Positions 1 through 64,000 of a stretch of DNA of 64,000 nucleotides are shown here, one piece after another. The position numbers were made by a program, and so were the translations under genes. The notes under the pieces are model-generated. The model saw only the letters and a list, made by a program, of their open reading frames with translations. It made no database searches and was not told the DNA's origin. Numbering within the stretch: the stretch's first letter is position 1; each line of letters begins with the position of its first letter. This DNA comes from Wolfiporia cocos. Its lineage: Eukaryota > Basidiomycota > Agaricomycetes > Polyporales > Phaeolaceae. Location: NCBI GenBank assembly GCA_029448655.1, contig JACCLO010000006.1:310001-374000 (forward strand), written 5' to 3'.

Positions 1-53
1 CGCTAGTCCTGAATGCCCGATTTGCTTCCGTAGCTTCTCCTTCCTCTGTTGGC

Positions 54-281
54 TCAAACCATGGATCTTGGATCCCCGACATGACACTTTCGTCGAACGC
101 CCCTGGCGGGCGCGTTCGGGTGTGCGTAGGTGTGACGGGGGTCGTGGGACGGCTGGGAACTCGGGTTCCAGACCCTTCTGCCCCTTGGTTCTCTGAGGCG
201 AGGCGGGCGGCTTGGATGCGGGTGGTCGGCATTTCTGATTGGAAATATGTTAGTTTTCTGGGAATTTCTCGGATTCGGGTT
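54..281 (-). other. Unidentified minus-strand open frame, cut by LTR element
   Basis: A minus-strand frame ending in a stop at 54 runs up to the LTR insertion at 282. The predicted peptide is Arg/Pro/His-rich and matches nothing I recognise. The sequence beyond the LTR element (from 2200) would be its upstream side; it has a possible intron end just before the insertion point. It could be a gene tail or chance. Confidence 0.15.
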
Positions 282-844
282 TGACACAGACTCACTGTCT
301 GTGCGACCCCTGGGCTCAGGGGGGATCCCTACAGGCCTACAATCGAGGCTACAAGGCACCGCGCCAGCGCTGAACGCAGAGGCAACGTGGGATTGGCAAG
401 ATCCCTTGTGTACGTCGAGATAGCGGCGGTGGCTCACAGTCAAGGTAGACGAGATAAGGGCCCCGGGCCAGTAGATCACACAGCGTAAAGCGAGAAAGGG
501 TTATACACCATTGTCGGGAATCTGAGAGATGGGGTGTAAGCCCGCATCTCGTCGTATTATATACATGCTTGTGTATACTACCGAGACCGCCCTAAAGTAG
601 TGGTCTGTGCACCGCTATCTAATGGGTCATGTGCTAGGTAACGAGTCATGTAACGATGTGACCATATGTGACGGTACCTGAGGCGCGCGCTACCCTACAG
701 CGCTAACCAGGCGACCAGGTGACCTGCAATAACTGGGAGTGACGTTGGAGGTGACTATGGAGTAGAGGCGCGGCGTACGCCTAGCGCCGCACATACAACC
801 TATTTCCGAGGGAGTCTAAATTAATAAAGGAATAATTTGTGACA
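282..844 (-). repeat. 3' LTR of LTR-1
   Basis: Copy of the LTR at 1633-2194 with a few differences (for example near 517 and 812). It contains the TATA-like tatataat (minus) upstream of the presumed transcript start. Confidence 0.88.
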
Positions 845-1632
845 TTACCCCCCCTCTCGAAAAACGTCGTCCCTGACGTTCTACCTTGAATCCTACGACG
901 CTCGCTACCTTGGTTGCTTGTTTAACACACGGCTCATGTGGTTCATGAGGAGCTTCCATGTGCACGGTCCGTCCGCCGGTGGTGGAGCGAAGTGAGCTAG
1001 CCTGCAGGAAGAATTGGGAGTTCCACTCATCCCGGATTCCTTACATCCCGCAACGTGAGTCGACGAGGCGTGTCAGCGGTGAGCGGGCCCATCGGAGTTG
1101 GGTAATGGACAATCATTCCGCTCCTAGGACTGACGCCGACATGGCTACGCGTGGCCTACCGACCTCGGGGTATGTGGTTCGCTCGCTGGTATTCGATAGT
1201 CTGTCGTGGTGGATTGCCTTCTGACCTTAGTGATCGCCGGTGTGGGGTTGGAGACCCTTGCGGGTTCCTTCGCATACCCACTGATCATCAGTTCTTGGTG
1301 ATACCCTGCCGCCCAGGGGTAAGTGGCCGGACTGCCCTAGACCTCCACACGCGCGCGCATTCCCTTTGCAGGGGTGACGGCGGCGGGTCCTCAAACGGGG
1401 CTTACGTCGGTCGACCCCTTCTACCTTACGTTCGAAAGGGGGCGGTCTTGCTTGCTCACTCCGTACGGGTACTTCGCCTGGTGTAACGCTTCGTGGGGGC
1501 TCGTAAGACTACGGACCTCTGGCGCTTCTGCCAGAGGCTGCCCCGCCGCGTTGCCATGGCACCCTGTACGTGGAGAACCCTCGGCCCCAGCGCAAGTGGC
1601 GCCGGAGGGGAGGTAAGATATCTCTCAGATTA

Positions 1633-2194
1633 TGACACAGACTCACTGTCTGTGCGACCCCTGGGCTCAGGGGGGATCCCTACAGGCCTACAATCGAGGC
1701 TACAAGGCACCGCGCCAGCGCTGAACGCAGAGGCAACGTGGGATTGGCAAGATCCCTTGTGTACGTCGAGATAGCGGCGGTGGCTCACAGTCAAGGTAGA
1801 CGAGATAAGGGCCCCGGGCCAGTAGATCACACAGCGTAAAGCGAGAAAGGGTTATACACCATTGTCGAGAATCTGAGAGATGGGGTGTAAGCCCGCATCT
1901 CGTCGTATTATATACATGCTTGTGTATACTACCGAGACCGCCCTAAAGTAGTGGTCTGTGCACCGCTATCTAATGGGTCATGTGCTAGGTAACGAGTCAT
2001 GTAACGATGTGACCATATGTGACGGTACCTGAGGCGCGCGCTACCCTACAGCGCTAACCAGGCGACCAGGTGACCTGCAATAACTGGGAGTGACGCTGGA
2101 GGTGACTATGGAGTAGAGGCGCGGCGTACGCCTAGCGCCGCACATACAACCTATAGCGAGGGAGTCTAAATTAATAAAGGAATAATTTGTGACA
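1633..2194 (-). repeat. 5' LTR of LTR-1
   Basis: Upstream LTR in the element's own orientation. It holds the presumed R start at 1870-1881, complementary to the primer site at 1620-1631. Confidence 0.88.
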
Positions 2195-2389
2195 GGGTTT
2201 CTATAAGGAGAGAAGAGATTTTCTAGGATGTGTTCCCCTTTTCAGGTGGAACCTTACGTGGACAGTCTTTTCAGATCCGTCTGAACCTAATATGCCAATC
2301 TAACACACCTTTCAGTGACAGTAGGTGACGGTTCAGGTCAACCGGCTTGTACCAACCCCTAACGGTTCAGGTCAGCCGGTCGTCGGCCC

Positions 2390-2700
2390 ATGCCCTAACC
2401 GTCCGGCCTACCGTCGGGTGGGCCGACGTCTTCTGTGACCAGACGGTTGCAACAGTTGTGGGTGGGCCCAAGACTGCTGCGACTAGATGGTTGTGACGGT
2501 TGCGGGTCGGCCCACAACCACCGTGACCGGATGGTTATGACGGTCGTGGGTCGGCCCACGACTTCCGCGACCAGACGGTTGTGACAGTTGTGGGTCGGCC
2601 CACGACCATCATGACTTGACGGTCGTGATGCTTGCGGGTCGGCCCACCAATGCTGTGACCAAATGATTGTGACAGTTGTGGGTCGCCCCACCAATGCCGC
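2390..2700. repeat. Minisatellite, about 44-bp unit, about 7 copies
   Basis: The core gggtcggcccac recurs near 2415, 2460, 2504, 2548, 2591, 2635 and 2678, a period of about 44 bp, with diverged spacers rich in gacggttgtgac. Apparent long frames here are a by-product of the repeat. Short related repeats (acggttcaggtca) lie just upstream at 2325-2385. Confidence 0.8.
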
Positions 2701-3390
2701 AATTTCCCCTTCATAGTTGATGACAATGTCAACTACAGGAAGGGACATGATGATGGTTTGTTGATGGGAGCTGGCAAAAGAGTGATGACCTGCATTGTTC
2801 TTGCATTATTTGATGCATCAGTCACAAATTCCACAGCTTCCAAAGTTCCATCCCAAACAGCCTCAAGACTTGGGATTGCCACAATCATGCTTCATGTGGA
2901 GTGTACAGATACATTTATCCATGGTGAGTTCTTAATTTATGTGTATCAGGTATCCCAACACATCTACCAGATGCCAGGGATATCATCAAGGAAGCCATAG
3001 AAGACAATTCCCTCATGGTATTGGGCAAGACCATTAGTGGCCAGGGACACCAAAGGAGATGGTGCAGATGATATGCCCATTAGGACACTGTCCAATTTCT
3101 CCATCCATGAATGGTACAGCCAGCAACTCATAGACATTGCTTGTCTCATGACTGTCAACATGAATTCCAAAATCCATACATGTACACCTGACTGCTGTGC
3201 CTGCAGCAGCTGAAATGTCATTGAGTTTACCTGTTCCAAGATGAAGCAAAAACTGTTGCCTTACATTCCAGTTTATTTCTTTGTCTGGTTCAAATTGATT
3301 TTCTCCTCACAATGAAGCAATGAAAAATCATATATTATACATTTATACAATGAACAAAAGGTAATACAGTTGTATGCTGACTGGAACTGC
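2701..3390. other. Stretch without a convincing gene
   Basis: Moderate base composition. Short overlapping minus-strand frames (about 2964-3249) have plausible amino-acid composition but no recognised motif. This may be the 3' flank of the Zn2Cys6 gene or an unrelated remnant. Confidence 0.4.
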
Positions 3391-6300
3391 TCAGTCAGAC
3401 CCACCCATATCCATATCTGTGTCCTCATCACCTGTAAAGATATTGGTGGTGAGCATTCCCCTTTTTAAGCCTCCTCAGAGTACCAATGCTCACCTTGCCC
3501 ACTGGCAACAGGAGAATCCAGTTGCGATGACAAGTGGGTGTCATCATCTTCCATTGAAATGTCCTGACCAGTCGTAGATCGACTTTAGAATGTGCGGGCA
3601 GAGTGAGAGGGGAATGGTGGTACTTACAGTGGGGCCGACGTCTTCATTGTGCACAGTGTCGTCAGTTGCATCGTTCATGGGTGCATGTTCAGAGGCTGGA
3701 GGGACCACAGAAGCTGGTGTGGACGATGTCATGGAGCTACCAGTCACAGAAAGCACGGGGGTCGCGGTCGCGGAGTTCACGAGAGGCGCAGGTGCCACGG
3801 TCGCGGTGGTCACGAGAGCCACATTGGGCGCGTCAGGTGCATCAGGTGGCGTTGCGGAATGCATGGGTGGCGGTGTCACGAGATGTGCGGGGGGCAGTGT
3901 CGCGAGACGTGCGGGGAGCGAAGGGACCGTGGTCGCGGAGGTCGCGAGAGGTGCAGGGGCCGCAGTCGCGGAGGTCGTGAGAGTCACATCGGGCACGTGA
4001 GAGGCATCAAGTGGCGTCACAAGATGCACGGGGGGTGGCGTCGCGAGAGACACGGGGGGCGGCGTCGCGAGAGGTGCGGGGAGCGAAGGGACTGCGGTCG
4101 CGGAGGTCGCGAGAGGTGCAGGGGCCGCGGTCGCGGAGGTCGCGAGAGGTGCAGGGGCCGCGGTCGCGGAGATCGCGAGAGGTGCAGGGGCCGCGGTCGC
4201 GGAGGTCGCGAGAGTCACATCGGGCACGTGAGAAGCATCAAGTGGAGTCACGAGATGCACGGGTGGCGGCGTTGCGAGAGACACGAGGGGCGGCGTCGCG
4301 AGAGGTGCCGGGAGCGAAGGGACCGCGGTCGTGGAGGTCGCGAGAGTCATATCGGGCATGTGAGGAGCATCAGGTGGCGTCACGAGATGCACGGGTGGTG
4401 GCGTCGCGAGAGACACAGGGGGCGGCGTCGCGAGAGGTGCGGGGAGCGAAGGGACCGCGGTCGCGGAGGTCGCGAGAGGTGCAGGGGCCACGGTCGTGGA
4501 GGTCGCGAGAGGCACCCCCATTGCCACCTGTCGCAGGGCCTCAAGCTGCGCCTGCAGACCTACGTGACCCACCTGCATCTCATGGACAGTCTCTTGGAGG
4601 ACGTCCACTTTACGGACGAGCTGGTGAAGCATGCCACTCATTTGAGTGACCGCCTTCAACAGCTCGTCCCGGTCGTCCCCCACCTGGCTGCGGTAGCGAC
4701 TGTACCCGCCCTCGTTGTCCGCTATATATAGATATGTGAAGGCTATTTATTAGAATAGAGTAATTAAGTTTTTTTTGCTCACCTGATGGCTGCTCTGCCT
4801 GAACATAGACACTTGCTTGAGGAGCTTGTGAGGCCTCACGACGCTCACGCTCGGCCACCCTCGTCGACCGTCGGGGCACCTGTTTGCCCTTGTTGGCCAG
4901 TCGTGTGGTTGAAGGGCCAGCAGAAGGACCAGCCGAAGGGCCAGCCGAAGGGCCCGCTTCCCCCTCCCCATCCATCTCCGTGTCGTCGCCGTGCCGGAGT
5001 CTCTGGAATGCGGCTGCAACTGAACCGTCAGTTTCAGCCCCCCCTGATTTCGCCTCCTCCTCCCTGCCCATCTGATCCTCCTCGTTCTCTTCGTCCTCCT
5101 CCGATTCGCTGGCATCTTTCTCCATTGGCTTTTCTCGGGTTGACCGCTTCTTGTGTCCAGCCTTGGTAGCAGCATTTTTTTCCGCCACTATAATATAATC
5201 AGTACCAAATGAGAAATAATGGCATGCTGACTCACCAATTTTTGCGATCTGCTTCTTCTCCTTCTGAGAAAGAAGAGTCCTCTTATCAAAAATGAAATCA
5301 TTTTTCTCTGCGTTGTAGCAGACCACCTTGAGGTCATTAAAGTTGTCTGGTCGGCTGGCTTCATCCTCATACATCTTCTGAAACTTGCGGGAAATCACGT
5401 AGACTTCTTGCCCCGTGATAGCGGCGAATTCTCCATCTTCGATCTCCTTGGGGACAAGACTACACTTAAGACTTTTAGTAGTGCAGCGCTCACATCTTGC
5501 TCGTATATTGGTGTCGATAGTGCATACGGTTGGTGCTGTCCTGCATGTTATACATTGTAAGACCTGAAAATCAGGTTAGCAAAAAATCTGCAAGCCGACG
5601 AAGATCTTACTGAGCGCTTTGCCTCATCTGAGAACTTAGGCCTGGGCTTAGGAGTTTTGAGCACAGAGGGTTTTGATGCCTTCTTCCCCTTGTTGGAGCC
5701 TTTTGAACGGCTATGGCGAGCTGGGGGGGGCTGTCCGACTCCGAGTCCGACGACTGTCGGGCAGTTGATGGCGACTGGTGGATGGATCGCTGGCGCTTTG
5801 GTGGCCTTGTTCCCGACTTGGACCATGTCTGGCTCACGACAGTTGTCAAAGTCGCAGTGTCGCGAGACTTGCGACCTGGCTCGCGACGGTCGCGAGTGTC
5901 ACGACTTTTCTCGCGACTGCCGCGAGTGTCGCGACTTTTCTCGCGACTGCCGCGAGGCCCGCGACTCCGCTCGCGACGATCACGAGGCTCCCGACTCGGC
6001 TCGCGACTGTCGCGAGGCTCGCGACCTTGCTGGTCATCTTCACTCCCTCCGCGACCATGATCCTCCTCCTCATCTCCTCCCAACCCATCGTCCTTTCCAC
6101 CCTCCTTCTCCGTGCTCTCCTCGTCCGAGTCCTCCCGACCTCTCTTTTTGGTTGCATGCTGGGTGGTCGAGCTGCCCTCTGCCTCAGTCAATGTATTGTC
6201 TTTTTTGCGAACATTCTCAATTATTGTAAATAAGAAAATTTTTGAGTTACTACATACCTGCTGTCCACCACTGGTTAGGCCCCAAGTCCTCCACAACTGG

Positions 6301-6688
6301 GAGGGGTCTGGTGGGGTCTACTGTTGGCGCAAGATTCTTGATACTCGCAATCCTCGTGTCGCCTTCGTGGACACGAATCTTGTTGAATTCCTCCCCATCA
6401 TTTCTCACCTGTGTATACTCCGCCACCATGCTGCCGTATAGCTCGGGTAGCCTGTACCCGAGCTCGAATACCTTATAGGGAAAGTTTCCCATGTTGAATG
6501 CCTGAAGGGTCATGCCTCAGCTTCCTTGAATGGTTTCAGAGAATGATATCACTTACAAGCTCTTCCATGAACTTGGTCTGCCACTGGGTATAGTCCTCCC
6601 CCTCCATGCTCTCGGGAGCCGCCCTGAGCGCCGCAACTGCACGGGCGATCATTCTGTTGGCGGTGTTCATCAACTGGTTGTCTGACAT
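3391..6688 (-). CDS. Zn(II)2Cys6 cluster protein with low-complexity repeats; one frameshift
   Basis: Eight exons fit in phase: 6557-6688, 6258-6501, 5611-6199, 5236-5563, 4783-5187, 3628-4721, 3494-3563, 3391-3431, with introns of 47-64 bp. The product would be about 967 aa. Exon 4 encodes a Cys pattern C-x2-C-x6-C-x9-C-x2-C-x6-C, the fungal binuclear zinc cluster that normally binds CGG-type DNA sites. Before it lies an Arg/Ser/Asp/Glu-rich tract with SRE/PRD repeats. After it come an acidic segment, GPSA repeats, a probable coiled coil (start of exon 6) and long PLATSAT-type repeats. The frame breaks at a C8 run (plus strand G8, 5723-5730); one more base would restore it, so this is a sequencing or assembly slip or a recent mutation. 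The cluster sits mid-protein, unusual for activators, which carry it near the N-terminus. The gene is divergent from the gene at 7030. The cluster is clear; the biological role is unknown. Confidence 0.7.
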
Positions 6689-7029
6689 AGTGATTTGTGA
6701 GGTTTCAAAGCTAGTGGATATGGGAGGAGCGGAGCGAGTGCGAGCGCGAGACGAAAAGTGGGGTGATGGTTCGAAGTTGAGCCGTCGGAGTCGCGAGTCG
6801 CGAGCTGTTGATATATATCTCGCGGCCTCATGGCACATCCGGGAGCCGGCCCGAGAAGCGCTTAATCTCCGTTTCGGGACATTTCATTAGTGCGCCGGCG
6901 TCTACGTAGCACATGATCACTTCTGTTCTCACGCTGCCCTTCTGTGCTTCTGTTCTTCTATGGAACTACCCGTATCAATTATATCTTGTTGCCGCGACTA
7001 TATTCTTTCCCGCCCACCCTCACCCCAAC
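6689..7029. promoter_or_regulatory. Shared promoter region of a divergent gene pair
   Basis: The 341 bp between two divergent start codons hold a TATA-like tatatatct near 6810 and two close copies of gtcgcgag (about 6788-6802). The same CGCGA word fills the coding repeats of both flanking genes. Promoter function is inferred from position only. Confidence 0.45.
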
Positions 7030-8090
7030 ATGAACCCATCAAAACAGCTCAGTCCCTCTCCAGTTCCCCAGTACCCAATGCCCTTCAAGTTCTTACACTT
7101 CTGCACCAGTGCAGTGCGGGACTCCCTACTGGAAGAAGGGGCATCACCCACACAAAACAGTCAAGAACCTCAAGAAAATGAAGACATTGAGATGCAGGAA
7201 GGTACATATTTTTTTTGCTCAAAACTTTCTATTTCAAACTTCTATATTCACAGAAAACCCACACTATCCAGCTTGGGGTTTCAACACAGCGGTGCTGCTG
7301 CCCGCGACCTCAACTGCGACCTCTGCGACCGCGACTTCCGCGACCGCGACCTCCGCGACCGCGACCTCCGCGACCGCGACCTCCGCGACCGCGACCTCCG
7401 CGACCGCGACCTCCGCGACCGCGACCTCCGCGACCGCGACCTCCGCGACCGCGACCTCCGCGACCGCGACCTCCGCGACCGCGACCTCCGCGACCGCGAC
7501 CTCCGCAACCGCGACCTCCGCGGTCGCAATATTCGCGACCTCCGCGACCCTCGCCACCGCGGCATCCGCAACAACTACAGCACCCGCTTCACGTGCAGAA
7601 TATCCAGAGTGGAACTTTGATCCATCAGTTCTCCTCCGCAATACCTCAACCGCGACTGCCGAGACCGCCACCTCAAAGCCGGACTATCCAGAATGGAGCT
7701 TCGACCCGGCTGTTCTGCTGCCATCAACCTCAGCCGAGACCGCCGCGGCCGCGGCTCCGTCAAGAACAGTAAAATCTGCAATGCGCCAGACACGAAAAGT
7801 GAATAAGCGGAAGACACGGGCCATTGATAAGTCTGCGGACCTGGGTGATGAATCTGCTCCAGGGCCCTCAAGTTCAGGCAGAAAACGGGTCCGCTTTGTG
7901 GCTGAGGATGGTGAGCTATTTCTGCAAATCTCCTTGGCTTATTCTCATCCATCATCTACATAAAGAAGTTGCTAGATACAAGATACTGGACAGAGTGCAG
8001 GAAAACATGGATTCTCTTTATGACATGAGTGATGGTACTCCCCCTTCCTATTACAGCTCGGTCCGCCACAGGCTGTGGAAGAGTCAGTAG
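7030..8090 (+). CDS. Low-complexity protein with Ala/Thr/Ser repeat and three PEWxFDPxVLL motifs
   Basis: Three exons (7030-7201, 7254-7910, 7966-8090) join in phase with introns of 52 and 55 bp, giving 317 aa. The middle exon encodes a long ATSAT tract from a 15-bp tandem repeat (about 7318-7520). A short motif, Pro-(A/E)-Trp-x-Phe-(N/D)-x-x-Val-Leu-Leu, occurs three times: once before the Ala/Thr/Ser tract and twice after it. A basic, possibly nuclear-localising segment (KVNKRKTR) follows. No enzyme or binding family is recognised. The start at 7030 was chosen because it begins the frame that splices cleanly; an upstream in-frame ATG at 6913 is possible. It is divergent from the Zn2Cys6 gene and shares its CGCGA-rich DNA composition. 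Confidence 0.6.
7318..7520 (+). repeat. 15-bp coding tandem repeat
   Basis: About a dozen nearly perfect copies of ctccgcgaccgcgac, read in frame as Ala-Thr-Ser-Ala-Thr. Confidence 0.9.
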
Positions 8091-8194
8091 AATACAAGGT
8101 CTTTGGATGTATCATACAGTTTTGTAGTTGTGTACCACAATCTCAATGGATTTTTCATGTATTATATGGTTTTGCATTTGGGTACCACAAACTA

Positions 8195-8478
8195 AATGGA
8201 ATGGTTTCACGACAACGCGATGCGTCGACTCCGGGACGAGGAAAAGCTGCGGAGCACCAAGGGCACCACGGACAAGGGCAAGGAGCGTGCTAGGCCCGAG
8301 CGCGCTCCCCGAGCGGAACCAACAGCGGAAGAAAGGGCAAACTTGCTCAAGAGGAAGTGCCACTCTTGCAGCAAGACGCAGGCCGAGGCACCTGGTAAGG
8401 GATGCACCAAGACATCCTGGCACCAGCCGAACTGGCGGCCCAAGACCAACACCACCCCCGCCGCCAGTGACTCCGGAA
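8195..8478 (+). pseudogene. Unidentified open frame truncated by a mini LTR element
   Basis: From the ATG at about 8195 an open frame encodes roughly 95 residues, Lys/Arg/Glu-rich with a CHSCSK motif, and runs into the LTR at 8479. The region before 8195 looks like 3' flank of the previous gene. I cannot name the product, and it may be only a gene fragment. Confidence 0.25.
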
Positions 8479-9411
8479 TATCACAAGACGCGCAGCGGAC
8501 CCAATGCAACGCGCTTATGAGTGGTGTTATAGACCACTCGCCCAAAAGGGCTACGATAACAGCTTGGCTGTTATCAAGGGTCCGGCTATATCTGCAGTTC
8601 AGATTTCCACGCTTAGCGTCTATGGGTAGCCTTGTTCAGGTTATACCCATGTATTCCCTCCGTATACCCTAGTTAATTACTCCGTAACGTCCAGATACCT
8701 TTACAGGTATAATCTGTGACATTACCCCCACTTCAAGGATTAACCGTCTCTGGTTAAGGAGGTAACTAGGCTGCATCAAGCCGCCCCCGGTACTAAGTAT
8801 CACTTCTACTATGCATGTGTCACGCGGTTATGTATATGTTACCCACCGGGTGACTAGTCCGGTGGTAGGGAGCCCGTCTCCCCCTTAGTTATTTTTGTGA
8901 CGTGTGTGCCAACCTCTTGAAGGCCCGACTTAATCCCTGGATTTTGGGAGCGGGTTAAGGCTATTTAATAGTAGTTTTTACCACGCAACTTTTGACCAAT
9001 CTTATCCCCGACAAGCGGGGCCCCGTGATACATGGGGGTCACGTGGTGGGTACTTTTCCCTCAGCCGCCAGTGGTTCGGAAGCGCCCCAGGCATGTGACT
9101 TATTAACGCCCCCAATTAGCGTTTGCCACTGCCCAGGTTCGAACCGGCGACCGGGTAAGCTGTTATTATATCACAAGACGCACAGCGGACCCAATGCAAC
9201 GCGCTTATGAGTGGTGTTATAGACCACTCCCCCAAAAGGGCTACGATAACAGCTTGGCTGTTATCAAGGGTCCGGCTATATCTGCAGTTCAGATTCCCAC
9301 GCTTAGCGTCTATGGGTAGCCTTGTTCAGGTTATACCCACGTATTCCCTCCGTATACCCTAGTTAATTACTCCGTAACGTCCAGATGCCTTTACAGGTAT
9401 AATCTGTGACA
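8479..9411 (-). mobile_element. Mini non-autonomous LTR element
   Basis: Two 243-bp near-identical LTRs (8479-8721, 9169-9411) enclose about 447 bp without coding capacity. On the minus strand the LTR begins TGTCACAGATTA and the internal region ends in a G-rich polypurine tract next to 8722. The primer site 9157-9166 is the exact reverse complement of the LTR sequence at 9246-9255. No matching target duplication is seen: the left flank is cggaa and the right flank tgatg, the latter inside another LTR. One side has therefore probably been rearranged. Confidence 0.8.
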
Positions 9412-9601
9412 TGATGGTAACTACTAGCGATAAGATAAGACCGTTGTTACGGGAGATAACGCGGCCATCATTCGGCACGTATGTAACCGTTAACTTATGA
9501 ACCAGATAAGCTGATTATTGGTCTAGAAAGTCGTAGATAATTCGTAGGATTGCCGGAAAAATAGTAAGAAATAGAGGGAAACTAGGAGAATTCTTGTGAC
9601 A
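9412..9601 (-). repeat. Truncated LTR of the family seen whole at 53200-53818
   Basis: Matches the start of the LTR whole at 53200-53818 and 39789-40407 (same gaattcttgtgaca end). It is cut by the mini element. Confidence 0.8.
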
Positions 9602-10359
9602 GCAGCTCAGATGGCAGCACAACATATTCAGAATGCTTATATGTCTACTATTTGTTGTTGTTCTGATCTACAAGTGTTTTTACAGCTGCTTATGATGTTG
9701 ACCGAAAATCCAGATCTTGATCACAACCCCGATCGCAACTGTAGTCACCACGTTCTGCACCGTGTTAGCAGATCACAAGTCATTGTAATGGTCGTTGAGA
9801 TCATATAAGGTGAATTGATGCAAAATCTTAAACCAAAGGGCCCATTTTCGCTAATTCTAACAACACCACAGCTGCGCGCCTAAAGCCGCCGGCTCCAGGG
9901 CTCGGCTACGGCCGGCTCACGATCCAAGCCGGGCCTGAGCCGGCTCAAGCCGCCCCCTCAGGCTCGGCTCAGCCCGGCTTAAGTCGGCTCGGCCAGGCCC
10001 GGCTCACGGCTTTGAGCCGTGCTTTGCACATCACTATTTGGAAGGCAAGGCAGAGGGATGGACCAAGAGTAGGAAGAGAAATCATCAATTATGTTTAGTG
10101 CATACAGGTTCCCAGCGGCAGAGCGGTAATACTAATACTGTGCTTGTATTACCAAGATCCAGATCTAACGACGTCTCGTATGACATATTGATTGGAAATG
10201 TCGCGCGAGGCCAAACTCCTCCACTTCGTGGACCTAGTGACCACCGTGAAGTTAGCGTGCGTACCCATCACGACCGCAAACAGACTAGCAGAGTGTAGAA
10301 AATATATGCATACACTGCACAGCAAAAGTCGAGATATAGATATAGCGGATCAACGCACC
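9602..10359. other. Gene-free stretch with GGCTC-rich repeat
   Basis: About 9880-10025 is an imperfect GC-rich array of ggctc/gccgg words. The rest shows no gene or RNA I can support. Confidence 0.5.
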
Positions 10360-13030
10360 TCAGCTACGACTTGTGCTGCGCAGCGCTGCACATCGGAGCA
10401 CGCCATCCATATATCTGGGCCTCTTCAGCGTTGCACAATCTCTATCGACTTCGATCGGACGTTTCAACTTTTGGCGTGTCGGTGGTGCACCCTCCCACGT
10501 GGACCATTCGAGCAGTGACGGCCGCATCCAGGGATCATTCGCCATCAGCTCCTTCGCCATCCTCTTCAAGGGCTCGTCTTCTCGCTTGAGTTCGTCAAGA
10601 AGGTACTGTATAACGCGCCCGCACGACCACCGGTCAGCCTTGATCGGACTATACATCGGCCATTCGTCCGCCACCTCGGGCGCCAACCAACCCACCGTCC
10701 CGCAATAGTCACTGACCTCTTCGTCGTCGTTCTTCATTCGAATAGCGAGGTCGAAATCGATGATTTTCAAGCGGTATTTCTGGTCGACAAGAAGGTTGGC
10801 GGGCTTGATATCCCTGTGAGCAATACGAAGCTTGTGAAGGTACGCGAGACCCTTGAGCAGGCCCCAGCAGACTTGTGTGGCATTGCCACTAAGCTCACGA
10901 GGAGCGTTTCTGAGGCAGTCATGAACAGAACTCGGAAATTTGGGCAGAATAACCCACGACCCGGACTGGCCATGGAATGAATCGATCAATGAGACAACGT
11001 GTTCAGGCTTCGGTTTCCGGTCAGCAATGAATTTGAGGATTTCTAGCTCGTTCGAATTCTCGTGAACTTTCTTCGCGATAAGTTTCCTGTCAGGGTCCGA
11101 CCGTTGATGCACGGTGAAAATCTTCGACGGCGTCTGAAGGTCAAGCGTTAGCGCGGTGTATCACAAATAAAAAGGGGTTGCCGCACCTCGAATAGCGATT
11201 CCGCCACATAGTCTTGTGCTCCGAGCTCTATGTGGTCGTTTATTGTATCTGCGGCTTCAGCTCCTGCACCTGCACCTGCACCTGCACCTGCACCTGCACC
11301 GCTGCCGCCTTCGGCGTGGCGAGGACGTTTCCTCGATGTCCCGTGAGCGCTACTGCTGTAGAATGACTGCATGTGAAAATGCTGATCAAACTCCTGGATC
11401 TTCTCCATAAGTTGCGAAAGATTGGTTCTTGTGTCATGGTCTTCCTCCTCGCTGCCCCCACCGAGCATGTGAATGAGGTTGTATAACTGGAGCGTAAACA
11501 CAACGCGGTCAACTGGCTTGTCTAAGGAAAGGTCGTGTTTGATGTAATTGACCTGCAGCAACTCAGTATGCGAACCTGCTTGTATACAAAGCGCAACATA
11601 CCTCATGGTCGCCCTCCTTCTGAAACAGAGTATAGCGACTTGCATAGCCTTGCTTGTGAATGTAGACAGCAGTGATGATGAAATTCTTCTTCGACTTGAA
11701 CGCGCTCAAGAAACTGTTTGCAAAGCGGACGATAGCGGCGCCCGCCAGAAGCATCCGGACAAGGTCCTTTGGCCACCTTTGTTGTGCTGTTGTCGAAGCA
11801 ACCTCTACCAGCAGTCGAGGAAGAGTTGACTTCGCGACGAGGAAGTCGCTCTTAGGTCTGTACGTGCGGAGTCGCTCCCCGGGCTTTAGATTTTGAACAG
11901 TGGTGCACTGCGTGATAATATCGAAAGGCCACGGAGTGCTGCTTCTGTAGAGACGACGCTAAGTCATAACTGAAGGAGACGAGCGAGCGAACACGTACAG
12001 TTGAGCAGTGATCATTCTGTCCTCTGGGATATGAAGCATGAGCCTGAGGAAGAAGATCGCGTTCACCAAAAATTCCTTGACCTCTCCGGGCTTCTGAGGA
12101 TTTCGCCAAAACTTCTCCCATTCCTCGTTCGCAACATCCGCGACATGCATCACTTCGAGTCGCTCGGCATAGCGCCACGGCTGCTCCTCGGCAGTCGGTC
12201 CCTCGGATGGCCCGTTCTGAGAAGTCGTTATGTTGCGAGTCCTGAAATATGCCCGACATTGAGGATCTTGTATATTGTCGGACGCGGTATGTGCCTGTAT
12301 TGATCTGTCAGATTCGAGAAGCAGATTGGTATGTCAAGGATACAGCGCACATCATGGGCCAGACATGGCTTGTAATTCAGCTTTTCTTCGAACTCCGTGA
12401 CGAAGTCTGGGGCTGGGTCCGTTATACCCTTTACATTATTTTCTTCTAAATCGGATTCGACGAATGTCGGCCAGCTCGTCACTTTGACGAAGCAGGCCTG
12501 GTATTCTCTGACAAGGCGTGAGTTGAGATATATAGACTCTGCATGTTCGCCGTCTACATTACTCAATGTCGTCATGATTGCGACGAGATGTCATGTAACA
12601 GCAAAACTTACGTTCGTGCGCATCGGTCTGAACAATGACGTGCACTATATCCTTGCCAGTGGTAGGCTGTAAAACAGAGCCAACAGCTTGATGCGGGTGC
12701 AACTTTGTTGCAACGGCATTAAGGCGGTAATCGGCCGCCCTCTTCTTGTCATCCCAGACAGCCCGTGCCTCGTTGCCTGCCTCATCTACGATGGGTAGTT
12801 CCTCATTGGGCTAAGCGGGTGTGAGGGTCATCAAGATACGGCATGAGGTCGCCACATACCATCCACAGAGCCAGCTTCTCCAGTGAGTCCATCGCTGAGA
12901 ACCCCAAGTGTTGGCCGATGGCCTTTTGCAGGTCTACCATCTTGGCATTTTCAGCAACGTTGACATAGTCTGGGACCCCTTGGCCAATGTGCCGAAGATA
13001 CCAAACTGTGACTGTTGAAGTTGAGGACAT
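10360..13030 (-). CDS. Crinkler-type (CRN) REase-protein kinase fusion, apparently intact
   Basis: Seven exons join in phase: 12860-13030, 12612-12810, 12258-12553, 11999-12216, 11602-11944, 11187-11552, 10360-11133. Introns are 41-58 bp and the product is about 788 aa with no stop. Residues 1-57 resemble the ubiquitin-like Crinkler header (LQKAIGQHLGF...EKLALWM). Residues near 320-345 (KSDFLV, then PRLLVEVAS) look like the core strand of a PD-(D/E)XK nuclease fold, but the usual catalytic Lys after the Glu is not seen. A Gly-Ala tract from a 6-bp repeat lies near 494. The last exon is a protein kinase with HRDIKPAN and a DFDLA in place of DFG, then GTVGWLAPE. CRN proteins are a widespread eukaryotic family known as secreted or intracellular effectors. 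In fungi the partner and substrate are unknown. The 41-bp intron 12217-12257 with GTCGGG donor is the weakest junction. Confidence 0.8.
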
Positions 13031-13133
13031 GACTGGGAATCGGATCAGTTGGTCGTGGTGGTTGGTTGGAAGTTGAACGTGTGTGGCGTCCTTGGTTGTC
13101 ACACCCGTGTGATAATCCGTGACTCCCCGCAGC

Positions 13134-14575
13134 AATGGTGTCACACGCTCCCCATCGCGCGCAACGGCGCGTCCGCGGAGATCGCCCCGCGCGCGAACGA
13201 GCGCCCGACCGTCTCGCTCCACGGCGGCCTCACCGGGTGGGACCTCACCCCGTGGACGCCCGTCCCCGACACCGCCGTGGAGGCGGACCCTGCCGCGCGC
13301 GTCACCCTGTTCACCGCCGCGGAGCTCGCGCGCGTGCAGGCGGCCATCCCCGCCGGCGCGTACGCGTTCTTCGTGCGCGAGTCGCCCGACGGCGAGGAGG
13401 GCTTCCCCGGGCGCCTCCGCGTCGAGGTGCTCGTCGCGCTCCTCGACGCGCGCGGGCGCCCCGACGGCGCCCGCGACGGCGAGTGGCACCTCGGGAGCGT
13501 GCTCCTCGTCTACCGCGCGAAGCTCCTCGACGGCGCCGTCACGGCCGTGAATATGACGCAGGTGCGTGCGTGCGGTGTGCGGCGCGGCGCGGGCTGACGC
13601 GCGCTCTAGCACTGGGGATTCAACCTCGACGCGTCCCTCCAGGAGGGCGTGAGCGTCAGGGACCACAGCCTCACGATCAAGGTGCGTCCCCCGCGAGTGC
13701 TGGTGGTCTGCGCGCACTGATGCCCGCCGCGGCGCAGGCGGACCACACGCTTGCGTACCTCCCCGACGCCAACTCGGCCGGCGCGCTCGCGCCCGTCGCG
13801 GGCACGCACCACGCGCATGCGGAGAAGACGACGCGCACGATCGGGGAGCGGTTCCCTGAGAACGGATACGGTGCGTGTGGTGCGGCCGTGAATGCTGCCC
13901 TGGCGCTGACGCACCCGCAGATGAGTTTTACGTGTTCGCGCCGCGCCCGGACTCCCCCGTGCTCCCGCCGCCGCGCGTGTCTGAGGCGGAGTTGGGGCCG
14001 GAGGCGGACCTGCTCACGCCTGCGCTCGAGGCACGCGACCCCGTCGTTGAGCTCGCAGGCGCGAAGAGCGGGCTCCGGGTCGACTTTACGACGAACCGTA
14101 CGTCGCGCGTTTTGTTGGTTTGCCTCTGCTGATCCCCGCCGCTGACGCGCGCGCAGAGTCGGGTGTGCAGTTCTACTCGAACAACTTTGTCGACCCCAAG
14201 AAGACCGCGAGGAAGAAGATCCACGGCGGCTCTGGCGAGAAGGGCGACGGATACGAGGCGGGCTCTACGTCGACCGTATTTCAAGTCGTGTGCGATGCTG
14301 ACATTGGAGTCTCCTCTCTCGTCGCTTCCTCACTCTCAACCGCGCGCACTCCATCCTGCGAATTCCGCATGCCTCGCCCCTTCCTCGAACTGTGGCCTTT
14401 GAATCCACCGCACGTCCACAGCCGCCGCGTTCCTCGAGTTCCACGAGCCGCTCGCGGCGTGGATGCACCCCAATACGCTCGGTCCGTCCGGGCACGACGC
14501 GCTGCTCGCGGCGGGCGAGGTATACAACAGCTTCGTGCGCATGGACGTGTGGTACCGCAGCCAGGAGGGGCTCTG
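13134..14575 (+). pseudogene. Aldose 1-epimerase (galactose mutarotase-like), 5'-truncated
   Basis: GC-rich exons 13134-13561, 13610-13681, 13738-13870, 13921-14097 and 14157 to about 14270 join in phase, with a last coding piece ending at the TGA at 14573-14575. Family marks are NERPTVSLHGG, NMTQ-HWGFNLDAS, GVQFYSNNF and FLEFHEP, all typical of the mutarotase beta-sandwich that interconverts sugar anomers. The N-terminal strands expected before the first exon are missing; that space is the 5' end and upstream region of the divergent CRN-kinase gene. The exon joint after 14270 does not resolve cleanly. Base composition is far more GC-rich than in the surrounding transposons, marking older host sequence. 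It is probably a broken host gene. Confidence 0.65.
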
Positions 14576-15052
14576 AGCGCCGCGCCGGCGAGGAGCATCG
14601 CGGGCGAAGGTGGGAAGCGCGGGGAGAGAAGGTGGCGCGAGGTGTAAGATAGAAGTTGAGAAGGTTGCTGGAATGTACGATTTGCTGATCTTTACTGAGA
14701 CGATGATGGAATGCGGTGTGCTGGCGCGAGCCGTGGAACGCTGGATGTCGGACATCGGACGTTGATCCCGTCGCACTGTAGTCGCGTGAGCAGAAGAAGC
14801 AGCTTATCGGGAGGCAGCAATCCCTTGTTTGCTGATACGTCGATATGGATGCAGAGCAAGAAATTGTGCGGTGCCTGGTGAGCGTTCTATTTTGTTCTTC
14901 CTTCTTCATAGACTACAGATTATGTTACGCTTGGGACTACAACTCTATAAGCTACCTACCTATAATAATATGTACGTCATTTCATATGATGGAACATAGG
15001 TGATGTCTACTGGCGGGTATAGTGACTCTAGTCCTTGTATGACATGCTGTCG
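14576..15052. other. No gene seen
   Basis: A flank between the epimerase remnant and the membrane-protein fragment. No ORF, RNA or repeat that I can support. Confidence 0.5.
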
Positions 15053-15604
15053 TCACCACAGGTACCAGCAAAAGCACCGCCTCTCCGACGGCGCTCGCAC
15101 AGAATGCGCTCGATACATCCAGCGCCCCACCAAGCCGATGCTGCAACACATCCCCTGGCTGAGGAAGCCGATGAGCACCACGCACAACAGCCTCACGTTG
15201 TCGACCGCCCAATGCGCCCAATTCCACGGCATGAGCGCGAACCAGCCGTCCTCGTCTGCCACGGTGAGAATTAGGTCGACGGTCCACACCGCGGCGATGG
15301 TGAAGCTCAGGATGAACGCTCCCACTGCGCATGCCGTCGCGGCGTGGTGCGCGCTAGTGTCAGCGTAGGGCGCGTGTCTGCTCACGGCGAGGATTCGGAG
15401 CCCCGTGTAGCCACATAGGGAGGACCAAGCGACGGCGAGTGCTCCGTATAGGATCGTGAACCCTGTCATGGCAACCATGGGAAAGAGAAATTCTAAATCT
15501 TCCAATATTCTCTTGCCGACGAGCTCGAAGAGCTGGTATGCCCGCTTGTGCCGCTGCTGATTATCGATATGTCGTGGTAGACAAGCGGTGGACAGCGGTC
15601 CTGC
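15053..15604 (-). pseudogene. Multi-pass membrane protein, N-terminus removed by an LTR
   Basis: A minus-strand frame of about 184 residues ends at 15053 and enters LTR sequence at 15605. It shows about four hydrophobic segments (for example around FLFPMVAMTGFTILYGALA and ACAVGAFILSFTIAAVW) separated by short charged loops, consistent with an integral membrane protein. No family is recognised. The start was lost or displaced by the LTR insertion, and I found no continuation beyond 16103. The C-terminus may continue through a short intron near 15050. Confidence 0.45.
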
Positions 15605-16103
15605 TAACACAAGATAACAACTTACTAGTTATTCTTGAAGGTTTGCTGGTTAGGCGAAGAGTAGTAGCTGTTAAGCAGGATACGTCACGAGTGTTACTCG
15701 ATAGTATGAATGTAATGAATAGAACTGAGGCAATAGCGCTCAGCAAGGCTAGTATATACATGATCCCTAACAGTCCTATTATGTAATACTAATGTCCGTA
15801 TTTGTATGGCGCTCGTGTCATTACAAAGACGGGGCGTGACCAAAGCCCGGTCCGCTGACGTTTATTCGCTGACTGCTTCCGGACAGAATGTCCGATTGGC
15901 TGGAACTAGACATGTGACTGATGGTAACTACTAGTGATAAGATAAGACCGTTGTTACGGGAGATAACCCGGCCATCATTCGGCACGTATGTAACCGTTAA
16001 CTTATGAACCAGATAAGCTAGTTATTGGTCTAGAAAGTCGTAGATAATTCGTAGAATTGCCGGAAAAATAGTAAGAAATATAGGGAAACTAGAAGAATTC
16101 TTG
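15605..16103 (-). repeat. Solo LTR with internal deletion (family of 53200-53818)
   Basis: The left end taacacaag matches the intact copies. The right end stops at gaattcttg, missing the last bases, and roughly 110 bp are absent from the middle relative to 39789-40407. No target duplication is found because the right end is lost. Confidence 0.75.
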
Positions 16104-16813
16104 GCGCACGCACGTGTATGGCAAGCTAATAAGCTTGGTAATACGTGAGGTTTAGGTGATCCAACCGCAATGCCCCTTGGATTGCAACCGTTTTAGGAAA
16201 TTTCTGACACAAATGTGTATTCGTTCATTGGCCTCTTTCCTGGTTCTTGATTAGGCACATCTGTTGCAAACAACGTCAATTTGCGATCATCATCTATGTC
16301 AACACAAGAGACAACTCGACAACAAAGGGCATTTGACAAAGGACAATTGCACCTCATGGCCAGCATGTGGTTCTGCGACCGAATAGAATGACTGTACAGC
16401 CCTGCGCGAGGCATTGCATGCCACTGAAGGCGGATCGAGGAAGCCTCATTTCCGCCGCTAAGGTATGACGCCTCGAAGCAGCAGCAGCTGCGATATAGAA
16501 TTCACGTGTTCATAGTGGAGTATTCTTACGCGGTTTATGCGTATTCATCTGATACGTCCGTATAACGATCGCTGTGTTGTTGACTTGCCACGAGTGCCCT
16601 ACCTCACTTGTGATGAGTGAGGTTGATGTCCCCCCAAATTAATGTTAAGGATTTGACTTAGTGGCCTGAGACACAAGCCGGGCCTGGCACATCAATATGC
16701 GTGATTCATGTCTTCTTTGGGTACGTACAGGAGGGAAGCATACAATGCCATAAGACACATGCTAAGCAGAATCACATACGAGGGACCAGTACAGACCAAG
16801 GACCCTACGATGC
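16104..16813. other. No gene seen
   Basis: The stretch next to the Zn2Cys6 gene end at 16814 could include its 3' UTR or a last small exon: a GTGTGAG donor lies near the final codons. Nothing else is supported. Confidence 0.4.
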
Positions 16814-17607
16814 TCAAGCCTGGTGCGGAGCCCGGGCACGAGCCACATCCAAAATCTCACACCTGCGTGTGCGGACACGATCTAAGGCAGCCTGATTGTC
16901 GGCAATCCGCTGGAGCAAAGCACGCTCCTCGATGCAAAGGCCCATGAGGGAGCCTGCTTCCTCTGCAGTGATCACAACCCCTTCCATGTTGTAATGCACC
17001 AGGGCGCCGGGGGCTGCGTTGTTTTGTGGCGGAGGGACTGGCAGCAGTTCCGGAAAGTCGGGAACCGCAGGGGGCTGTGCATGGGCCACAGCAGGAGCCA
17101 GGGGCCTTATGGGGGCAGAAATGTTGGCGGTGGAGGCAGTAGCAGCAGGCGGAGCAGCAGGCGCGGAAGAGGCAGGCACTGACGTTGCGGGTCCAGGCCG
17201 ATGGCGGTCCGACAACGCGTGGGACGAGCGGGAAGGGACCCGTCGGGGCGCTTGCGTGGGATGGCGGAAGGAAGGCTCAGGGGGGCGCGATGGCCCAGGG
17301 TCCAGTGTAGCGATCCTGGGCATGGATGGTGGACGCGCCTCGTGGGTGCTCGTTCCAGTACGCTCCGAGGAAGCAGCCGTACGGAAGAAACTCGCAGGGG
17401 CAGGAGTAGGAAGCCTGCGCGAAGGCCTGGGCACGGCGCCACCTAGTACGAGGGTTGGACGACCAAACGAATCTTTGGCGGCGGACTTGGGGTGGTCCAA
17501 GCTGACACGGAAATACTCAACGTGTCGAACTACTCCTAGGTCTCCCGGTTATGGACCTTAGTCGTTACTCAGTAAGGGATAACTAAGTAGAGTTGTTGAC
17601 GTCAGGC

Positions 17608-18214
17608 TGACATGGAAACCCACTGGTTACATGACTACCCGCAAAGCGGGGAAACCCTCCCTATATCCCTCCTATCCCTATCCTCCAAGGAGTACAGGAC
17701 GTCTCTTGTGGATGAACTGCCGTTGCCCTTCCCTTGTATTTCAGGGGCTGGTCGGGACGCACCGAACCGCTGGCGGATGAGGAGGACTGGCCGCTCCTTA
17801 GGCACCCAGGCTAGCAGTCAAAGAGAGAGAGAGAGGGTGCCGACGCTAAGACAGGGGCACACCAGAGAAGAGATGGTTCCCAGGGGACTTGCCCCAAGGC
17901 CGAGAAGAATAGTTCTGAGGTGTAAGCCTCAGAACGTCGTAGTATATATACATGAGGATCAGTAACTACCGCTGCACAAGACCTGCCCTAATGGCGTGGT
18001 CTGTGCACGCGCTGTGACCGTAACCCCTAACTACGTTACACTGTGACTACTCCCAACGTCACGTGACCTGTAGAGATAAGATAGTGAAGGAATTATCTAC
18101 CTACGCACGTGCGGTTCCACTTGAGCGGCTAAGTAATATATTGTAGCGAATATCTGTGGAATAAAGATGAATAGATCCTCAGGGAACCCCTTTATTCTGG
18201 GATTTCGTGTGACA
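17608..18214 (-). repeat. Solo LTR nested in the left LTR of the 17503-20430 element
   Basis: 607 bp, minus orientation (TGTCACACGAA to CCATGTCA), with perfect 5-bp duplication caggc at 17603-17607 and 18215-18219. Confidence 0.9.
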
Positions 18215-18553
18215 CAGGCAAGGGAGCACGCATAGAGATAGCAGAGTAAGACCGGGGGCACATGCGCCCTTAGCCAAGATTGATAGAGCTGAGGTATAAG
18301 ACCTCAGCGTTAACGTTTATATACAGAGGGGAGCTGGTAACTACGCAAGACGTGGCTACCCTAAAGTAGAGGCTCGAGTGCTGTAAGGCGCTTCCCTAAG
18401 TACATGTGACCTACATGCAAGACAGATGTCAGGTGACCGCTGGTGAAGCGGCCACCGTAGACTAGTGGCTAAGTGTACATAGCTAGAATGTAAGTAACGA
18501 GGATCGAGCCGGGGTAGAGCCGATCGATCCATGTCACAGAAACCGTGACATTA

Positions 18554-19013
18554 TGACACAAACCAAACTGCAATACTTACTAAGATCCTTTGGGGGGTGT
18601 CTTAGAGGGTAGAAAGCAAAGTAGTAAGGCGATGAAGTAGCTTGTTAGGCTGTAGTTCAATATCGAGGAGAACAGAACTGAGGTTTAACGCTCAGTCCGC
18701 CCTAGTATATATACATGCGTTGCGAGACCCATAATACTACTAGGACCTACGGTACCTAAGGATGAGTAACGCTACATGTGATCTAATACTTCGACATGTG
18801 ATTCTAGGTAAGAGCATCAGTCAGTGATCATGTGAACGTAGACGATGCATGTGATTCTGGTTGGTATGGAACCTGCTAGAAGGTTCCGGTAAGTTCCATG
18901 GGCGTAAGCGCTAAGTTACGTGATGTGCTAGTTATACGTATTCTATTCTACATTGTAGATATTGAAGTATAAAAGCAGGAAAAATAGCTAAAAATAAGGA
19001 AAAATCTGTGACA
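18554..19013 (-). repeat. Solo LTR at the LTR/internal boundary
   Basis: 460 bp with perfect duplication catta (18549-18553, 19014-19018). It landed precisely at the junction of the host element's 3' LTR and polypurine tract. Confidence 0.88.
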
Positions 19014-20530
19014 CATTACCTCCCGTTTAGAATTCATCGCCCTCGATGAAGTGGTGTCGCCCCTGTCGGGGAACTTCATTTGTTGAAGGGAGGGGAGAAT
19101 GTACGTGTATTCCTGTTGGTCTTGTAGGTAGTCAGCGCGCCTCTTCCGGCGGCGCGCTGGTGTTGTTGTCGTTGTTGGCTCTTGAGGGTAGTCTGGTAGG
19201 AGTGATGTGGTGCGCATGGTGGAGTTCCCAGGCTCCGCGCAAACTCCCTTATTGTTGCCGTAGACTACGAGAGCGGCCGGTGGTTGTAGGTCCCTAGGTT
19301 TTACATGTCGGGGACATGCCTTGTTTGTTGCTCGACGCGAGGGCAAGTCGCACGAGAGGCGGTGTTGTAGGACTCGAAAGGCGGTGATTGGAGATGGCGC
19401 CACAGCTACAATCCTCCGGTTCGCACGCCGGGGAGGTCGTAACGTCCTCGTCATGAGGGAGTCGGGATGACATGGTACCGCGCTGGAGATATGGGTGGAG
19501 TACCCATAAAGGGCTCTGGTGGTGGTTAACTTCTAGCCGCGCCCCCTAAGGCGCATACTGTGTTGGGCTATGGACGCGCTGCGTATATTGTTGCCACTGA
19601 GGGTGGACGCATAGCGGTTGGTCGTCCTGGTAGGGCTTACGCTTGTTGGCGTTCGGGCTGTTGCTCCCATGCATGGCATGCGGGCCCACATGGTGAGCTC
19701 ACCTACTAGCGTGCTGCCTTGTTCTCATTCCGTCGTGGTGGCTGGCGTACCTCTGGTGTCGGCCGTCCCGCTTCAAACCGTGGTCCTGGCGGTTGGTCAC
19801 TCTGAGGGGACTGTTGTTGGCGAGAGGTCGCCATGACAACACTTATAGTGGGGGCTGGCAATTGTGCCGTCCAAGGCCATTTGGCTCAGTGGATGCCCCG
19901 CCGCGTCGTCGCACACCTACAGACGTAGAGAAACCCCTCCGGCCCCACGTCGTCACCAACGTCGCAGGGGGGGAGTAAGATAGCTCTATCAATATGACGC
20001 GGAAATACTCAACGTGTTGTACTACTCCTAGGTCTCCCGGTTATGGGCCTAAGTCGTTACTCAGTAAGGGATAACTAAGTAGAGTTGTTGACGTCAGGCA
20101 AGGGAGCACGCATAGAGATAGCAGAGTAAGACCGGGGGCACACGTGCCCTTAGCCAAGATTGATAGAGCTGAGGTATAAGACCTCAGCGTTGACGTTTAT
20201 ATACAGAGGGGAGCTGGTAACTACGCAAGACGTGGCTACCCTAAAGTAGAGGCTCGAGTGCTGTAAGGCGCTTCCCTAAGTACATGTGACCTACATGCAA
20301 GACAGATGTCAGGTGACCGCTGGTGAGGCGGCCACGGTAGACTAGTGGCTAAGCGTACATAGCTAGAACGTAAGTAACGAGGATCGAGCTGGGGTAGAGC
20401 CGATCGATCCATGTCACAGAAACCGTGACACGAGCATGCGGCCATGGCGAGCTCATCCTCGCTGCTTCCGGGAGCGCCGGTTCCCGCGGCGAAAGAGTTA
20501 GGTCCCGCGGTGGCGCTGGACCGTGCCTCA

Positions 20531-21229
20531 TGTCACAGATTTGGGACATGCCACTATTTTTCCCGTATTTTTACCTATTTATCTGGTATTTCTACGACCT
20601 TGTAGACATTTACGCTGCTAAGCGCCCGTCTACACGTACACGCAACCAAACAACACGTACACAACGCGGTATACGTCCACCTGTCATAACAACACGTACA
20701 TAACACGTTTGTACGCGTCAATGACTCAGCGGACTAACCTCCGGTGTCACGCGCTTTGCTCATATCCCGATACCGGGCTATGTCAGTACAATTGGATAAG
20801 CGGCCCGCTCGTTATCACATGCCAATGCCCTTACGATTACTCATATCCCGATACCGGTATATAATAATCACATGCATGGCTTACTAACGTAGCTACAGCC
20901 ACTTCCACAACATGGACCTACGGTCCAAACAAACGATCTTACTGGTGCGGCCATTACCGGCGCACATGGTCTATTGTAGTTTACGACTTAACCATATTAG
21001 TTATGTCTGCGCACAGACCACCCTCATGTTTGGCTCCCTTACCGGTAACCAAACAAAGCATGTATATAAGTAGGGCTATCACTGCGGATAAGCCTTAGAT
21101 TTGTTCTCTGCATTCGCACAGTTACATACCATCTCTGCTTGCGCCCACTAGCCTCCTCACCAACCTTCTGCAACTCCTTCAAGTCGCCTATAAGGTTATA
21201 GTGTGAGTCCCACAGTCTAGTCTGTGTCA
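20531..21229 (+). repeat. 5' LTR of gypsy-A
   Basis: Begins TGTCACAG and ends CTGTGTCA (imperfect terminal inverted repeat). Contains tatataag at 21063-21070. Confidence 0.95.
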
Positions 21230-21231
21230 TA

Positions 21232-21242
21232 AGAACAAATCT
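21232..21242 (+). promoter_or_regulatory. Self-priming primer binding site of gypsy-A
   Basis: agaacaaatct, two bases after the LTR, is the perfect reverse complement of agatttgttct at 21097-21107, about 34 nt downstream of the TATA box. This is the geometry expected if the transcript's own 5' end primes reverse transcription, as in Tf1/sushi elements. Confidence 0.8.
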
Positions 21243-22252
21243 CCCCCCTACCCCCGCCCTTGCGCTTGCGCTTGGGTCTGGGTTTCTATCCTACAGGGGC
21301 TATTACTTGTTGCTGCGCACATCCCTTTCTGCCTGACAAGGCGATTGGGGTGATAGTTGAGATCTGGGGGATACATCGCCATCCTCGGCAGAGGATTGGC
21401 AACCAGGGAAGCCACACCGCCTTTTTAGGCAGGAGGCCTACCTAACCCGGACTCCAGGGTCAAGGAGACATGGTCCTCGCTGACAAGCTTGGACTATGCG
21501 CGGTTAAGACCCGCCTGTGGAGAAAAGGGGACGGTCTGCCTGTGTGCGCCCAACCCCCTGTCATGGCAAGCGTTGTTCAGCGCCCCATCACTATCCACAG
21601 GGTCATCATTATGATGGCATGGGAATTTTCCAAAGCCGCCTCCCAGGCGTAAGGGACCTGCTTTGAACCCGTTATGGGAAAAGCGGTGAGGGGGATCATC
21701 TTCGGATAATCCTGCCAAAGGACAAGTGCGGTAGCCACAAAACATAAGTCCTCCGGGCAGTTCGGCGTGCACGTCATAGGGTCAAATAGGGCAAAGGGGT
21801 ACACTTGCGCGCCTTAGGGCTAATCCACTTACCTGTGGACGCGATGGTATTCCGATGTCCTGAAAAAGTCCCCGTGATAGTCTGTAGACGGCAACCTCAT
21901 TGTTGAAGCATGGACAGGCTAAGGGATGTAAAATCCCAGCCACTTTCCGGCATCGTCCCTCCGGGGCGGTGTCGTGTATCCGAATCCCAATCATCTGACC
22001 CAGGAACCGGCCTGGCAGTCAGCAACTCTACCCCTGGAGTCGGCGCCTCTGACCGTTAGGGTCATGCGAATATCCGCGCCGTCTCGGCACAGGGTTTGCG
22101 CGCAACATAAGAGTAATTATGCCCCGTAGTACACCTTCTTTGCTCCTGAAAAGGAGTCCACTACCCTACCTTACATAATCCCTTTTATTCCTGTTCTTGG
22201 ACGTATCACTGGGAAACTTCGTTTCTCATGAAAGCTGCACTTTCTTAGAATC

Positions 22253-23152
22253 ATGCCCCACGTTACCCGTCGCACCCGTGGCTCCTCCACTGCCCCTTAC
22301 GTCAAACCGGCGAAGCGGTCCCTTCTCAGCCGCATCAACACCGCCGACATTCCTCGGGCAGAGGACGTCACCTACACGCTTCCTGTAAAGGAAGATTACA
22401 CTGGGAAACTCCATCTTTGGGAGATTCCCGTCCACATGCCAAAGCACATTGCTGAGGCTGGGAAACCCGCCCCTCGACCTCCCAAGCCAGTTCCGCTCGC
22501 CAAGCGCATCTGGACAGAGGAAGAGAAGCTAGCGCAATCCATTACCGCCATGGAGAACCTAATCGAACTCCGCGAACTCAACAAGCTCAAGCTCGCCCGC
22601 GATAAGCTGAATAAGCGAATCGCCGCCAAACAAGCCGCCAAGGAAGCCAAGCAAGCAGCTTCTTCACTGGCCCTCCGTCTCTCCAGCCCGGCGGTCGGAC
22701 CTTCTGTTCCGGCCAACCACAAGATTCTCGACCCTTCCCTCGTCTTCGGGAAGAAGAAGCCTCTCCAAGCATGCGATCAAGTTATTCCCATGCTAGAAGG
22801 CACTCTCACTCGCCTCACTCCTCTCGCCAACCACCCCCCTAATTACCCAGGCTTCCATATGGAAAACGACATGCGTTTCCATACTATGGTAGTAGAATTG
22901 GAGGATCTGGTGGATAACGTAAAGGATAGAGCGAGACGGGGGAGGATCACCAATAGAGACTGGAGAATTATGAAAAAGTACTGTAAACAACTCGGCAACA
23001 TTTCCTTTTTGGATTGGCGTACGGACTTAGCTCGTATCGTAGCAGAATGCGTAGCGCTACAAATTACTTTTGCCTTCGGTGTAACACCACCTGACAAGGT
23101 GGCAGGGCCCTCAACTACTTCGGTAGAAGAGGATATACTCGCGATTGTATAG
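22253..23152 (+). CDS. Extra ORF upstream of gag in gypsy-A
   Basis: A 299-residue open frame with good composition, 102 bp before the gag start. The N-terminal third is basic and Pro-rich. Residues about 80-150 are Lys/Ala/Leu-rich and probably coiled coil. The C-terminal part is helical with many charged residues. No protease, zinc knuckle or enzyme motif is visible and I do not recognise the family. Standard gypsy elements have no ORF here. It could be a Gag-associated structural protein, a captured host gene, or a split-off Gag N-terminus. How it and gag are both translated is unknown; splicing or reinitiation would be needed. Confidence 0.65.
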   Translation: MPHVTRRTRGSSTAPYVKPAKRSLLSRINTADIPRAEDVTYTLPVKEDYTGKLHLWEIPVHMPKHIAEAGKPAPRPPKPVPLAKRIWTEEEKLAQSITAMENLIELRELNKLKLARDKLNKRIAAKQAAKEAKQAASSLALRLSSPAVGPSVPANHKILDPSLVFGKKKPLQACDQVIPMLEGTLTRLTPLANHPPNYPGFHMENDMRFHTMVVELEDLVDNVKDRARRGRITNRDWRIMKKYCKQLGNISFLDWRTDLARIVAECVALQITFAFGVTPPDKVAGPSTTSVEEDILAIV

Positions 23153-23254
23153 TAGAAATACTATCATCTTTTAACTCTGAAATAGAGTGCGAGTGTGATC
23201 TATAACGAAAGTCGCAGCTTTCAAAACCCAATCCCTTCTTAAGAATCTAAGACA

Positions 23255-25288
23255 ATGAGTAACCGGAAACTAACATTCGTCACAAACAGATTCACAATGT
23301 CCTCCACCTCCTCCGTCAGCACTCCTCTCGCCCCCCGCAAGATGCGCCTCCGCTCAGAAGGCCCGGTGACACCGGTAGCTGGTCCCTCGGGAACCCAGCA
23401 ACTGGTGACGCTGGAGCACCTAAGCGAGGGAGAAGAAGAGGAAGAGGAAGAAGACGTACAGGAGTTCGTTCCCCCGCAAAGGGACTCTCCGACCAACCCC
23501 ATGGGTACACGCCCAGGCTCCCCCATTGCCGGATACCCACCGGCTCGTCGAACCCGCCCTATCGGGCCCGTCACCAACCTGGAAATGGAATTTTCCAGTC
23601 CAGTACGGTGGACCGATGCAGTGGTCGCCGACAACCTCAAGGCGTATCTCACAGAGGAGGAACACCACAAGGTGGATGGGGCCCTGCATGGACCAATCAT
23701 TGATTCAGCGGTACAACGAAGTGCGGCCATCGCCTACGACACCACCGATACCCTCGGCCGAATGGTGTACGCCCGCCTGAATCGCATCCACGACAGAATC
23801 GATTCCCTGGCTGGGCAATCCAGGGCCATCGAACAAAAGGCCCAAGACGAGCTACACGAAGCGGTCAATTCGGTCCGGAACGAGGTATTGTCCACCATGG
23901 TGGACCTCGGCAAGGAACTCCGACAGGAGTACACCGCCAAGCTCTCCGAAATGGAGAAGCAGCTCCGAAAGGACTACCGGTCCCGGCTGGACGACCTCGA
24001 GGATGCGTTCGCAGAGCGCATGGAGAAGGTTGACGAGGAACTTCGGAGAATTCGCAAGAATCCCTCCGTTCCCAACCCTCCCGGCATCCGCACGCCCCCG
24101 GAAGAACCCGCACCAGCCCCCGGTAATGCTCAAGCCCGTGCAGCCGAGGCCGCTGCCGCCGCACAAGCTGCAGCCGCTGCCGCAGCAGCCGTCGCCCCGC
24201 AGATTCCAGGTCTGCCTCAAAACCTGAAAATTCCCCCTCCCCCCGAATTCTCTGGGTCATCTGGAAAGGTGACTGCACAGGAATGGGTGGAGAAGATGGG
24301 CCTGTACTTCGGTACGCTCAGGGTCTACGATGACCATGACCGTATCACCACGGCCCTCTTCCGCGTCACAGGGGACGCATACAAGTTTTTCTCGCCTCTC
24401 ATCAAGAAGGCAGGAAACGGTGAACCTCTCGGCACCTGGGAAGACTTCACCAAATCCGTAATGGTGCAATACGGGAAGATGACGGATAAGGAGATCGCGA
24501 AAAAGGAAATTCGCGGCTACTACGGTACCAAGGGCAAGGAACTGGCAGAATCAAACTATTTCAATTACTGCGAACGGTTCCGCACCCTCGGCCGACTCTC
24601 CGAAACCGCCAACGAGACTCTGGTGTGGGAATTCACCGAGACTCTCCCGGAAAAGGTCAAGGACACCTTAAACGTCCTCGGCAAGACTCCGTTCTTCAAG
24701 GCCCCGACCGACATCGAACCTCTGATCGACTTCGCTCTGGAAATGTACCAAACGTCATATCCAGACAAGATCAAGGGCTCGATCTTCGAGAAGGCCGGCA
24801 AGAAGGACTCGGCCCCTGCCGAAAAGAAGGAGACGTCCTCCGCTTCTGCGAAGAAGTCGGAGAAAAAGAAGGACAAGGGGAAGGCGCCCGCCAAAGCCCC
24901 CGCCGACACCGCCAATGCCGTCTGCACTTACTGCAAGCAGACGGGACACTACTTCAACAAGTGTCCTAAGCTTGCCGCGGACAAGGCTGCGGGAACGTTC
25001 GTGCCTGCCGCTCAGCGGGCCGAACAACAAAGGGCGAAGGATGCAGCTGCCGCGTCTGGAAAGACCACGGCTGCTCCTTCGGGTAGTGGAAAGGGACAGG
25101 CTTCTGGCAAGAAGCCGTACTCGGCGCCCCCCGCGGATGGCAAGACGTATCGTGCCCGAACGATCTGGGAAGAAGTGACAGCTGACTCAAGCTCAGCAGG
25201 ACCCTCGGCCCCCGCCACCACCGTCGCCAATGTCGGGACCATCTCGGTTCCCCTCGCCCCAACCACACGTCTCGAAGACGTTCTGTGA
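23255..25288 (+). CDS. gag: Gag polyprotein of gypsy-A
   Basis: 677 residues. An acidic, Pro-rich N-terminus is followed by a long heptad-rich coiled coil (about 150-270), an Ala-rich linker, a retrotransposon Gag core (about 330-500), a Lys-rich segment, and one CCHC zinc knuckle (CTYCKQTGHYFNKCP, from residue about 557) that would bind the element RNA. The frame ends at TGA 25286-25288 inside the start of pol. A second Met 14 codons downstream is an alternative start. Confidence 0.92.
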   Translation: MSNRKLTFVTNRFTMSSTSSVSTPLAPRKMRLRSEGPVTPVAGPSGTQQLVTLEHLSEGEEEEEEEDVQEFVPPQRDSPTNPMGTRPGSPIAGYPPARRTRPIGPVTNLEMEFSSPVRWTDAVVADNLKAYLTEEEHHKVDGALHGPIIDSAVQRSAAIAYDTTDTLGRMVYARLNRIHDRIDSLAGQSRAIEQKAQDELHEAVNSVRNEVLSTMVDLGKELRQEYTAKLSEMEKQLRKDYRSRLDDLEDAFAERMEKVDEELRRIRKNPSVPNPPGIRTPPEEPAPAPGNAQARAAEAAAAAQAAAAAAAAVAPQIPGLPQNLKIPPPPEFSGSSGKVTAQEWVEKMGLYFGTLRVYDDHDRITTALFRVTGDAYKFFSPLIKKAGNGEPLGTWEDFTKSVMVQYGKMTDKEIAKKEIRGYYGTKGKELAESNYFNYCERFRTLGRLSETANETLVWEFTETLPEKVKDTLNVLGKTPFFKAPTDIEPLIDFALEMYQTSYPDKIKGSIFEKAGKKDSAPAEKKETSSASAKKSEKKKDKGKAPAKAPADTANAVCTYCKQTGHYFNKCPKLAADKAAGTFVPAAQRAEQQRAKDAAAASGKTTAAPSGSGKGQASGKKPYSAPPADGKTYRARTIWEEVTADSSSAGPSAPATTVANVGTISVPLAPTTRLEDVL

Positions 25289-28200
25289 AGAACACACCAG
25301 CCCCGCAGCGGCTGGGAGTGTACAGCGCCCCGAAGAAGCGCACCTCTACGAAGAGGCTTCACAGAGACCCCTTATCTTGTGGGAAGATAAGACGGTCGTA
25401 CGTCACCCGGTATCCCATCTCGGTATATTCGGTAACTCGGCAATGGACTTTGCCCGGAGGACAAGGACACTAGCTACACGTGCCCCTCCTGTACAGTACT
25501 TTTATCCTGACCCGCTCGCGCTGAAGTTTTTCACTTTGTATAATGTACATGGAAACGATTCTCGAGACGACAATAAATCGTTCTCTATCGAAGTGGAACT
25601 GTGGGTATATGGAAAGAAAGTCAATGCCATGGCGTTAATCGACACCGGTGCATCAATAAGCGTCATTGATAAGAAACTCGTACACGAGGAGAAGTTAGTC
25701 ACTCAGAAACTACCTTCGCCTCTCGAGATTCGCAACGCCGACGGTACCTCTAATACCGCCGGTAATATCAATATGGCAGTAAAAGCTTATATGGTGCACG
25801 AGGAACACAAGTCCACAGAATTCTTGTACGTAATGGACGTACAGAATGCGGATGTGATCCTCGGATATGACTGGTTCCTGAAACACAACCCGGACTTCAA
25901 TTGGCCGGAAGGAACCTTCACATATCGGTGTACGGAAAAATGCAAACATGGCAAACGGGTCTCGATTTCTGAGGAAGAAGACGAAATCGAACCCCGCAAC
26001 ATCTATCAGATCATCAACGACTTTCCAATAGATTTTCTCGGCTTAGAGGAGCCTGAGAATCCCTTTGTCGCTTGGGTGAACACCCTTGACGAAGGAACGG
26101 AACTCCTTATCGATGCCATTCAGTCGATAACGGAGAAGTCGGACGATGAATTCCTGACAGATGCGGATCTCCAGAAATGGAAATCCTTGGTTCCAGAGGA
26201 ATACCAGGAGTTTGGTCCCACGGTATTTTCTCAGCGCGCATCCGAAAGGATGCCCGAACGGAAACCATACGATCACGCCATCGACTTCCCCGATGACGCG
26301 GTACTACCGCCCCCGAGTAAGGCATACAAGATGTCTCCTCAGGAAGCGAACTCGCTAGATCAGTGGATTCAGGAAGAGTTACGGAAGGGCTACATCCGAC
26401 ACTCAAAATCTCCGATCGCGAGCCCGGTCTTCTTCGTCCCTAAAAAAGACGGCGGAGCCCGAATGGTAGTCGACTACCGAAAGGTGAACGACTTAACCAT
26501 TAAAAACAGGTACCCTCTCCCACGCATAGACGAGCTTATCGATAAGCTTAGCCAAGCTTCGATATTTACGAAGCTCGACTTGCGTTGGGGTTACAACAAC
26601 GTAAGAATCAAGGAGGGAGATGAATGGAAGACCGCATTCATTACGCCTAACGGCCTTTACGAAGCTGTAGTCATGTACTTCGGTTTTTGTAATGCACCCA
26701 GCACGTTCCAACACATGATGAACGATATTCTAGGTGACCTTATCAGAGAAGGAAAGGTCATTGTCTACCTAGACGACATCCTTGTGTTCGGAAACGACCT
26801 GTTGGAACACCGTCGTATTGTCAAGCAAGTATTACAAATCTTGCAAGACAACGACTTGTTCGCGAAGCCTGAAAAGTGCTTCTTCGAACAAAGCAGTATT
26901 GAATACCTGGGAATGGTCATTTCCAAAGGGAAAGTCGAAATGGACCCTAAGAAGGTAGCCGGCGTAATGGACTGGCCTACACCTGCCAAGGTGAAGGACG
27001 TCCAGGCCTTTGTTGGCTTCGCCAACTACTACCGGCGGTTCATTAAAGACTTCTCCAAAGTGGTTAAGCCGTTAACCGAACTGTCCAAGAAAAACACGCA
27101 ATGGAACTGGGGACCCGAACAAGCGGAAGCCTTCCAAACTCTCAAGGAAGCTTTCACATCGGCTCCAATACTCCGGATCCCAGATCAGGAGTCCCCGTTC
27201 CGCGTGGAAGCGGATTCTTCCGATTACGCAACTGGTGCGGTGCTATCACAATACTCTTCGGAGGATAAGCTCTGGCACCCGGTAGCTTTTTACTCGAAAT
27301 CTCTATCAGCACCCGAAAGGAACTATGAGATTTACGATAAGGAGTTGCTCGCAATCATCCGCGCTCTAGAGGAATGGAGACATTACCTCGAAGGACATCC
27401 ACACAAATTTGAAGTATGGTCGGATCATCTCAATCTGACATATTTCAAATCGGCACAACGGCTAACCCGGAGACAGGCACGTTGGAGTCTTTACCTGACA
27501 AGGTTCAACTTCACCATGTGTCACAAACCCGGTAAAACAATGCTCACGGCTGATCCTCTGTCACGGAGGCCAGACCATGAAGAGGGGGTGGAACTCGACA
27601 ATCGCGATCAAATTTTGCTGAAACCGGAATACTTTACGGTTAGGGCGCTAGAAGCGTCACAGCAGGAGATACAATCAGGCGACGAGGACCTTCTCCGACA
27701 AATCCGACAAGCCCTCATGGACGATCAAATTACCAAGGATTACCAGGAACTACTGAAAAGTGGTCCCAAGGAATTCGGTAAAGATCTCCAGGAATGGAAC
27801 ATGGAGGCCGGATTACTCCTCAGACGAGGAAAAGTGTACGTTCCAAAAGAGCCTAAGGAATTGCGCACGAAGATTCTGGAGTTACATCATGACCATGTGA
27901 CTGCCGGACACTTCGGACGATGGAAGACCTATGAACTTCTGTCACGTAATTACTGGTGGCCTGGAATGACCACGATGGTAAAGCAATACGTGGAAGGTTG
28001 TGACACATGTCAACGCATGAAGAACCACAACCAGACCCCGTACGGACCCCTGCAACCGCTCCCAGTCCCGGAAGCACCTTGGGACACCGTCACAATTGAC
28101 CTTATCGTCCACCTACCGCCCAGCGGCGAATTGAAACAATTCAATGCTATTATGGTAATAGTGGACCGGCTTACCAAACGAGCACACTTCATTCCCACGT

Positions 28201-29765
28201 CAGACAAGATAACGGCAAAAGAATTAGCGAACCTCCTGTACCTTCGGATTTATCCGAACCACGGACTTCCGAAACAAATCATTTCGGATAGAGGCCCGCA
28301 ATTCGCAGCTGCCTTGTTTAAGGGATGGTGTGAACAATTGGGAATCCAACGGTCAATGACAACTGCCTATCACCCGCAAGCGGATGGCCAGACGGAGAGA
28401 GTTAACCAAATCCTGGAACAATATCTTAGATGTTACATCGATGTTATTCAGAAGGATAACTGGTCATGGTTTCTCCCTACGGCCGAATTCGCGTACAACA
28501 ACGCGGCTAGTGAGACAACAAAGAATAGTCCATTCTTTGTCGAACTAGGAAGGCATCCCAACGCAGGACCTACGAATTTACGTCCAACACAATACGTGGA
28601 CCTAAATGTCATTGCTTACGAACGATGGTCAGCACAAGAACAAGCTAAGGCAGCAATGAAACTGGCTGCTGAACGCTGGTCTTGGTACTACGATCAACAT
28701 AAGCGCTCGGTACCGTTTAAAGTCGGCGACAAAGTTCTCGTTGACGCCCGAAGCTGGCAAGACTCCGAAAGAAGTCTTAGTCCACGCTATTTGGGACCAT
28801 TTAGGATAATTGAACAATTATCTCCGGTCACCTTTAGGGTACACATGGACGAGCAATACAGGGCTTACCACCCAGTATTCCACGCTTCCAAGTTGGTCAT
28901 GTACAAGGACCCGGTGCATCAGAAAAAACCAGAGCCTCAACCAGAAATGGTCGACGGCGAGGAGTTATGGGAAGTCGAGAAGATCTTAGATCATCGTCTC
29001 CGCGCAGGAAGAGTTGAATACAGAATCCGTTGGAAGGGATTCGGTATCAATGACGACTCCTGGGTACGCGAAGCGGATCTCGACTCGGCATACGACATTT
29101 TGCAGGAATACAAGGCTTCACACCCTATTCCAATGCAGGATGTCCCCCTCAGGCGATCAGCTAGAAGGAAAGAAGCAGTTCATGTCTTCGACCCTGACAG
29201 CGACGACTGGGAAGCCGACGAATGCACGTGGCCAGACGACTGGCCGCAGTATCGCGAAGAATTTGCGAAGGACCCTAAGCAACGCATGGTTAGACACCCC
29301 GACGGGGGATGGATGTCAGCGGACATTAACCAAAACGCGGATTTGAAAATCGTAGTCGGTGAAGGCGGCCGAATGCCGGAAAAAGGAACCAAGGACTCGG
29401 TTGGGTTTGACCTGTACACTGCAACAGGCGATGTTCTGCCAGCTCACGGGCAGACAGAATACAACACCAAACTGAAAATCCAGGTACCTTTCGGCACTTA
29501 CGGACGTATCGCCCCCCGCTCTAGTCTCGCACGCAAAGGCATAGACGTAATGGGAGGCGTTATCGACCACGATTATCAAGGCGAAGTAATCATCATTCTC
29601 CGGAATCACTCCGACATATCTATCGATATTCGGGCCGGCGATAAGATTGCCCAGCTAATCTGCGAAGTTGCAAAGGACCCGCATATTACGCTACACGGAA
29701 AATCTTACTTTGAAAAGATTAAATCCGAGCGCGGTACTGGTGGATTCGGCTCCACAGGAAAGTAA
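25230..29765 (+). CDS. pol: Pol polyprotein of gypsy-A: PR-RT-RNaseH-IN-chromodomain-dUTPase
   Basis: Open for 1,511 codons in the +1 frame relative to gag, overlapping it by 59 nt, so expression probably needs a +1 shift. Visible motifs: aspartic protease DTGAS (138); reverse transcriptase YLDD (513-516); RNase H; H2C2 zinc finger; integrase catalytic D957, D1020, E1056 with 35 residues between the last two; chromodomain from about 1247 (EVEKILDHR...IRWKGF). After this, where such elements normally end, comes a full trimeric-type dUTPase with all five motifs: GFDLYT (about 1392), GRIAPRSSLARKG, GGVIDHDYQGEV, AGDKIAQLI and RGTGGFGSTG. The dUTPase would lower dUTP during reverse transcription. 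The domain's position at the very C-terminus is unusual. Confidence 0.94.
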   Translation: MSGPSRFPSPQPHVSKTFCEEHTSPAAAGSVQRPEEAHLYEEASQRPLILWEDKTVVRHPVSHLGIFGNSAMDFARRTRTLATRAPPVQYFYPDPLALKFFTLYNVHGNDSRDDNKSFSIEVELWVYGKKVNAMALIDTGASISVIDKKLVHEEKLVTQKLPSPLEIRNADGTSNTAGNINMAVKAYMVHEEHKSTEFLYVMDVQNADVILGYDWFLKHNPDFNWPEGTFTYRCTEKCKHGKRVSISEEEDEIEPRNIYQIINDFPIDFLGLEEPENPFVAWVNTLDEGTELLIDAIQSITEKSDDEFLTDADLQKWKSLVPEEYQEFGPTVFSQRASERMPERKPYDHAIDFPDDAVLPPPSKAYKMSPQEANSLDQWIQEELRKGYIRHSKSPIASPVFFVPKKDGGARMVVDYRKVNDLTIKNRYPLPRIDELIDKLSQASIFTKLDLRWGYNNVRIKEGDEWKTAFITPNGLYEAVVMYFGFCNAPSTFQHMMNDILGDLIREGKVIVYLDDILVFGNDLLEHRRIVKQVLQILQDNDLFAKPEKCFFEQSSIEYLGMVISKGKVEMDPKKVAGVMDWPTPAKVKDVQAFVGFANYYRRFIKDFSKVVKPLTELSKKNTQWNWGPEQAEAFQTLKEAFTSAPILRIPDQESPFRVEADSSDYATGAVLSQYSSEDKLWHPVAFYSKSLSAPERNYEIYDKELLAIIRALEEWRHYLEGHPHKFEVWSDHLNLTYFKSAQRLTRRQARWSLYLTRFNFTMCHKPGKTMLTADPLSRRPDHEEGVELDNRDQILLKPEYFTVRALEASQQEIQSGDEDLLRQIRQALMDDQITKDYQELLKSGPKEFGKDLQEWNMEAGLLLRRGKVYVPKEPKELRTKILELHHDHVTAGHFGRWKTYELLSRNYWWPGMTTMVKQYVEGCDTCQRMKNHNQTPYGPLQPLPVPEAPWDTVTIDLIVHLPPSGELKQFNAIMVIVDRLTKRAHFIPTSDKITAKELANLLYLRIYPNHGLPKQIISDRGPQFAAALFKGWCEQLGIQRSMTTAYHPQADGQTERVNQILEQYLRCYIDVIQKDNWSWFLPTAEFAYNNAASETTKNSPFFVELGRHPNAGPTNLRPTQYVDLNVIAYERWSAQEQAKAAMKLAAERWSWYYDQHKRSVPFKVGDKVLVDARSWQDSERSLSPRYLGPFRIIEQLSPVTFRVHMDEQYRAYHPVFHASKLVMYKDPVHQKKPEPQPEMVDGEELWEVEKILDHRLRAGRVEYRIRWKGFGINDDSWVREADLDSAYDILQEYKASHPIPMQDVPLRRSARRKEAVHVFDPDSDDWEADECTWPDDWPQYREEFAKDPKQRMVRHPDGGWMSADINQNADLKIVVGEGGRMPEKGTKDSVGFDLYTATGDVLPAHGQTEYNTKLKIQVPFGTYGRIAPRSSLARKGIDVMGGVIDHDYQGEVIIILRNHSDISIDIRAGDKIAQLICEVAKDPHITLHGKSYFEKIKSERGTGGFGSTGK

Positions 29766-29804
29766 TCGTTCCATTAGGGACAATGAAACCTGAAGAGGGG
29801 GTAA

Positions 29805-30503
29805 TGTCACAGATTTGGGACATGCCACTATTTTTCCCGTATTTTTACCTATTTATCTGGTATTTCTACGACCTTGTAGACATTTACGCTGCTAAGCGCC
29901 CGTCTACACGTACACGCAACCAAACAACACGTACACAACGCGGTATACGTCCACCTGTCATAACAACACGTACATAACACGTTTGTACGCGTCAATGACT
30001 CAGCGGACTAACCTCCGGTGTCACGCGCTTTGCTCATATCCCGATACCGGGCTATGTCAGTACAATTGGATAAGCGGCCCGCTCGTTATCACATGCCAAT
30101 GCCCTTACGATTACTCATATCCCGATACCGGTATATAATAATCACATGCATGGCTTACTAACGTAGCTACAGCCACTTCCACAACATGGACCTACGGTCC
30201 AAACAAACGATCTTACTGGTGCGGCCATTACCGGCGCACATGGTCTATTGTAGTTTACGACTTAACCATATTAGTTATGTCTGCGCACAGACCACCCTCA
30301 TGTTTGGCTCCCTTACCGGTAACCAAACAAAGCATGTATATAAGTAGGGCTATCACTGCGGATAAGCCTTAGATTTGTTCTCTGCATTCGCACAGTTACA
30401 TACCATCTCTGCTTGCGCCCACTAGCCTCCTCACCAACCTTCTGCAACTCCTTCAAGTCGCCTATAAGGTTATAGTGTGAGTCCCACAGTCTAGTCTGTG
30501 TCA
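29805..30503 (+). repeat. 3' LTR of gypsy-A
   Basis: 699 bp, apparently identical to the 5' LTR by eye, preceded by the polypurine tract gaagagggggtaa. Confidence 0.95.
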
Positions 30504-31608
30504 CCTCAGACTCAGGGTCGTCATCGTCATCCTCGTCTGCGTCGTTCTCGTCACCCTCCTCCTTGTCAGACAAGGAAGGACGGAACAGTTGCCTGTGACT
30601 GGAAGACGGCGTCGGCGCGGTAACGTTGGGGGAGGGCGCAGGATCGTCCATGTTGGGCGGTAAGGGCACGCCGGCCTTGTCCAAGTTGTCAGCGCGCTGC
30701 CGAATTTTGTCAACTGTATAATGTTGGTTAGCAACGCGGCACCAAGGAGTAAAAGAACAACGCACTCCCGCGGCCCCTGGGTAATGAAGCATTCGTGAGA
30801 AGCAGATTGCGGTCCCAGGCTCCCCACCGACAGATCAGTCGTGAGCCATGACAACTTTCGCATGGCGGCTTTCCCTTCAGATCGCACTTCTCCCCTTTGA
30901 TCAGGCACCACAGGCACCCCTTCTGCGAAAGATCACCGAGTAGTCAGCACTGGACGCCAAGGGAGAAAGTTCCGGGAAGCAACGTACCAAGCCCTTTGGG
31001 TATGTCGTCGGGTACACCGTCCGCTGACGCTTAGGTAGAGTCTCAGCTTCATCCTCGGAAGGGGCCTTTCGCTTGCTGGAGGCCACCGCCTGAGCTTTTA
31101 GAGAGGCGAGGAGAGCAATGTGCGCTGATGGCGAGTTCCGCGATCGGGCCGAGGTCAACTGGTGGGGCAGGGGCAAGCCGAGCCGAGATTGCGCTGCGGT
31201 GTCCCCGGTGGCTTCGGAACGAGGTGAAGGCCGTTCAGCAGTGCACGCCAAGGCTCCATCACTAGTGCCATGGCTGCGCCTGTCGCCACCCAAACATCCA
31301 GCTGAAGATACTGCGCTAGAAGACGGCAGGGGTACGGCGCGCCTCGGGAGCGGACCCAGAATGGGGTAGGCGGACTTGGACTCAGAACGGGCGACGTGCT
31401 CTGGATTTACGGCGGTCGTGTCAGGATCCGCTTGGGAAGTGGGGCCCGCCTCCTGCGCAGAAGAATCAAGCGGAGGAAGCACTGGGACGGGGAAGGCCGC
31501 CAGGCAGTCAAGCATCCGAGGGCGCCGCGCCCGCCGGCAGTTGGCACGATGCTCTATTTCCGCAAGGATTCGCTCGCCGCTTTCCAATGCAACCGCATCC
31601 AGTCGTTC

Positions 31609-32174
31609 TGTCATGGATCACTCCTGGGGGGTATCTGTACATCCCTCGCTATTGGTATTCATAGGCGCCGCTAGGTGCGCGCGCGTCTTCCTGATCATTA
31701 GCCACCTCCAGCGTCTCCTCCAGCCATGTAGATCATCTGACCTAGTAGTTTAGCGCTGTAGGGTAGCGCGCACCTCAGGTACGGACACATCACGGTCACA
31801 TTAGTCACATGTTACGTTACGTATCCCGTGATCCCTTAGTTACGGCGCACAGGCCATTACATTAGGGTAGGACTCGTGCTCTCAACGTTCATGCATGTAC
31901 ATATACGACAAGATGGTGGCCTTACAGCCCCATCTTTAGGATTCTTGTCTATGAGCGCAAGCTCCTTTCTTACCACCTAGTCTGTGTTATCGTGTGCCCG
32001 GGGCCCCTATCCTGCTGGCTAGACTGCGAGTGTTTCCACTCGTCGTCTGGGCACCTCGCGACTACGTCACTTGGATGGACCTATGAGTACGGCGAGCGCG
32101 TCGCCTTGCGCCTATGCTGGCTTGTAGAGAGTCCCCATGTAGCCATGGTCGCACAGACTGGTAAGTCTGTGACA
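31609..32174 (+). repeat. Solo LTR in the second exon of the Zn2Cys6 gene
   Basis: 566 bp, a diverged relative of the 578-bp LTR at 57165, with perfect duplication cgttc (31604-31608, 32175-32179). Its first bases supply an in-frame ATG-ACA on the minus strand, so the downstream half of the gene could be read from an LTR-derived start. Confidence 0.9.
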
Positions 32175-32590
32175 CGTTCGCCGGTCGCCATCCTCCGGCT
32201 CCATTGTTCCAGCGCGAGCCCGTACGGCGTAACGTCCAGTATCTTGCCCCAGGGCCGCCAAGATGGCCGGAAATGCGGGAGCAATACGCCGAGGTGCTGA
32301 GGCATCACATCGACCAGCCGCTGACTGGCGATTGAACCACCCGCGAGCTCAAAGTGCTGCTGGGGAAGGGGGAGCGTCAGCGCCACCTCGCTCTGCCCGG
32401 CACACAGGACGAGACTTACCAGGAGCGGGACCAAGAGCCACGCAAAGTGTTTGTAACCTATCTCGTTGGAGCCGGGGCGCGGGAGGTATAACACGGCGTC
32501 CGTGATCGCCTCGGCAAGTTCTGAATACGTCATTGACGGAGCCCGACTAGAGAGGTCCCTGAGGACGTCGAAATTGTTTATGCGAGCCAT

Positions 32591-33197
32591 TGCAACAAGC
32601 AACAAGTAGGCTCGATACAGATGGGGAACAAGGAACATAGCGAGACGCCACGAGGCGACTGCAGGATCTTCTATCTTCTATCTATCTATCTATCCATAAA
32701 GTTAGATTCCATTTCCATTGATTCCCTATCGCATAGCATAAAAGCATTATACTCTTGCATGTACATGACTCTGTAACCGCTCAGCATGACTTATATACCA
32801 TGTATCGATCGCTTGTCTGCTTCAGTGTACATACATTAGCAGTAGCCATCGAGACTCGAAACACATCCAACCGGTCCTCAGCGATGTCAGCGCAGGAGGA
32901 TCGCATTGCGTCCCAATATGTGAGCCATTGCAGGGTGCTGCCTCCCTTGACTTCCCGTGAAAGACCTACATCCGAATTCTGTGGGCCACAGATGCAGCTG
33001 CGGTTGTGTGGCGTCGGCCACCGTTGGCTCCGCATAGGGCACAGGGGAGTGCCGCGCTGCAGTCGCTTGGTGCACCGGAGCGCTGGTTGCCGTCCAGTGC
33101 ACGTGGCGACTCTTGCTTACTGATAGGGTAGACTCGCATCTCTCCTCTTGACTGCCACCACCACAGCCCTCCCCCTTCCAAGCCCAAGCACAGTGTC
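32591..33197. other. Intergenic region between divergent genes
   Basis: A 5' flank shared by the Zn2Cys6 gene (minus) and the REase-kinase locus (plus). A short tctatctatcta run lies near 32680. No further feature seen. Confidence 0.5.
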
Positions 33198-34445
33198 ATG
33201 TCATCGGGTTTGAAACGTCCCAGTAATACCCCATCATCGCCACGCAAGAAGCCGCGTCCTCAAACTTTAAAGAGCTTAGTCGAGGAGGCAGCCAAAGAGG
33301 TCGACGACGAGATTGAACATGTAAAAAAAGAGATGTTGCCGCTTCTACAGAGGAGTAATCTTGATACACTTGGTGTTGAGGGCGCCATGAGTGTTATGGG
33401 ACGTGTGGTCAGAGCAGCTTCTGCTCCTGGAGAGAAGAAGTTGGGCGAAATGCGGTACTTAGAAGTACGTATCGACATCCCAGATAATTACCCGGAATGG
33501 GCAAGTAAGCTTGCTGTCTATTCCTGGCGTCCCTGGTCCCAAGCTGACACCCACTCCAAAGAGTTACAACTGAATGATTTGAATACACAATATGCGAACC
33601 TTGCCATTTCTTTCAGGGTACTGCTCAACTCCCTCCCTGCACCATCAGAATTCGCCAAGACGGACGTGTGGGCAGACGTACAAAGAACCCGCGCAGCCAT
33701 CTTATGTATGCGTCCCGTTGAAAAGAGCGGTGTGCCGATATGCACGCTCCACGATGTCTTTCGCCTTTTCCGAATTCGACTTGGCACAGACCTTTCTTCA
33801 GCCACCGATGACCCTATCGCGGTCGCCTCCATCCGTGCTGCTGCCTTATTGTGCAACGAGATGGGAAACCCGTTCGAAGATGAGAACGCACGCACAGCAA
33901 AATTTAACGAATGCGTTCGAGGATTGCTCCCTAACTTTAGGCTCAACCACAAATTTCGTCCCAAACTCGACCGTGCCGGATGCGAACCGGATGCGACGTT
34001 GTTCGCGGACGAGGAGGAGATCATCCCAGTTTGCCTGCGTGAGGACAAGCGTGAGGCGGGCGAAACTGGCTATGACGTCTACATGCAAGTGGCGCGCGAC
34101 TACTCGATTGCGGTCAAAACCTTGGAGAAATCTTCGACGTGCATGAAGGCGGGCGCACCAATGCTTCTCCCATGCTTGTTGGGTATGTACTTTGAACCAA
34201 ACGTACATGTTCTTGGGCGCCCTTATGATTATCACACAGGACCCCATCTGTCCGTGCAGGGCGGTTTTTATGATGGAGTGGATTACATAGTGGAACCACT
34301 AAGTGCAATGTATTGTATGCTACCAGACTTCACCAAAGAGCGACAGAATCAGCTCGCGCGGTTGCTGTATGCGCTCGCTAAAGGAATAGAGGAGCTGAAG
34401 GAGTACGTTGCCCATTACAATAACGCCACTGCGGGATCAGGTTAA
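33198..34445 (+). CDS. REase-like N-terminal half of an REase-kinase locus
   Basis: 415 codons without introns. After a basic N-terminus (KRPSNTPSSPRKKPRP, a probable nuclear signal) comes a helical region. A nuclease-fold core then reads IIPVCLREDKREAGETGYD, where E/D and K are placed as in an ExK-type PD-(D/E)XK active site, followed by YMQVARDY. The end (LLYALAKGIEELKEYV) is the usual lead-in to the kinase domain in fungal REase-kinase fusions. There is no Crinkler header, unlike the gene at 10360-13030. The TAA at 34443-34445 overlaps the next ATG (TAATG), so the kinase lies in a different frame. Confidence 0.65.
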   Translation: MSSGLKRPSNTPSSPRKKPRPQTLKSLVEEAAKEVDDEIEHVKKEMLPLLQRSNLDTLGVEGAMSVMGRVVRAASAPGEKKLGEMRYLEVRIDIPDNYPEWASKLAVYSWRPWSQADTHSKELQLNDLNTQYANLAISFRVLLNSLPAPSEFAKTDVWADVQRTRAAILCMRPVEKSGVPICTLHDVFRLFRIRLGTDLSSATDDPIAVASIRAAALLCNEMGNPFEDENARTAKFNECVRGLLPNFRLNHKFRPKLDRAGCEPDATLFADEEEIIPVCLREDKREAGETGYDVYMQVARDYSIAVKTLEKSSTCMKAGAPMLLPCLLGMYFEPNVHVLGRPYDYHTGPHLSVQGGFYDGVDYIVEPLSAMYCMLPDFTKERQNQLARLLYALAKGIEELKEYVAHYNNATAGSG

Positions 34446-35167
34446 TGACGTCCTACAGGCTGGCTTCGTCAACCGCCGAACCACCCTCATTCCCTTGTGG
34501 CACCCCTCGAATCTACTCATCCTGCACGCTGTATGCCGACACCGCTGCCGACACCGCTGCCGACAAACCAAGCGCCGGGACCCTCACATTCAAGAAGCCT
34601 CTTGCCGTTGATCTCATCAACAGCCAAACGCTGTTCACAGCAACGTTGTCGACGACCTCTGCACGGAAGAAGTTGCCGGAGCAGATACCTGTGGTTGTCA
34701 AGCTTGTCAGCGGTTCCTATGGCGAAGACGTACATCGACTTCTGGCGAAGGAAGGCCTTGCGCCTACGCTCCATGGGTGTGTCCGCTTGGAAGGTGCTCC
34801 CGTTGCCTACGTCATGGACCACTTGGATGGGGATTGGAAGCGCTTACACGACCTCTTACGTGATTTAACCCCTCTGTGCCGTAAGGCTATACGGGAATCA
34901 TTGGAGAATGTTCTGGAATTGCTCAAGAAAAAGGGCTTCGTACACGGCGACCTTAGGTCGAGCAATATCATGGCGCGGATCGTTGACGAAGAAAAAGCGG
35001 AGATCAAGGTCGTCGACTTTGATTGGGCGGGCAAAGCCGGTCAGGTATTCTACCCTGCGACGCGCAACGAGTCCATCGGTTGGCCTGGTTGGCCCTGTGG
35101 TCCGATTGAAGCTGAGGATGACCGCGAACTGCTTGATTCGTGGTGGCCGCGAGAAACCCATGTCTGA
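34445..35167 (+). CDS. Fungal protein kinase half of the same REase-kinase locus
   Basis: 240 codons. Kinase features: VVVKLVS (ATP-binding Lys), YGEDVHRLLAKEGLAP, hinge-like YVMDHLDG, catalytic loop HGDLRSSN (HGD rather than HRD) and VDFDWAG in place of DFG, then a short C-lobe ending near YP. This layout matches the small, divergent fungal kinases that follow an REase-like domain. Its ATG overlaps the stop of the upstream frame. It is either a one-base frameshift in a formerly fused gene or translation by termination-reinitiation. An unrecognised short intron is also possible. Confidence 0.65.
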   Translation: MTSYRLASSTAEPPSFPCGTPRIYSSCTLYADTAADTAADKPSAGTLTFKKPLAVDLINSQTLFTATLSTTSARKKLPEQIPVVVKLVSGSYGEDVHRLLAKEGLAPTLHGCVRLEGAPVAYVMDHLDGDWKRLHDLLRDLTPLCRKAIRESLENVLELLKKKGFVHGDLRSSNIMARIVDEEKAEIKVVDFDWAGKAGQVFYPATRNESIGWPGWPCGPIEAEDDRELLDSWWPRETHV

Positions 35168-36647
35168 TCGTTGTTTCAAAGCACTCCTCCTTCTCTCGCT
35201 ACGTTTGTATGTAGTTTCCATTCTCGATGTGACTATACCAGCAACGCATACAACCAAAAATACTACGGCTGATCGTGGTTCCGGTGATTCGCAAGCGATG
35301 CATTGTTGCGCGCCGAACACCATGCAGACAGTCTGAAGTCGCATACGGAGGCATCAGATCAGCCGCAACCCAGTTACAGTCGTTCCTGAAAGTAATGACA
35401 CGAAGCACCTTTCGAAAACGCGTCACCGATTAGGGATTTTCCTTTCAGGTAACTGGCTATGAGTGCGATGCTCGCGCCAGTGTAACTTCTCCGCTCACCT
35501 CCCCTTCATTTGACACACCAATATGGACCTCACAACATTATTTAGGACTTGCAAGGTAGAGGGCGAGTGTGATGTCAGCAACGCCTTATAGGTCCGAGAC
35601 AGCCCCAGTTGATTTTTAGTGCACTTCACAGCCAACCTCCCGAATTGGTAATGCCTAAATCGGTGACACTTTTCGAGAAGTGTCTGTGTCATTATTTCGG
35701 GAACGGCTGTAAACTAAATGTGGACACTGGCGGTCGTCCGTGCATCGGCAAAATGCGAACCCTCATATATAGTCCGTTAACTATTGTAATGACGAGTTAA
35801 GAAGATATAGATATATGAACAGATACTATGCAAGGGTAATGGCAGGTTAAATGAGGATGGAAGTATTATTTGCAGGATCAACTAGAATGGAAATATTAGT
35901 TGTAGGACTAAAGAGGACAGACATCTTGTTTGCAGGATCAACAAGGATGTTTGTAGGATTGACGAGGATGGAAATCTTAATTGCAATATTAATGGGGATG
36001 GAAGCATTAGTGGCAGGATTAACACAGACAGAAATCTTGATTGCAGGATCAATGAGGACGGAATATTGATATCAATGGCAGGATCAATGCAGGCAGGGAT
36101 GTCAATGGCATGATCGAGATGCACACTTTTACTTATTTACAGTTTGTGTATTTGAGCATAGCCATAGCTAATCCCCTCAGAAAGCATGCGAAGCAATAGT
36201 AAGTAAATGAGCCCATATACCTATACCACAGGTCAGTCATATTCACAGCCATTGGCTGATGTTAATGTTGAAAGATTGAATATTGAATGCATTAGAAAAG
36301 GAGGGCATCAGCACACAGCAGTGCAGCATCCAGGCATGACACAGCTCCCATCCAATTTAGTAAGTCCCTTGCTTGATTGGGCAACACCTTTTAATTATGT
36401 CATACTTTTGGGCAGCTCTTGATTCTTGTCCATAATGGCCGGCTCTCATCACTGCCAATGTGCTCAACCTTCTCTCTCCCCCAATCCATATAGTACACTC
36501 TCAACACCTTCAGTGCAGCCTATCACATGCATGTACCTAAGATCCACCACTCTCTCTCCCTCATCTTTCTTTCCCTCCTGGCACCATGCATTGCAGTCTT
36601 TACTTATAGCCCTGCTTGCTCCCCATGTGCACAGTGCATTTATTTTT
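35168..36647. other. No gene; contains a 30-bp minisatellite
   Basis: No supported ORF or RNA apart from the tandem repeat annotated separately. The sequence becomes AT-rich after 35600. Confidence 0.5.
35845..36115. repeat. Tandem repeat, about 30-bp unit, about 9 imperfect copies
   Basis: Units follow the consensus aggatcaa-aggatggaaatcttaattgc. Because 30 is a multiple of 3 all frames stay open as decapeptide repeats, but nothing indicates translation. Confidence 0.75.
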
Positions 36648-37804
36648 TGACACAAACCTGACTTACTTTGCTTCTTATATGCGGAAGAGGCAGTAGTAGA
36701 AAGTGTTTATAGGCGCAAAGCTAGGCGGATAAGGCTAAAGCTTTATATCAAGGAGAACAGAACTGAGTTGTAACACTCAGACTGTCTTGCTTATATACAT
36801 GTGTTACAAGACCCCTAATACTACTATGACCCATAATACCTAAGGCTGAGTAACGCTACATGTGATCTCTAGGTATGACTGTTGTGTTATGACTACGTGT
36901 GAGTCAGCCGTCATGTGCTGCTACACCATACATGTGATTCTGTGGTACATGGAACCTGCTAGAAGGTTCCGGTGGTTTTCTGTCACACGCCAATTTCAAG
37001 CCTTTAGGCACAGTACCTTTTCCGACCATCCCCAAAGCTGGGAACCCGATGCCGCAGCCAGATCCAAGCCCTACGTATGTACCACTACGGGCACTAGCTA
37101 ACAGCATCGCCAGCCATGCCTAAGAACCCTAGTCCCGGACCCCACGTCCAGTCCGATATAAAGCCACACAAGTCACATGACCCTTGGCTCACGCTAAGCC
37201 AACCCTTGGCTCACGTTAAGCCGACCCTTGGCTCACGTTAAGCCGCCATTACTGGCATTGACCCGACCGACGAGGACCACCGGTCATTATGACGTCACAA
37301 CCCCGATTGCGGCAGACCACGCCCGATCATGGACTTAGAACCCCGCCATTACCGGCGCACCTACAATCGACGAGAACCACTGATCAAACCCGACCGATTG
37401 GCTATCCATCTGATCCGACCCTATACGCTACGTCGCCATGGACATCCTCGCGTACCCCAGCGCTCCGATGCCATTACCGGCACATAGCTCATAGCCAGAT
37501 AGATACCAGTACGTAGAGGCCTCTGAGCCGCCGTACACAAACATGTACAAATAGATTAGGAGTATATATGCCGGACAGTCTTGAGCGTAAACCTCAGACT
37601 TGTCTTGGCCTTTTGTGCCTTGAGATGCCCGGACCAGGAAGGCGCTTTCATGCGACCCACCTTCCCCCGGTGTGTGTCTTAAGGTTGCGCTTGTGTCATT
37701 TTCTTAAGCACTTTGTCACGTGTATTCCTAAGACATTATTCTTATGCTCTATGCGTAAGTACTCGTCGTGTGAAAGCAGGAAAAGTAGCTAAAAATCTGT
37801 GACA
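36648..37804 (-). repeat. LTR (family of 18554-19013) containing a nested solo LTR
   Basis: Starts tgacacaaacctgactt and ends aaaaatctgtgaca, like the LTR at 18554-19013. Flanks (ttttt / gagag) do not match, so one end may be rearranged. Interrupted by the LTR at 36981-37698. Confidence 0.65.
36981..37698 (+). repeat. Nested solo LTR
   Basis: 718 bp, TGTCACACGC to TTGTGTCA, with perfect duplication ttttc (36976-36980, 37699-37703). Confidence 0.9.
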
Positions 37805-38988
37805 GAGAGATAAGATAAGAGATGTATGCGACACATTATCTATATAACCACGTGATATGAAAGGCAAGTATAACGAGCCATAGAAAATCAGGAAAAATAG
37901 GAATAAATCTGGGAAAATTAGTAGAAGACAAGGAAACACCGTGACACTTACCTAGATGATGCACAGGCCATCTATTTAGGGTAGACACATAGTGCTCCCC
38001 TGTCATGTGCATATAGCGTTGGTTGGTGGCCTTACAGCCCCAACCTTGTTATTCTCAACTTTGAGGGGCAAGACTCTCCATCTCTTCTAACTGCGTGACT
38101 ATGCGTGCCAGTGACGCTCTTATTTCATGACCGCTAGTCTGGGCTTGAGACATACGTCAGCGACGTTATGTCCATATAACGTCGTATATTAGGCTTTCCC
38201 CACTGCGTGGTCCCACGGTATGAGTCCGTGTCATATATAGCGCATTTTTAGCAATTTATCTGGCCTTTCTACAGCCTCTATGAGGTTATCTGGGACTTAT
38301 CCCTTCATGCTGACCTGCCGAGGTTATAATACTGGACTTATCCACCATATAGGCAACCTACGTCAGAGTTTAGAGTCCACATGTCGATCAGAACCTATGA
38401 TGACACTGAGTGCCACTCACATAATAATGGCAACATGGCACAACAGCTGACTAAGCTCCATGCTCACCGGTCCATCAAGCTGAGAAGCCTAACGACCACC
38501 ACGCATCACCAGCACTTCCATACCTCCATGCTTCTATCAACCGGTATTATGCTACCTCCGGGCTTCTTCCCTGGCTCCTCGCTACCCCCATGCTTCTAGC
38601 ATCAGTAGCTCCTCACCTCTGGGCTTCTATCCCCGGTACTTCACCTACGCCATGCTCCCAGCCTCCAGCATAGCGATACCCCCGAGTTAGCTGCAAGGCC
38701 TTTGCCCCTCATCATCACCGGAACTTCCAGAACACTGGTATATGACATACGACTCGACCTCACAGCCTTAGTCACCCCTGGACATGGCTAATAGCCATTG
38801 TCCCTCAAGGTACCAGTTTACCGGCCTTCCCTATACCCGGGCTGTGCCCATATTTCACATGCCTAGCTGTAAGGTGGCACCACATGCTCCCTTTATCCCA
38901 TTGGCTTAGCCATTACTGGCATGCCACAGACATTCTAGGTTAGCGTTACCGGCTGGCACCCTTACTGGTGCTCAGCCACACGTTCATT
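37805..38988. repeat. Overlapping LTR remnants
   Basis: One minus-oriented LTR end (accgtgaca) closes near 37945. A plus-oriented LTR related to that at 41968-50950 ends at 38233 (gtccgtgtca). Another plus LTR appears to begin there and resumes after 40408, ending at 40534 (gactgtgtca). Exact ends could not be fixed because matching target duplications were not found. Confidence 0.5.
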
Positions 38989-39117
38989 CTAGGGGAGGGA
39001 CTTCAGTGCCAGAGATGCATCTTTAGAGACACCGCAGATGCATCTGGGGCACTCTAAGGTAAGCGCCAGCCACACGCCCGGAAAGGCATTAAAGAGGAGT
39101 AAAACGAACGAGCTGGA

Positions 39118-39185
39118 GGAATCGAACCAACAGCCAAGTGAAATAACGAGTACAGTAACTATACCAACTGCACCATGTGAGCTTA
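39118..39185 (-). ncRNA. tRNA-like sequence (degenerate)
   Basis: On the minus strand an A-box-like tggtgcagttgg and a B-box ggttcgattcc are spaced as in a tRNA gene, but the acceptor stem does not pair. Possibly a tRNA pseudogene or SINE head inside the TIR element. Confidence 0.25.
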
Positions 39186-39492
39186 TATATCGACGTAAAG
39201 AATATCTTATAAGATCAGAGGGTGTATGTAAATGAGCAATAAATCAGCAGATGCATCGTAGATGCATGTATGACTGGAGAAGAGATGCATCTGCAGATGC
39301 ATCTCGTGGATATAAGATGCATCCGCAGATGTATCTCGTCGTGAACACAGGATGCATCCGCAGATGCATATTCCTATGACTCAGATGCAAATACACATAT
39401 AACGTACATCTCGTGTAAAGCAGATATAACTTGAATCGCGACTTGGAGATGGGTAACGACGTATCATATCATATTGTAAGTGAGCATGTTAC

Positions 39493-39580
39493 GAAGCCTT
39501 GTGGCCAAGTGGTCTGAGTCACTGCTAGCACTGCCATCCATCTTTTCCAGAGGTCAGGAGTTCGACTCCTTGCGGTAGCA
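39493..39580 (+). ncRNA. tRNA-like sequence (degenerate)
   Basis: Has A-box tggccaagtgg and B-box agttcgactcc at tRNA-like spacing. The T arm looks shortened and the acceptor ends are not complementary, so a functional tRNA is unlikely. Confidence 0.25.
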
Positions 39581-39788
39581 TCGTCTTTTTCCATAGATGA
39601 TAAATGTATCTGGATGCATCTGTCTACATACTTGGCACGTGATTTATGTGTTAGAGTGGCCTAGATGCATCTGCGTTCACTCTAAAGATGTATCTGGGGC
39701 ACTGAAAATCTACTCTAGGGCAGTACAGTATAGTAGGTACTTACCCTGTATTTAAGACCAAGGCTAGACACCTTGTAATCTTAGTTCT

Positions 39789-40407
39789 TAACACAAGATA
39801 ACACTTACTTGTAACAGTTGCTTGGTTTGCTGGTTAGGCAGGATAGTTGTAAGAGTTAAGCGGGATATGCGGAGTGGTTAACTCGTAGTATGAATGCAAT
39901 GAATAGAACTGAGGCAATAGCGCTCAGCAAGTCTAGTATATATACATGATTAATAAGACCCCTAACAGTCTTATTAGATAATACTAATATCCGTATTCGT
40001 ATGTACAAGTCCCTAGATACCTAAGTACTTAGTAATACACGATAAATACATATACCGATCAAAACCGGGATATAGAAAGGCGGCGTAGGCCGCACGAATG
40101 GCGTTTTGCGCTCTTGTCATTACAAAGACGGGGCGTGACCAAAGCCCGGTCCGCTGACGTTTATACGCTGACTGCTTCCGGACGGAACGTCCGATTGGCT
40201 AGAACTAGACATGTGACTGATGGTAACTACTAGTGATAAGATAAGACCGTCGTTACGGGAGATAACGCGGCCATCATCCGGTACGTATGTAACCGTTAAC
40301 TTATGAACCAGATAAGCTAGTTATTGGTCTAGAAAGTCGTAGATAATTCGTAGAATTGCCGGAAAAATAGTAAGAAATATGGGAAAACTAGGAGAATTCT
40401 TGTGACA
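39789..40407 (-). repeat. Solo LTR, 619 bp
   Basis: Perfect target duplication gttct (39784-39788, 40408-40412) fixes the ends. In its own direction the LTR reads TGTCACAAG to CTTGTGTTA, ending in TA rather than CA. It lies within an older plus-strand LTR ending at 40534. Confidence 0.9.
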
Positions 40408-40534
40408 GTTCTATTCTTCTTGGCTTGCACTGTAGAAGCAAATCTCATCCTGCTGCACTTGTCTGGTTCCCCTCTCAGCCTAACACCTGTATTGCAAGGT
40501 CATAGGTGGTGAGTCCCACAGCTAGACTGTGTCA

Positions 40535-41581
40535 GCAGCCTGACCCTGGATGTTGTCACAAGAAAGCCTGAGGGCTGGCATCACCCATATTTTCCCTTAA
40601 TTACAAGGCTTATCGCGAGCTAACCCCCCATGAAGCGGCCTGGCAGGGCCCCCTTAAACCTAGCCGAGGACCTAGTCCAGTCCGGCATGCCATTACCGGC
40701 ACATTGGCTGTGGATACACAACTGTAAGTAGGCAGGTAACCACAACGCATAGGCAGGTGACTGTGTAGGCAGCACCTGCTTATATTGTATACCCTGCTAG
40801 ATCCTTATGGCTGTCACAGATTTTGGGCTAGTGCCGTGAAACGCGCAAGCGCCCAGGTCTTGCTCTCTCTCAGAGACAGAGGTACGCTAGGTCATGTGAC
40901 ATGTAGATTAGATACAAGACGTCGTAGATAGATAGGGTTACCGGACCGTCCTCCCCGCCAGTCTGCTCACGTGCTTGGTAGATAGCGACAGGATGGCATG
41001 CTATGGCACGATAGGTGCATGGCCCCCTTCAGGGCTGGACTAGAGGCAGTAGTTACGCATTTGCTACCATGTATATATAGCACGTCGACTTGGGGCTTAC
41101 TCCCCAGTCTTTGGATTCTTGGCAATGGGAACGCCTCCCCTCACTTGACAATCTGTTGTGCCGCCTGAGCTCCACCTCGCTTATGCTTCGCACTAGGCGT
41201 TGTACCTTCTAGTCTATGGCTATTGGGGTAGGATAGGGATATACAGTATGACTCCAAGTTTGTGTCAATGGCCTAGCAGCTTTGGTTACTATGGGCCAGG
41301 CTTGATGCCAGGCCCCCTCTTAGCCTCTGTGCCAGTCCCTTGACTGTGCACAGGCCTTTACATTAGGGCTGGTAGTTAGATAGTAGGTACCACATCCCTG
41401 ATGTATATAATGATCTACCTGAGGACTTGTACCTCAGAATGAAGATTCTCGTCTCCGGGGCTTATGCCCCCAACTCGACTTCCTTCTGAGTGCCCTGCTC
41501 CTACTCATTGACTAGATTGAGAGCTCCTGTAGTACCAGCGGCTAGAGTTCCCCTTCGGCTGTGCCAAATCAGCACCAAGGC
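40535..41581. repeat. LTR-derived sequence with a nested solo LTR
   Basis: A TGTCACAAG start at 40554 suggests another LTR, but its end was not fixed. No gene seen apart from the LTR annotated at 40812-41276. Confidence 0.45.
40812..41276 (+). repeat. Solo LTR, 465 bp
   Basis: TGTCACAGATTTT to TTTGTGTCA with perfect duplication atggc (40807-40811, 41277-41281). Confidence 0.88.
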
Positions 41582-42644
41582 TTAGGGGTTTAGGGGATAG
41601 CTTAGAGGGCGGTTCATCTTGTGATAGACGTACTCCATCACAATCATCTGTTGTGAGCCACAGCCCTTGTTTACCACGAGATCATCATGCCAGATGTCAC
41701 CGCAGTAATACAACTTCAGTGCAAGACCCTCCTTCTCTAGAAGTTTGTGTGTGTCCTTGCCGTACCATTCAACAAATTTGACAACCACTTGTTGCTCGTT
41801 GCCGATGACTTTGTTGTCCAGGATGGCAGAGAAAACCAAGCACGATGCGGACTTCGACTTAATATAGTCTTGATATTTGAAGGAGACCTTCTTACTGGAG
41901 TAGGTGAAGGAAGTTGCCAGCGGGAAGAATCTCCCTGAAATATTGCCAGTGGGGGGATTGAAGGATCTGTCACAGATTAATTTTTGGGTCATTATTAGCT
42001 ACTTTCCACGCTCGCCAGGCCTGTTTCCACCACTCTACGGTACTTACAGCCCATAGGCGCCTCTTGGCATCTATCTAGCTCACATGACACTTACCAGGCG
42101 TGGTGGCTCCACTGGGTCATCATATGGCGGCGTGACCTGACACAGACCACTTACCAGGCTGTGGGACTGGCCCTAGCCAGGGGAAATACCCATGACATGC
42201 GACGTGCTCAGCTTGGACATAGCAAGAAGAATGTAGCCCCTAGACAGTCAAGCCTGCTGGGGTAGCCTAAGAGACTAACTCCCACAGACGAGGAACCCCA
42301 ATAGGGCTCTGTCATCCTGCAGCCAAAGGATATGGCGAGATGCCAAAGAGAGATGGACTCACCAGAGCCAGAGGCCCGCACACTTGTTGGACTAGGGACC
42401 TGGTGAGTTGGTGGACTCAGACACACACCCAGTAGAAGTGATAAGAGGCTTTACAGCCCATTGCCAAGAATCCTAAAGATGAGGTTGTAAGACCTCATCG
42501 TCGTAGAATATATACATGCTATGAAACGTCAAGTATCTAGCATGCCCTAAAGTACTGGTCCATGCACAGTAACTAAGGACTACCGTACAAGTGACGAGCG
42601 ATGTAACTACCTGTGACCGTTATGATGTTATGGATCATGTGAGT

Positions 42645-45600
42645 TGTCACAGATTTATCTGGGGCTTACAGCATTTTTCCTACGATTATAGCAATTTACC
42701 TGGGATTTATACGTCTACCTACAAGTTATCTACGGGTTAACCCCCATTGCCACAACGACAAGCTCTTAACTGGGCTCGTCAACCACATGACCAGCTTACA
42801 TAACGCTACGGCACCTTCCGGCCCAATAGCATAGTATAGCTACGTCATACAAGGTCTCGCCCGACAGAGCAAGACCAAGCCACGTCATAGATCCTAGATC
42901 ATAATGATAGGCCGAGCGCGGCACGCTCGCATAATAATGTCCACAAGTACAAACAGTGCCTCGCGGCCTTGTACTATTGGGTCGGCCTTCCCGGCTTCCC
43001 ACCGCCATAAGATCCTTGATCACAATGGCACCTCAGGCGCGCCACGCCTTCGCATAATAATGGCAACACGACCATACAGCACTATAATAGCATCAAGGCT
43101 ATATCGCTATAGGTCACGGCCTTCTCGGCCTCCCACGGACTCGGCGGTCTCCAAGTCCCGGGCTTCTGCCATCACGGCGTTGCCCAAACACCGGTCCTCG
43201 CCTCACGGCTAAGACCACCATATGCTCCGGTAACCATCCGGTCCGGACATATCACATGCTACGGTGCCTGCTGGCCCAATAGCATAACGACCTCGGCGCC
43301 TCGCCTTGGTCATCCAACGAAGCACGGCCAATCGCCATTATACCGCAAGGTATCCGGCAACCGGCTTCACCTATACCCGGGCTGCGCCCGCGTTAGCATC
43401 ACAATAAAGACATAATCCCTCTATTACGATTGGGTCGGCCATTAGGGCTTTCCACGGCCATTCTAGATAGAGTAACTAAACAATCAGATAAGATAAGCTT
43501 CGCCACTTGGCAAAGCCACATAACCCGGTAAGGACATAGCTAGATAGTAGCACGTGACCTTCCCGTACACATGTATATAAGTAGGAGCCAAGCGCTCTAT
43601 AACTTCAGTTCTATTCTTCTCGGCGTACGCCGTAGAAGAACCTTCCACCTACTACCGTGTCTGATAACCTCTACCTCACCTCGTCGCCTTAGTTCATCGC
43701 AAGGATACTGGCGTGGTGAGTCCCACAGAGCCATCTGTGTCATAAGAATAGAACTACCTACCCCCCTGCGCCTCCTTAACTGGTGGCGCCTGGGTTTTTC
43801 CTCCAACAGGTGTCTGAGATAGCGCAGGGGCCTCTACTCTCCTGTAAAGGGGATGTATGCTCCGTGGTTGCGGATATGGGATACATCAGCGGCGGGCTTA
43901 GCGGCCTGCTGCCACCCAGTGGGGCGCTGCTTGCCTAATCAGCAGCATGCGTCCTGCGAACCCGGACTCCAGGGTTAAGGAGAGATGGCTGCTTCCTGAC
44001 AAGGTTGCGGCTGTCAGCGGTTGAGACCCGCCTATTGGGAAAAGGGGACCGTCTGCCTGTGTGCGCGCAGCCCCCTGTCTTGGCAATCCCTGTTCAGGGA
44101 CCCAACACTACCAGTAGGATCCCCATAGGGATATGCGCTTCGGCGTATTCCCTTAGTAGGGTGTGGGAATCTTCCAAAGCCGCCCCCCAGGCGTAAGGGG
44201 CCCGCTTGGGATCTCCCTCGGGAAATCCAAGTGGTGAGGTGGCGCGACTCGCAAGGTCAAACCAGCCGAGGTCACTCGCGGTAACCAATAGCGTAAGTCC
44301 TACGGGCAGCTCGGTGTGCGAGCCTGGGTCAAACGGATTTGGGGCCCCGTTGGAAGAGGATCGCGTAGCCCACCATCTTTGATGTGTGGAGCGCTGATCT
44401 CTCGCGATCTTTGATCGACAATGGTTTTTTAGCCCTGATGTGACACCCAGGTGGCTATAGATGGCAAGCCTTACCACTAAAGCGTGGACCGGTCGCGGTG
44501 TAATACTGCGACCACTTTCCAGCTCATCTCCGCGAGGAAATGGGCTGTGTATCCTATTCCCAACCATGTGACCCAGCCTGTCAAGCGCTGGCAGTCACCG
44601 ACTCTCTTTCAACAAGGAAGTCGCGCGCTTCGATGAAGACACCTGTCGGCTAACTTCCGCGCGGCGTCCTGACAAGGGCGCCCCTAACCATGCCCCCGTT
44701 CTTCTTGTGTTAGACATGACCACTCAGCGTTGATCGCTGATGACGAGCTCTCTTTCAGGTACCCTGGTATCCCAGTCAATAAAGTAGATAAATATGTAGT
44801 TGTAGTGGCGGCTCCTAGTAGCTTACTTACTTTGTAAAGTAGCTTAGAAACCGTCCAATAGCATTTGTATTCGCCTCTGGAAATCCTGCGTCACCTGCTG
44901 GTTCCCAGGTTATCTAACCTGGTTAAGGTCGCCTATGTACATAAAAAGGCAACCTTTACGTCTTACGGGTACACTTAGTCAATCGAAGAACGATACTAGT
45001 ACCTGTTCCCTTAGACGTAGGATCGCGTACGCTTGGCAAATATATGCTTATAACTATTATTACTATGGGAATGCCTAAGTACCAAGTCAATTAGGATTCA
45101 CATAATCCGTCGGCGCCCGTTTGACTTCGGTCTTCGCTCCTGAAAAGGGGATTCGGGTTATTTGAGCATCTGTCATTTGGTCACATGTCATAAGAACCTT
45201 TGAACGGGGGCACCCCTTTCGGTAATGGAATTCCTGAAAAGGAAATTACCATCCGTTTGGGAAGAGACGTCTGACAAGCGTCTATAAATAATTGGGTACA
45301 GCGCTGTTTCCACCAGCCACCCACGTACAAACAGATCGCAACAAGATTACTTCATTGAATCTTGCAATCTGGGTTAGAGGAAAGGAAAACAAGGGACACA
45401 CGCTATTGATACGCGTTCCCTTGAAGTGTAGCGGAGGCCGCAAGGCTTCTAGAATCACACTTCATTCGGCATTCTCGCACAATCGCCGAATTCACAACCG
45501 ATCTCCAATCGGTTCCCCCCTGTATTGAAATCGACAATTTCGCACGCCACTCGCAAAATTCGTCACGAGGCTCGCTACCTCACTTTTGATTTCACTTCGA

Positions 45601-48600
45601 TTCAACTTTTCTCTGTGGGGAGAATAACCGAATTCGAAAAATACACCTCAGCAATTCAATGCGATCGTCCGCAAAAGGTCTCGAAGAAGCACTCGAAAAC
45701 TTCCAGAGATAACAAGGGAGCCCCCCTTATTAGGACAATCAAGCCGATTTGGCAATCGGTTATCATTTATTTGCTTGGTTTACGGAAACCTGCGTCGTCG
45801 AGACACGCAATAAATAAATCCGGATCTGTATCCTTACGCCAAGAAAGGATTACATCTCGTCACTACATCGAATATGGGCCTGGAAAACCCTTCGATTCCG
45901 ACAAACTAGGGCTTGGAAACCTTAGTATAAAAAATCTGGTCGCATATGCGAGCGACTACTGGATACAGCCTTATATGGATATACGTCAAGAATACCTTTG
46001 GCCCACATCCACCCACCCTTATCTGGGTATAGAGGCGGTTTAACCTCTTTAAAAACCAAAACCATCTGGATAGGTTCGATCGGGAGATCAAACGTGAAAG
46101 AGGGGGTGGAAACCCTAATTTCGCACCTAGGACCTTAACAAGTCCACTATCCCACGCTTACAAATGTACCTTACGGTCATTAAAGCAACAAACGACATGC
46201 ACTAAGAGGCCTGATTACCCTCATTCATGCTCGTACTGTCCTATTCGTATATGGACGACAACCCTGTAATAGGAATATAGTAGCTATCTATCCAATAGCG
46301 AAACATATCCTTCCCCAACGATCATCGCAGTTCCCACGCTTACAATGTCATACTCAATCGAAGAACGACTTTAACGACATACAAGCATATTGGAAACCAC
46401 CGTCATCGCCACCACGTGACTTCAGCCCTTACGGGATATACCTTTACGAGACAACTCCTGACAAGGATGTATGTTCTCACGGTTACCCAATAAGGCCTCA
46501 CCACGGCAACGACACTACAGTATCAGGGAATACAATCATAAGCATATGACCATAATGCACAATGATTAGTACCTATACTATGGGGTTTTACACGAGAAGC
46601 CTACTCGTTAATAAATAGTGCATACAACAACGAAGGCACAGCTTCATTCCGGAACTTACGACTCCGAAGAGATCGCTACTTAGAAGCAATCTAACTAGGG
46701 GACACAACCCCTGTAACAAATGGGCATTGACAAATGTCTCACGCTTAGTACTTGCGATACTAGGGAGGCGACGCCTCATAAACGTTCATAAGGCGACGTC
46801 CTTTAATAACCGTTCAACCGCATAAGTCGTACAAAGTAGGATTACCCCTGTACAAGCACAAAGCCTAAGACACCCGCCACGCGAATGAAGGAACTTGCAA
46901 TCCCATTCACCGCTAAGGCAATAGACGTCAAAAAAGCACCGCTATGTTACACTCAATGGGTACTACGCATAAGCAACATATCCGCACAAGGGCTCGAAGA
47001 GACACTAGAAAATCTCCAGAGCTAACAGTGAAGCCCTCACTCTAAGGAATATCGCACAATGCTATCCGAAAACTGTACAACGACACAATGCACCCTCTAA
47101 TATGCTTGGCAAGCTATTGGAGCACAGATTACAAGTAGACTCAAAGGCACTATATGTAGACCATTTCCATATCGCCTTCTACTACGAGTAACGTCATAAG
47201 CAAAAGCAACAATCCGCCCAAGATCGCGAAAAGGCACTTGAGCACCTTCAGCGATAACAGGAGAGCCCCTCCTTTTAGGATCCGCGTGCACAATGACAAC
47301 ACACTCTAGTAACAAGACTATCCTTCCCTAACAACGGCATTTGACCTCTCGGTCATCACGCGTTGATAATCGCTAGTAACGGCATTTAGCACTTCGCTAT
47401 CACACGTTACAAATCACCTTAAGGAATACAATCGCTATCCCATACAACGCTCAGGCTCCATCCACAAGTCCTGAAACTCCCATTTATCCCTGTTCAATTG
47501 AAAAATTGAAGCAGCACCTTAACGGCATTTGACACTTCGTCATCACGCGTTATACCGCTCTTGGGACGTACATAATGAGGAATAGTTTCATCAGGGACGA
47601 TGAAACCTAAAGCGGGGGTAATGTCACAGATTTATCTGGGGCTTACAGCATTTTTCCTACGATTATAGCAATTTACCTGGGATTTATACGTCTACCTACA
47701 AGTTATCTACGGGTTAACCCCCATTGCCACAACGACAAGCTCTTAACTGGGCTCGTCAACCACATGACCAGCTTACATAACGCTACGGCACCTTCCGGCC
47801 CAATAGCATAGTATAGCTACGTCATACAAGGTCTCGCCCGACAGAGCAAGACCAAGCCACGTCATAGATCCTAGATCATAATGATAGGCCGAGCGCGGCA
47901 CGCTCGCATAATAATGTCCACAAGTACAAACAGTGCCTCGCGGCCTTGTACTATTGGGTCGGCCTTCCCGGCTTCCCACCGCCATAAGATCCTTGATCAC
48001 AATGGCACCTCAGGCGCGCCACGCCTTCGCATAATAATGGCAACACGACCATACAGCACTATAATAGCATCAAGGCTATATCGCTATAGGTCACGGCCTT
48101 CTCGGCCTCCCACGGACTCGGCGGTCTCCAAGTCCCGGGCTTCTGCCATCACGGCGTTGCCCAAACACCGGTCCTCGCCTCACGGCTAAGACCACCATAT
48201 GCTCCGGTAACCATCCGGTCCGGACATATCACATGCTACGGTGCCTGCTGGCCCAATAGCATAACGACCTCGGCGCCTCGCCTTGGTCATCCAACGAAGC
48301 ACGGCCAATCGCCATTATACCGCAAGGTATCCGGCAACCGGCTTCACCTATACCCGGGCTGCGCCCGCGTTAGCATCACAATAAAGACATAATCCCTCTA
48401 TTACGATTGGGTCGGCCATTAGGGCTTTCCACGGCCATTCTAGATAGAGTAACTAAACAATCAGATAAGATAAGCTTCGCCACTTGGCAAAGCCACATAA
48501 CCCGGTAAGGACATAGCTAGATAGTAGCACGTGACCTTCCCGTACACATGTATATAAGTAGGAGCCAAGCGCTCTATAACTTCAGTTCTATTCTTCTCGG

Positions 48601-48719
48601 CGTACGCCGTAGAAGAACCTTCCACCTACTACCGTGTCTGATAACCTCTACCTCACCTCGTCGCCTTAGTTCATCGCAAGGATACTGGCGTGGTGAGTCC
48701 CACAGAGCCATCTGTGTCA
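42645..48719 (+). mobile_element. Large non-coding LTR element (LARD-like), relative of gypsy-A
   Basis: 1,098-bp LTRs (42645-43742, 47622-48719) look identical and are flanked by perfect duplication tgagt (42640-42644, 48720-48724). The 3.9-kb interior lacks gag and pol; the longest frame (45525-46043, 172 codons) has no recognisable motif. Its leader (about 43980-44110) is clearly related to the gypsy-A leader (about 21480-21600), and its 3' end (gatgaaacct, then a purine tract and taa) matches that of gypsy-A. The primer site 43744-43755 is the 12-nt reverse complement of LTR 43607-43618. It is probably packaged and copied by gypsy-A-type proteins. Confidence 0.88.
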
Positions 48720-48867
48720 TGAGTATAGAGGGGAGTACGCGGCCCTAGCGTGCGTACAATCTAATAGGTCAGGTGCCTTGATAAGATAACAGAAGAGCGC
48801 CTAAGGAGGTGCAGAAGTTGTCGCCAGGGAACCGCACGCATCCCAGCGCTGCTGTGGCTAAACCGAG

Positions 48868-49445
48868 TGTCACGGATATGCCCGGGGGGCTACTGTACAT
48901 CCCTTTCCTATTGTTGTATGGGCGCCGCTGCACGCGCGCGCGCCCCGCTCACTTTACGTTTCCTCTCGGTCGCGCCCTAGTTACCTCCAAGATCACCTGA
49001 CCCAGTAGGCGCGCGCTAGTCAGGCAGCGCGCGTGCCAGGTACTCACATGCTAGGTCACCATATAGTTACATGTTACGTTACTTGTACGGTCACGCTTAC
49101 ATTACATGCGCACAGGCCATTACTGTAGGGCAGGCTAGATACTTAGCGTACCAACACCTGTACTTATACTGCAGCGATGGGGGCTTACTCCCCCATCTTT
49201 GAGATTCTAGTCGTTTGGGCTTAGGCCCCTTTCTTATTTGCGCGTGATGCGTCTCTGCCCCGGGGGCCTCTCTTGCCACGCTTGACTGTGTGCCGCCACC
49301 TTACGTCGCCGTTAGGAGTCCTCGGGTTGGTGCTGCCCTTGGTACAGGCGACTCGGTCACCGCTGTCGCGGTCGCACACAAGCCTCGTTAGGCACGTTAG
49401 GATTCCCCTGCAGCGCAGGTCCTCACAAACAGTAAGTTTGTGACA
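48868..49445 (+). repeat. Solo LTR, 578 bp (same family as 57165-59010)
   Basis: Perfect duplication ccgag (48863-48867, 49446-49450). By eye it matches the LTR at 57165-57742 along its whole length. Confidence 0.92.
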
Positions 49446-49578
49446 CCGAGGGAAGTTGACGTATATACCTGAAAATATACTGTGACATGACCATTACTGG
49501 TCACATGCCATTCTCTGCACTTACCATACATAGATAAGTCTCCTGTAGCACTGCGCACAGACCTGCGCTTTAGGGCAA

Positions 49579-50675
49579 TGTCACAGATTTATATGGGGCT
49601 TACAGCATTTTTCCTACGATTATAGCAATTTACCTGGGATTTATACGTCTAACTACAAGTTATCTACAGGTTAACTCCCATTGCCACCACGACAAGCTCT
49701 TAACTGGGCTTATCAACCACATGACTAACTTACGTAACGCTACGGTACAACCACGTCCAATAGCAACACTACAGCATACGTCATACAGGTCTCGCCCGTC
49801 AGAGCAAGACCAGCCACGTCATAGATCTTAGATCATAATGATAGGCCGAGCGCGGCACGCTCGCATAATAATGTCCACATGTACAAACAGTGCCTTGCGG
49901 CCTTGTACTATTGGGTCGGCCTTCCCGGCTTCCCACCACCATAAGATCCTTGATCACAATGGCACCTCAGGCGCGCCACGCCTTCGCATAATAATGGCAA
50001 CACGGCCAAATAGCACTATATTAGCACCAAGGCAATATCGCTATAGGCTACAGCCTCCTCGGCCTCCCACGGACTCGGCGATCTCCAAGTCCCGGGCTTC
50101 TGCCATCACGGCGTTGCCCAAACACCGGTCCTCACCTCGCGGCTAAGACCACCATATGTTCCGGTAACCATCCGGTCTGGACATATCACATGCTACGGTG
50201 CCTGCTGGCCCAATAGCATTACGACCTCGGTGTCTCGCCTTGGTCAGCACACGATGACCGGCCAATCGCCATTATACCTCACGGTATCTGGCAACCGGCA
50301 TCCCTTATACCCGGGCTGCGCCCGTATTCACATGTCCATCTAACGATGAGACCACACGCTCTCTCTTTTACCATTGGCTCGGCCATTACCGGCGGGTCAC
50401 GGCCTTTGTAGAGTAGTCGTACCACTTGGTCGCCCTTAGGGCAACCAAGCCCACACTCCTTATCGGGCATGCACTATACAGTAGCACATGACCCGTTATA
50501 TTTGTGTATATAAGTAGGGCCTTGACGGCCTATAACCTTAGTTCTATTCTTCTCGGCGTACGCCGTAGAAGAACCTCCTACCTCCTATGGTGTCTGATAA
50601 CCTCTACCTCACCTAGTCGCCTTAGTTCATCGCAAGGATACTGGCTTGGTGAGTCCCACAGAGCCATCTGTGTCA
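49579..50675 (+). repeat. Solo LTR, diverged copy of the 42645-48719 element LTR
   Basis: 1,097 bp with many substitutions relative to the LTRs at 42645 and 47622. Perfect duplication ggcaa (49574-49578, 50676-50680). Confidence 0.9.
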
Positions 50676-50974
50676 GGCAAGCCGCCTTTACTGGTATCTG
50701 ATGTACTTAAGCTGCGTTGGCATGGGGCTTACTCTCCATGCTTAACATTCTTGACTTTGGGCCTAGTGCCCCTCTTGGAATTCCCATGTGCCTGCGTGCT
50801 GGGCTGCACCCCTCTTCTCATCTCACTAGACTGGGAGGTTCCTCAGTGGCTTACAACGCTGCCACTCTAGGAACGTACGACCTCAGACACCATGTCTAGG
50901 TCGTATATTGGGGTTTCCCCACTGCGTGGTCCCATGGACTCCGTCCGTGTCAGGGTCTATATCAGTTGTAGAGA

Positions 50975-52386
50975 GATGTCACAAGAATTTCCCTGCATTT
51001 ACTACAATTTTCCTGGGATTTATATCATTATCTTGTCACGGTTTTCTACCTGACGTTGGGACGTGTATTCCCCCGGGGTCGAACCCCGGTCCTCTTGGTA
51101 TCTAGTCACATGTTCAGGCTGTTATATAGTGTAGCGGTTATCTCTCCATATCTTAGTTGTCACGTTACAGGGACCTGACCATAGCTTAGTCAGCGGCGTC
51201 ACAAGGCCTGCGCACGGACCTTTAGTTTAGGGTCGGTACTTACAGTAGTACGGTGCGTCTGACATGTATATAAGCTAGCGACTGAGGTCTTACAACCTCA
51301 GTCTGGTTATTGTCGACATTGGGGCGTGTCCCACAGTCTCTCACTTCTTGCGTGCTCTGCTGGCCCAACCATCGACACTCTCTTTGGTCTTTGAAGTCTA
51401 CCTCATAGCCAGCGCCACTAGGACACTGGGTACTTAGGCATTGCGCCTTTGGTCCTAGGGCATAAGCAGTACGTTGTGTATAACTGCGTCATATCTACGA
51501 TTTATACGTCGACAACCAGTCTTATCCAGCATCTTACTATACATTATATTCAATGCCAAAGATGGCCGCGTTATCTCCCATGACAACGCTATCTAATCAC
51601 GGAGTTCCCCGTGCAATATCACATGCTTGGCCGCTAGCCAATTGGACTACTCGTCCATATTACATCAATACACCAACGTCAGCGGACCGGACAATAGGTC
51701 ACGTTCCGGTTACCAACGACGACGCGCCCTTAACGCTATAGGGCGACGCACAACGCCAAATATCAAATCATCGGTCCCTTCGGCGATACAACTAATGCCA
51801 GCCATACCATTGGCCCGGCAACCCCTAAGCATCCGTATAACCGGCTCTGCTTATCAATAGCACATGCCTTGCGCATGAGTCCATTATCCCATTGGACAAC
51901 CATGTAACACATGACAACGGCACATCAAAGGCCGTTGATTACCGGTTAAGGTCCCAGGGGGCCTACCGATCATAAGACACATGACTAATACGTCCCCTGC
52001 GTTATGACTAACCTTACTATAAGGTTATATTATGATCTATTACGATCTAGACTACGGCCGGCCGTGCCGTGCCTATGTAAGTCGATACCCATACCCAATG
52101 TAGCATTGAATACGAATGTATTACGTTGTACTACCTAGCGTAGAGAGTAGATTACGTAACAAGACTCTTAGGGGTCTTATATTACATGTATATATACTAC
52201 CACGAACGAGGACTGTGTCCTCAGTTCTATTCGTTACTTTTGCCTACGGGTTAACCACCCTACCGCCTAACCTGCTGCTCACTGCTTACACCTGAGTTCT
52301 TGCCTGACCGACAACCTCAACATGCTTACGCTGTACAAGTAGCCTCTAAGCTGAAGCCATAGAGTGAGTAGTAGCCTTAGTGTACA
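50975..52386 (+). repeat. Solo LTR with a nested solo LTR
   Basis: TGTCACAAGAATT to AGTGTACA, with perfect duplication agaga (50970-50974, 52387-52391). About 949 bp without the insert at 51034-51491. Confidence 0.82.
51034..51491 (+). repeat. Nested solo LTR, 458 bp
   Basis: TGTCACGG to CTGCGTCA, with perfect duplication tatct (51029-51033, 51492-51496). Has its own TATA near 51263. Confidence 0.85.
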
Positions 52387-53199
52387 AGAGATTTCAAGCC
52401 TTTCTTCAGCGCACTGAACACATGCATGACCCAGATGATCTCAACGTCACTAATTAGTGGAGAGGAGCCAAGCCAGAGGAGCCCCGAGACAAGAGGCTGC
52501 ACAACTATGTCAGTGGTCCAAATCGCACCACTGATCGACAGATAGGGTCCCATCAAGCTGACAAGGAACGTTGAGGAAAAGCTCATGTTGAGGAGATCCT
52601 GCAAGGTTGTGAGACAGGGGTATAAAGTGCAAGATGCACACTGCATTCCTTCCAATACAGACGATAATAGAATTCAGCCTGAATGGCAGCATCGCCACTC
52701 CTGCTGACCCCAGCTTTCTCCTCTATAATCTCAAGAGCAGCTGCCTCATGGGGCTCCACCTCACAAAGGTACAGGATAATATGGTCAGACTCTGGCCCAT
52801 CGGTGTGGGTGGCCATGCTCTAGAGGGCAATTTCAAGAATTTGTTTTAGCCCCACGTGGTTGGAGGTGTAGCTCTCGTTCTCCATGCAGCATATCCCCAA
52901 CACAGATTCCATAAACTTCTCTGTTTGCTGCACCAGGTCATCATCATCCAGTGGCTCCGAGCTGTTAACATCCGCAATGAAGGTCGCAAAGATAGAATCG
53001 TATATCACAATCGGTACTGCGACGACTGGTCTTCTGGAAGCATACCGGCCATCAATGATAGGACTGACTCCGTTCTGGAAATTATAATATTCCTGTGACT
53101 GCACAGCAACAGACAGACTGGGGGCTTTGCCAAGGAGCAATTGCTTATAATGATGTTGAAGTGGTGGCTGAGAAAAACAGTTCAGTGTGACACACGCTT

Positions 53200-53818
53200 T
53201 GTCACAAGAATTCTCCTAGTTTCCCTAAATTTCTTACTATTTTTCCAGCAATTCTACGAATTATCCACAACTTTCTAGACCAATAACTAGCTTATCCGGT
53301 TCATAAGTTAACGGTTACATACGTGCCGAATGATGGCCGCGTTATTACCCGTAACGACGGTCTTATCTTATCACTAGTAGTTACCATCAGTCACATGTCT
53401 AGTTCCAGCCAATCGGACATTCTGTCCGAAAGCAGTCAGCATATAAACGTCAGCGGACCGGGCTTTGGTCACGCCCCGTCTTTGTAATGACAAGAGCGCA
53501 AAACGCCATTCGTGCGGCCTACGCCGCCTTTCTATATCCCGGTTTTGATCGGCATATGTATTTATCGTATATTACTAAGTACTTAGGTATCTGGGGACTT
53601 GTACATACGAATATGGACACTAGTATTATCTAATAAGACTGTTAGGGGTCTTATTTATCATGTATATATACTAGCCTTGCTGAGCGCTATTGCCTCAGTT
53701 CTATTCATTGCATTTATACTACGAGTTAACCACTCAACGTATCCTGCTTAACACCTGCTTATCCCTTGCCTAACCAGCAAATACCAAGAACATATCAAGT
53801 AAGTGTTATCTTGTGTTA
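53200..53818 (+). repeat. Solo LTR, 619 bp, TG...TA type
   Basis: TGTCACAAG to CTTGTGTTA, with perfect duplication cgctt (53195-53199, 53819-53823). Same family and length as 39789-40407. Confidence 0.92.
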
Positions 53819-54214
53819 CGCTTAATCAACGGCCTTAACTTGCTCATCATGGCCTCATCCATCTCTACACCAATTTCTTGATTGTTTCTCTTCCACTTCG
53901 ACGTCTTATCCTCTGGCTCCTTCAAGATTTGGATTTGTGCCACAAGCAGTGGCAACTTGGCATCACATGGTCTTGACTGATTGGCGAGCAAGGAGTGCAA
54001 GGGATCATCACCATCTCCTGTGATATCATCATAGAAGGCCTCAAGTTTATAGTCGCTGTCTTTGAAGGGACCTTGAAGCTGTTTCATATTCTTGCAAGTG
54101 AGATACTCCTTTGGCTGTGGAAGGCAGTGATTGAATGCAATACGTGAAGATACGTTGGCGACAAACCTTCCACAGAGTGACCAAAGCTGGATGCGCTTCC
54201 ATTTACTCGACGAC

Positions 54215-54926
54215 TGTTACGGGTCGAATACCCGTTCGTATATTCGAGTTGCGAATATAGATCGTTCTTCTGCACGTGGGCGTACAGCCGTATGCAAGGC
54301 AAATGCTCGTTAGATGCCTTCAAGCCCTAGGTGAAGTTCCTAGGGGATCGTATAATATCCAATACGCGTTAGAGGATATAATCTGTTCAGATGCGAGTCT
54401 AATAGAATATGAGACTCGCCTAAGTCCGAGAAGTCAATGTGCACTTCGAGGACTTAGTCGTTCAGTTGCTCGAGCGAGAAATACTGAGCGTAGTTTCCTA
54501 CGTTTGAGAACGAGTATAAGACTTCTTGTTTGTACAACAAGGTCGAGCTGAAGAGCCTCGACGGTAAGTACATGAGTTTTTATACTACGCTAAGTTTCAG
54601 GGGTCAAGTCTGTCCCAGATGCCACCGATACTATCTACGCTATAGTCCCAAACGTTTGATAAGTATGGAGCGATATATCTGAGACGATAGATAGGAATGA
54701 TGGTGGTTGAACACCATCTATCAGCTAAGTAAAATGATGAACCTGAAACGATGGCAGAGTTGGATCTGCCAGAGATGAAACGAGTCTCGTTAGACTAGTA
54801 CAACTGGGGATGCGCCCAGTAAGATTACGAGTAGCCAGGGGAGGTTGGTTGCGCAACAAGTCCCTGTATCGTATTCGCCCGGTGGTGAGTTCTGCCGATA
54901 TTCGAAAAATCAAAATAACTGTAACA
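54215..54926 (-). repeat. 3' LTR of gypsy-B
   Basis: 712 bp; its first 174 bp recur at 63827-64000. A purine tract (agggaggggctga, minus strand) abuts its start. Confidence 0.92.
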
Positions 54927-54980
54927 TCAGCCCCTCCCTAGGCATTCGTCGGCCTCGACGAATTTTCCAAGTTCCTCTCT

Positions 54981-56045
54981 TCAGAGTGCCTCGGCGTCCT
55001 GTTCGTTGTAGATGTCGCCGTTCCCGCTGAGGGACGGGGTCGTAGGAGTTCGCCATACGAAGTGTTGGCGGCATTCATTCTGTCGATGACCTGGTTGATT
55101 GAGCCCACAAGCTCGGCAAATATAATCGGGGCAGTCGAGGATCAAGTGACTAGCGGATCCGCACTGTCGACAGGGTTGTTCAGGCGAGGGCCTCGCTGGT
55201 ACCCGTAGGGAAGGGATATCTCTGAGATATTCGTTGTGTCGATATCTCCAGTGGTGAGCGGCGCGGTGAAGGTTCCGTTGCGCCCATGTGGGTAAGGAGG
55301 CGGTGTCTCGTTCGTGCTCCCTCGCACCTCGCTCAAACTCCTCGCGGGTAATGCTCTGCACCGATGGAGATCGTCGAATAGGCGGCGTGCTATTCGCTCT
55401 TCGCTGTCGTTCTGGGGTAGCCCTAGGGCTCGTCGGGCGTGCAGGTGGTTCACGTCTCCCGTTGCCTCCCACACCAGGAATACGTGGCGTCGGGTCTCTA
55501 ACTCCCGTTCGGCGGGCCCTCTGAGTCTCGGTAGGCAGTGGAAATAATACTCTATCGCCCTCCATAAAATCAAACGGCCTTGCAACTCGGCATCGTTCGT
55601 TGGTGGTGAAAAAGCGGGCGGGTCGTGGTACGTATTCGGGTCGGTTGGGAGTAACGTGCTCGCGATCCTCGAAGTCGTTGAGCGCGTGTCGTAGTCGGGC
55701 CGTCGTGGTGGCGGCCAGTCGGTCGATAAGTCTGTTGGTGAGTAACTCGAGTCCCTCTCTCTGCACTCTGATCTGCCCCTCCATTCGGACGAGGTCCTCG
55801 GTGATGTTCTGGTACGAGCTGTAAACATGGGTGAGGTCCTGCGTGATGTCGAAGAGGGCCGTCCAGCCATCGGCTCGGCCAGCAAAAGGTCCCTCGGCCC
55901 TGTACCAGAGCAGGGCATGTCTGATCTGTAGGTGTTGGGGGGAGTGCCTCCTCTGCGGCGTACCTCTCGGTCGTCCCTCTCTGTGGCCCGCATCGCTGTG
56001 AGGGGTCGGAGCGCGGCGAGGGAGTTGGTGGCGAGTCGTCGACAT
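54981..56045 (-). CDS. Extra ORF downstream of pol in gypsy-B, double CCHC zinc knuckle
   Basis: 354 residues ending 55 bp from the 3' LTR. The N-terminal third is basic. A probable coiled coil follows (about 70-130), then an Arg/Pro-rich linker. At the C-terminus are two adjacent zinc knuckles, CRQCGSASHLILDC and CRACGLNQPGHRQNEC, typical of nucleic-acid-binding Gag nucleocapsids. No signal peptide or membrane segment, so it is not an envelope protein. It overlaps the open tail of the pol frame for about 900 nt. It may be a second nucleocapsid-like factor or a captured gene. A subgenomic RNA or readthrough would be needed for expression. Confidence 0.7.
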   Translation of the reverse strand: MSTTRHQLPRRAPTPHSDAGHREGRPRGTPQRRHSPQHLQIRHALLWYRAEGPFAGRADGWTALFDITQDLTHVYSSYQNITEDLVRMEGQIRVQREGLELLTNRLIDRLAATTTARLRHALNDFEDREHVTPNRPEYVPRPARFFTTNERCRVARPFDFMEGDRVLFPLPTETQRARRTGVRDPTPRIPGVGGNGRREPPARPTSPRATPERQRRANSTPPIRRSPSVQSITREEFERGAREHERDTASLPTWAQRNLHRAAHHWRYRHNEYLRDIPSLRVPARPSPEQPCRQCGSASHLILDCPDYICRACGLNQPGHRQNECRQHFVWRTPTTPSLSGNGDIYNEQDAEAL

Positions 56046-57164
56046 ATTATTACTGTTCGGTTTTCGAGTGTTGGGGCTGTCCTGACTCTCGTCCTGTGGT
56101 AGTCTTTTATCAGCTCCTTGGAATGTTCCAAGTTCGCCTCATCTTCCCATGAGTTGTCGGCCGTGGCATAGCCTTTCCATTTGACGAAGTACTGGTGCTT
56201 CTTCCCTCGCCATCTATCAGCCAAGATGGCTTCGACTTCGTACTCTTCTTGTCCCTTGACGATATCAGGTGGCGGCCGTAGGTAATTGGGTCCGTGTACC
56301 CTCGTTTCTCTGAACGGTTTTAGTAAGGCGGCATGGAATACCGGATGAATTTTCCAGTTGGTTGGTAACTGCAACCGGTATGTCGTGGGTCCCATTTTTT
56401 CTGTGATGGTGAAGGGTCCCTCTCTTTTTGGCGCTAGTTTGTTCGATTCGTAGGGGATTGTTAGGTTCTTGGCATCGAGCCAGACCTTGTCCCCTTTCTC
56501 AAGCTTTGGCAGTTCTCTAAGGAACCGCCCTGCCATTCTTTTCTGGGCTAATTCATGCGCGATGAATGCCATCTTTCGCGCCTCTTTGATCTTCTTGATC
56601 CTGTCAACTGCTGCCGGGACGTTCCCCACTCTGTCATAGTCTGGGAATCCTCTCGGGATATAACCCAGAATTATTTCGAGTGGCGCTGGCCGGTTTTCGG
56701 TTCGTCTGGTGTTGTGTGCAAATTCGACGTCAGGTAGTCGTTGTACCCATTGGAACGGGTCGTTCATGCAGTAAATGCGAAGGTATACTTCGATTTGTTG
56801 GTTCATTCTTTCTGTTTGTCCGTCGGTCTGTGGATGGTACGCCGTACTCATCGCCGATTCTGTTCCCTGCAGCTTGCACAATTCCTTGAAAAGTGTTGAT
56901 GCAAACTGTGGTCCTCTGTCTGAAATGATTTTTCGGGGGATGCCGTATAGCGAGTAGATTTTGCGGTGAAATATTTCTGCGGCCCCTTCGCTCGTGATCG
57001 TCTTGTCGCATGGGGTGAGAGAGATGGCCTTGGATAGGCCATGGTCGACAATCACCATCACGGAGTCATATTTTCCGACTCTTGGCAGGTCGGTGACAAA
57101 ATCTACTGAGCACTGTGAGAAGGGGAGGGCGTCTTCCCGTGTCGGTATTGGCTGCAAAGGGGGT
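55142..57164 (-). CDS. pol: Pol of gypsy-B, 3' part: integrase core and chromodomain
   Basis: Continues the Pol frame beyond the nested element. Shows integrase core VDFVTDLP, ISDRGPQF and QTERMNQ (the D, D, E residues), a DNA-binding region and a chromodomain (YEVEAILADRW...FVKWKGY...SWEDEANLE, about 56100-56260). The frame then stays open to 55142 over the extra ORF. The last 300 or so codons look like an Arg/Ser-rich shadow of that ORF rather than real protein, so the true Pol end is uncertain. Confidence 0.8.
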
Positions 57165-57742
57165 TGTCACGGATATGCCCGGGGGGCTACTGTACATCCC
57201 TTTCCTATTGTTGTATGGGCGCCGCTGCACGCGCGCGCGCCCCGCTCACTTTACGTTTCCTCTCGGTCGCGCCCTAGTTACCTCCAAGATCACCTGACCC
57301 AGTAGGCGCGCGCTAGTCAGGCAGCGCGCGTGCCAGGTACTCACATGCTAGGTCACCATATAGTTACATGTTACGTTACTTGTACGGTCACGCTTACATT
57401 ACATGCGCACAGGCCATTACTGTAGGGCAGGCTAGATACTTAGCGTACCAACACCTGTACTTATACTGCAGCGATGGGGGCTTACTCCCCCATCTTTGAG
57501 ATTCTAGTCGTTTGGGCTTAGGCCCCTTTCTTATTTGCGCGTGATGCGTCTCTGCCCCGGGGGCCTCTCTTGCCACGCTTGACTGTGTGCCGCCACCTTA
57601 CGTCGCCGTTAGGAGTCCTCGGGTTGGTGCTGCCCTTGGTACAGGCGACTCGGTCACCGCTGTCGCGGTCGCACACAAGCCTCGTTAGGCACGTTAGGAT
57701 TCCCCTGCAGCGCAGGTCCTCACAAACAGTAAGTTTGTGACA
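57165..57742 (+). repeat. 5' LTR of the nested element
   Basis: TGTCACGG to TTTGTGACA. Confidence 0.93.
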
Positions 57743-58432
57743 TAATCTCAAAGATGTTTTACCTCCCCTCCGGCGCTCGCGCTGGGGCCGAGGGTTTTTC
57801 ACTCCTAGGTCGCCATGGCATCACGGCGGGGCAGCCATCGGTAGAAGCACCGGTGGTCCGTAGCTTTACGAGCCCCCACGAAGTGATACACCAGGCAAAG
57901 CGACCAGGAGGAGTAAAAAGTAAGTCCGCCCCCCATGAACAACAGGGTAGCGGGGTCAACCAGCGTAAGCCGTGTTTGAGGGCCCGCCGCCGCCATTAAC
58001 CAAATGTGCGCACGCGTGGAGGTCTAGCGCAGCGCGGCCATACCCCTGGGCGGCAGGAGCCAAGCCAAGAACCTCTGACCTGTGGGTATGCGAAGGGGCC
58101 CGCAAGGGTTACCCAACCCCACGCCGACGGTCTCAGAGTGATGAAGGTTCAGTACGGACTACCGCGACGACGATGTCGGGATTAGGCAAGCGGAGGCACA
58201 CGGGGACGACGGGGACCCCATCTAAAAAATAACCCAGTAACCTCAGCGACGAATGCCGAACCGATACCGAAACCGCCTCCTCCGCTCTCCCACCGGTGGA
58301 CGGTCCACCTGCGCGGACGCTCCCCATCTTCCGTCAAGTAAGAATGGGCCGTGCATAAATAAAGACCAAGGGATGTAGCGCCGTAGAAGCTAGGTAGAAA
58401 GTCGGGACGACTTTTTTTGAGAGGGGGGGTAA

Positions 58433-59010
58433 TGTCACGGATATGCCCGGGGGGCTACTGTACATCCCTTTCCTATTGTTGTATGGGCGCCGCTGCACGC
58501 GCGCGCGCCCCGCTCACTTTACGTTTCCTCTCGGTCGCGCCCTAGTTACCTCCAAGATCACCTGACCCAGTAGGCGCGCGCTAGTCAGGCAGCGCGCGTG
58601 CCAGGTACTCACATGCTAGGTCACCATATAGTTACATGTTACGTTACTTGTACGGTCACGCTTACATTACATGCGCACAGGCCATTACTGTAGGGCAGGC
58701 TAGATACTTAGCGTACCAACACCTGTACTTATACTGCAGCGATGGGGGCTTACTCCCCCATCTTTGAGATTCTAGTCGTTTGGGCTTAGGCCCCTTTCTT
58801 ATTTGTGCGTGATGCGTCTCTGCCCCGGGGGCCTCTCTTGCCGCGCTTGACTGTGTGCCGCCACCTTACGTCGCCGTTAGGAGTCCTCGGGTTGGTGCTG
58901 CCCTTGGTACAGCCGACTCGGTCACCGCTGTCGCGGTCGCACACAAGCCTCGTTAGGCACGTTAGGATTCCCCTGCAGCGCAGGTCCTCACAAACAGTAA
59001 GTTTGTGACA
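58433..59010 (+). repeat. 3' LTR of the nested element
   Basis: Same length as the 5' copy, with small differences near 58806, 58842 and 58913. Confidence 0.93.
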
Positions 59011-61843
59011 GGGGTTTCAGCGGGTTCCTATCAGGTTTCATTTGTTGACAGATTGCACAGCCCCGGACGTATTCCGCTATCATTGTTCCCATGTCGGGCC
59101 ACCAAAAATGGGTCTTAACCTGTACTGTTGTACCCCAGATCCCAGGGTGTCCGGCCGGGATCGTGTCGTGGTATTTTGAGATGACGTCTCGTCGAAGGCC
59201 CTCATCCTTCGGCACGTACATCCTGCCTCTGTAGAGCAGTATCCCATCCGTTTGTTGCCATTCATCCGCGGTGGTTCTTGCGGGGAATTCGCCTGTTCCT
59301 TCCAGGGCGCGGATCGCCTGTTCCGCAGATTCATCTCGATCGTGGGCGTTCTTGATCCGATCGATGATCGGGATCTGGATTGCGTGGACGACGAGTTCGT
59401 CTGGAATCATGGTGATTCCCTCGTTGTCTTCGTTGCTTTCGTCTAGGTGGTACAACCTGGAAAGCGTGTCGGCCATGACTAGTTTCCTTCCTGGGACGTG
59501 CTGTAATTTCAGGTCGAACTGCGAAAGGAATAGATGCCATCTCGCTTGTCGCCGATTTAGGCGCTGTGCGCTTCTCCAGTACGTCAGGTTCTGATGATCG
59601 CTTCGGATCAAGATCCGATGCGGTGCTCCTTCTAATAGGTGTCGCCATTCTTCTAGTGCTCGGATTATTCCGAGTAGTTCGCGATCGTAGATTTCGTAGT
59701 TCCGTTCTGTTGATGTCAGGGATTGTGAGAGATATCCCACCGGCCGTTCGCGCCCTGTTTCATCTGTCTGTTTCAGTACTGCTCCTGTGGCGAACTGAGA
59801 TGCGTCTGTTTCGAGGATGAACGGTTTCTCCTTGTCTGGCGTCCCCAGTGCGGGCGCCGTCGTGAATGCTTCCTTCATGAACTCAAATGCTTTCTGTTCT
59901 TTCCTCGTCCATTGGAATCCTGTCCCCGTGACTGTTTTTGTGAGGTCTACCAAGGGTCGGGCGTGCGTAGAGTAGTGGTCGATAAATTTCCGATAGAAGT
60001 TCGCAAATCCTAGGAAGGATCTGACTTCTTTGAGATTTCGGGGAGTCGGCCACTCCTTAATCCCTTTGAGTTTCGCTGGGTCCATCTGGATATTTCCTGG
60101 GGTGATGACTAGTCCCAGAAATTCGACTCTGTCGACACCGAAGGCGCATTTCTCGGGTTTCACAAAGAGATGGTTATCCACCAATCTCTGAAGGATCCGC
60201 CGTTCTCGTTCCTTGTGCACTTTCTCGTTTTCTGAGAAAATGAGGATGTCGTCCATATAAACAAGCACCCATCCTTCGAGGATTTCGTCTTTCAAGATTT
60301 CGTTCATCATTGCTTGGAAGGTCCCGGGTGCATTGCACAATCCGAAAAACATAACCGTGGGTTCGTACAACCCTCGGTTTGTTTTGAAGGCCGCTTTCCA
60401 TTCGTCTCCCTTTTTGATTCGCACATTGTTGTATCCCGCTCTAAGGTCCATTTTTGTGAAGACCTTTGCCCCTTTTAGCTTTTCCAGGAGTTCTGAGATC
60501 AGTGGTAAGGGATAGACGTTCTTTATCGTTCCTTCGTTCAGATATCGATAATCTTGACAGGGTCGCAGGCCGCTGTCTTTCTTTGGGACGAAAAAGAATG
60601 GTGACGCCATCGGGGATTTTGAAGGGACTATGAAACCTTTTGCCAGGTTTTCTTTCAGGAATTCGTCCAGCGCCTGTTGTTCCTTGGGTGAGAGTGCATA
60701 GACTTTGCAGTCTTTCGGCACGAAATCGGGTTTTAATTCGATGGCATGGTCCCATGGTCTCGATGGGGGAAACGCTGCTGCGGACTCCTTGCTAAACACC
60801 TTGGCGGAGTCCAGTAGGTGTTTCGGGACCATCTCTTCGATCGTTCGTTCTGGTTCGGGGGTTTTCTGTGCGAATTCCTGAGACTTCGTTAGCGCTTTCC
60901 TGACAGCGTTGATGATTTGTATCTTTGTTCGGAACTTCTTTCGTGTTTCCCCTTTCTTCCCTATGATCCTAGGGCTCTCTTTCGCGAAACGTCGGATCGC
61001 TTCGTACTCTTCGGGAGTATAGAGCCGCTGCGCTGTTTCTTCTGGTTCGTCCGTGGATCCGAACCCTTTCTCCCCTCGTTCTGTTTCATCTAGGTCTTTG
61101 ACCTCTAAGATGTCGGGGGTGAGGTGTCGTTCGAAAATTATCTGGGCTATTCGCATGCCCGGGATAATTCTATGCGCTTTGTCCGAGTAGTTGAAGATGA
61201 TGGCTCCGACGTTTCCTCGGTAGTCCGAGTCTATGATTCCGGCTTGTACTACCAATCCGTGTCTGAGGGTGTTGCCTGATCGTCCAGCCAGCCTTCCATA
61301 CGATCCCTTCGGGATCTTCATTTTTACTCCTGTGGAGACGAGTTTCCATCCTCCGGCGGGAATCTCGGTTTCTTCTGCGGCGTAAAGGTCATACCCCGCA
61401 GCTTCTTGGGTCCCCCTCGTTGGAATTTTTCCTTCTGGGGCGACTACCATCTCCACCGTATCCATTCGGATTGTGGCTTCCTGTTTCTTTTCTTCTGCCC
61501 CTAGTATTGATCGTACATCGACTGTTTGGTCCTTCCAGTCGATTGTGGGGTTTTCGTCTTTTAGCCATCCATACCCTAGAATCATGTTTTCTGTTCCGAT
61601 TGATCCTACTAGGAATCGGACTTTTCGCGTTTTCTGGGTCTTCGGATATCGTAGTAGTATGGTGGCTTCTCGGTCTATTCGCCCGTCTTTGTTTTCCGTT
61701 CCGTCAACGTTTTTGACGATGATCGGGTTCTTCAAGGGTTGCGTGGGCACCTTGTATTTTTCTACCACTCTGCTGTGGATTAGGTTCGACATTGCTCCTG
61801 AGTCGATTAGTGCATTGCACTTCACGGGTTTTGCCAGCGCCAT
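59011..61843 (-). CDS. pol: Pol of gypsy-B, 5' part: protease-dUTPase-RT-RNase H-zinc finger
   Basis: Visible order: retropepsin-like active site LIDSGA (about residue 12); then a dUTPase (about 130-270) with AAGYDLYA, GRLAGRSGNTLRHG, AGIIDSDYRGNV, GMRIAQIIF and RGEKGFGST; then reverse transcriptase with YMDD (529-532); RNase H; and an H2C2 finger (GHPGIW...CAICQQMK) at which the frame is cut by the nested element. The dUTPase sits between protease and RT, unlike gypsy-A. The first Met is at 61843, but the frame is open upstream across the gag stop in the -1 register, suggesting Gag-Pol by -1 shift. With one target duplication removed the frame is continuous with 55142-57164. Confidence 0.9.
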
Positions 61844-61932
61844 GATTACCGGGATGAAGAGGGATCGATTCTTTTCGAACGAGGTAATTACATGTGCTGC
61901 TTTCTCGGAGGGTAAGACCGTGGGCTTCCCTC

Positions 61933-63780
61933 CTAGGCAAAATCCTGTTCTTCTACGAGCCGTGCTAGGAGCTCGGGGTTCTTGGCTTTCAGGGCCCTAA
62001 TTGCTGTGACCGCTCTGTTGGCGGTGATGTATTCAGTCTCTTCCTCAGAGACTTCTTCAATGCAAGCTTCTTGCTCGGCTTCTTCTTCTTCGGTTTTTCG
62101 AGTAGTCCGCCTAGGGCGGGCTGGCTTCTTTGGCTTCTTTGGGCAATCTCGCGACATATGCCCTGGCTGATGGCAGGTGAAACACTTGCCCTTCTTGATG
62201 TGATCGTCCCTTTCCTGGGTGGTCATTCGATCTACATCCATCGCATTCGGATCTTTCGGTGCGGTTGTCTGCGGAGCACTAGTGCGTCCGTTATTCTGGT
62301 TCGAGGCTTGCCACGTCTTTTTCTTGATAAACGGCTTATCCCGTTTCAAGAATATTTTGTACGTATTTTCATAGTACGAGGCAGCAGACTGCCATTCGTC
62401 AATGGTCGCCGGCAGCGGCCTTACACCGATGATATATCGGGTCGTGTGTTCGGGTAACCCTTTTTCGAAGAGGGTTATGAGCAACGCGTTTCCGTCCGCG
62501 CTGTATCGATCGTACTGGGCCTTTCCGGCCAAGTTGTTGAACTCGGTGATATAGTCATCGATGTCCTTTCTGTCCTGGGCTACTTCCAGGATTTTCTTCC
62601 GCGCCTTCTGTACTTCTTCGATGGCTCCGAAGGCCTTCTGAAAGTCTGCATCAAATTGTGCGAGACTAGGCGGGAAGAATCGTTTTGTCAGGGGGTTCGT
62701 ATAAACCCGGTGATAGTTCTGTTTCCATTGGCCCGTCTTCCCCTTGTTCGAAATATAAGAGAGGATAAAGATCACTCTCTGAACGTCGTTCTGAAACGAC
62801 GTTTCGTACATCGTAAACCAGGAATTGCACTGGTTTATGAAGTTCTGCATATCGGACCGTTCCCCGTCGAATACGTCTGGGGGATTGATCTTTATCATCG
62901 GGGGTCGGTAATACGGGTTCGGCGCCGGAGGTTGAGGCTGCGGCGCATTCGGTGGTGGAGGTCCTCCTGGGGGCCCTCCTCCTCCCGGGTATCCTCCACC
63001 CGGGTTTCCTGGATTTCCTCCGGGGTTCCCTGGGTTTCCTCCAGGGTTTCCTCCTCCGGGGTTCGCGGGGGTTCCTCCTCCGAGTCCTCCAGGAGGGGGG
63101 GCATTCCCTCCTCCGAGTCCGAAGTTTCCTCCCAGTCCTCCTCCGCTTGTACCTGCGGAGGTTCGTCCAAATAGGCCTGAAGGCCATGTTCCTGGGTTTG
63201 TCGTTCCCATTCCTCTGCTTGGGCTAGTCCAAGACGGATTTCCTCCGCTACCCATTCTGGGTGCGTTCTGTGGGGGGTTTCCAAAGAGGTCTGTTCCTCC
63301 AGCCATAGGCCCAATCCCACTCTGCGCAAAAGCAGATATAAATCCTGGAGGGTCCTGTCCTCCGGTCTGGCTGTTATCTGTTCCTGTAAAGTTTCCAGGA
63401 TTTCTCCCATCATCTCCGACGCGTTCAATTCCTGCCATTCCTGTGGCGCCCGAAGGCTGATTCGTATTTCCATCGGCATCGGAGGTTCTGTTGATGGTTT
63501 CGGTTTCGTTTTCGGTCAACGTCGCGGTTGACATCGGAGGGATTTCTCCGAATCGTTCGAACGCTTCACGCGTTATTTCCCAAGCGGTCGTTCTTGCGGA
63601 GGGGTATACTTCTACCCACTTCGATGCCCTATCTTCTCTTGGAATGACAACAATTCCTCCGCGGTTACGGAAGGCTCCAATGGTGTCAGTCCACTCGTAT
63701 CGGTTGAGTCTGTAGACTCCCTGAATGTCCTCGGGCAAGAGTTCAATCAGTCGTGCTGGAAATTCTGGTCCAAATATCAT
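61933..63780 (-). CDS. gag: Gag polyprotein of gypsy-B
   Basis: 615 residues starting 46 bp after the 5' LTR, so there is almost no leader. The N-terminal part is unassigned. Residues about 215-300 form a PGGNPGN-type Gly/Pro/Asn tract. A Gag core follows (DVFDGERSDMQNFINQC onward). One zinc knuckle CFTCHQPGHMSRDC is at about residue 530, followed by an acidic tail. Unlike gypsy-A there is no ORF before gag. Confidence 0.92.
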   Translation of the reverse strand: MIFGPEFPARLIELLPEDIQGVYRLNRYEWTDTIGAFRNRGGIVVIPREDRASKWVEVYPSARTTAWEITREAFERFGEIPPMSTATLTENETETINRTSDADGNTNQPSGATGMAGIERVGDDGRNPGNFTGTDNSQTGGQDPPGFISAFAQSGIGPMAGGTDLFGNPPQNAPRMGSGGNPSWTSPSRGMGTTNPGTWPSGLFGRTSAGTSGGGLGGNFGLGGGNAPPPGGLGGGTPANPGGGNPGGNPGNPGGNPGNPGGGYPGGGGPPGGPPPPNAPQPQPPAPNPYYRPPMIKINPPDVFDGERSDMQNFINQCNSWFTMYETSFQNDVQRVIFILSYISNKGKTGQWKQNYHRVYTNPLTKRFFPPSLAQFDADFQKAFGAIEEVQKARKKILEVAQDRKDIDDYITEFNNLAGKAQYDRYSADGNALLITLFEKGLPEHTTRYIIGVRPLPATIDEWQSAASYYENTYKIFLKRDKPFIKKKTWQASNQNNGRTSAPQTTAPKDPNAMDVDRMTTQERDDHIKKGKCFTCHQPGHMSRDCPKKPKKPARPRRTTRKTEEEEAEQEACIEEVSEEETEYITANRAVTAIRALKAKNPELLARLVEEQDFA

Positions 63781-63826
63781 GTGCCCTTACACCGTGGTAG
63801 GTGAGGGTGTGATAAGCTCGACCTTC

Positions 63827-64000
63827 TGTTACGGGTCGAATACCCGTTCGTATATTCGAGTTGCGAATATAGATCGTTCTTCTGCACGTGGGCGTACAGC
63901 CGTATGCAAGGCAAATGCTCGTTAGATGCCTTCAAGCCCTAGGTGAAGTTCCTAGGGGATCGTATAATATCCAATACGCGTTAGAGGATATAATCTGTTC
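63827..64000 (-). repeat. 5' LTR of gypsy-B, partial
   Basis: Matches 54215-54388; cut by the window edge. Confidence 0.92.

What the first reader, a model, noticed from the sequence alone, without database searches (positions are those of the whole stretch)
29350..61460. Two gypsy elements carry dUTPase at different Pol positions
Gypsy-A has a complete five-motif dUTPase after the chromodomain (about 29350-29765). Gypsy-B has one between protease and reverse transcriptase (about 61030-61460, minus). dUTPases are known from some retroviruses but are uncommon in Ty3/gypsy elements. Two positions in one locus imply either independent captures or domain movement, and suggest uracil avoidance matters for these elements in fungi.
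Basis: partly seen in the sequence, partly recalled or inferred. Interest (0 to 1): 0.75.

Follow-up and report, generated by a model that had tools for sequence, protein, structure and literature searches.

The report
dUTPase-bearing fungal gypsy retrotransposons
Two mobile elements in a fungal genome each carry an apparently intact enzyme that keeps uracil out of DNA, placed at different spots in their main protein; the pattern is real, but it was described in another wood-rotting fungus in 2010.

Summary
Gypsy-A has a dUTPase after its chromodomain (29370-29759, +); Gypsy-B has one between protease and reverse transcriptase (61052-61432, -). Both keep five motifs with the motif-3 Asp and Tyr, and a confidently predicted dUTPase fold. 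Both elements have identical LTRs and 5-bp target duplications, but an LTR-flanked 1.85-kb insert splits Gypsy-B's integrase. Such domains are common here: four family queries each returned 150 listed places, in sets too different to overlap. Two further families place the dUTPase upstream of protease. In the ten families examined, position goes with lineage. Of 150 scored reverse transcriptases nearest a chromovirus query, 112 have a dUTPase hit within 4 kb downstream. The same three positions, and independent acquisition, were reported for Postia placenta in 2010 (PMC2864245, passages). One capture with relocation versus several captures stays open: a single origin is not rejected (AU p 0.535 and 0.266), and one shared residue, not in every member, hints at kinship of A and B. 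Low dN/dS in two pairs supports a retained protein function; catalysis and uracil avoidance were not tested. Verdict: new members of a known kind.

The parts
20531..21229 (+). Gypsy-A 5' LTR, 699 bp (starts TG, ends CA); target-site duplication CCTCA at 20526-20530
   Evidence: 0 mismatches to the 3' LTR; boundary set by hand one base inside the reported 700-base repeat so that the LTR starts with TG
23243..25288 (+). Gypsy-A Gag open frame (681 aa, stop to stop) with one CCHC-like knuckle
   Evidence: open frame, translation; no Pfam match; knuckle read by eye
25179..29765 (+). Gypsy-A Pol open frame, 1528 aa: PR - RT - RH - IN - chromodomain - dUTPase; overlaps the Gag frame in another reading frame
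28968..29117 (+). Gypsy-A chromodomain
   Evidence: PF00385, 42.2 bits, aa 1264-1313
29370..29759 (+). Gypsy-A dUTPase domain, C-terminal
   Evidence: PF00692, 111.6 bits, aa 1398-1527; motifs; model and PDB matches
29805..30503 (+). Gypsy-A 3' LTR, 699 bp; target-site duplication CCTCA at 30504-30508
61933..63786 (-). Gypsy-B Gag open frame (617 aa) with a Gag domain and a zinc knuckle
   Evidence: PF03732 27.2 bits and PF00098 26.2 bits, over cut-off; PF19259 (Ty3 capsid) 22.6 bits, under its cut-off of 29.1
58988..61996 (-). Gypsy-B Pol open frame, 1002 aa: PR - dUTPase - RT - RH - start of IN; its last codons lie inside the insert
   Evidence: the protease match is under its Pfam cut-off
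61052..61432 (-). Gypsy-B dUTPase domain, between PR and RT
   Evidence: PF00692, 128.4 bits, aa 189-315; motifs; model and PDB matches
57165..59010 (.). Insert in Gypsy-B: two direct 578-bp LTR-like repeats (57165-57742 and 58433-59010) around about 690 bp, flanked by GGGGT on both sides; splits the integrase
   Evidence: 3 mismatches in 578; its junction with Gypsy-B spans 1 of 40 scored matches
55142..57166 (-). Open frame holding the rest of Gypsy-B Pol: integrase core, Tf2-1-like SH3 and chromodomain (chromodomain about 56093-56242)
   Evidence: PF00385 59.9 bits, PF24626 68.9 bits; PF00665 30.0 bits, under its cut-off of 32.6
54215..54926 (-). Gypsy-B 3' LTR, 712 bp; the 5' LTR runs from 63827 to 538 bases past the window's end; both outer flanks read ACGAC
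   Evidence: 0 mismatches over the 713-base repeat, read with 600 adjacent bases, locus L089; boundary set by hand

Best explanation
Gypsy-A and Gypsy-B belong to two lineages of chromodomain-bearing Ty3/gypsy LTR retrotransposons in a fungus, probably a basidiomycete. Each carries an apparently intact trimeric-type dUTPase at a lineage-fixed place in Pol: after the chromodomain in the A lineage, between protease and reverse transcriptase in the B lineage, and, in a third lineage of the same genome, upstream of protease. Shown: domain, motifs, predicted fold, position, copy number, identical LTRs, low dN/dS in two pairs. Inferred: the element protease releases the domain or leaves it fused inside virus-like particles; it hydrolyses dUTP to dUMP near the reverse transcriptase, so that cDNA made outside S phase does not take up uracil and is neither mutated nor attacked by uracil excision. 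The finding is a further case of what Novikova and co-workers described in Postia. How many times the domain was captured is not settled.
For: Domain and order. Motifs. Fold. Recent insertion: identical LTRs and 5-bp duplications. Copies: 150 of 150 scored A-type hits are 100% identical to the window's domain over 159 aa; 150 of 150 scored B-type hits lie at 94-100%; 150 of 150 C-type at 87-100%; 152 A3-type matches from 150 scored candidates, the 150 listed at 70-100%. Third position: L069 and L070. Lineage-fixed position. Link of RT and dUTPase in the A-like clade: 112 of 150 RT hits have a dUTPase hit within 4 kb downstream, 99 of these at 2.8-3.2 kb. Constraint: dN/dS of the dUTPase 0.124 (B against L001) and 0.109 (G against H), dS 0.18 in both. 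Mechanism by analogy: dUTPase-defective non-primate lentiviruses are impaired in non-dividing cells and gather G-to-A changes (PMC4531489, passages). Prior art: PMC2864245, passages.
Against: No activity, expression, processing or particle data. Departures from the usual motif 2: B reads GRSGNT where most rows have PRSGLA; A4 reads TRSSMA; A2 has His for Arg at the start of motif 5. Within the A clade the dUTPase has drifted much faster than the RT (44-51% against 77-82% identity). 28 of 150 RT hits had no dUTPase in the lists used and 10 had one only at 4-10 kb; the lists were incomplete, so real absences are possible. The window's Gypsy-B is broken by an insert. That uracil is a problem for these elements in fungi rests on analogy alone.
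Confidence: 0.85

Rival explanations
1. One capture, then movement: a single dUTPase entered an ancestor of these fungal gypsy lineages and was later relocated within Gag-Pol, giving the three positions.
For: AU tests do not reject all families as one clade (p 0.535, the tree with them held together being 1.45 log units better; p 0.266 and 15.15 log units worse after adding A3 and A4). The RTs of the A, B and C/D lineages are 57-65% identical to each other against 44-53% to P0009 and P0020, two distant elements with a PR-RT dUTPase. A- and B-type domains share Gly 12 residues before motif 1: of 125 scorable proteins among 144, 5 have Gly, all A- or B-type, 108 Ala, 10 Ser, 1 Lys and 1 Thr; A2, A3, E, G and H show Gly as well.
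Against: dUTPases of the three positions are only 40-52% identical to each other, no closer than to unrelated elements. The shared Gly is not universal: A4 has Thr, and the Wolfiporia protein P0029 of the B clade has Ala; C and D have Ala. The RT tree puts B with C/D rather than with A (85/85, not starred), which does not match an A-B dUTPase pairing.
Confidence: 0.4
2. Several independent captures: the A, B and C/D lineages took dUTPase from different donors, as Novikova and co-workers proposed for Postia placenta.
For: Three supported separate dUTPase clades that match position: PR-RT 100/98, upstream of PR 100/98, A+A2+A3 98/89. Copia elements, a retrovirus-like Pol (P0018) and a gypsy-like Pol with dUTPase between RNase H and integrase (P0008) carry dUTPases too, so capture by retroelements is not rare. 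The published proposal: PMC2864245 (passages).
Against: No donor is identified for any clade. A single origin is not rejected. The grouping of A with copia P0011 (95/89) was gone when A3 and A4 were added.
Confidence: 0.5
3. The domain is kept for something other than dUTP hydrolysis (structural, or interaction-based), as has been proposed for some retroviral dUTPase-like proteins.
For: The bovine immunodeficiency virus dUTPase-related gene is reported, by its title, to be critical despite lack of activity (PMC4261571, search listing only). Some motif residues vary here.
Against: All residues held invariant in the 36-row alignment, including the motif-3 Asp and Tyr, are present in A and B, which a purely structural role would not demand.
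Confidence: 0.07

Closest known systems
PosPlaTy3-3, -4 and -5 of Postia placenta (Novikova et al. 2010, PMC2864245; passages seen)
   Same: Fungal Ty3/gypsy elements with dUTPase at the Pol amino end, the carboxyl end, or between PR and RT in one genome; independent acquisition proposed there
   Different: No Postia sequences were available here, so family-by-family identity could not be tested. Copy counts, dN/dS and linkage figures here are for another genome
dUTPase-containing Metaviridae of Phanerochaete chrysosporium (Novikova and Blinov 2008) and Tmt1 of Tuber (Riccioni et al. 2008)
   Same: Cited in PMC2864245 as earlier fungal elements with dUTPase
   Different: Known here only through citations; neither paper was seen
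Juno, Vesta and TelKA elements of bdelloid rotifers (PMC5408684; passages seen)
   Same: dUTPase between PR and RT, as in Gypsy-B
   Different: No chromodomain found there; animal host
Giant gypsy-like elements of planarians (PMC6431247; passages seen)
   Same: dUTPase-like domain between PR and RT
   Different: Very large ORFs with many extra domains
dUTPases of betaretroviruses and non-primate lentiviruses (PMC4531489, passages seen; PMC2774666, passages seen, calls the betaretroviral one similar to that of fungal chromoviruses)
   Same: dUTPase inside a retroelement polyprotein; two genomic locations
   Different: Vertebrate viruses; the role in non-dividing cells was tested there and not here

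Membership tests
Trimeric-type dUTPase (PF00692) | Family profile match over the curated cut-off | tested here: met
   111.6 and 128.4 bits against 22
Trimeric-type dUTPase (PF00692) | Five ordered motifs with motif-3 Asp and Tyr | tested here: met
   B departs from the usual letters in motif 2
Trimeric-type dUTPase (PF00692) | dUTPase fold | tested here: met
   pLDDT 90.8 and 87.7; the 50 listed PDB matches are dUTPases for each
Trimeric-type dUTPase (PF00692) | Homotrimer and dUTP hydrolysis | not testable with these tools
   Monomer models only; no assay
Chromodomain Ty3/gypsy LTR retrotransposon | LTRs and a 5-bp target duplication | tested here: met
   A: 699-bp LTRs, CCTCA. B: 712-bp LTRs, ACGAC
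Chromodomain Ty3/gypsy LTR retrotransposon | Order PR-RT-RH-IN-chromodomain | tested here: met
   A in one frame; B over two frames split by an insert, with its protease (22.5 against 28.2) and integrase-core (30.0 against 32.6) matches under the Pfam cut-offs
Chromodomain Ty3/gypsy LTR retrotransposon | tRNA primer-binding site | not tested
   Only the bases after the 5' LTR of A were printed; no tRNA was matched
PosPlaTy3-type dUTPase elements | dUTPase at the N terminus, C terminus or PR-RT position of Pol in one genome | tested here: met
   against the text of PMC2864245
PosPlaTy3-type dUTPase elements | Sequence relationship to the named Postia families | not testable with these tools
   No Postia element sequences were among the records seen here

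The most novel reading that the evidence does not exclude
One dUTPase, captured once by an ancestor of these fungal gypsy lineages, has since been moved to three places in Gag-Pol while staying under constraint, which would make these elements a natural experiment in how freely a helper enzyme can be placed in a retroelement polyprotein.
Probability: 0.35. Interest if true: 0.5.

Novelty: new member of a known kind. Interest (0 to 1): 0.28.

Why it matters
In this genome dUTPase looks like a standard part of several abundant gypsy families rather than an oddity: four family queries each returned 150 listed places. That makes the question why a fungal retrotransposon needs its own dUTPase testable with many very similar, apparently recent copies. 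If uracil in cDNA limits retrotransposition in hyphae, the host's uracil-excision pathway would act as a restriction on these elements. The three-position pattern itself has been in print since 2010.

Tried and rejected
Rejected: chance or decayed domain (scores and motifs); assembly freak of one locus (many copies); A and B as sister dUTPase copies; kinship of the A dUTPase with copia P0011 (95/89, gone).

Tried without result: the host's own cellular dUTPase gene, sought with yeast, Chlorella and Dictyostelium pieces. The listings are filled by hits that resemble the element families; I did not check every row, and an intron-split host gene could lie below the 150-candidate limit. I first took PDB entry 3so2 for a fungal protein from memory; one search names it Chlorella dUTPase, so the tree holds only one cellular fungal dUTPase (yeast, 3f4f). 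Pfam scans of 8 other window frames gave no retroelement domain. No tRNA gene was found in the window by a scan set to the bacterial code. A first count of the pre-motif-1 residue failed through a wrong pattern and ended in an error; it was redone. No claim that something is absent from print is made; the paper searches were in an open-licence library.

Full report
What was checked. The window is bases 310001-374000 of contig C56 in a 64.4-Mb genome in 76 contigs. Gypsy-A Pol is one open frame of 1528 aa at 25179-29765 with the order PR, RT, RNase H, IN, chromodomain, dUTPase; PF00692 matches aa 1398-1527 with 111.6 bits. Gypsy-B is on the minus strand: its Pol frame runs from 61996 down to 58988 with PR (22.5 bits, under the Pfam cut-off of 28.2), dUTPase, RT, RNase H and the start of IN; PF00692 matches aa 189-315 with 128.4 bits. 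Both dUTPase scores are far above the cut-off of 22.

The domains look able to work. In an alignment with 34 other proteins the columns held by every row include the motif-3 Asp and Tyr, and both window domains have them. The motif table shows near-usual letters in A; B has GRSGNT in motif 2, which none of the eight cellular rows has, though the SGNT part occurs in two copia rows. AlphaFold2 models have mean pLDDT 90.8 and 87.7, with the weak part at the C-terminal end. Foldseek reports 251 and 258 PDB chains at E of 0.001 or less, and the 50 shown for each are dUTPases.

The elements. Gypsy-A has two LTRs of 699 bp without a mismatch, with CCTCA on both sides. Gypsy-B has two LTRs of 712 bp without a mismatch, with ACGAC on both sides; its 5' LTR ends 538 bases beyond the window. 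Gypsy-B carries an insert at 57165-59010 made of two 578-bp direct repeats with 3 mismatches around about 690 bp, flanked by GGGGT; it splits the integrase, whose core (30.0 bits, under the cut-off of 32.6) and chromodomain continue in the frame at 55142-57166. Only 1 of 40 scored matches spans the junction of insert and element, while the insert's repeat end matches at the other 39, so the insert looks like one copy of a repeated small LTR element.

How common. A family search gave 1428 first-look candidates, of which 150 were scored, and all 150 passed the cut-off. With the A domain as query all 150 scored hits were 100% identical over 159 aa. With the B domain all 150 scored hits were 94-100% identical. 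With the C domain (L069) all 150 were 87-100% identical. With the A3 domain there were 152 matches from 150 scored candidates; the 150 listed are 70-100% identical. The four query domains are 43-51% identical to each other, so these sets should not overlap, which makes about 600 places or more.

Positions in the same genome. L069 (C) and L070 (D) have the dUTPase upstream of PR, behind a long N-terminal stretch that I take for Gag by its place, without a domain test, in one long open frame. B, E (L072), G (L083) and H (L084) have it between PR and RT. A, A3 (L085/L086) and A4 (L087/L088) have it after the chromodomain; A2 (L082) has it at the end of a 244-aa open frame in which no chromodomain was looked at separately. 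The reading frames also differ: in A and in B the Pol frame overlaps Gag in another frame, and in C and D one frame holds both. For 150 RT hits nearest a distant chromovirus RT (P0009), a dUTPase hit on the same strand lies within 4 kb downstream in 112 (99 of them at 2.8-3.2 kb), at 4-10 kb in 10, and in none of the lists used in 28. The lists were incomplete (8 of 150 A-type rows, 110 of 150 A4-query rows, all 150 listed A3-query rows), so the 28 are not shown to lack it; two of them have the 1528-aa frame length of A.

Trees. In the dUTPase tree of 51 rows the PR-RT group (with two Wolfiporia cocos proteins) has support 100/98, the group upstream of PR 100/98, and A+A2+A3 98/89; A4 is a long branch that is not placed, and the bootstrap had not fully settled. 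Between positions the order is unresolved. AU tests do not reject one clade of all these families (p 0.535; p 0.266), nor A+B, A+C/D or B+C/D. The RT tree puts B with C/D at 85/85, not starred. Identity of RT and of dUTPase falls together: RT 77-82% goes with dUTPase 44-51% in the A clade, and RT 57-65% with dUTPase 40-52% between positions, so the dUTPase has lost most of its signal at that depth. One residue stands out: 12 positions before motif 1, A- and B-type domains mostly have Gly. Of 125 scorable proteins (of 144 held) 5 have Gly, all A- or B-type, 108 Ala, 10 Ser, 1 Lys and 1 Thr. Against it, A4 has Thr and the Wolfiporia protein P0029, which groups with B, has Ala; C and D have Ala. 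It is a hint at a common origin of the A and B domains and no more.

Selection. For the two pairs with unsaturated dS, dN/dS of the dUTPase is 0.124 (B against L001; RT 0.094, PR 0.036) and 0.109 (G against H; RT 0.071, PR 0.082). Other pairs have dS of 1.6 or more, or undefined, for the dUTPase and are not relied on. The domain is thus kept nearly as strictly as the other Pol enzymes over these spans, though across the A clade it has changed much more than the RT.

Mechanism. From the family's chemistry the domain should turn dUTP into dUMP. In retroviruses the enzyme matters in non-dividing cells, where cellular dUTPase is low, and its loss raises G-to-A changes (PMC4531489, passages). The most likely reading here is the same service to reverse transcription in hyphal cells outside S phase.

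What is already known. Novikova and co-workers found, in Postia placenta, dUTPase at the amino end of Pol (PosPlaTy3-3), at the carboxyl end (PosPlaTy3-4) and between PR and RT (PosPlaTy3-5), and wrote that the elements seem to have acquired it independently; they cite earlier cases in Phanerochaete chrysosporium and Tuber (PMC2864245, passages). Rotifer elements and a planarian giant element have it between PR and RT (PMC5408684 and PMC6431247, passages). A fungal LTR survey holds no mention of dUTPase in its main text (PMC3248453, term search). The host here is probably a polypore or a relative: the only hits listed with a fungal name are two Wolfiporia cocos proteins, which is thin ground.

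Verdict. The elements are new members of a known kind. Whether one capture or several is left open, with a slight lean to several.

Noticed in passing
G000 contigs C21-C73: Many small contigs carry a Gypsy-B-type dUTPase frame (often 1151 aa) and an A4-like 243-aa dUTPase frame at nearly the same places; within single contigs one or the other recurs at about 67.07, 69.05, 72.03, 72.07, 77.01 or 78.86 kb, as if they were pieces of one large tandem array. The single 5.8S rRNA match lies on C6, so it is not obviously rDNA.
   Followed up: partly
window 57165-59010: A 1.85-kb LTR-flanked insert without an open frame of 200 aa or more inside it; the same repeat end recurs in pairs about 1.27 kb apart at several other places, which fits a small non-autonomous LTR family.
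   Followed up: partly
P0010-P0017, P0019, P0021-P0023: Polyproteins with PF07727, which I take for copia-type from memory of that family, also carry dUTPase, so capture is not confined to gypsy elements.
   Followed up: partly
P0008 (aa 907-1035): A gypsy-like Pol of unknown host with dUTPase between RNase H and integrase, the place known from non-primate lentiviruses (recalled), and with a dUTPase that falls among cellular ones in the tree.
   Followed up: partly
P0025 and P0095: Short records named Anoxybacillus and Novosphingobium hold pieces 94% and 100% identical to the Gypsy-B dUTPase (the second over 44% of the query); they look like fungal contamination of bacterial assemblies.
   Followed up: no
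window 22232-23152 (+): A 306-aa open frame between the 5' LTR and Gag of Gypsy-A, without a Pfam match.
   Followed up: no
window 34424-35167 (+): A 247-aa open frame with weak phosphotransferase/kinase similarity (PF01636, 25.3 bits against a cut-off of 23.2), perhaps a host gene exon.
   Followed up: no
Gypsy-B, window 54215 to beyond 64000: The LTRs of Gypsy-B are identical over 712 bp although the insert inside it has 3 differences in 578 bp; since the junction was seen at one place only, the ages sit slightly oddly together.
   Followed up: partly
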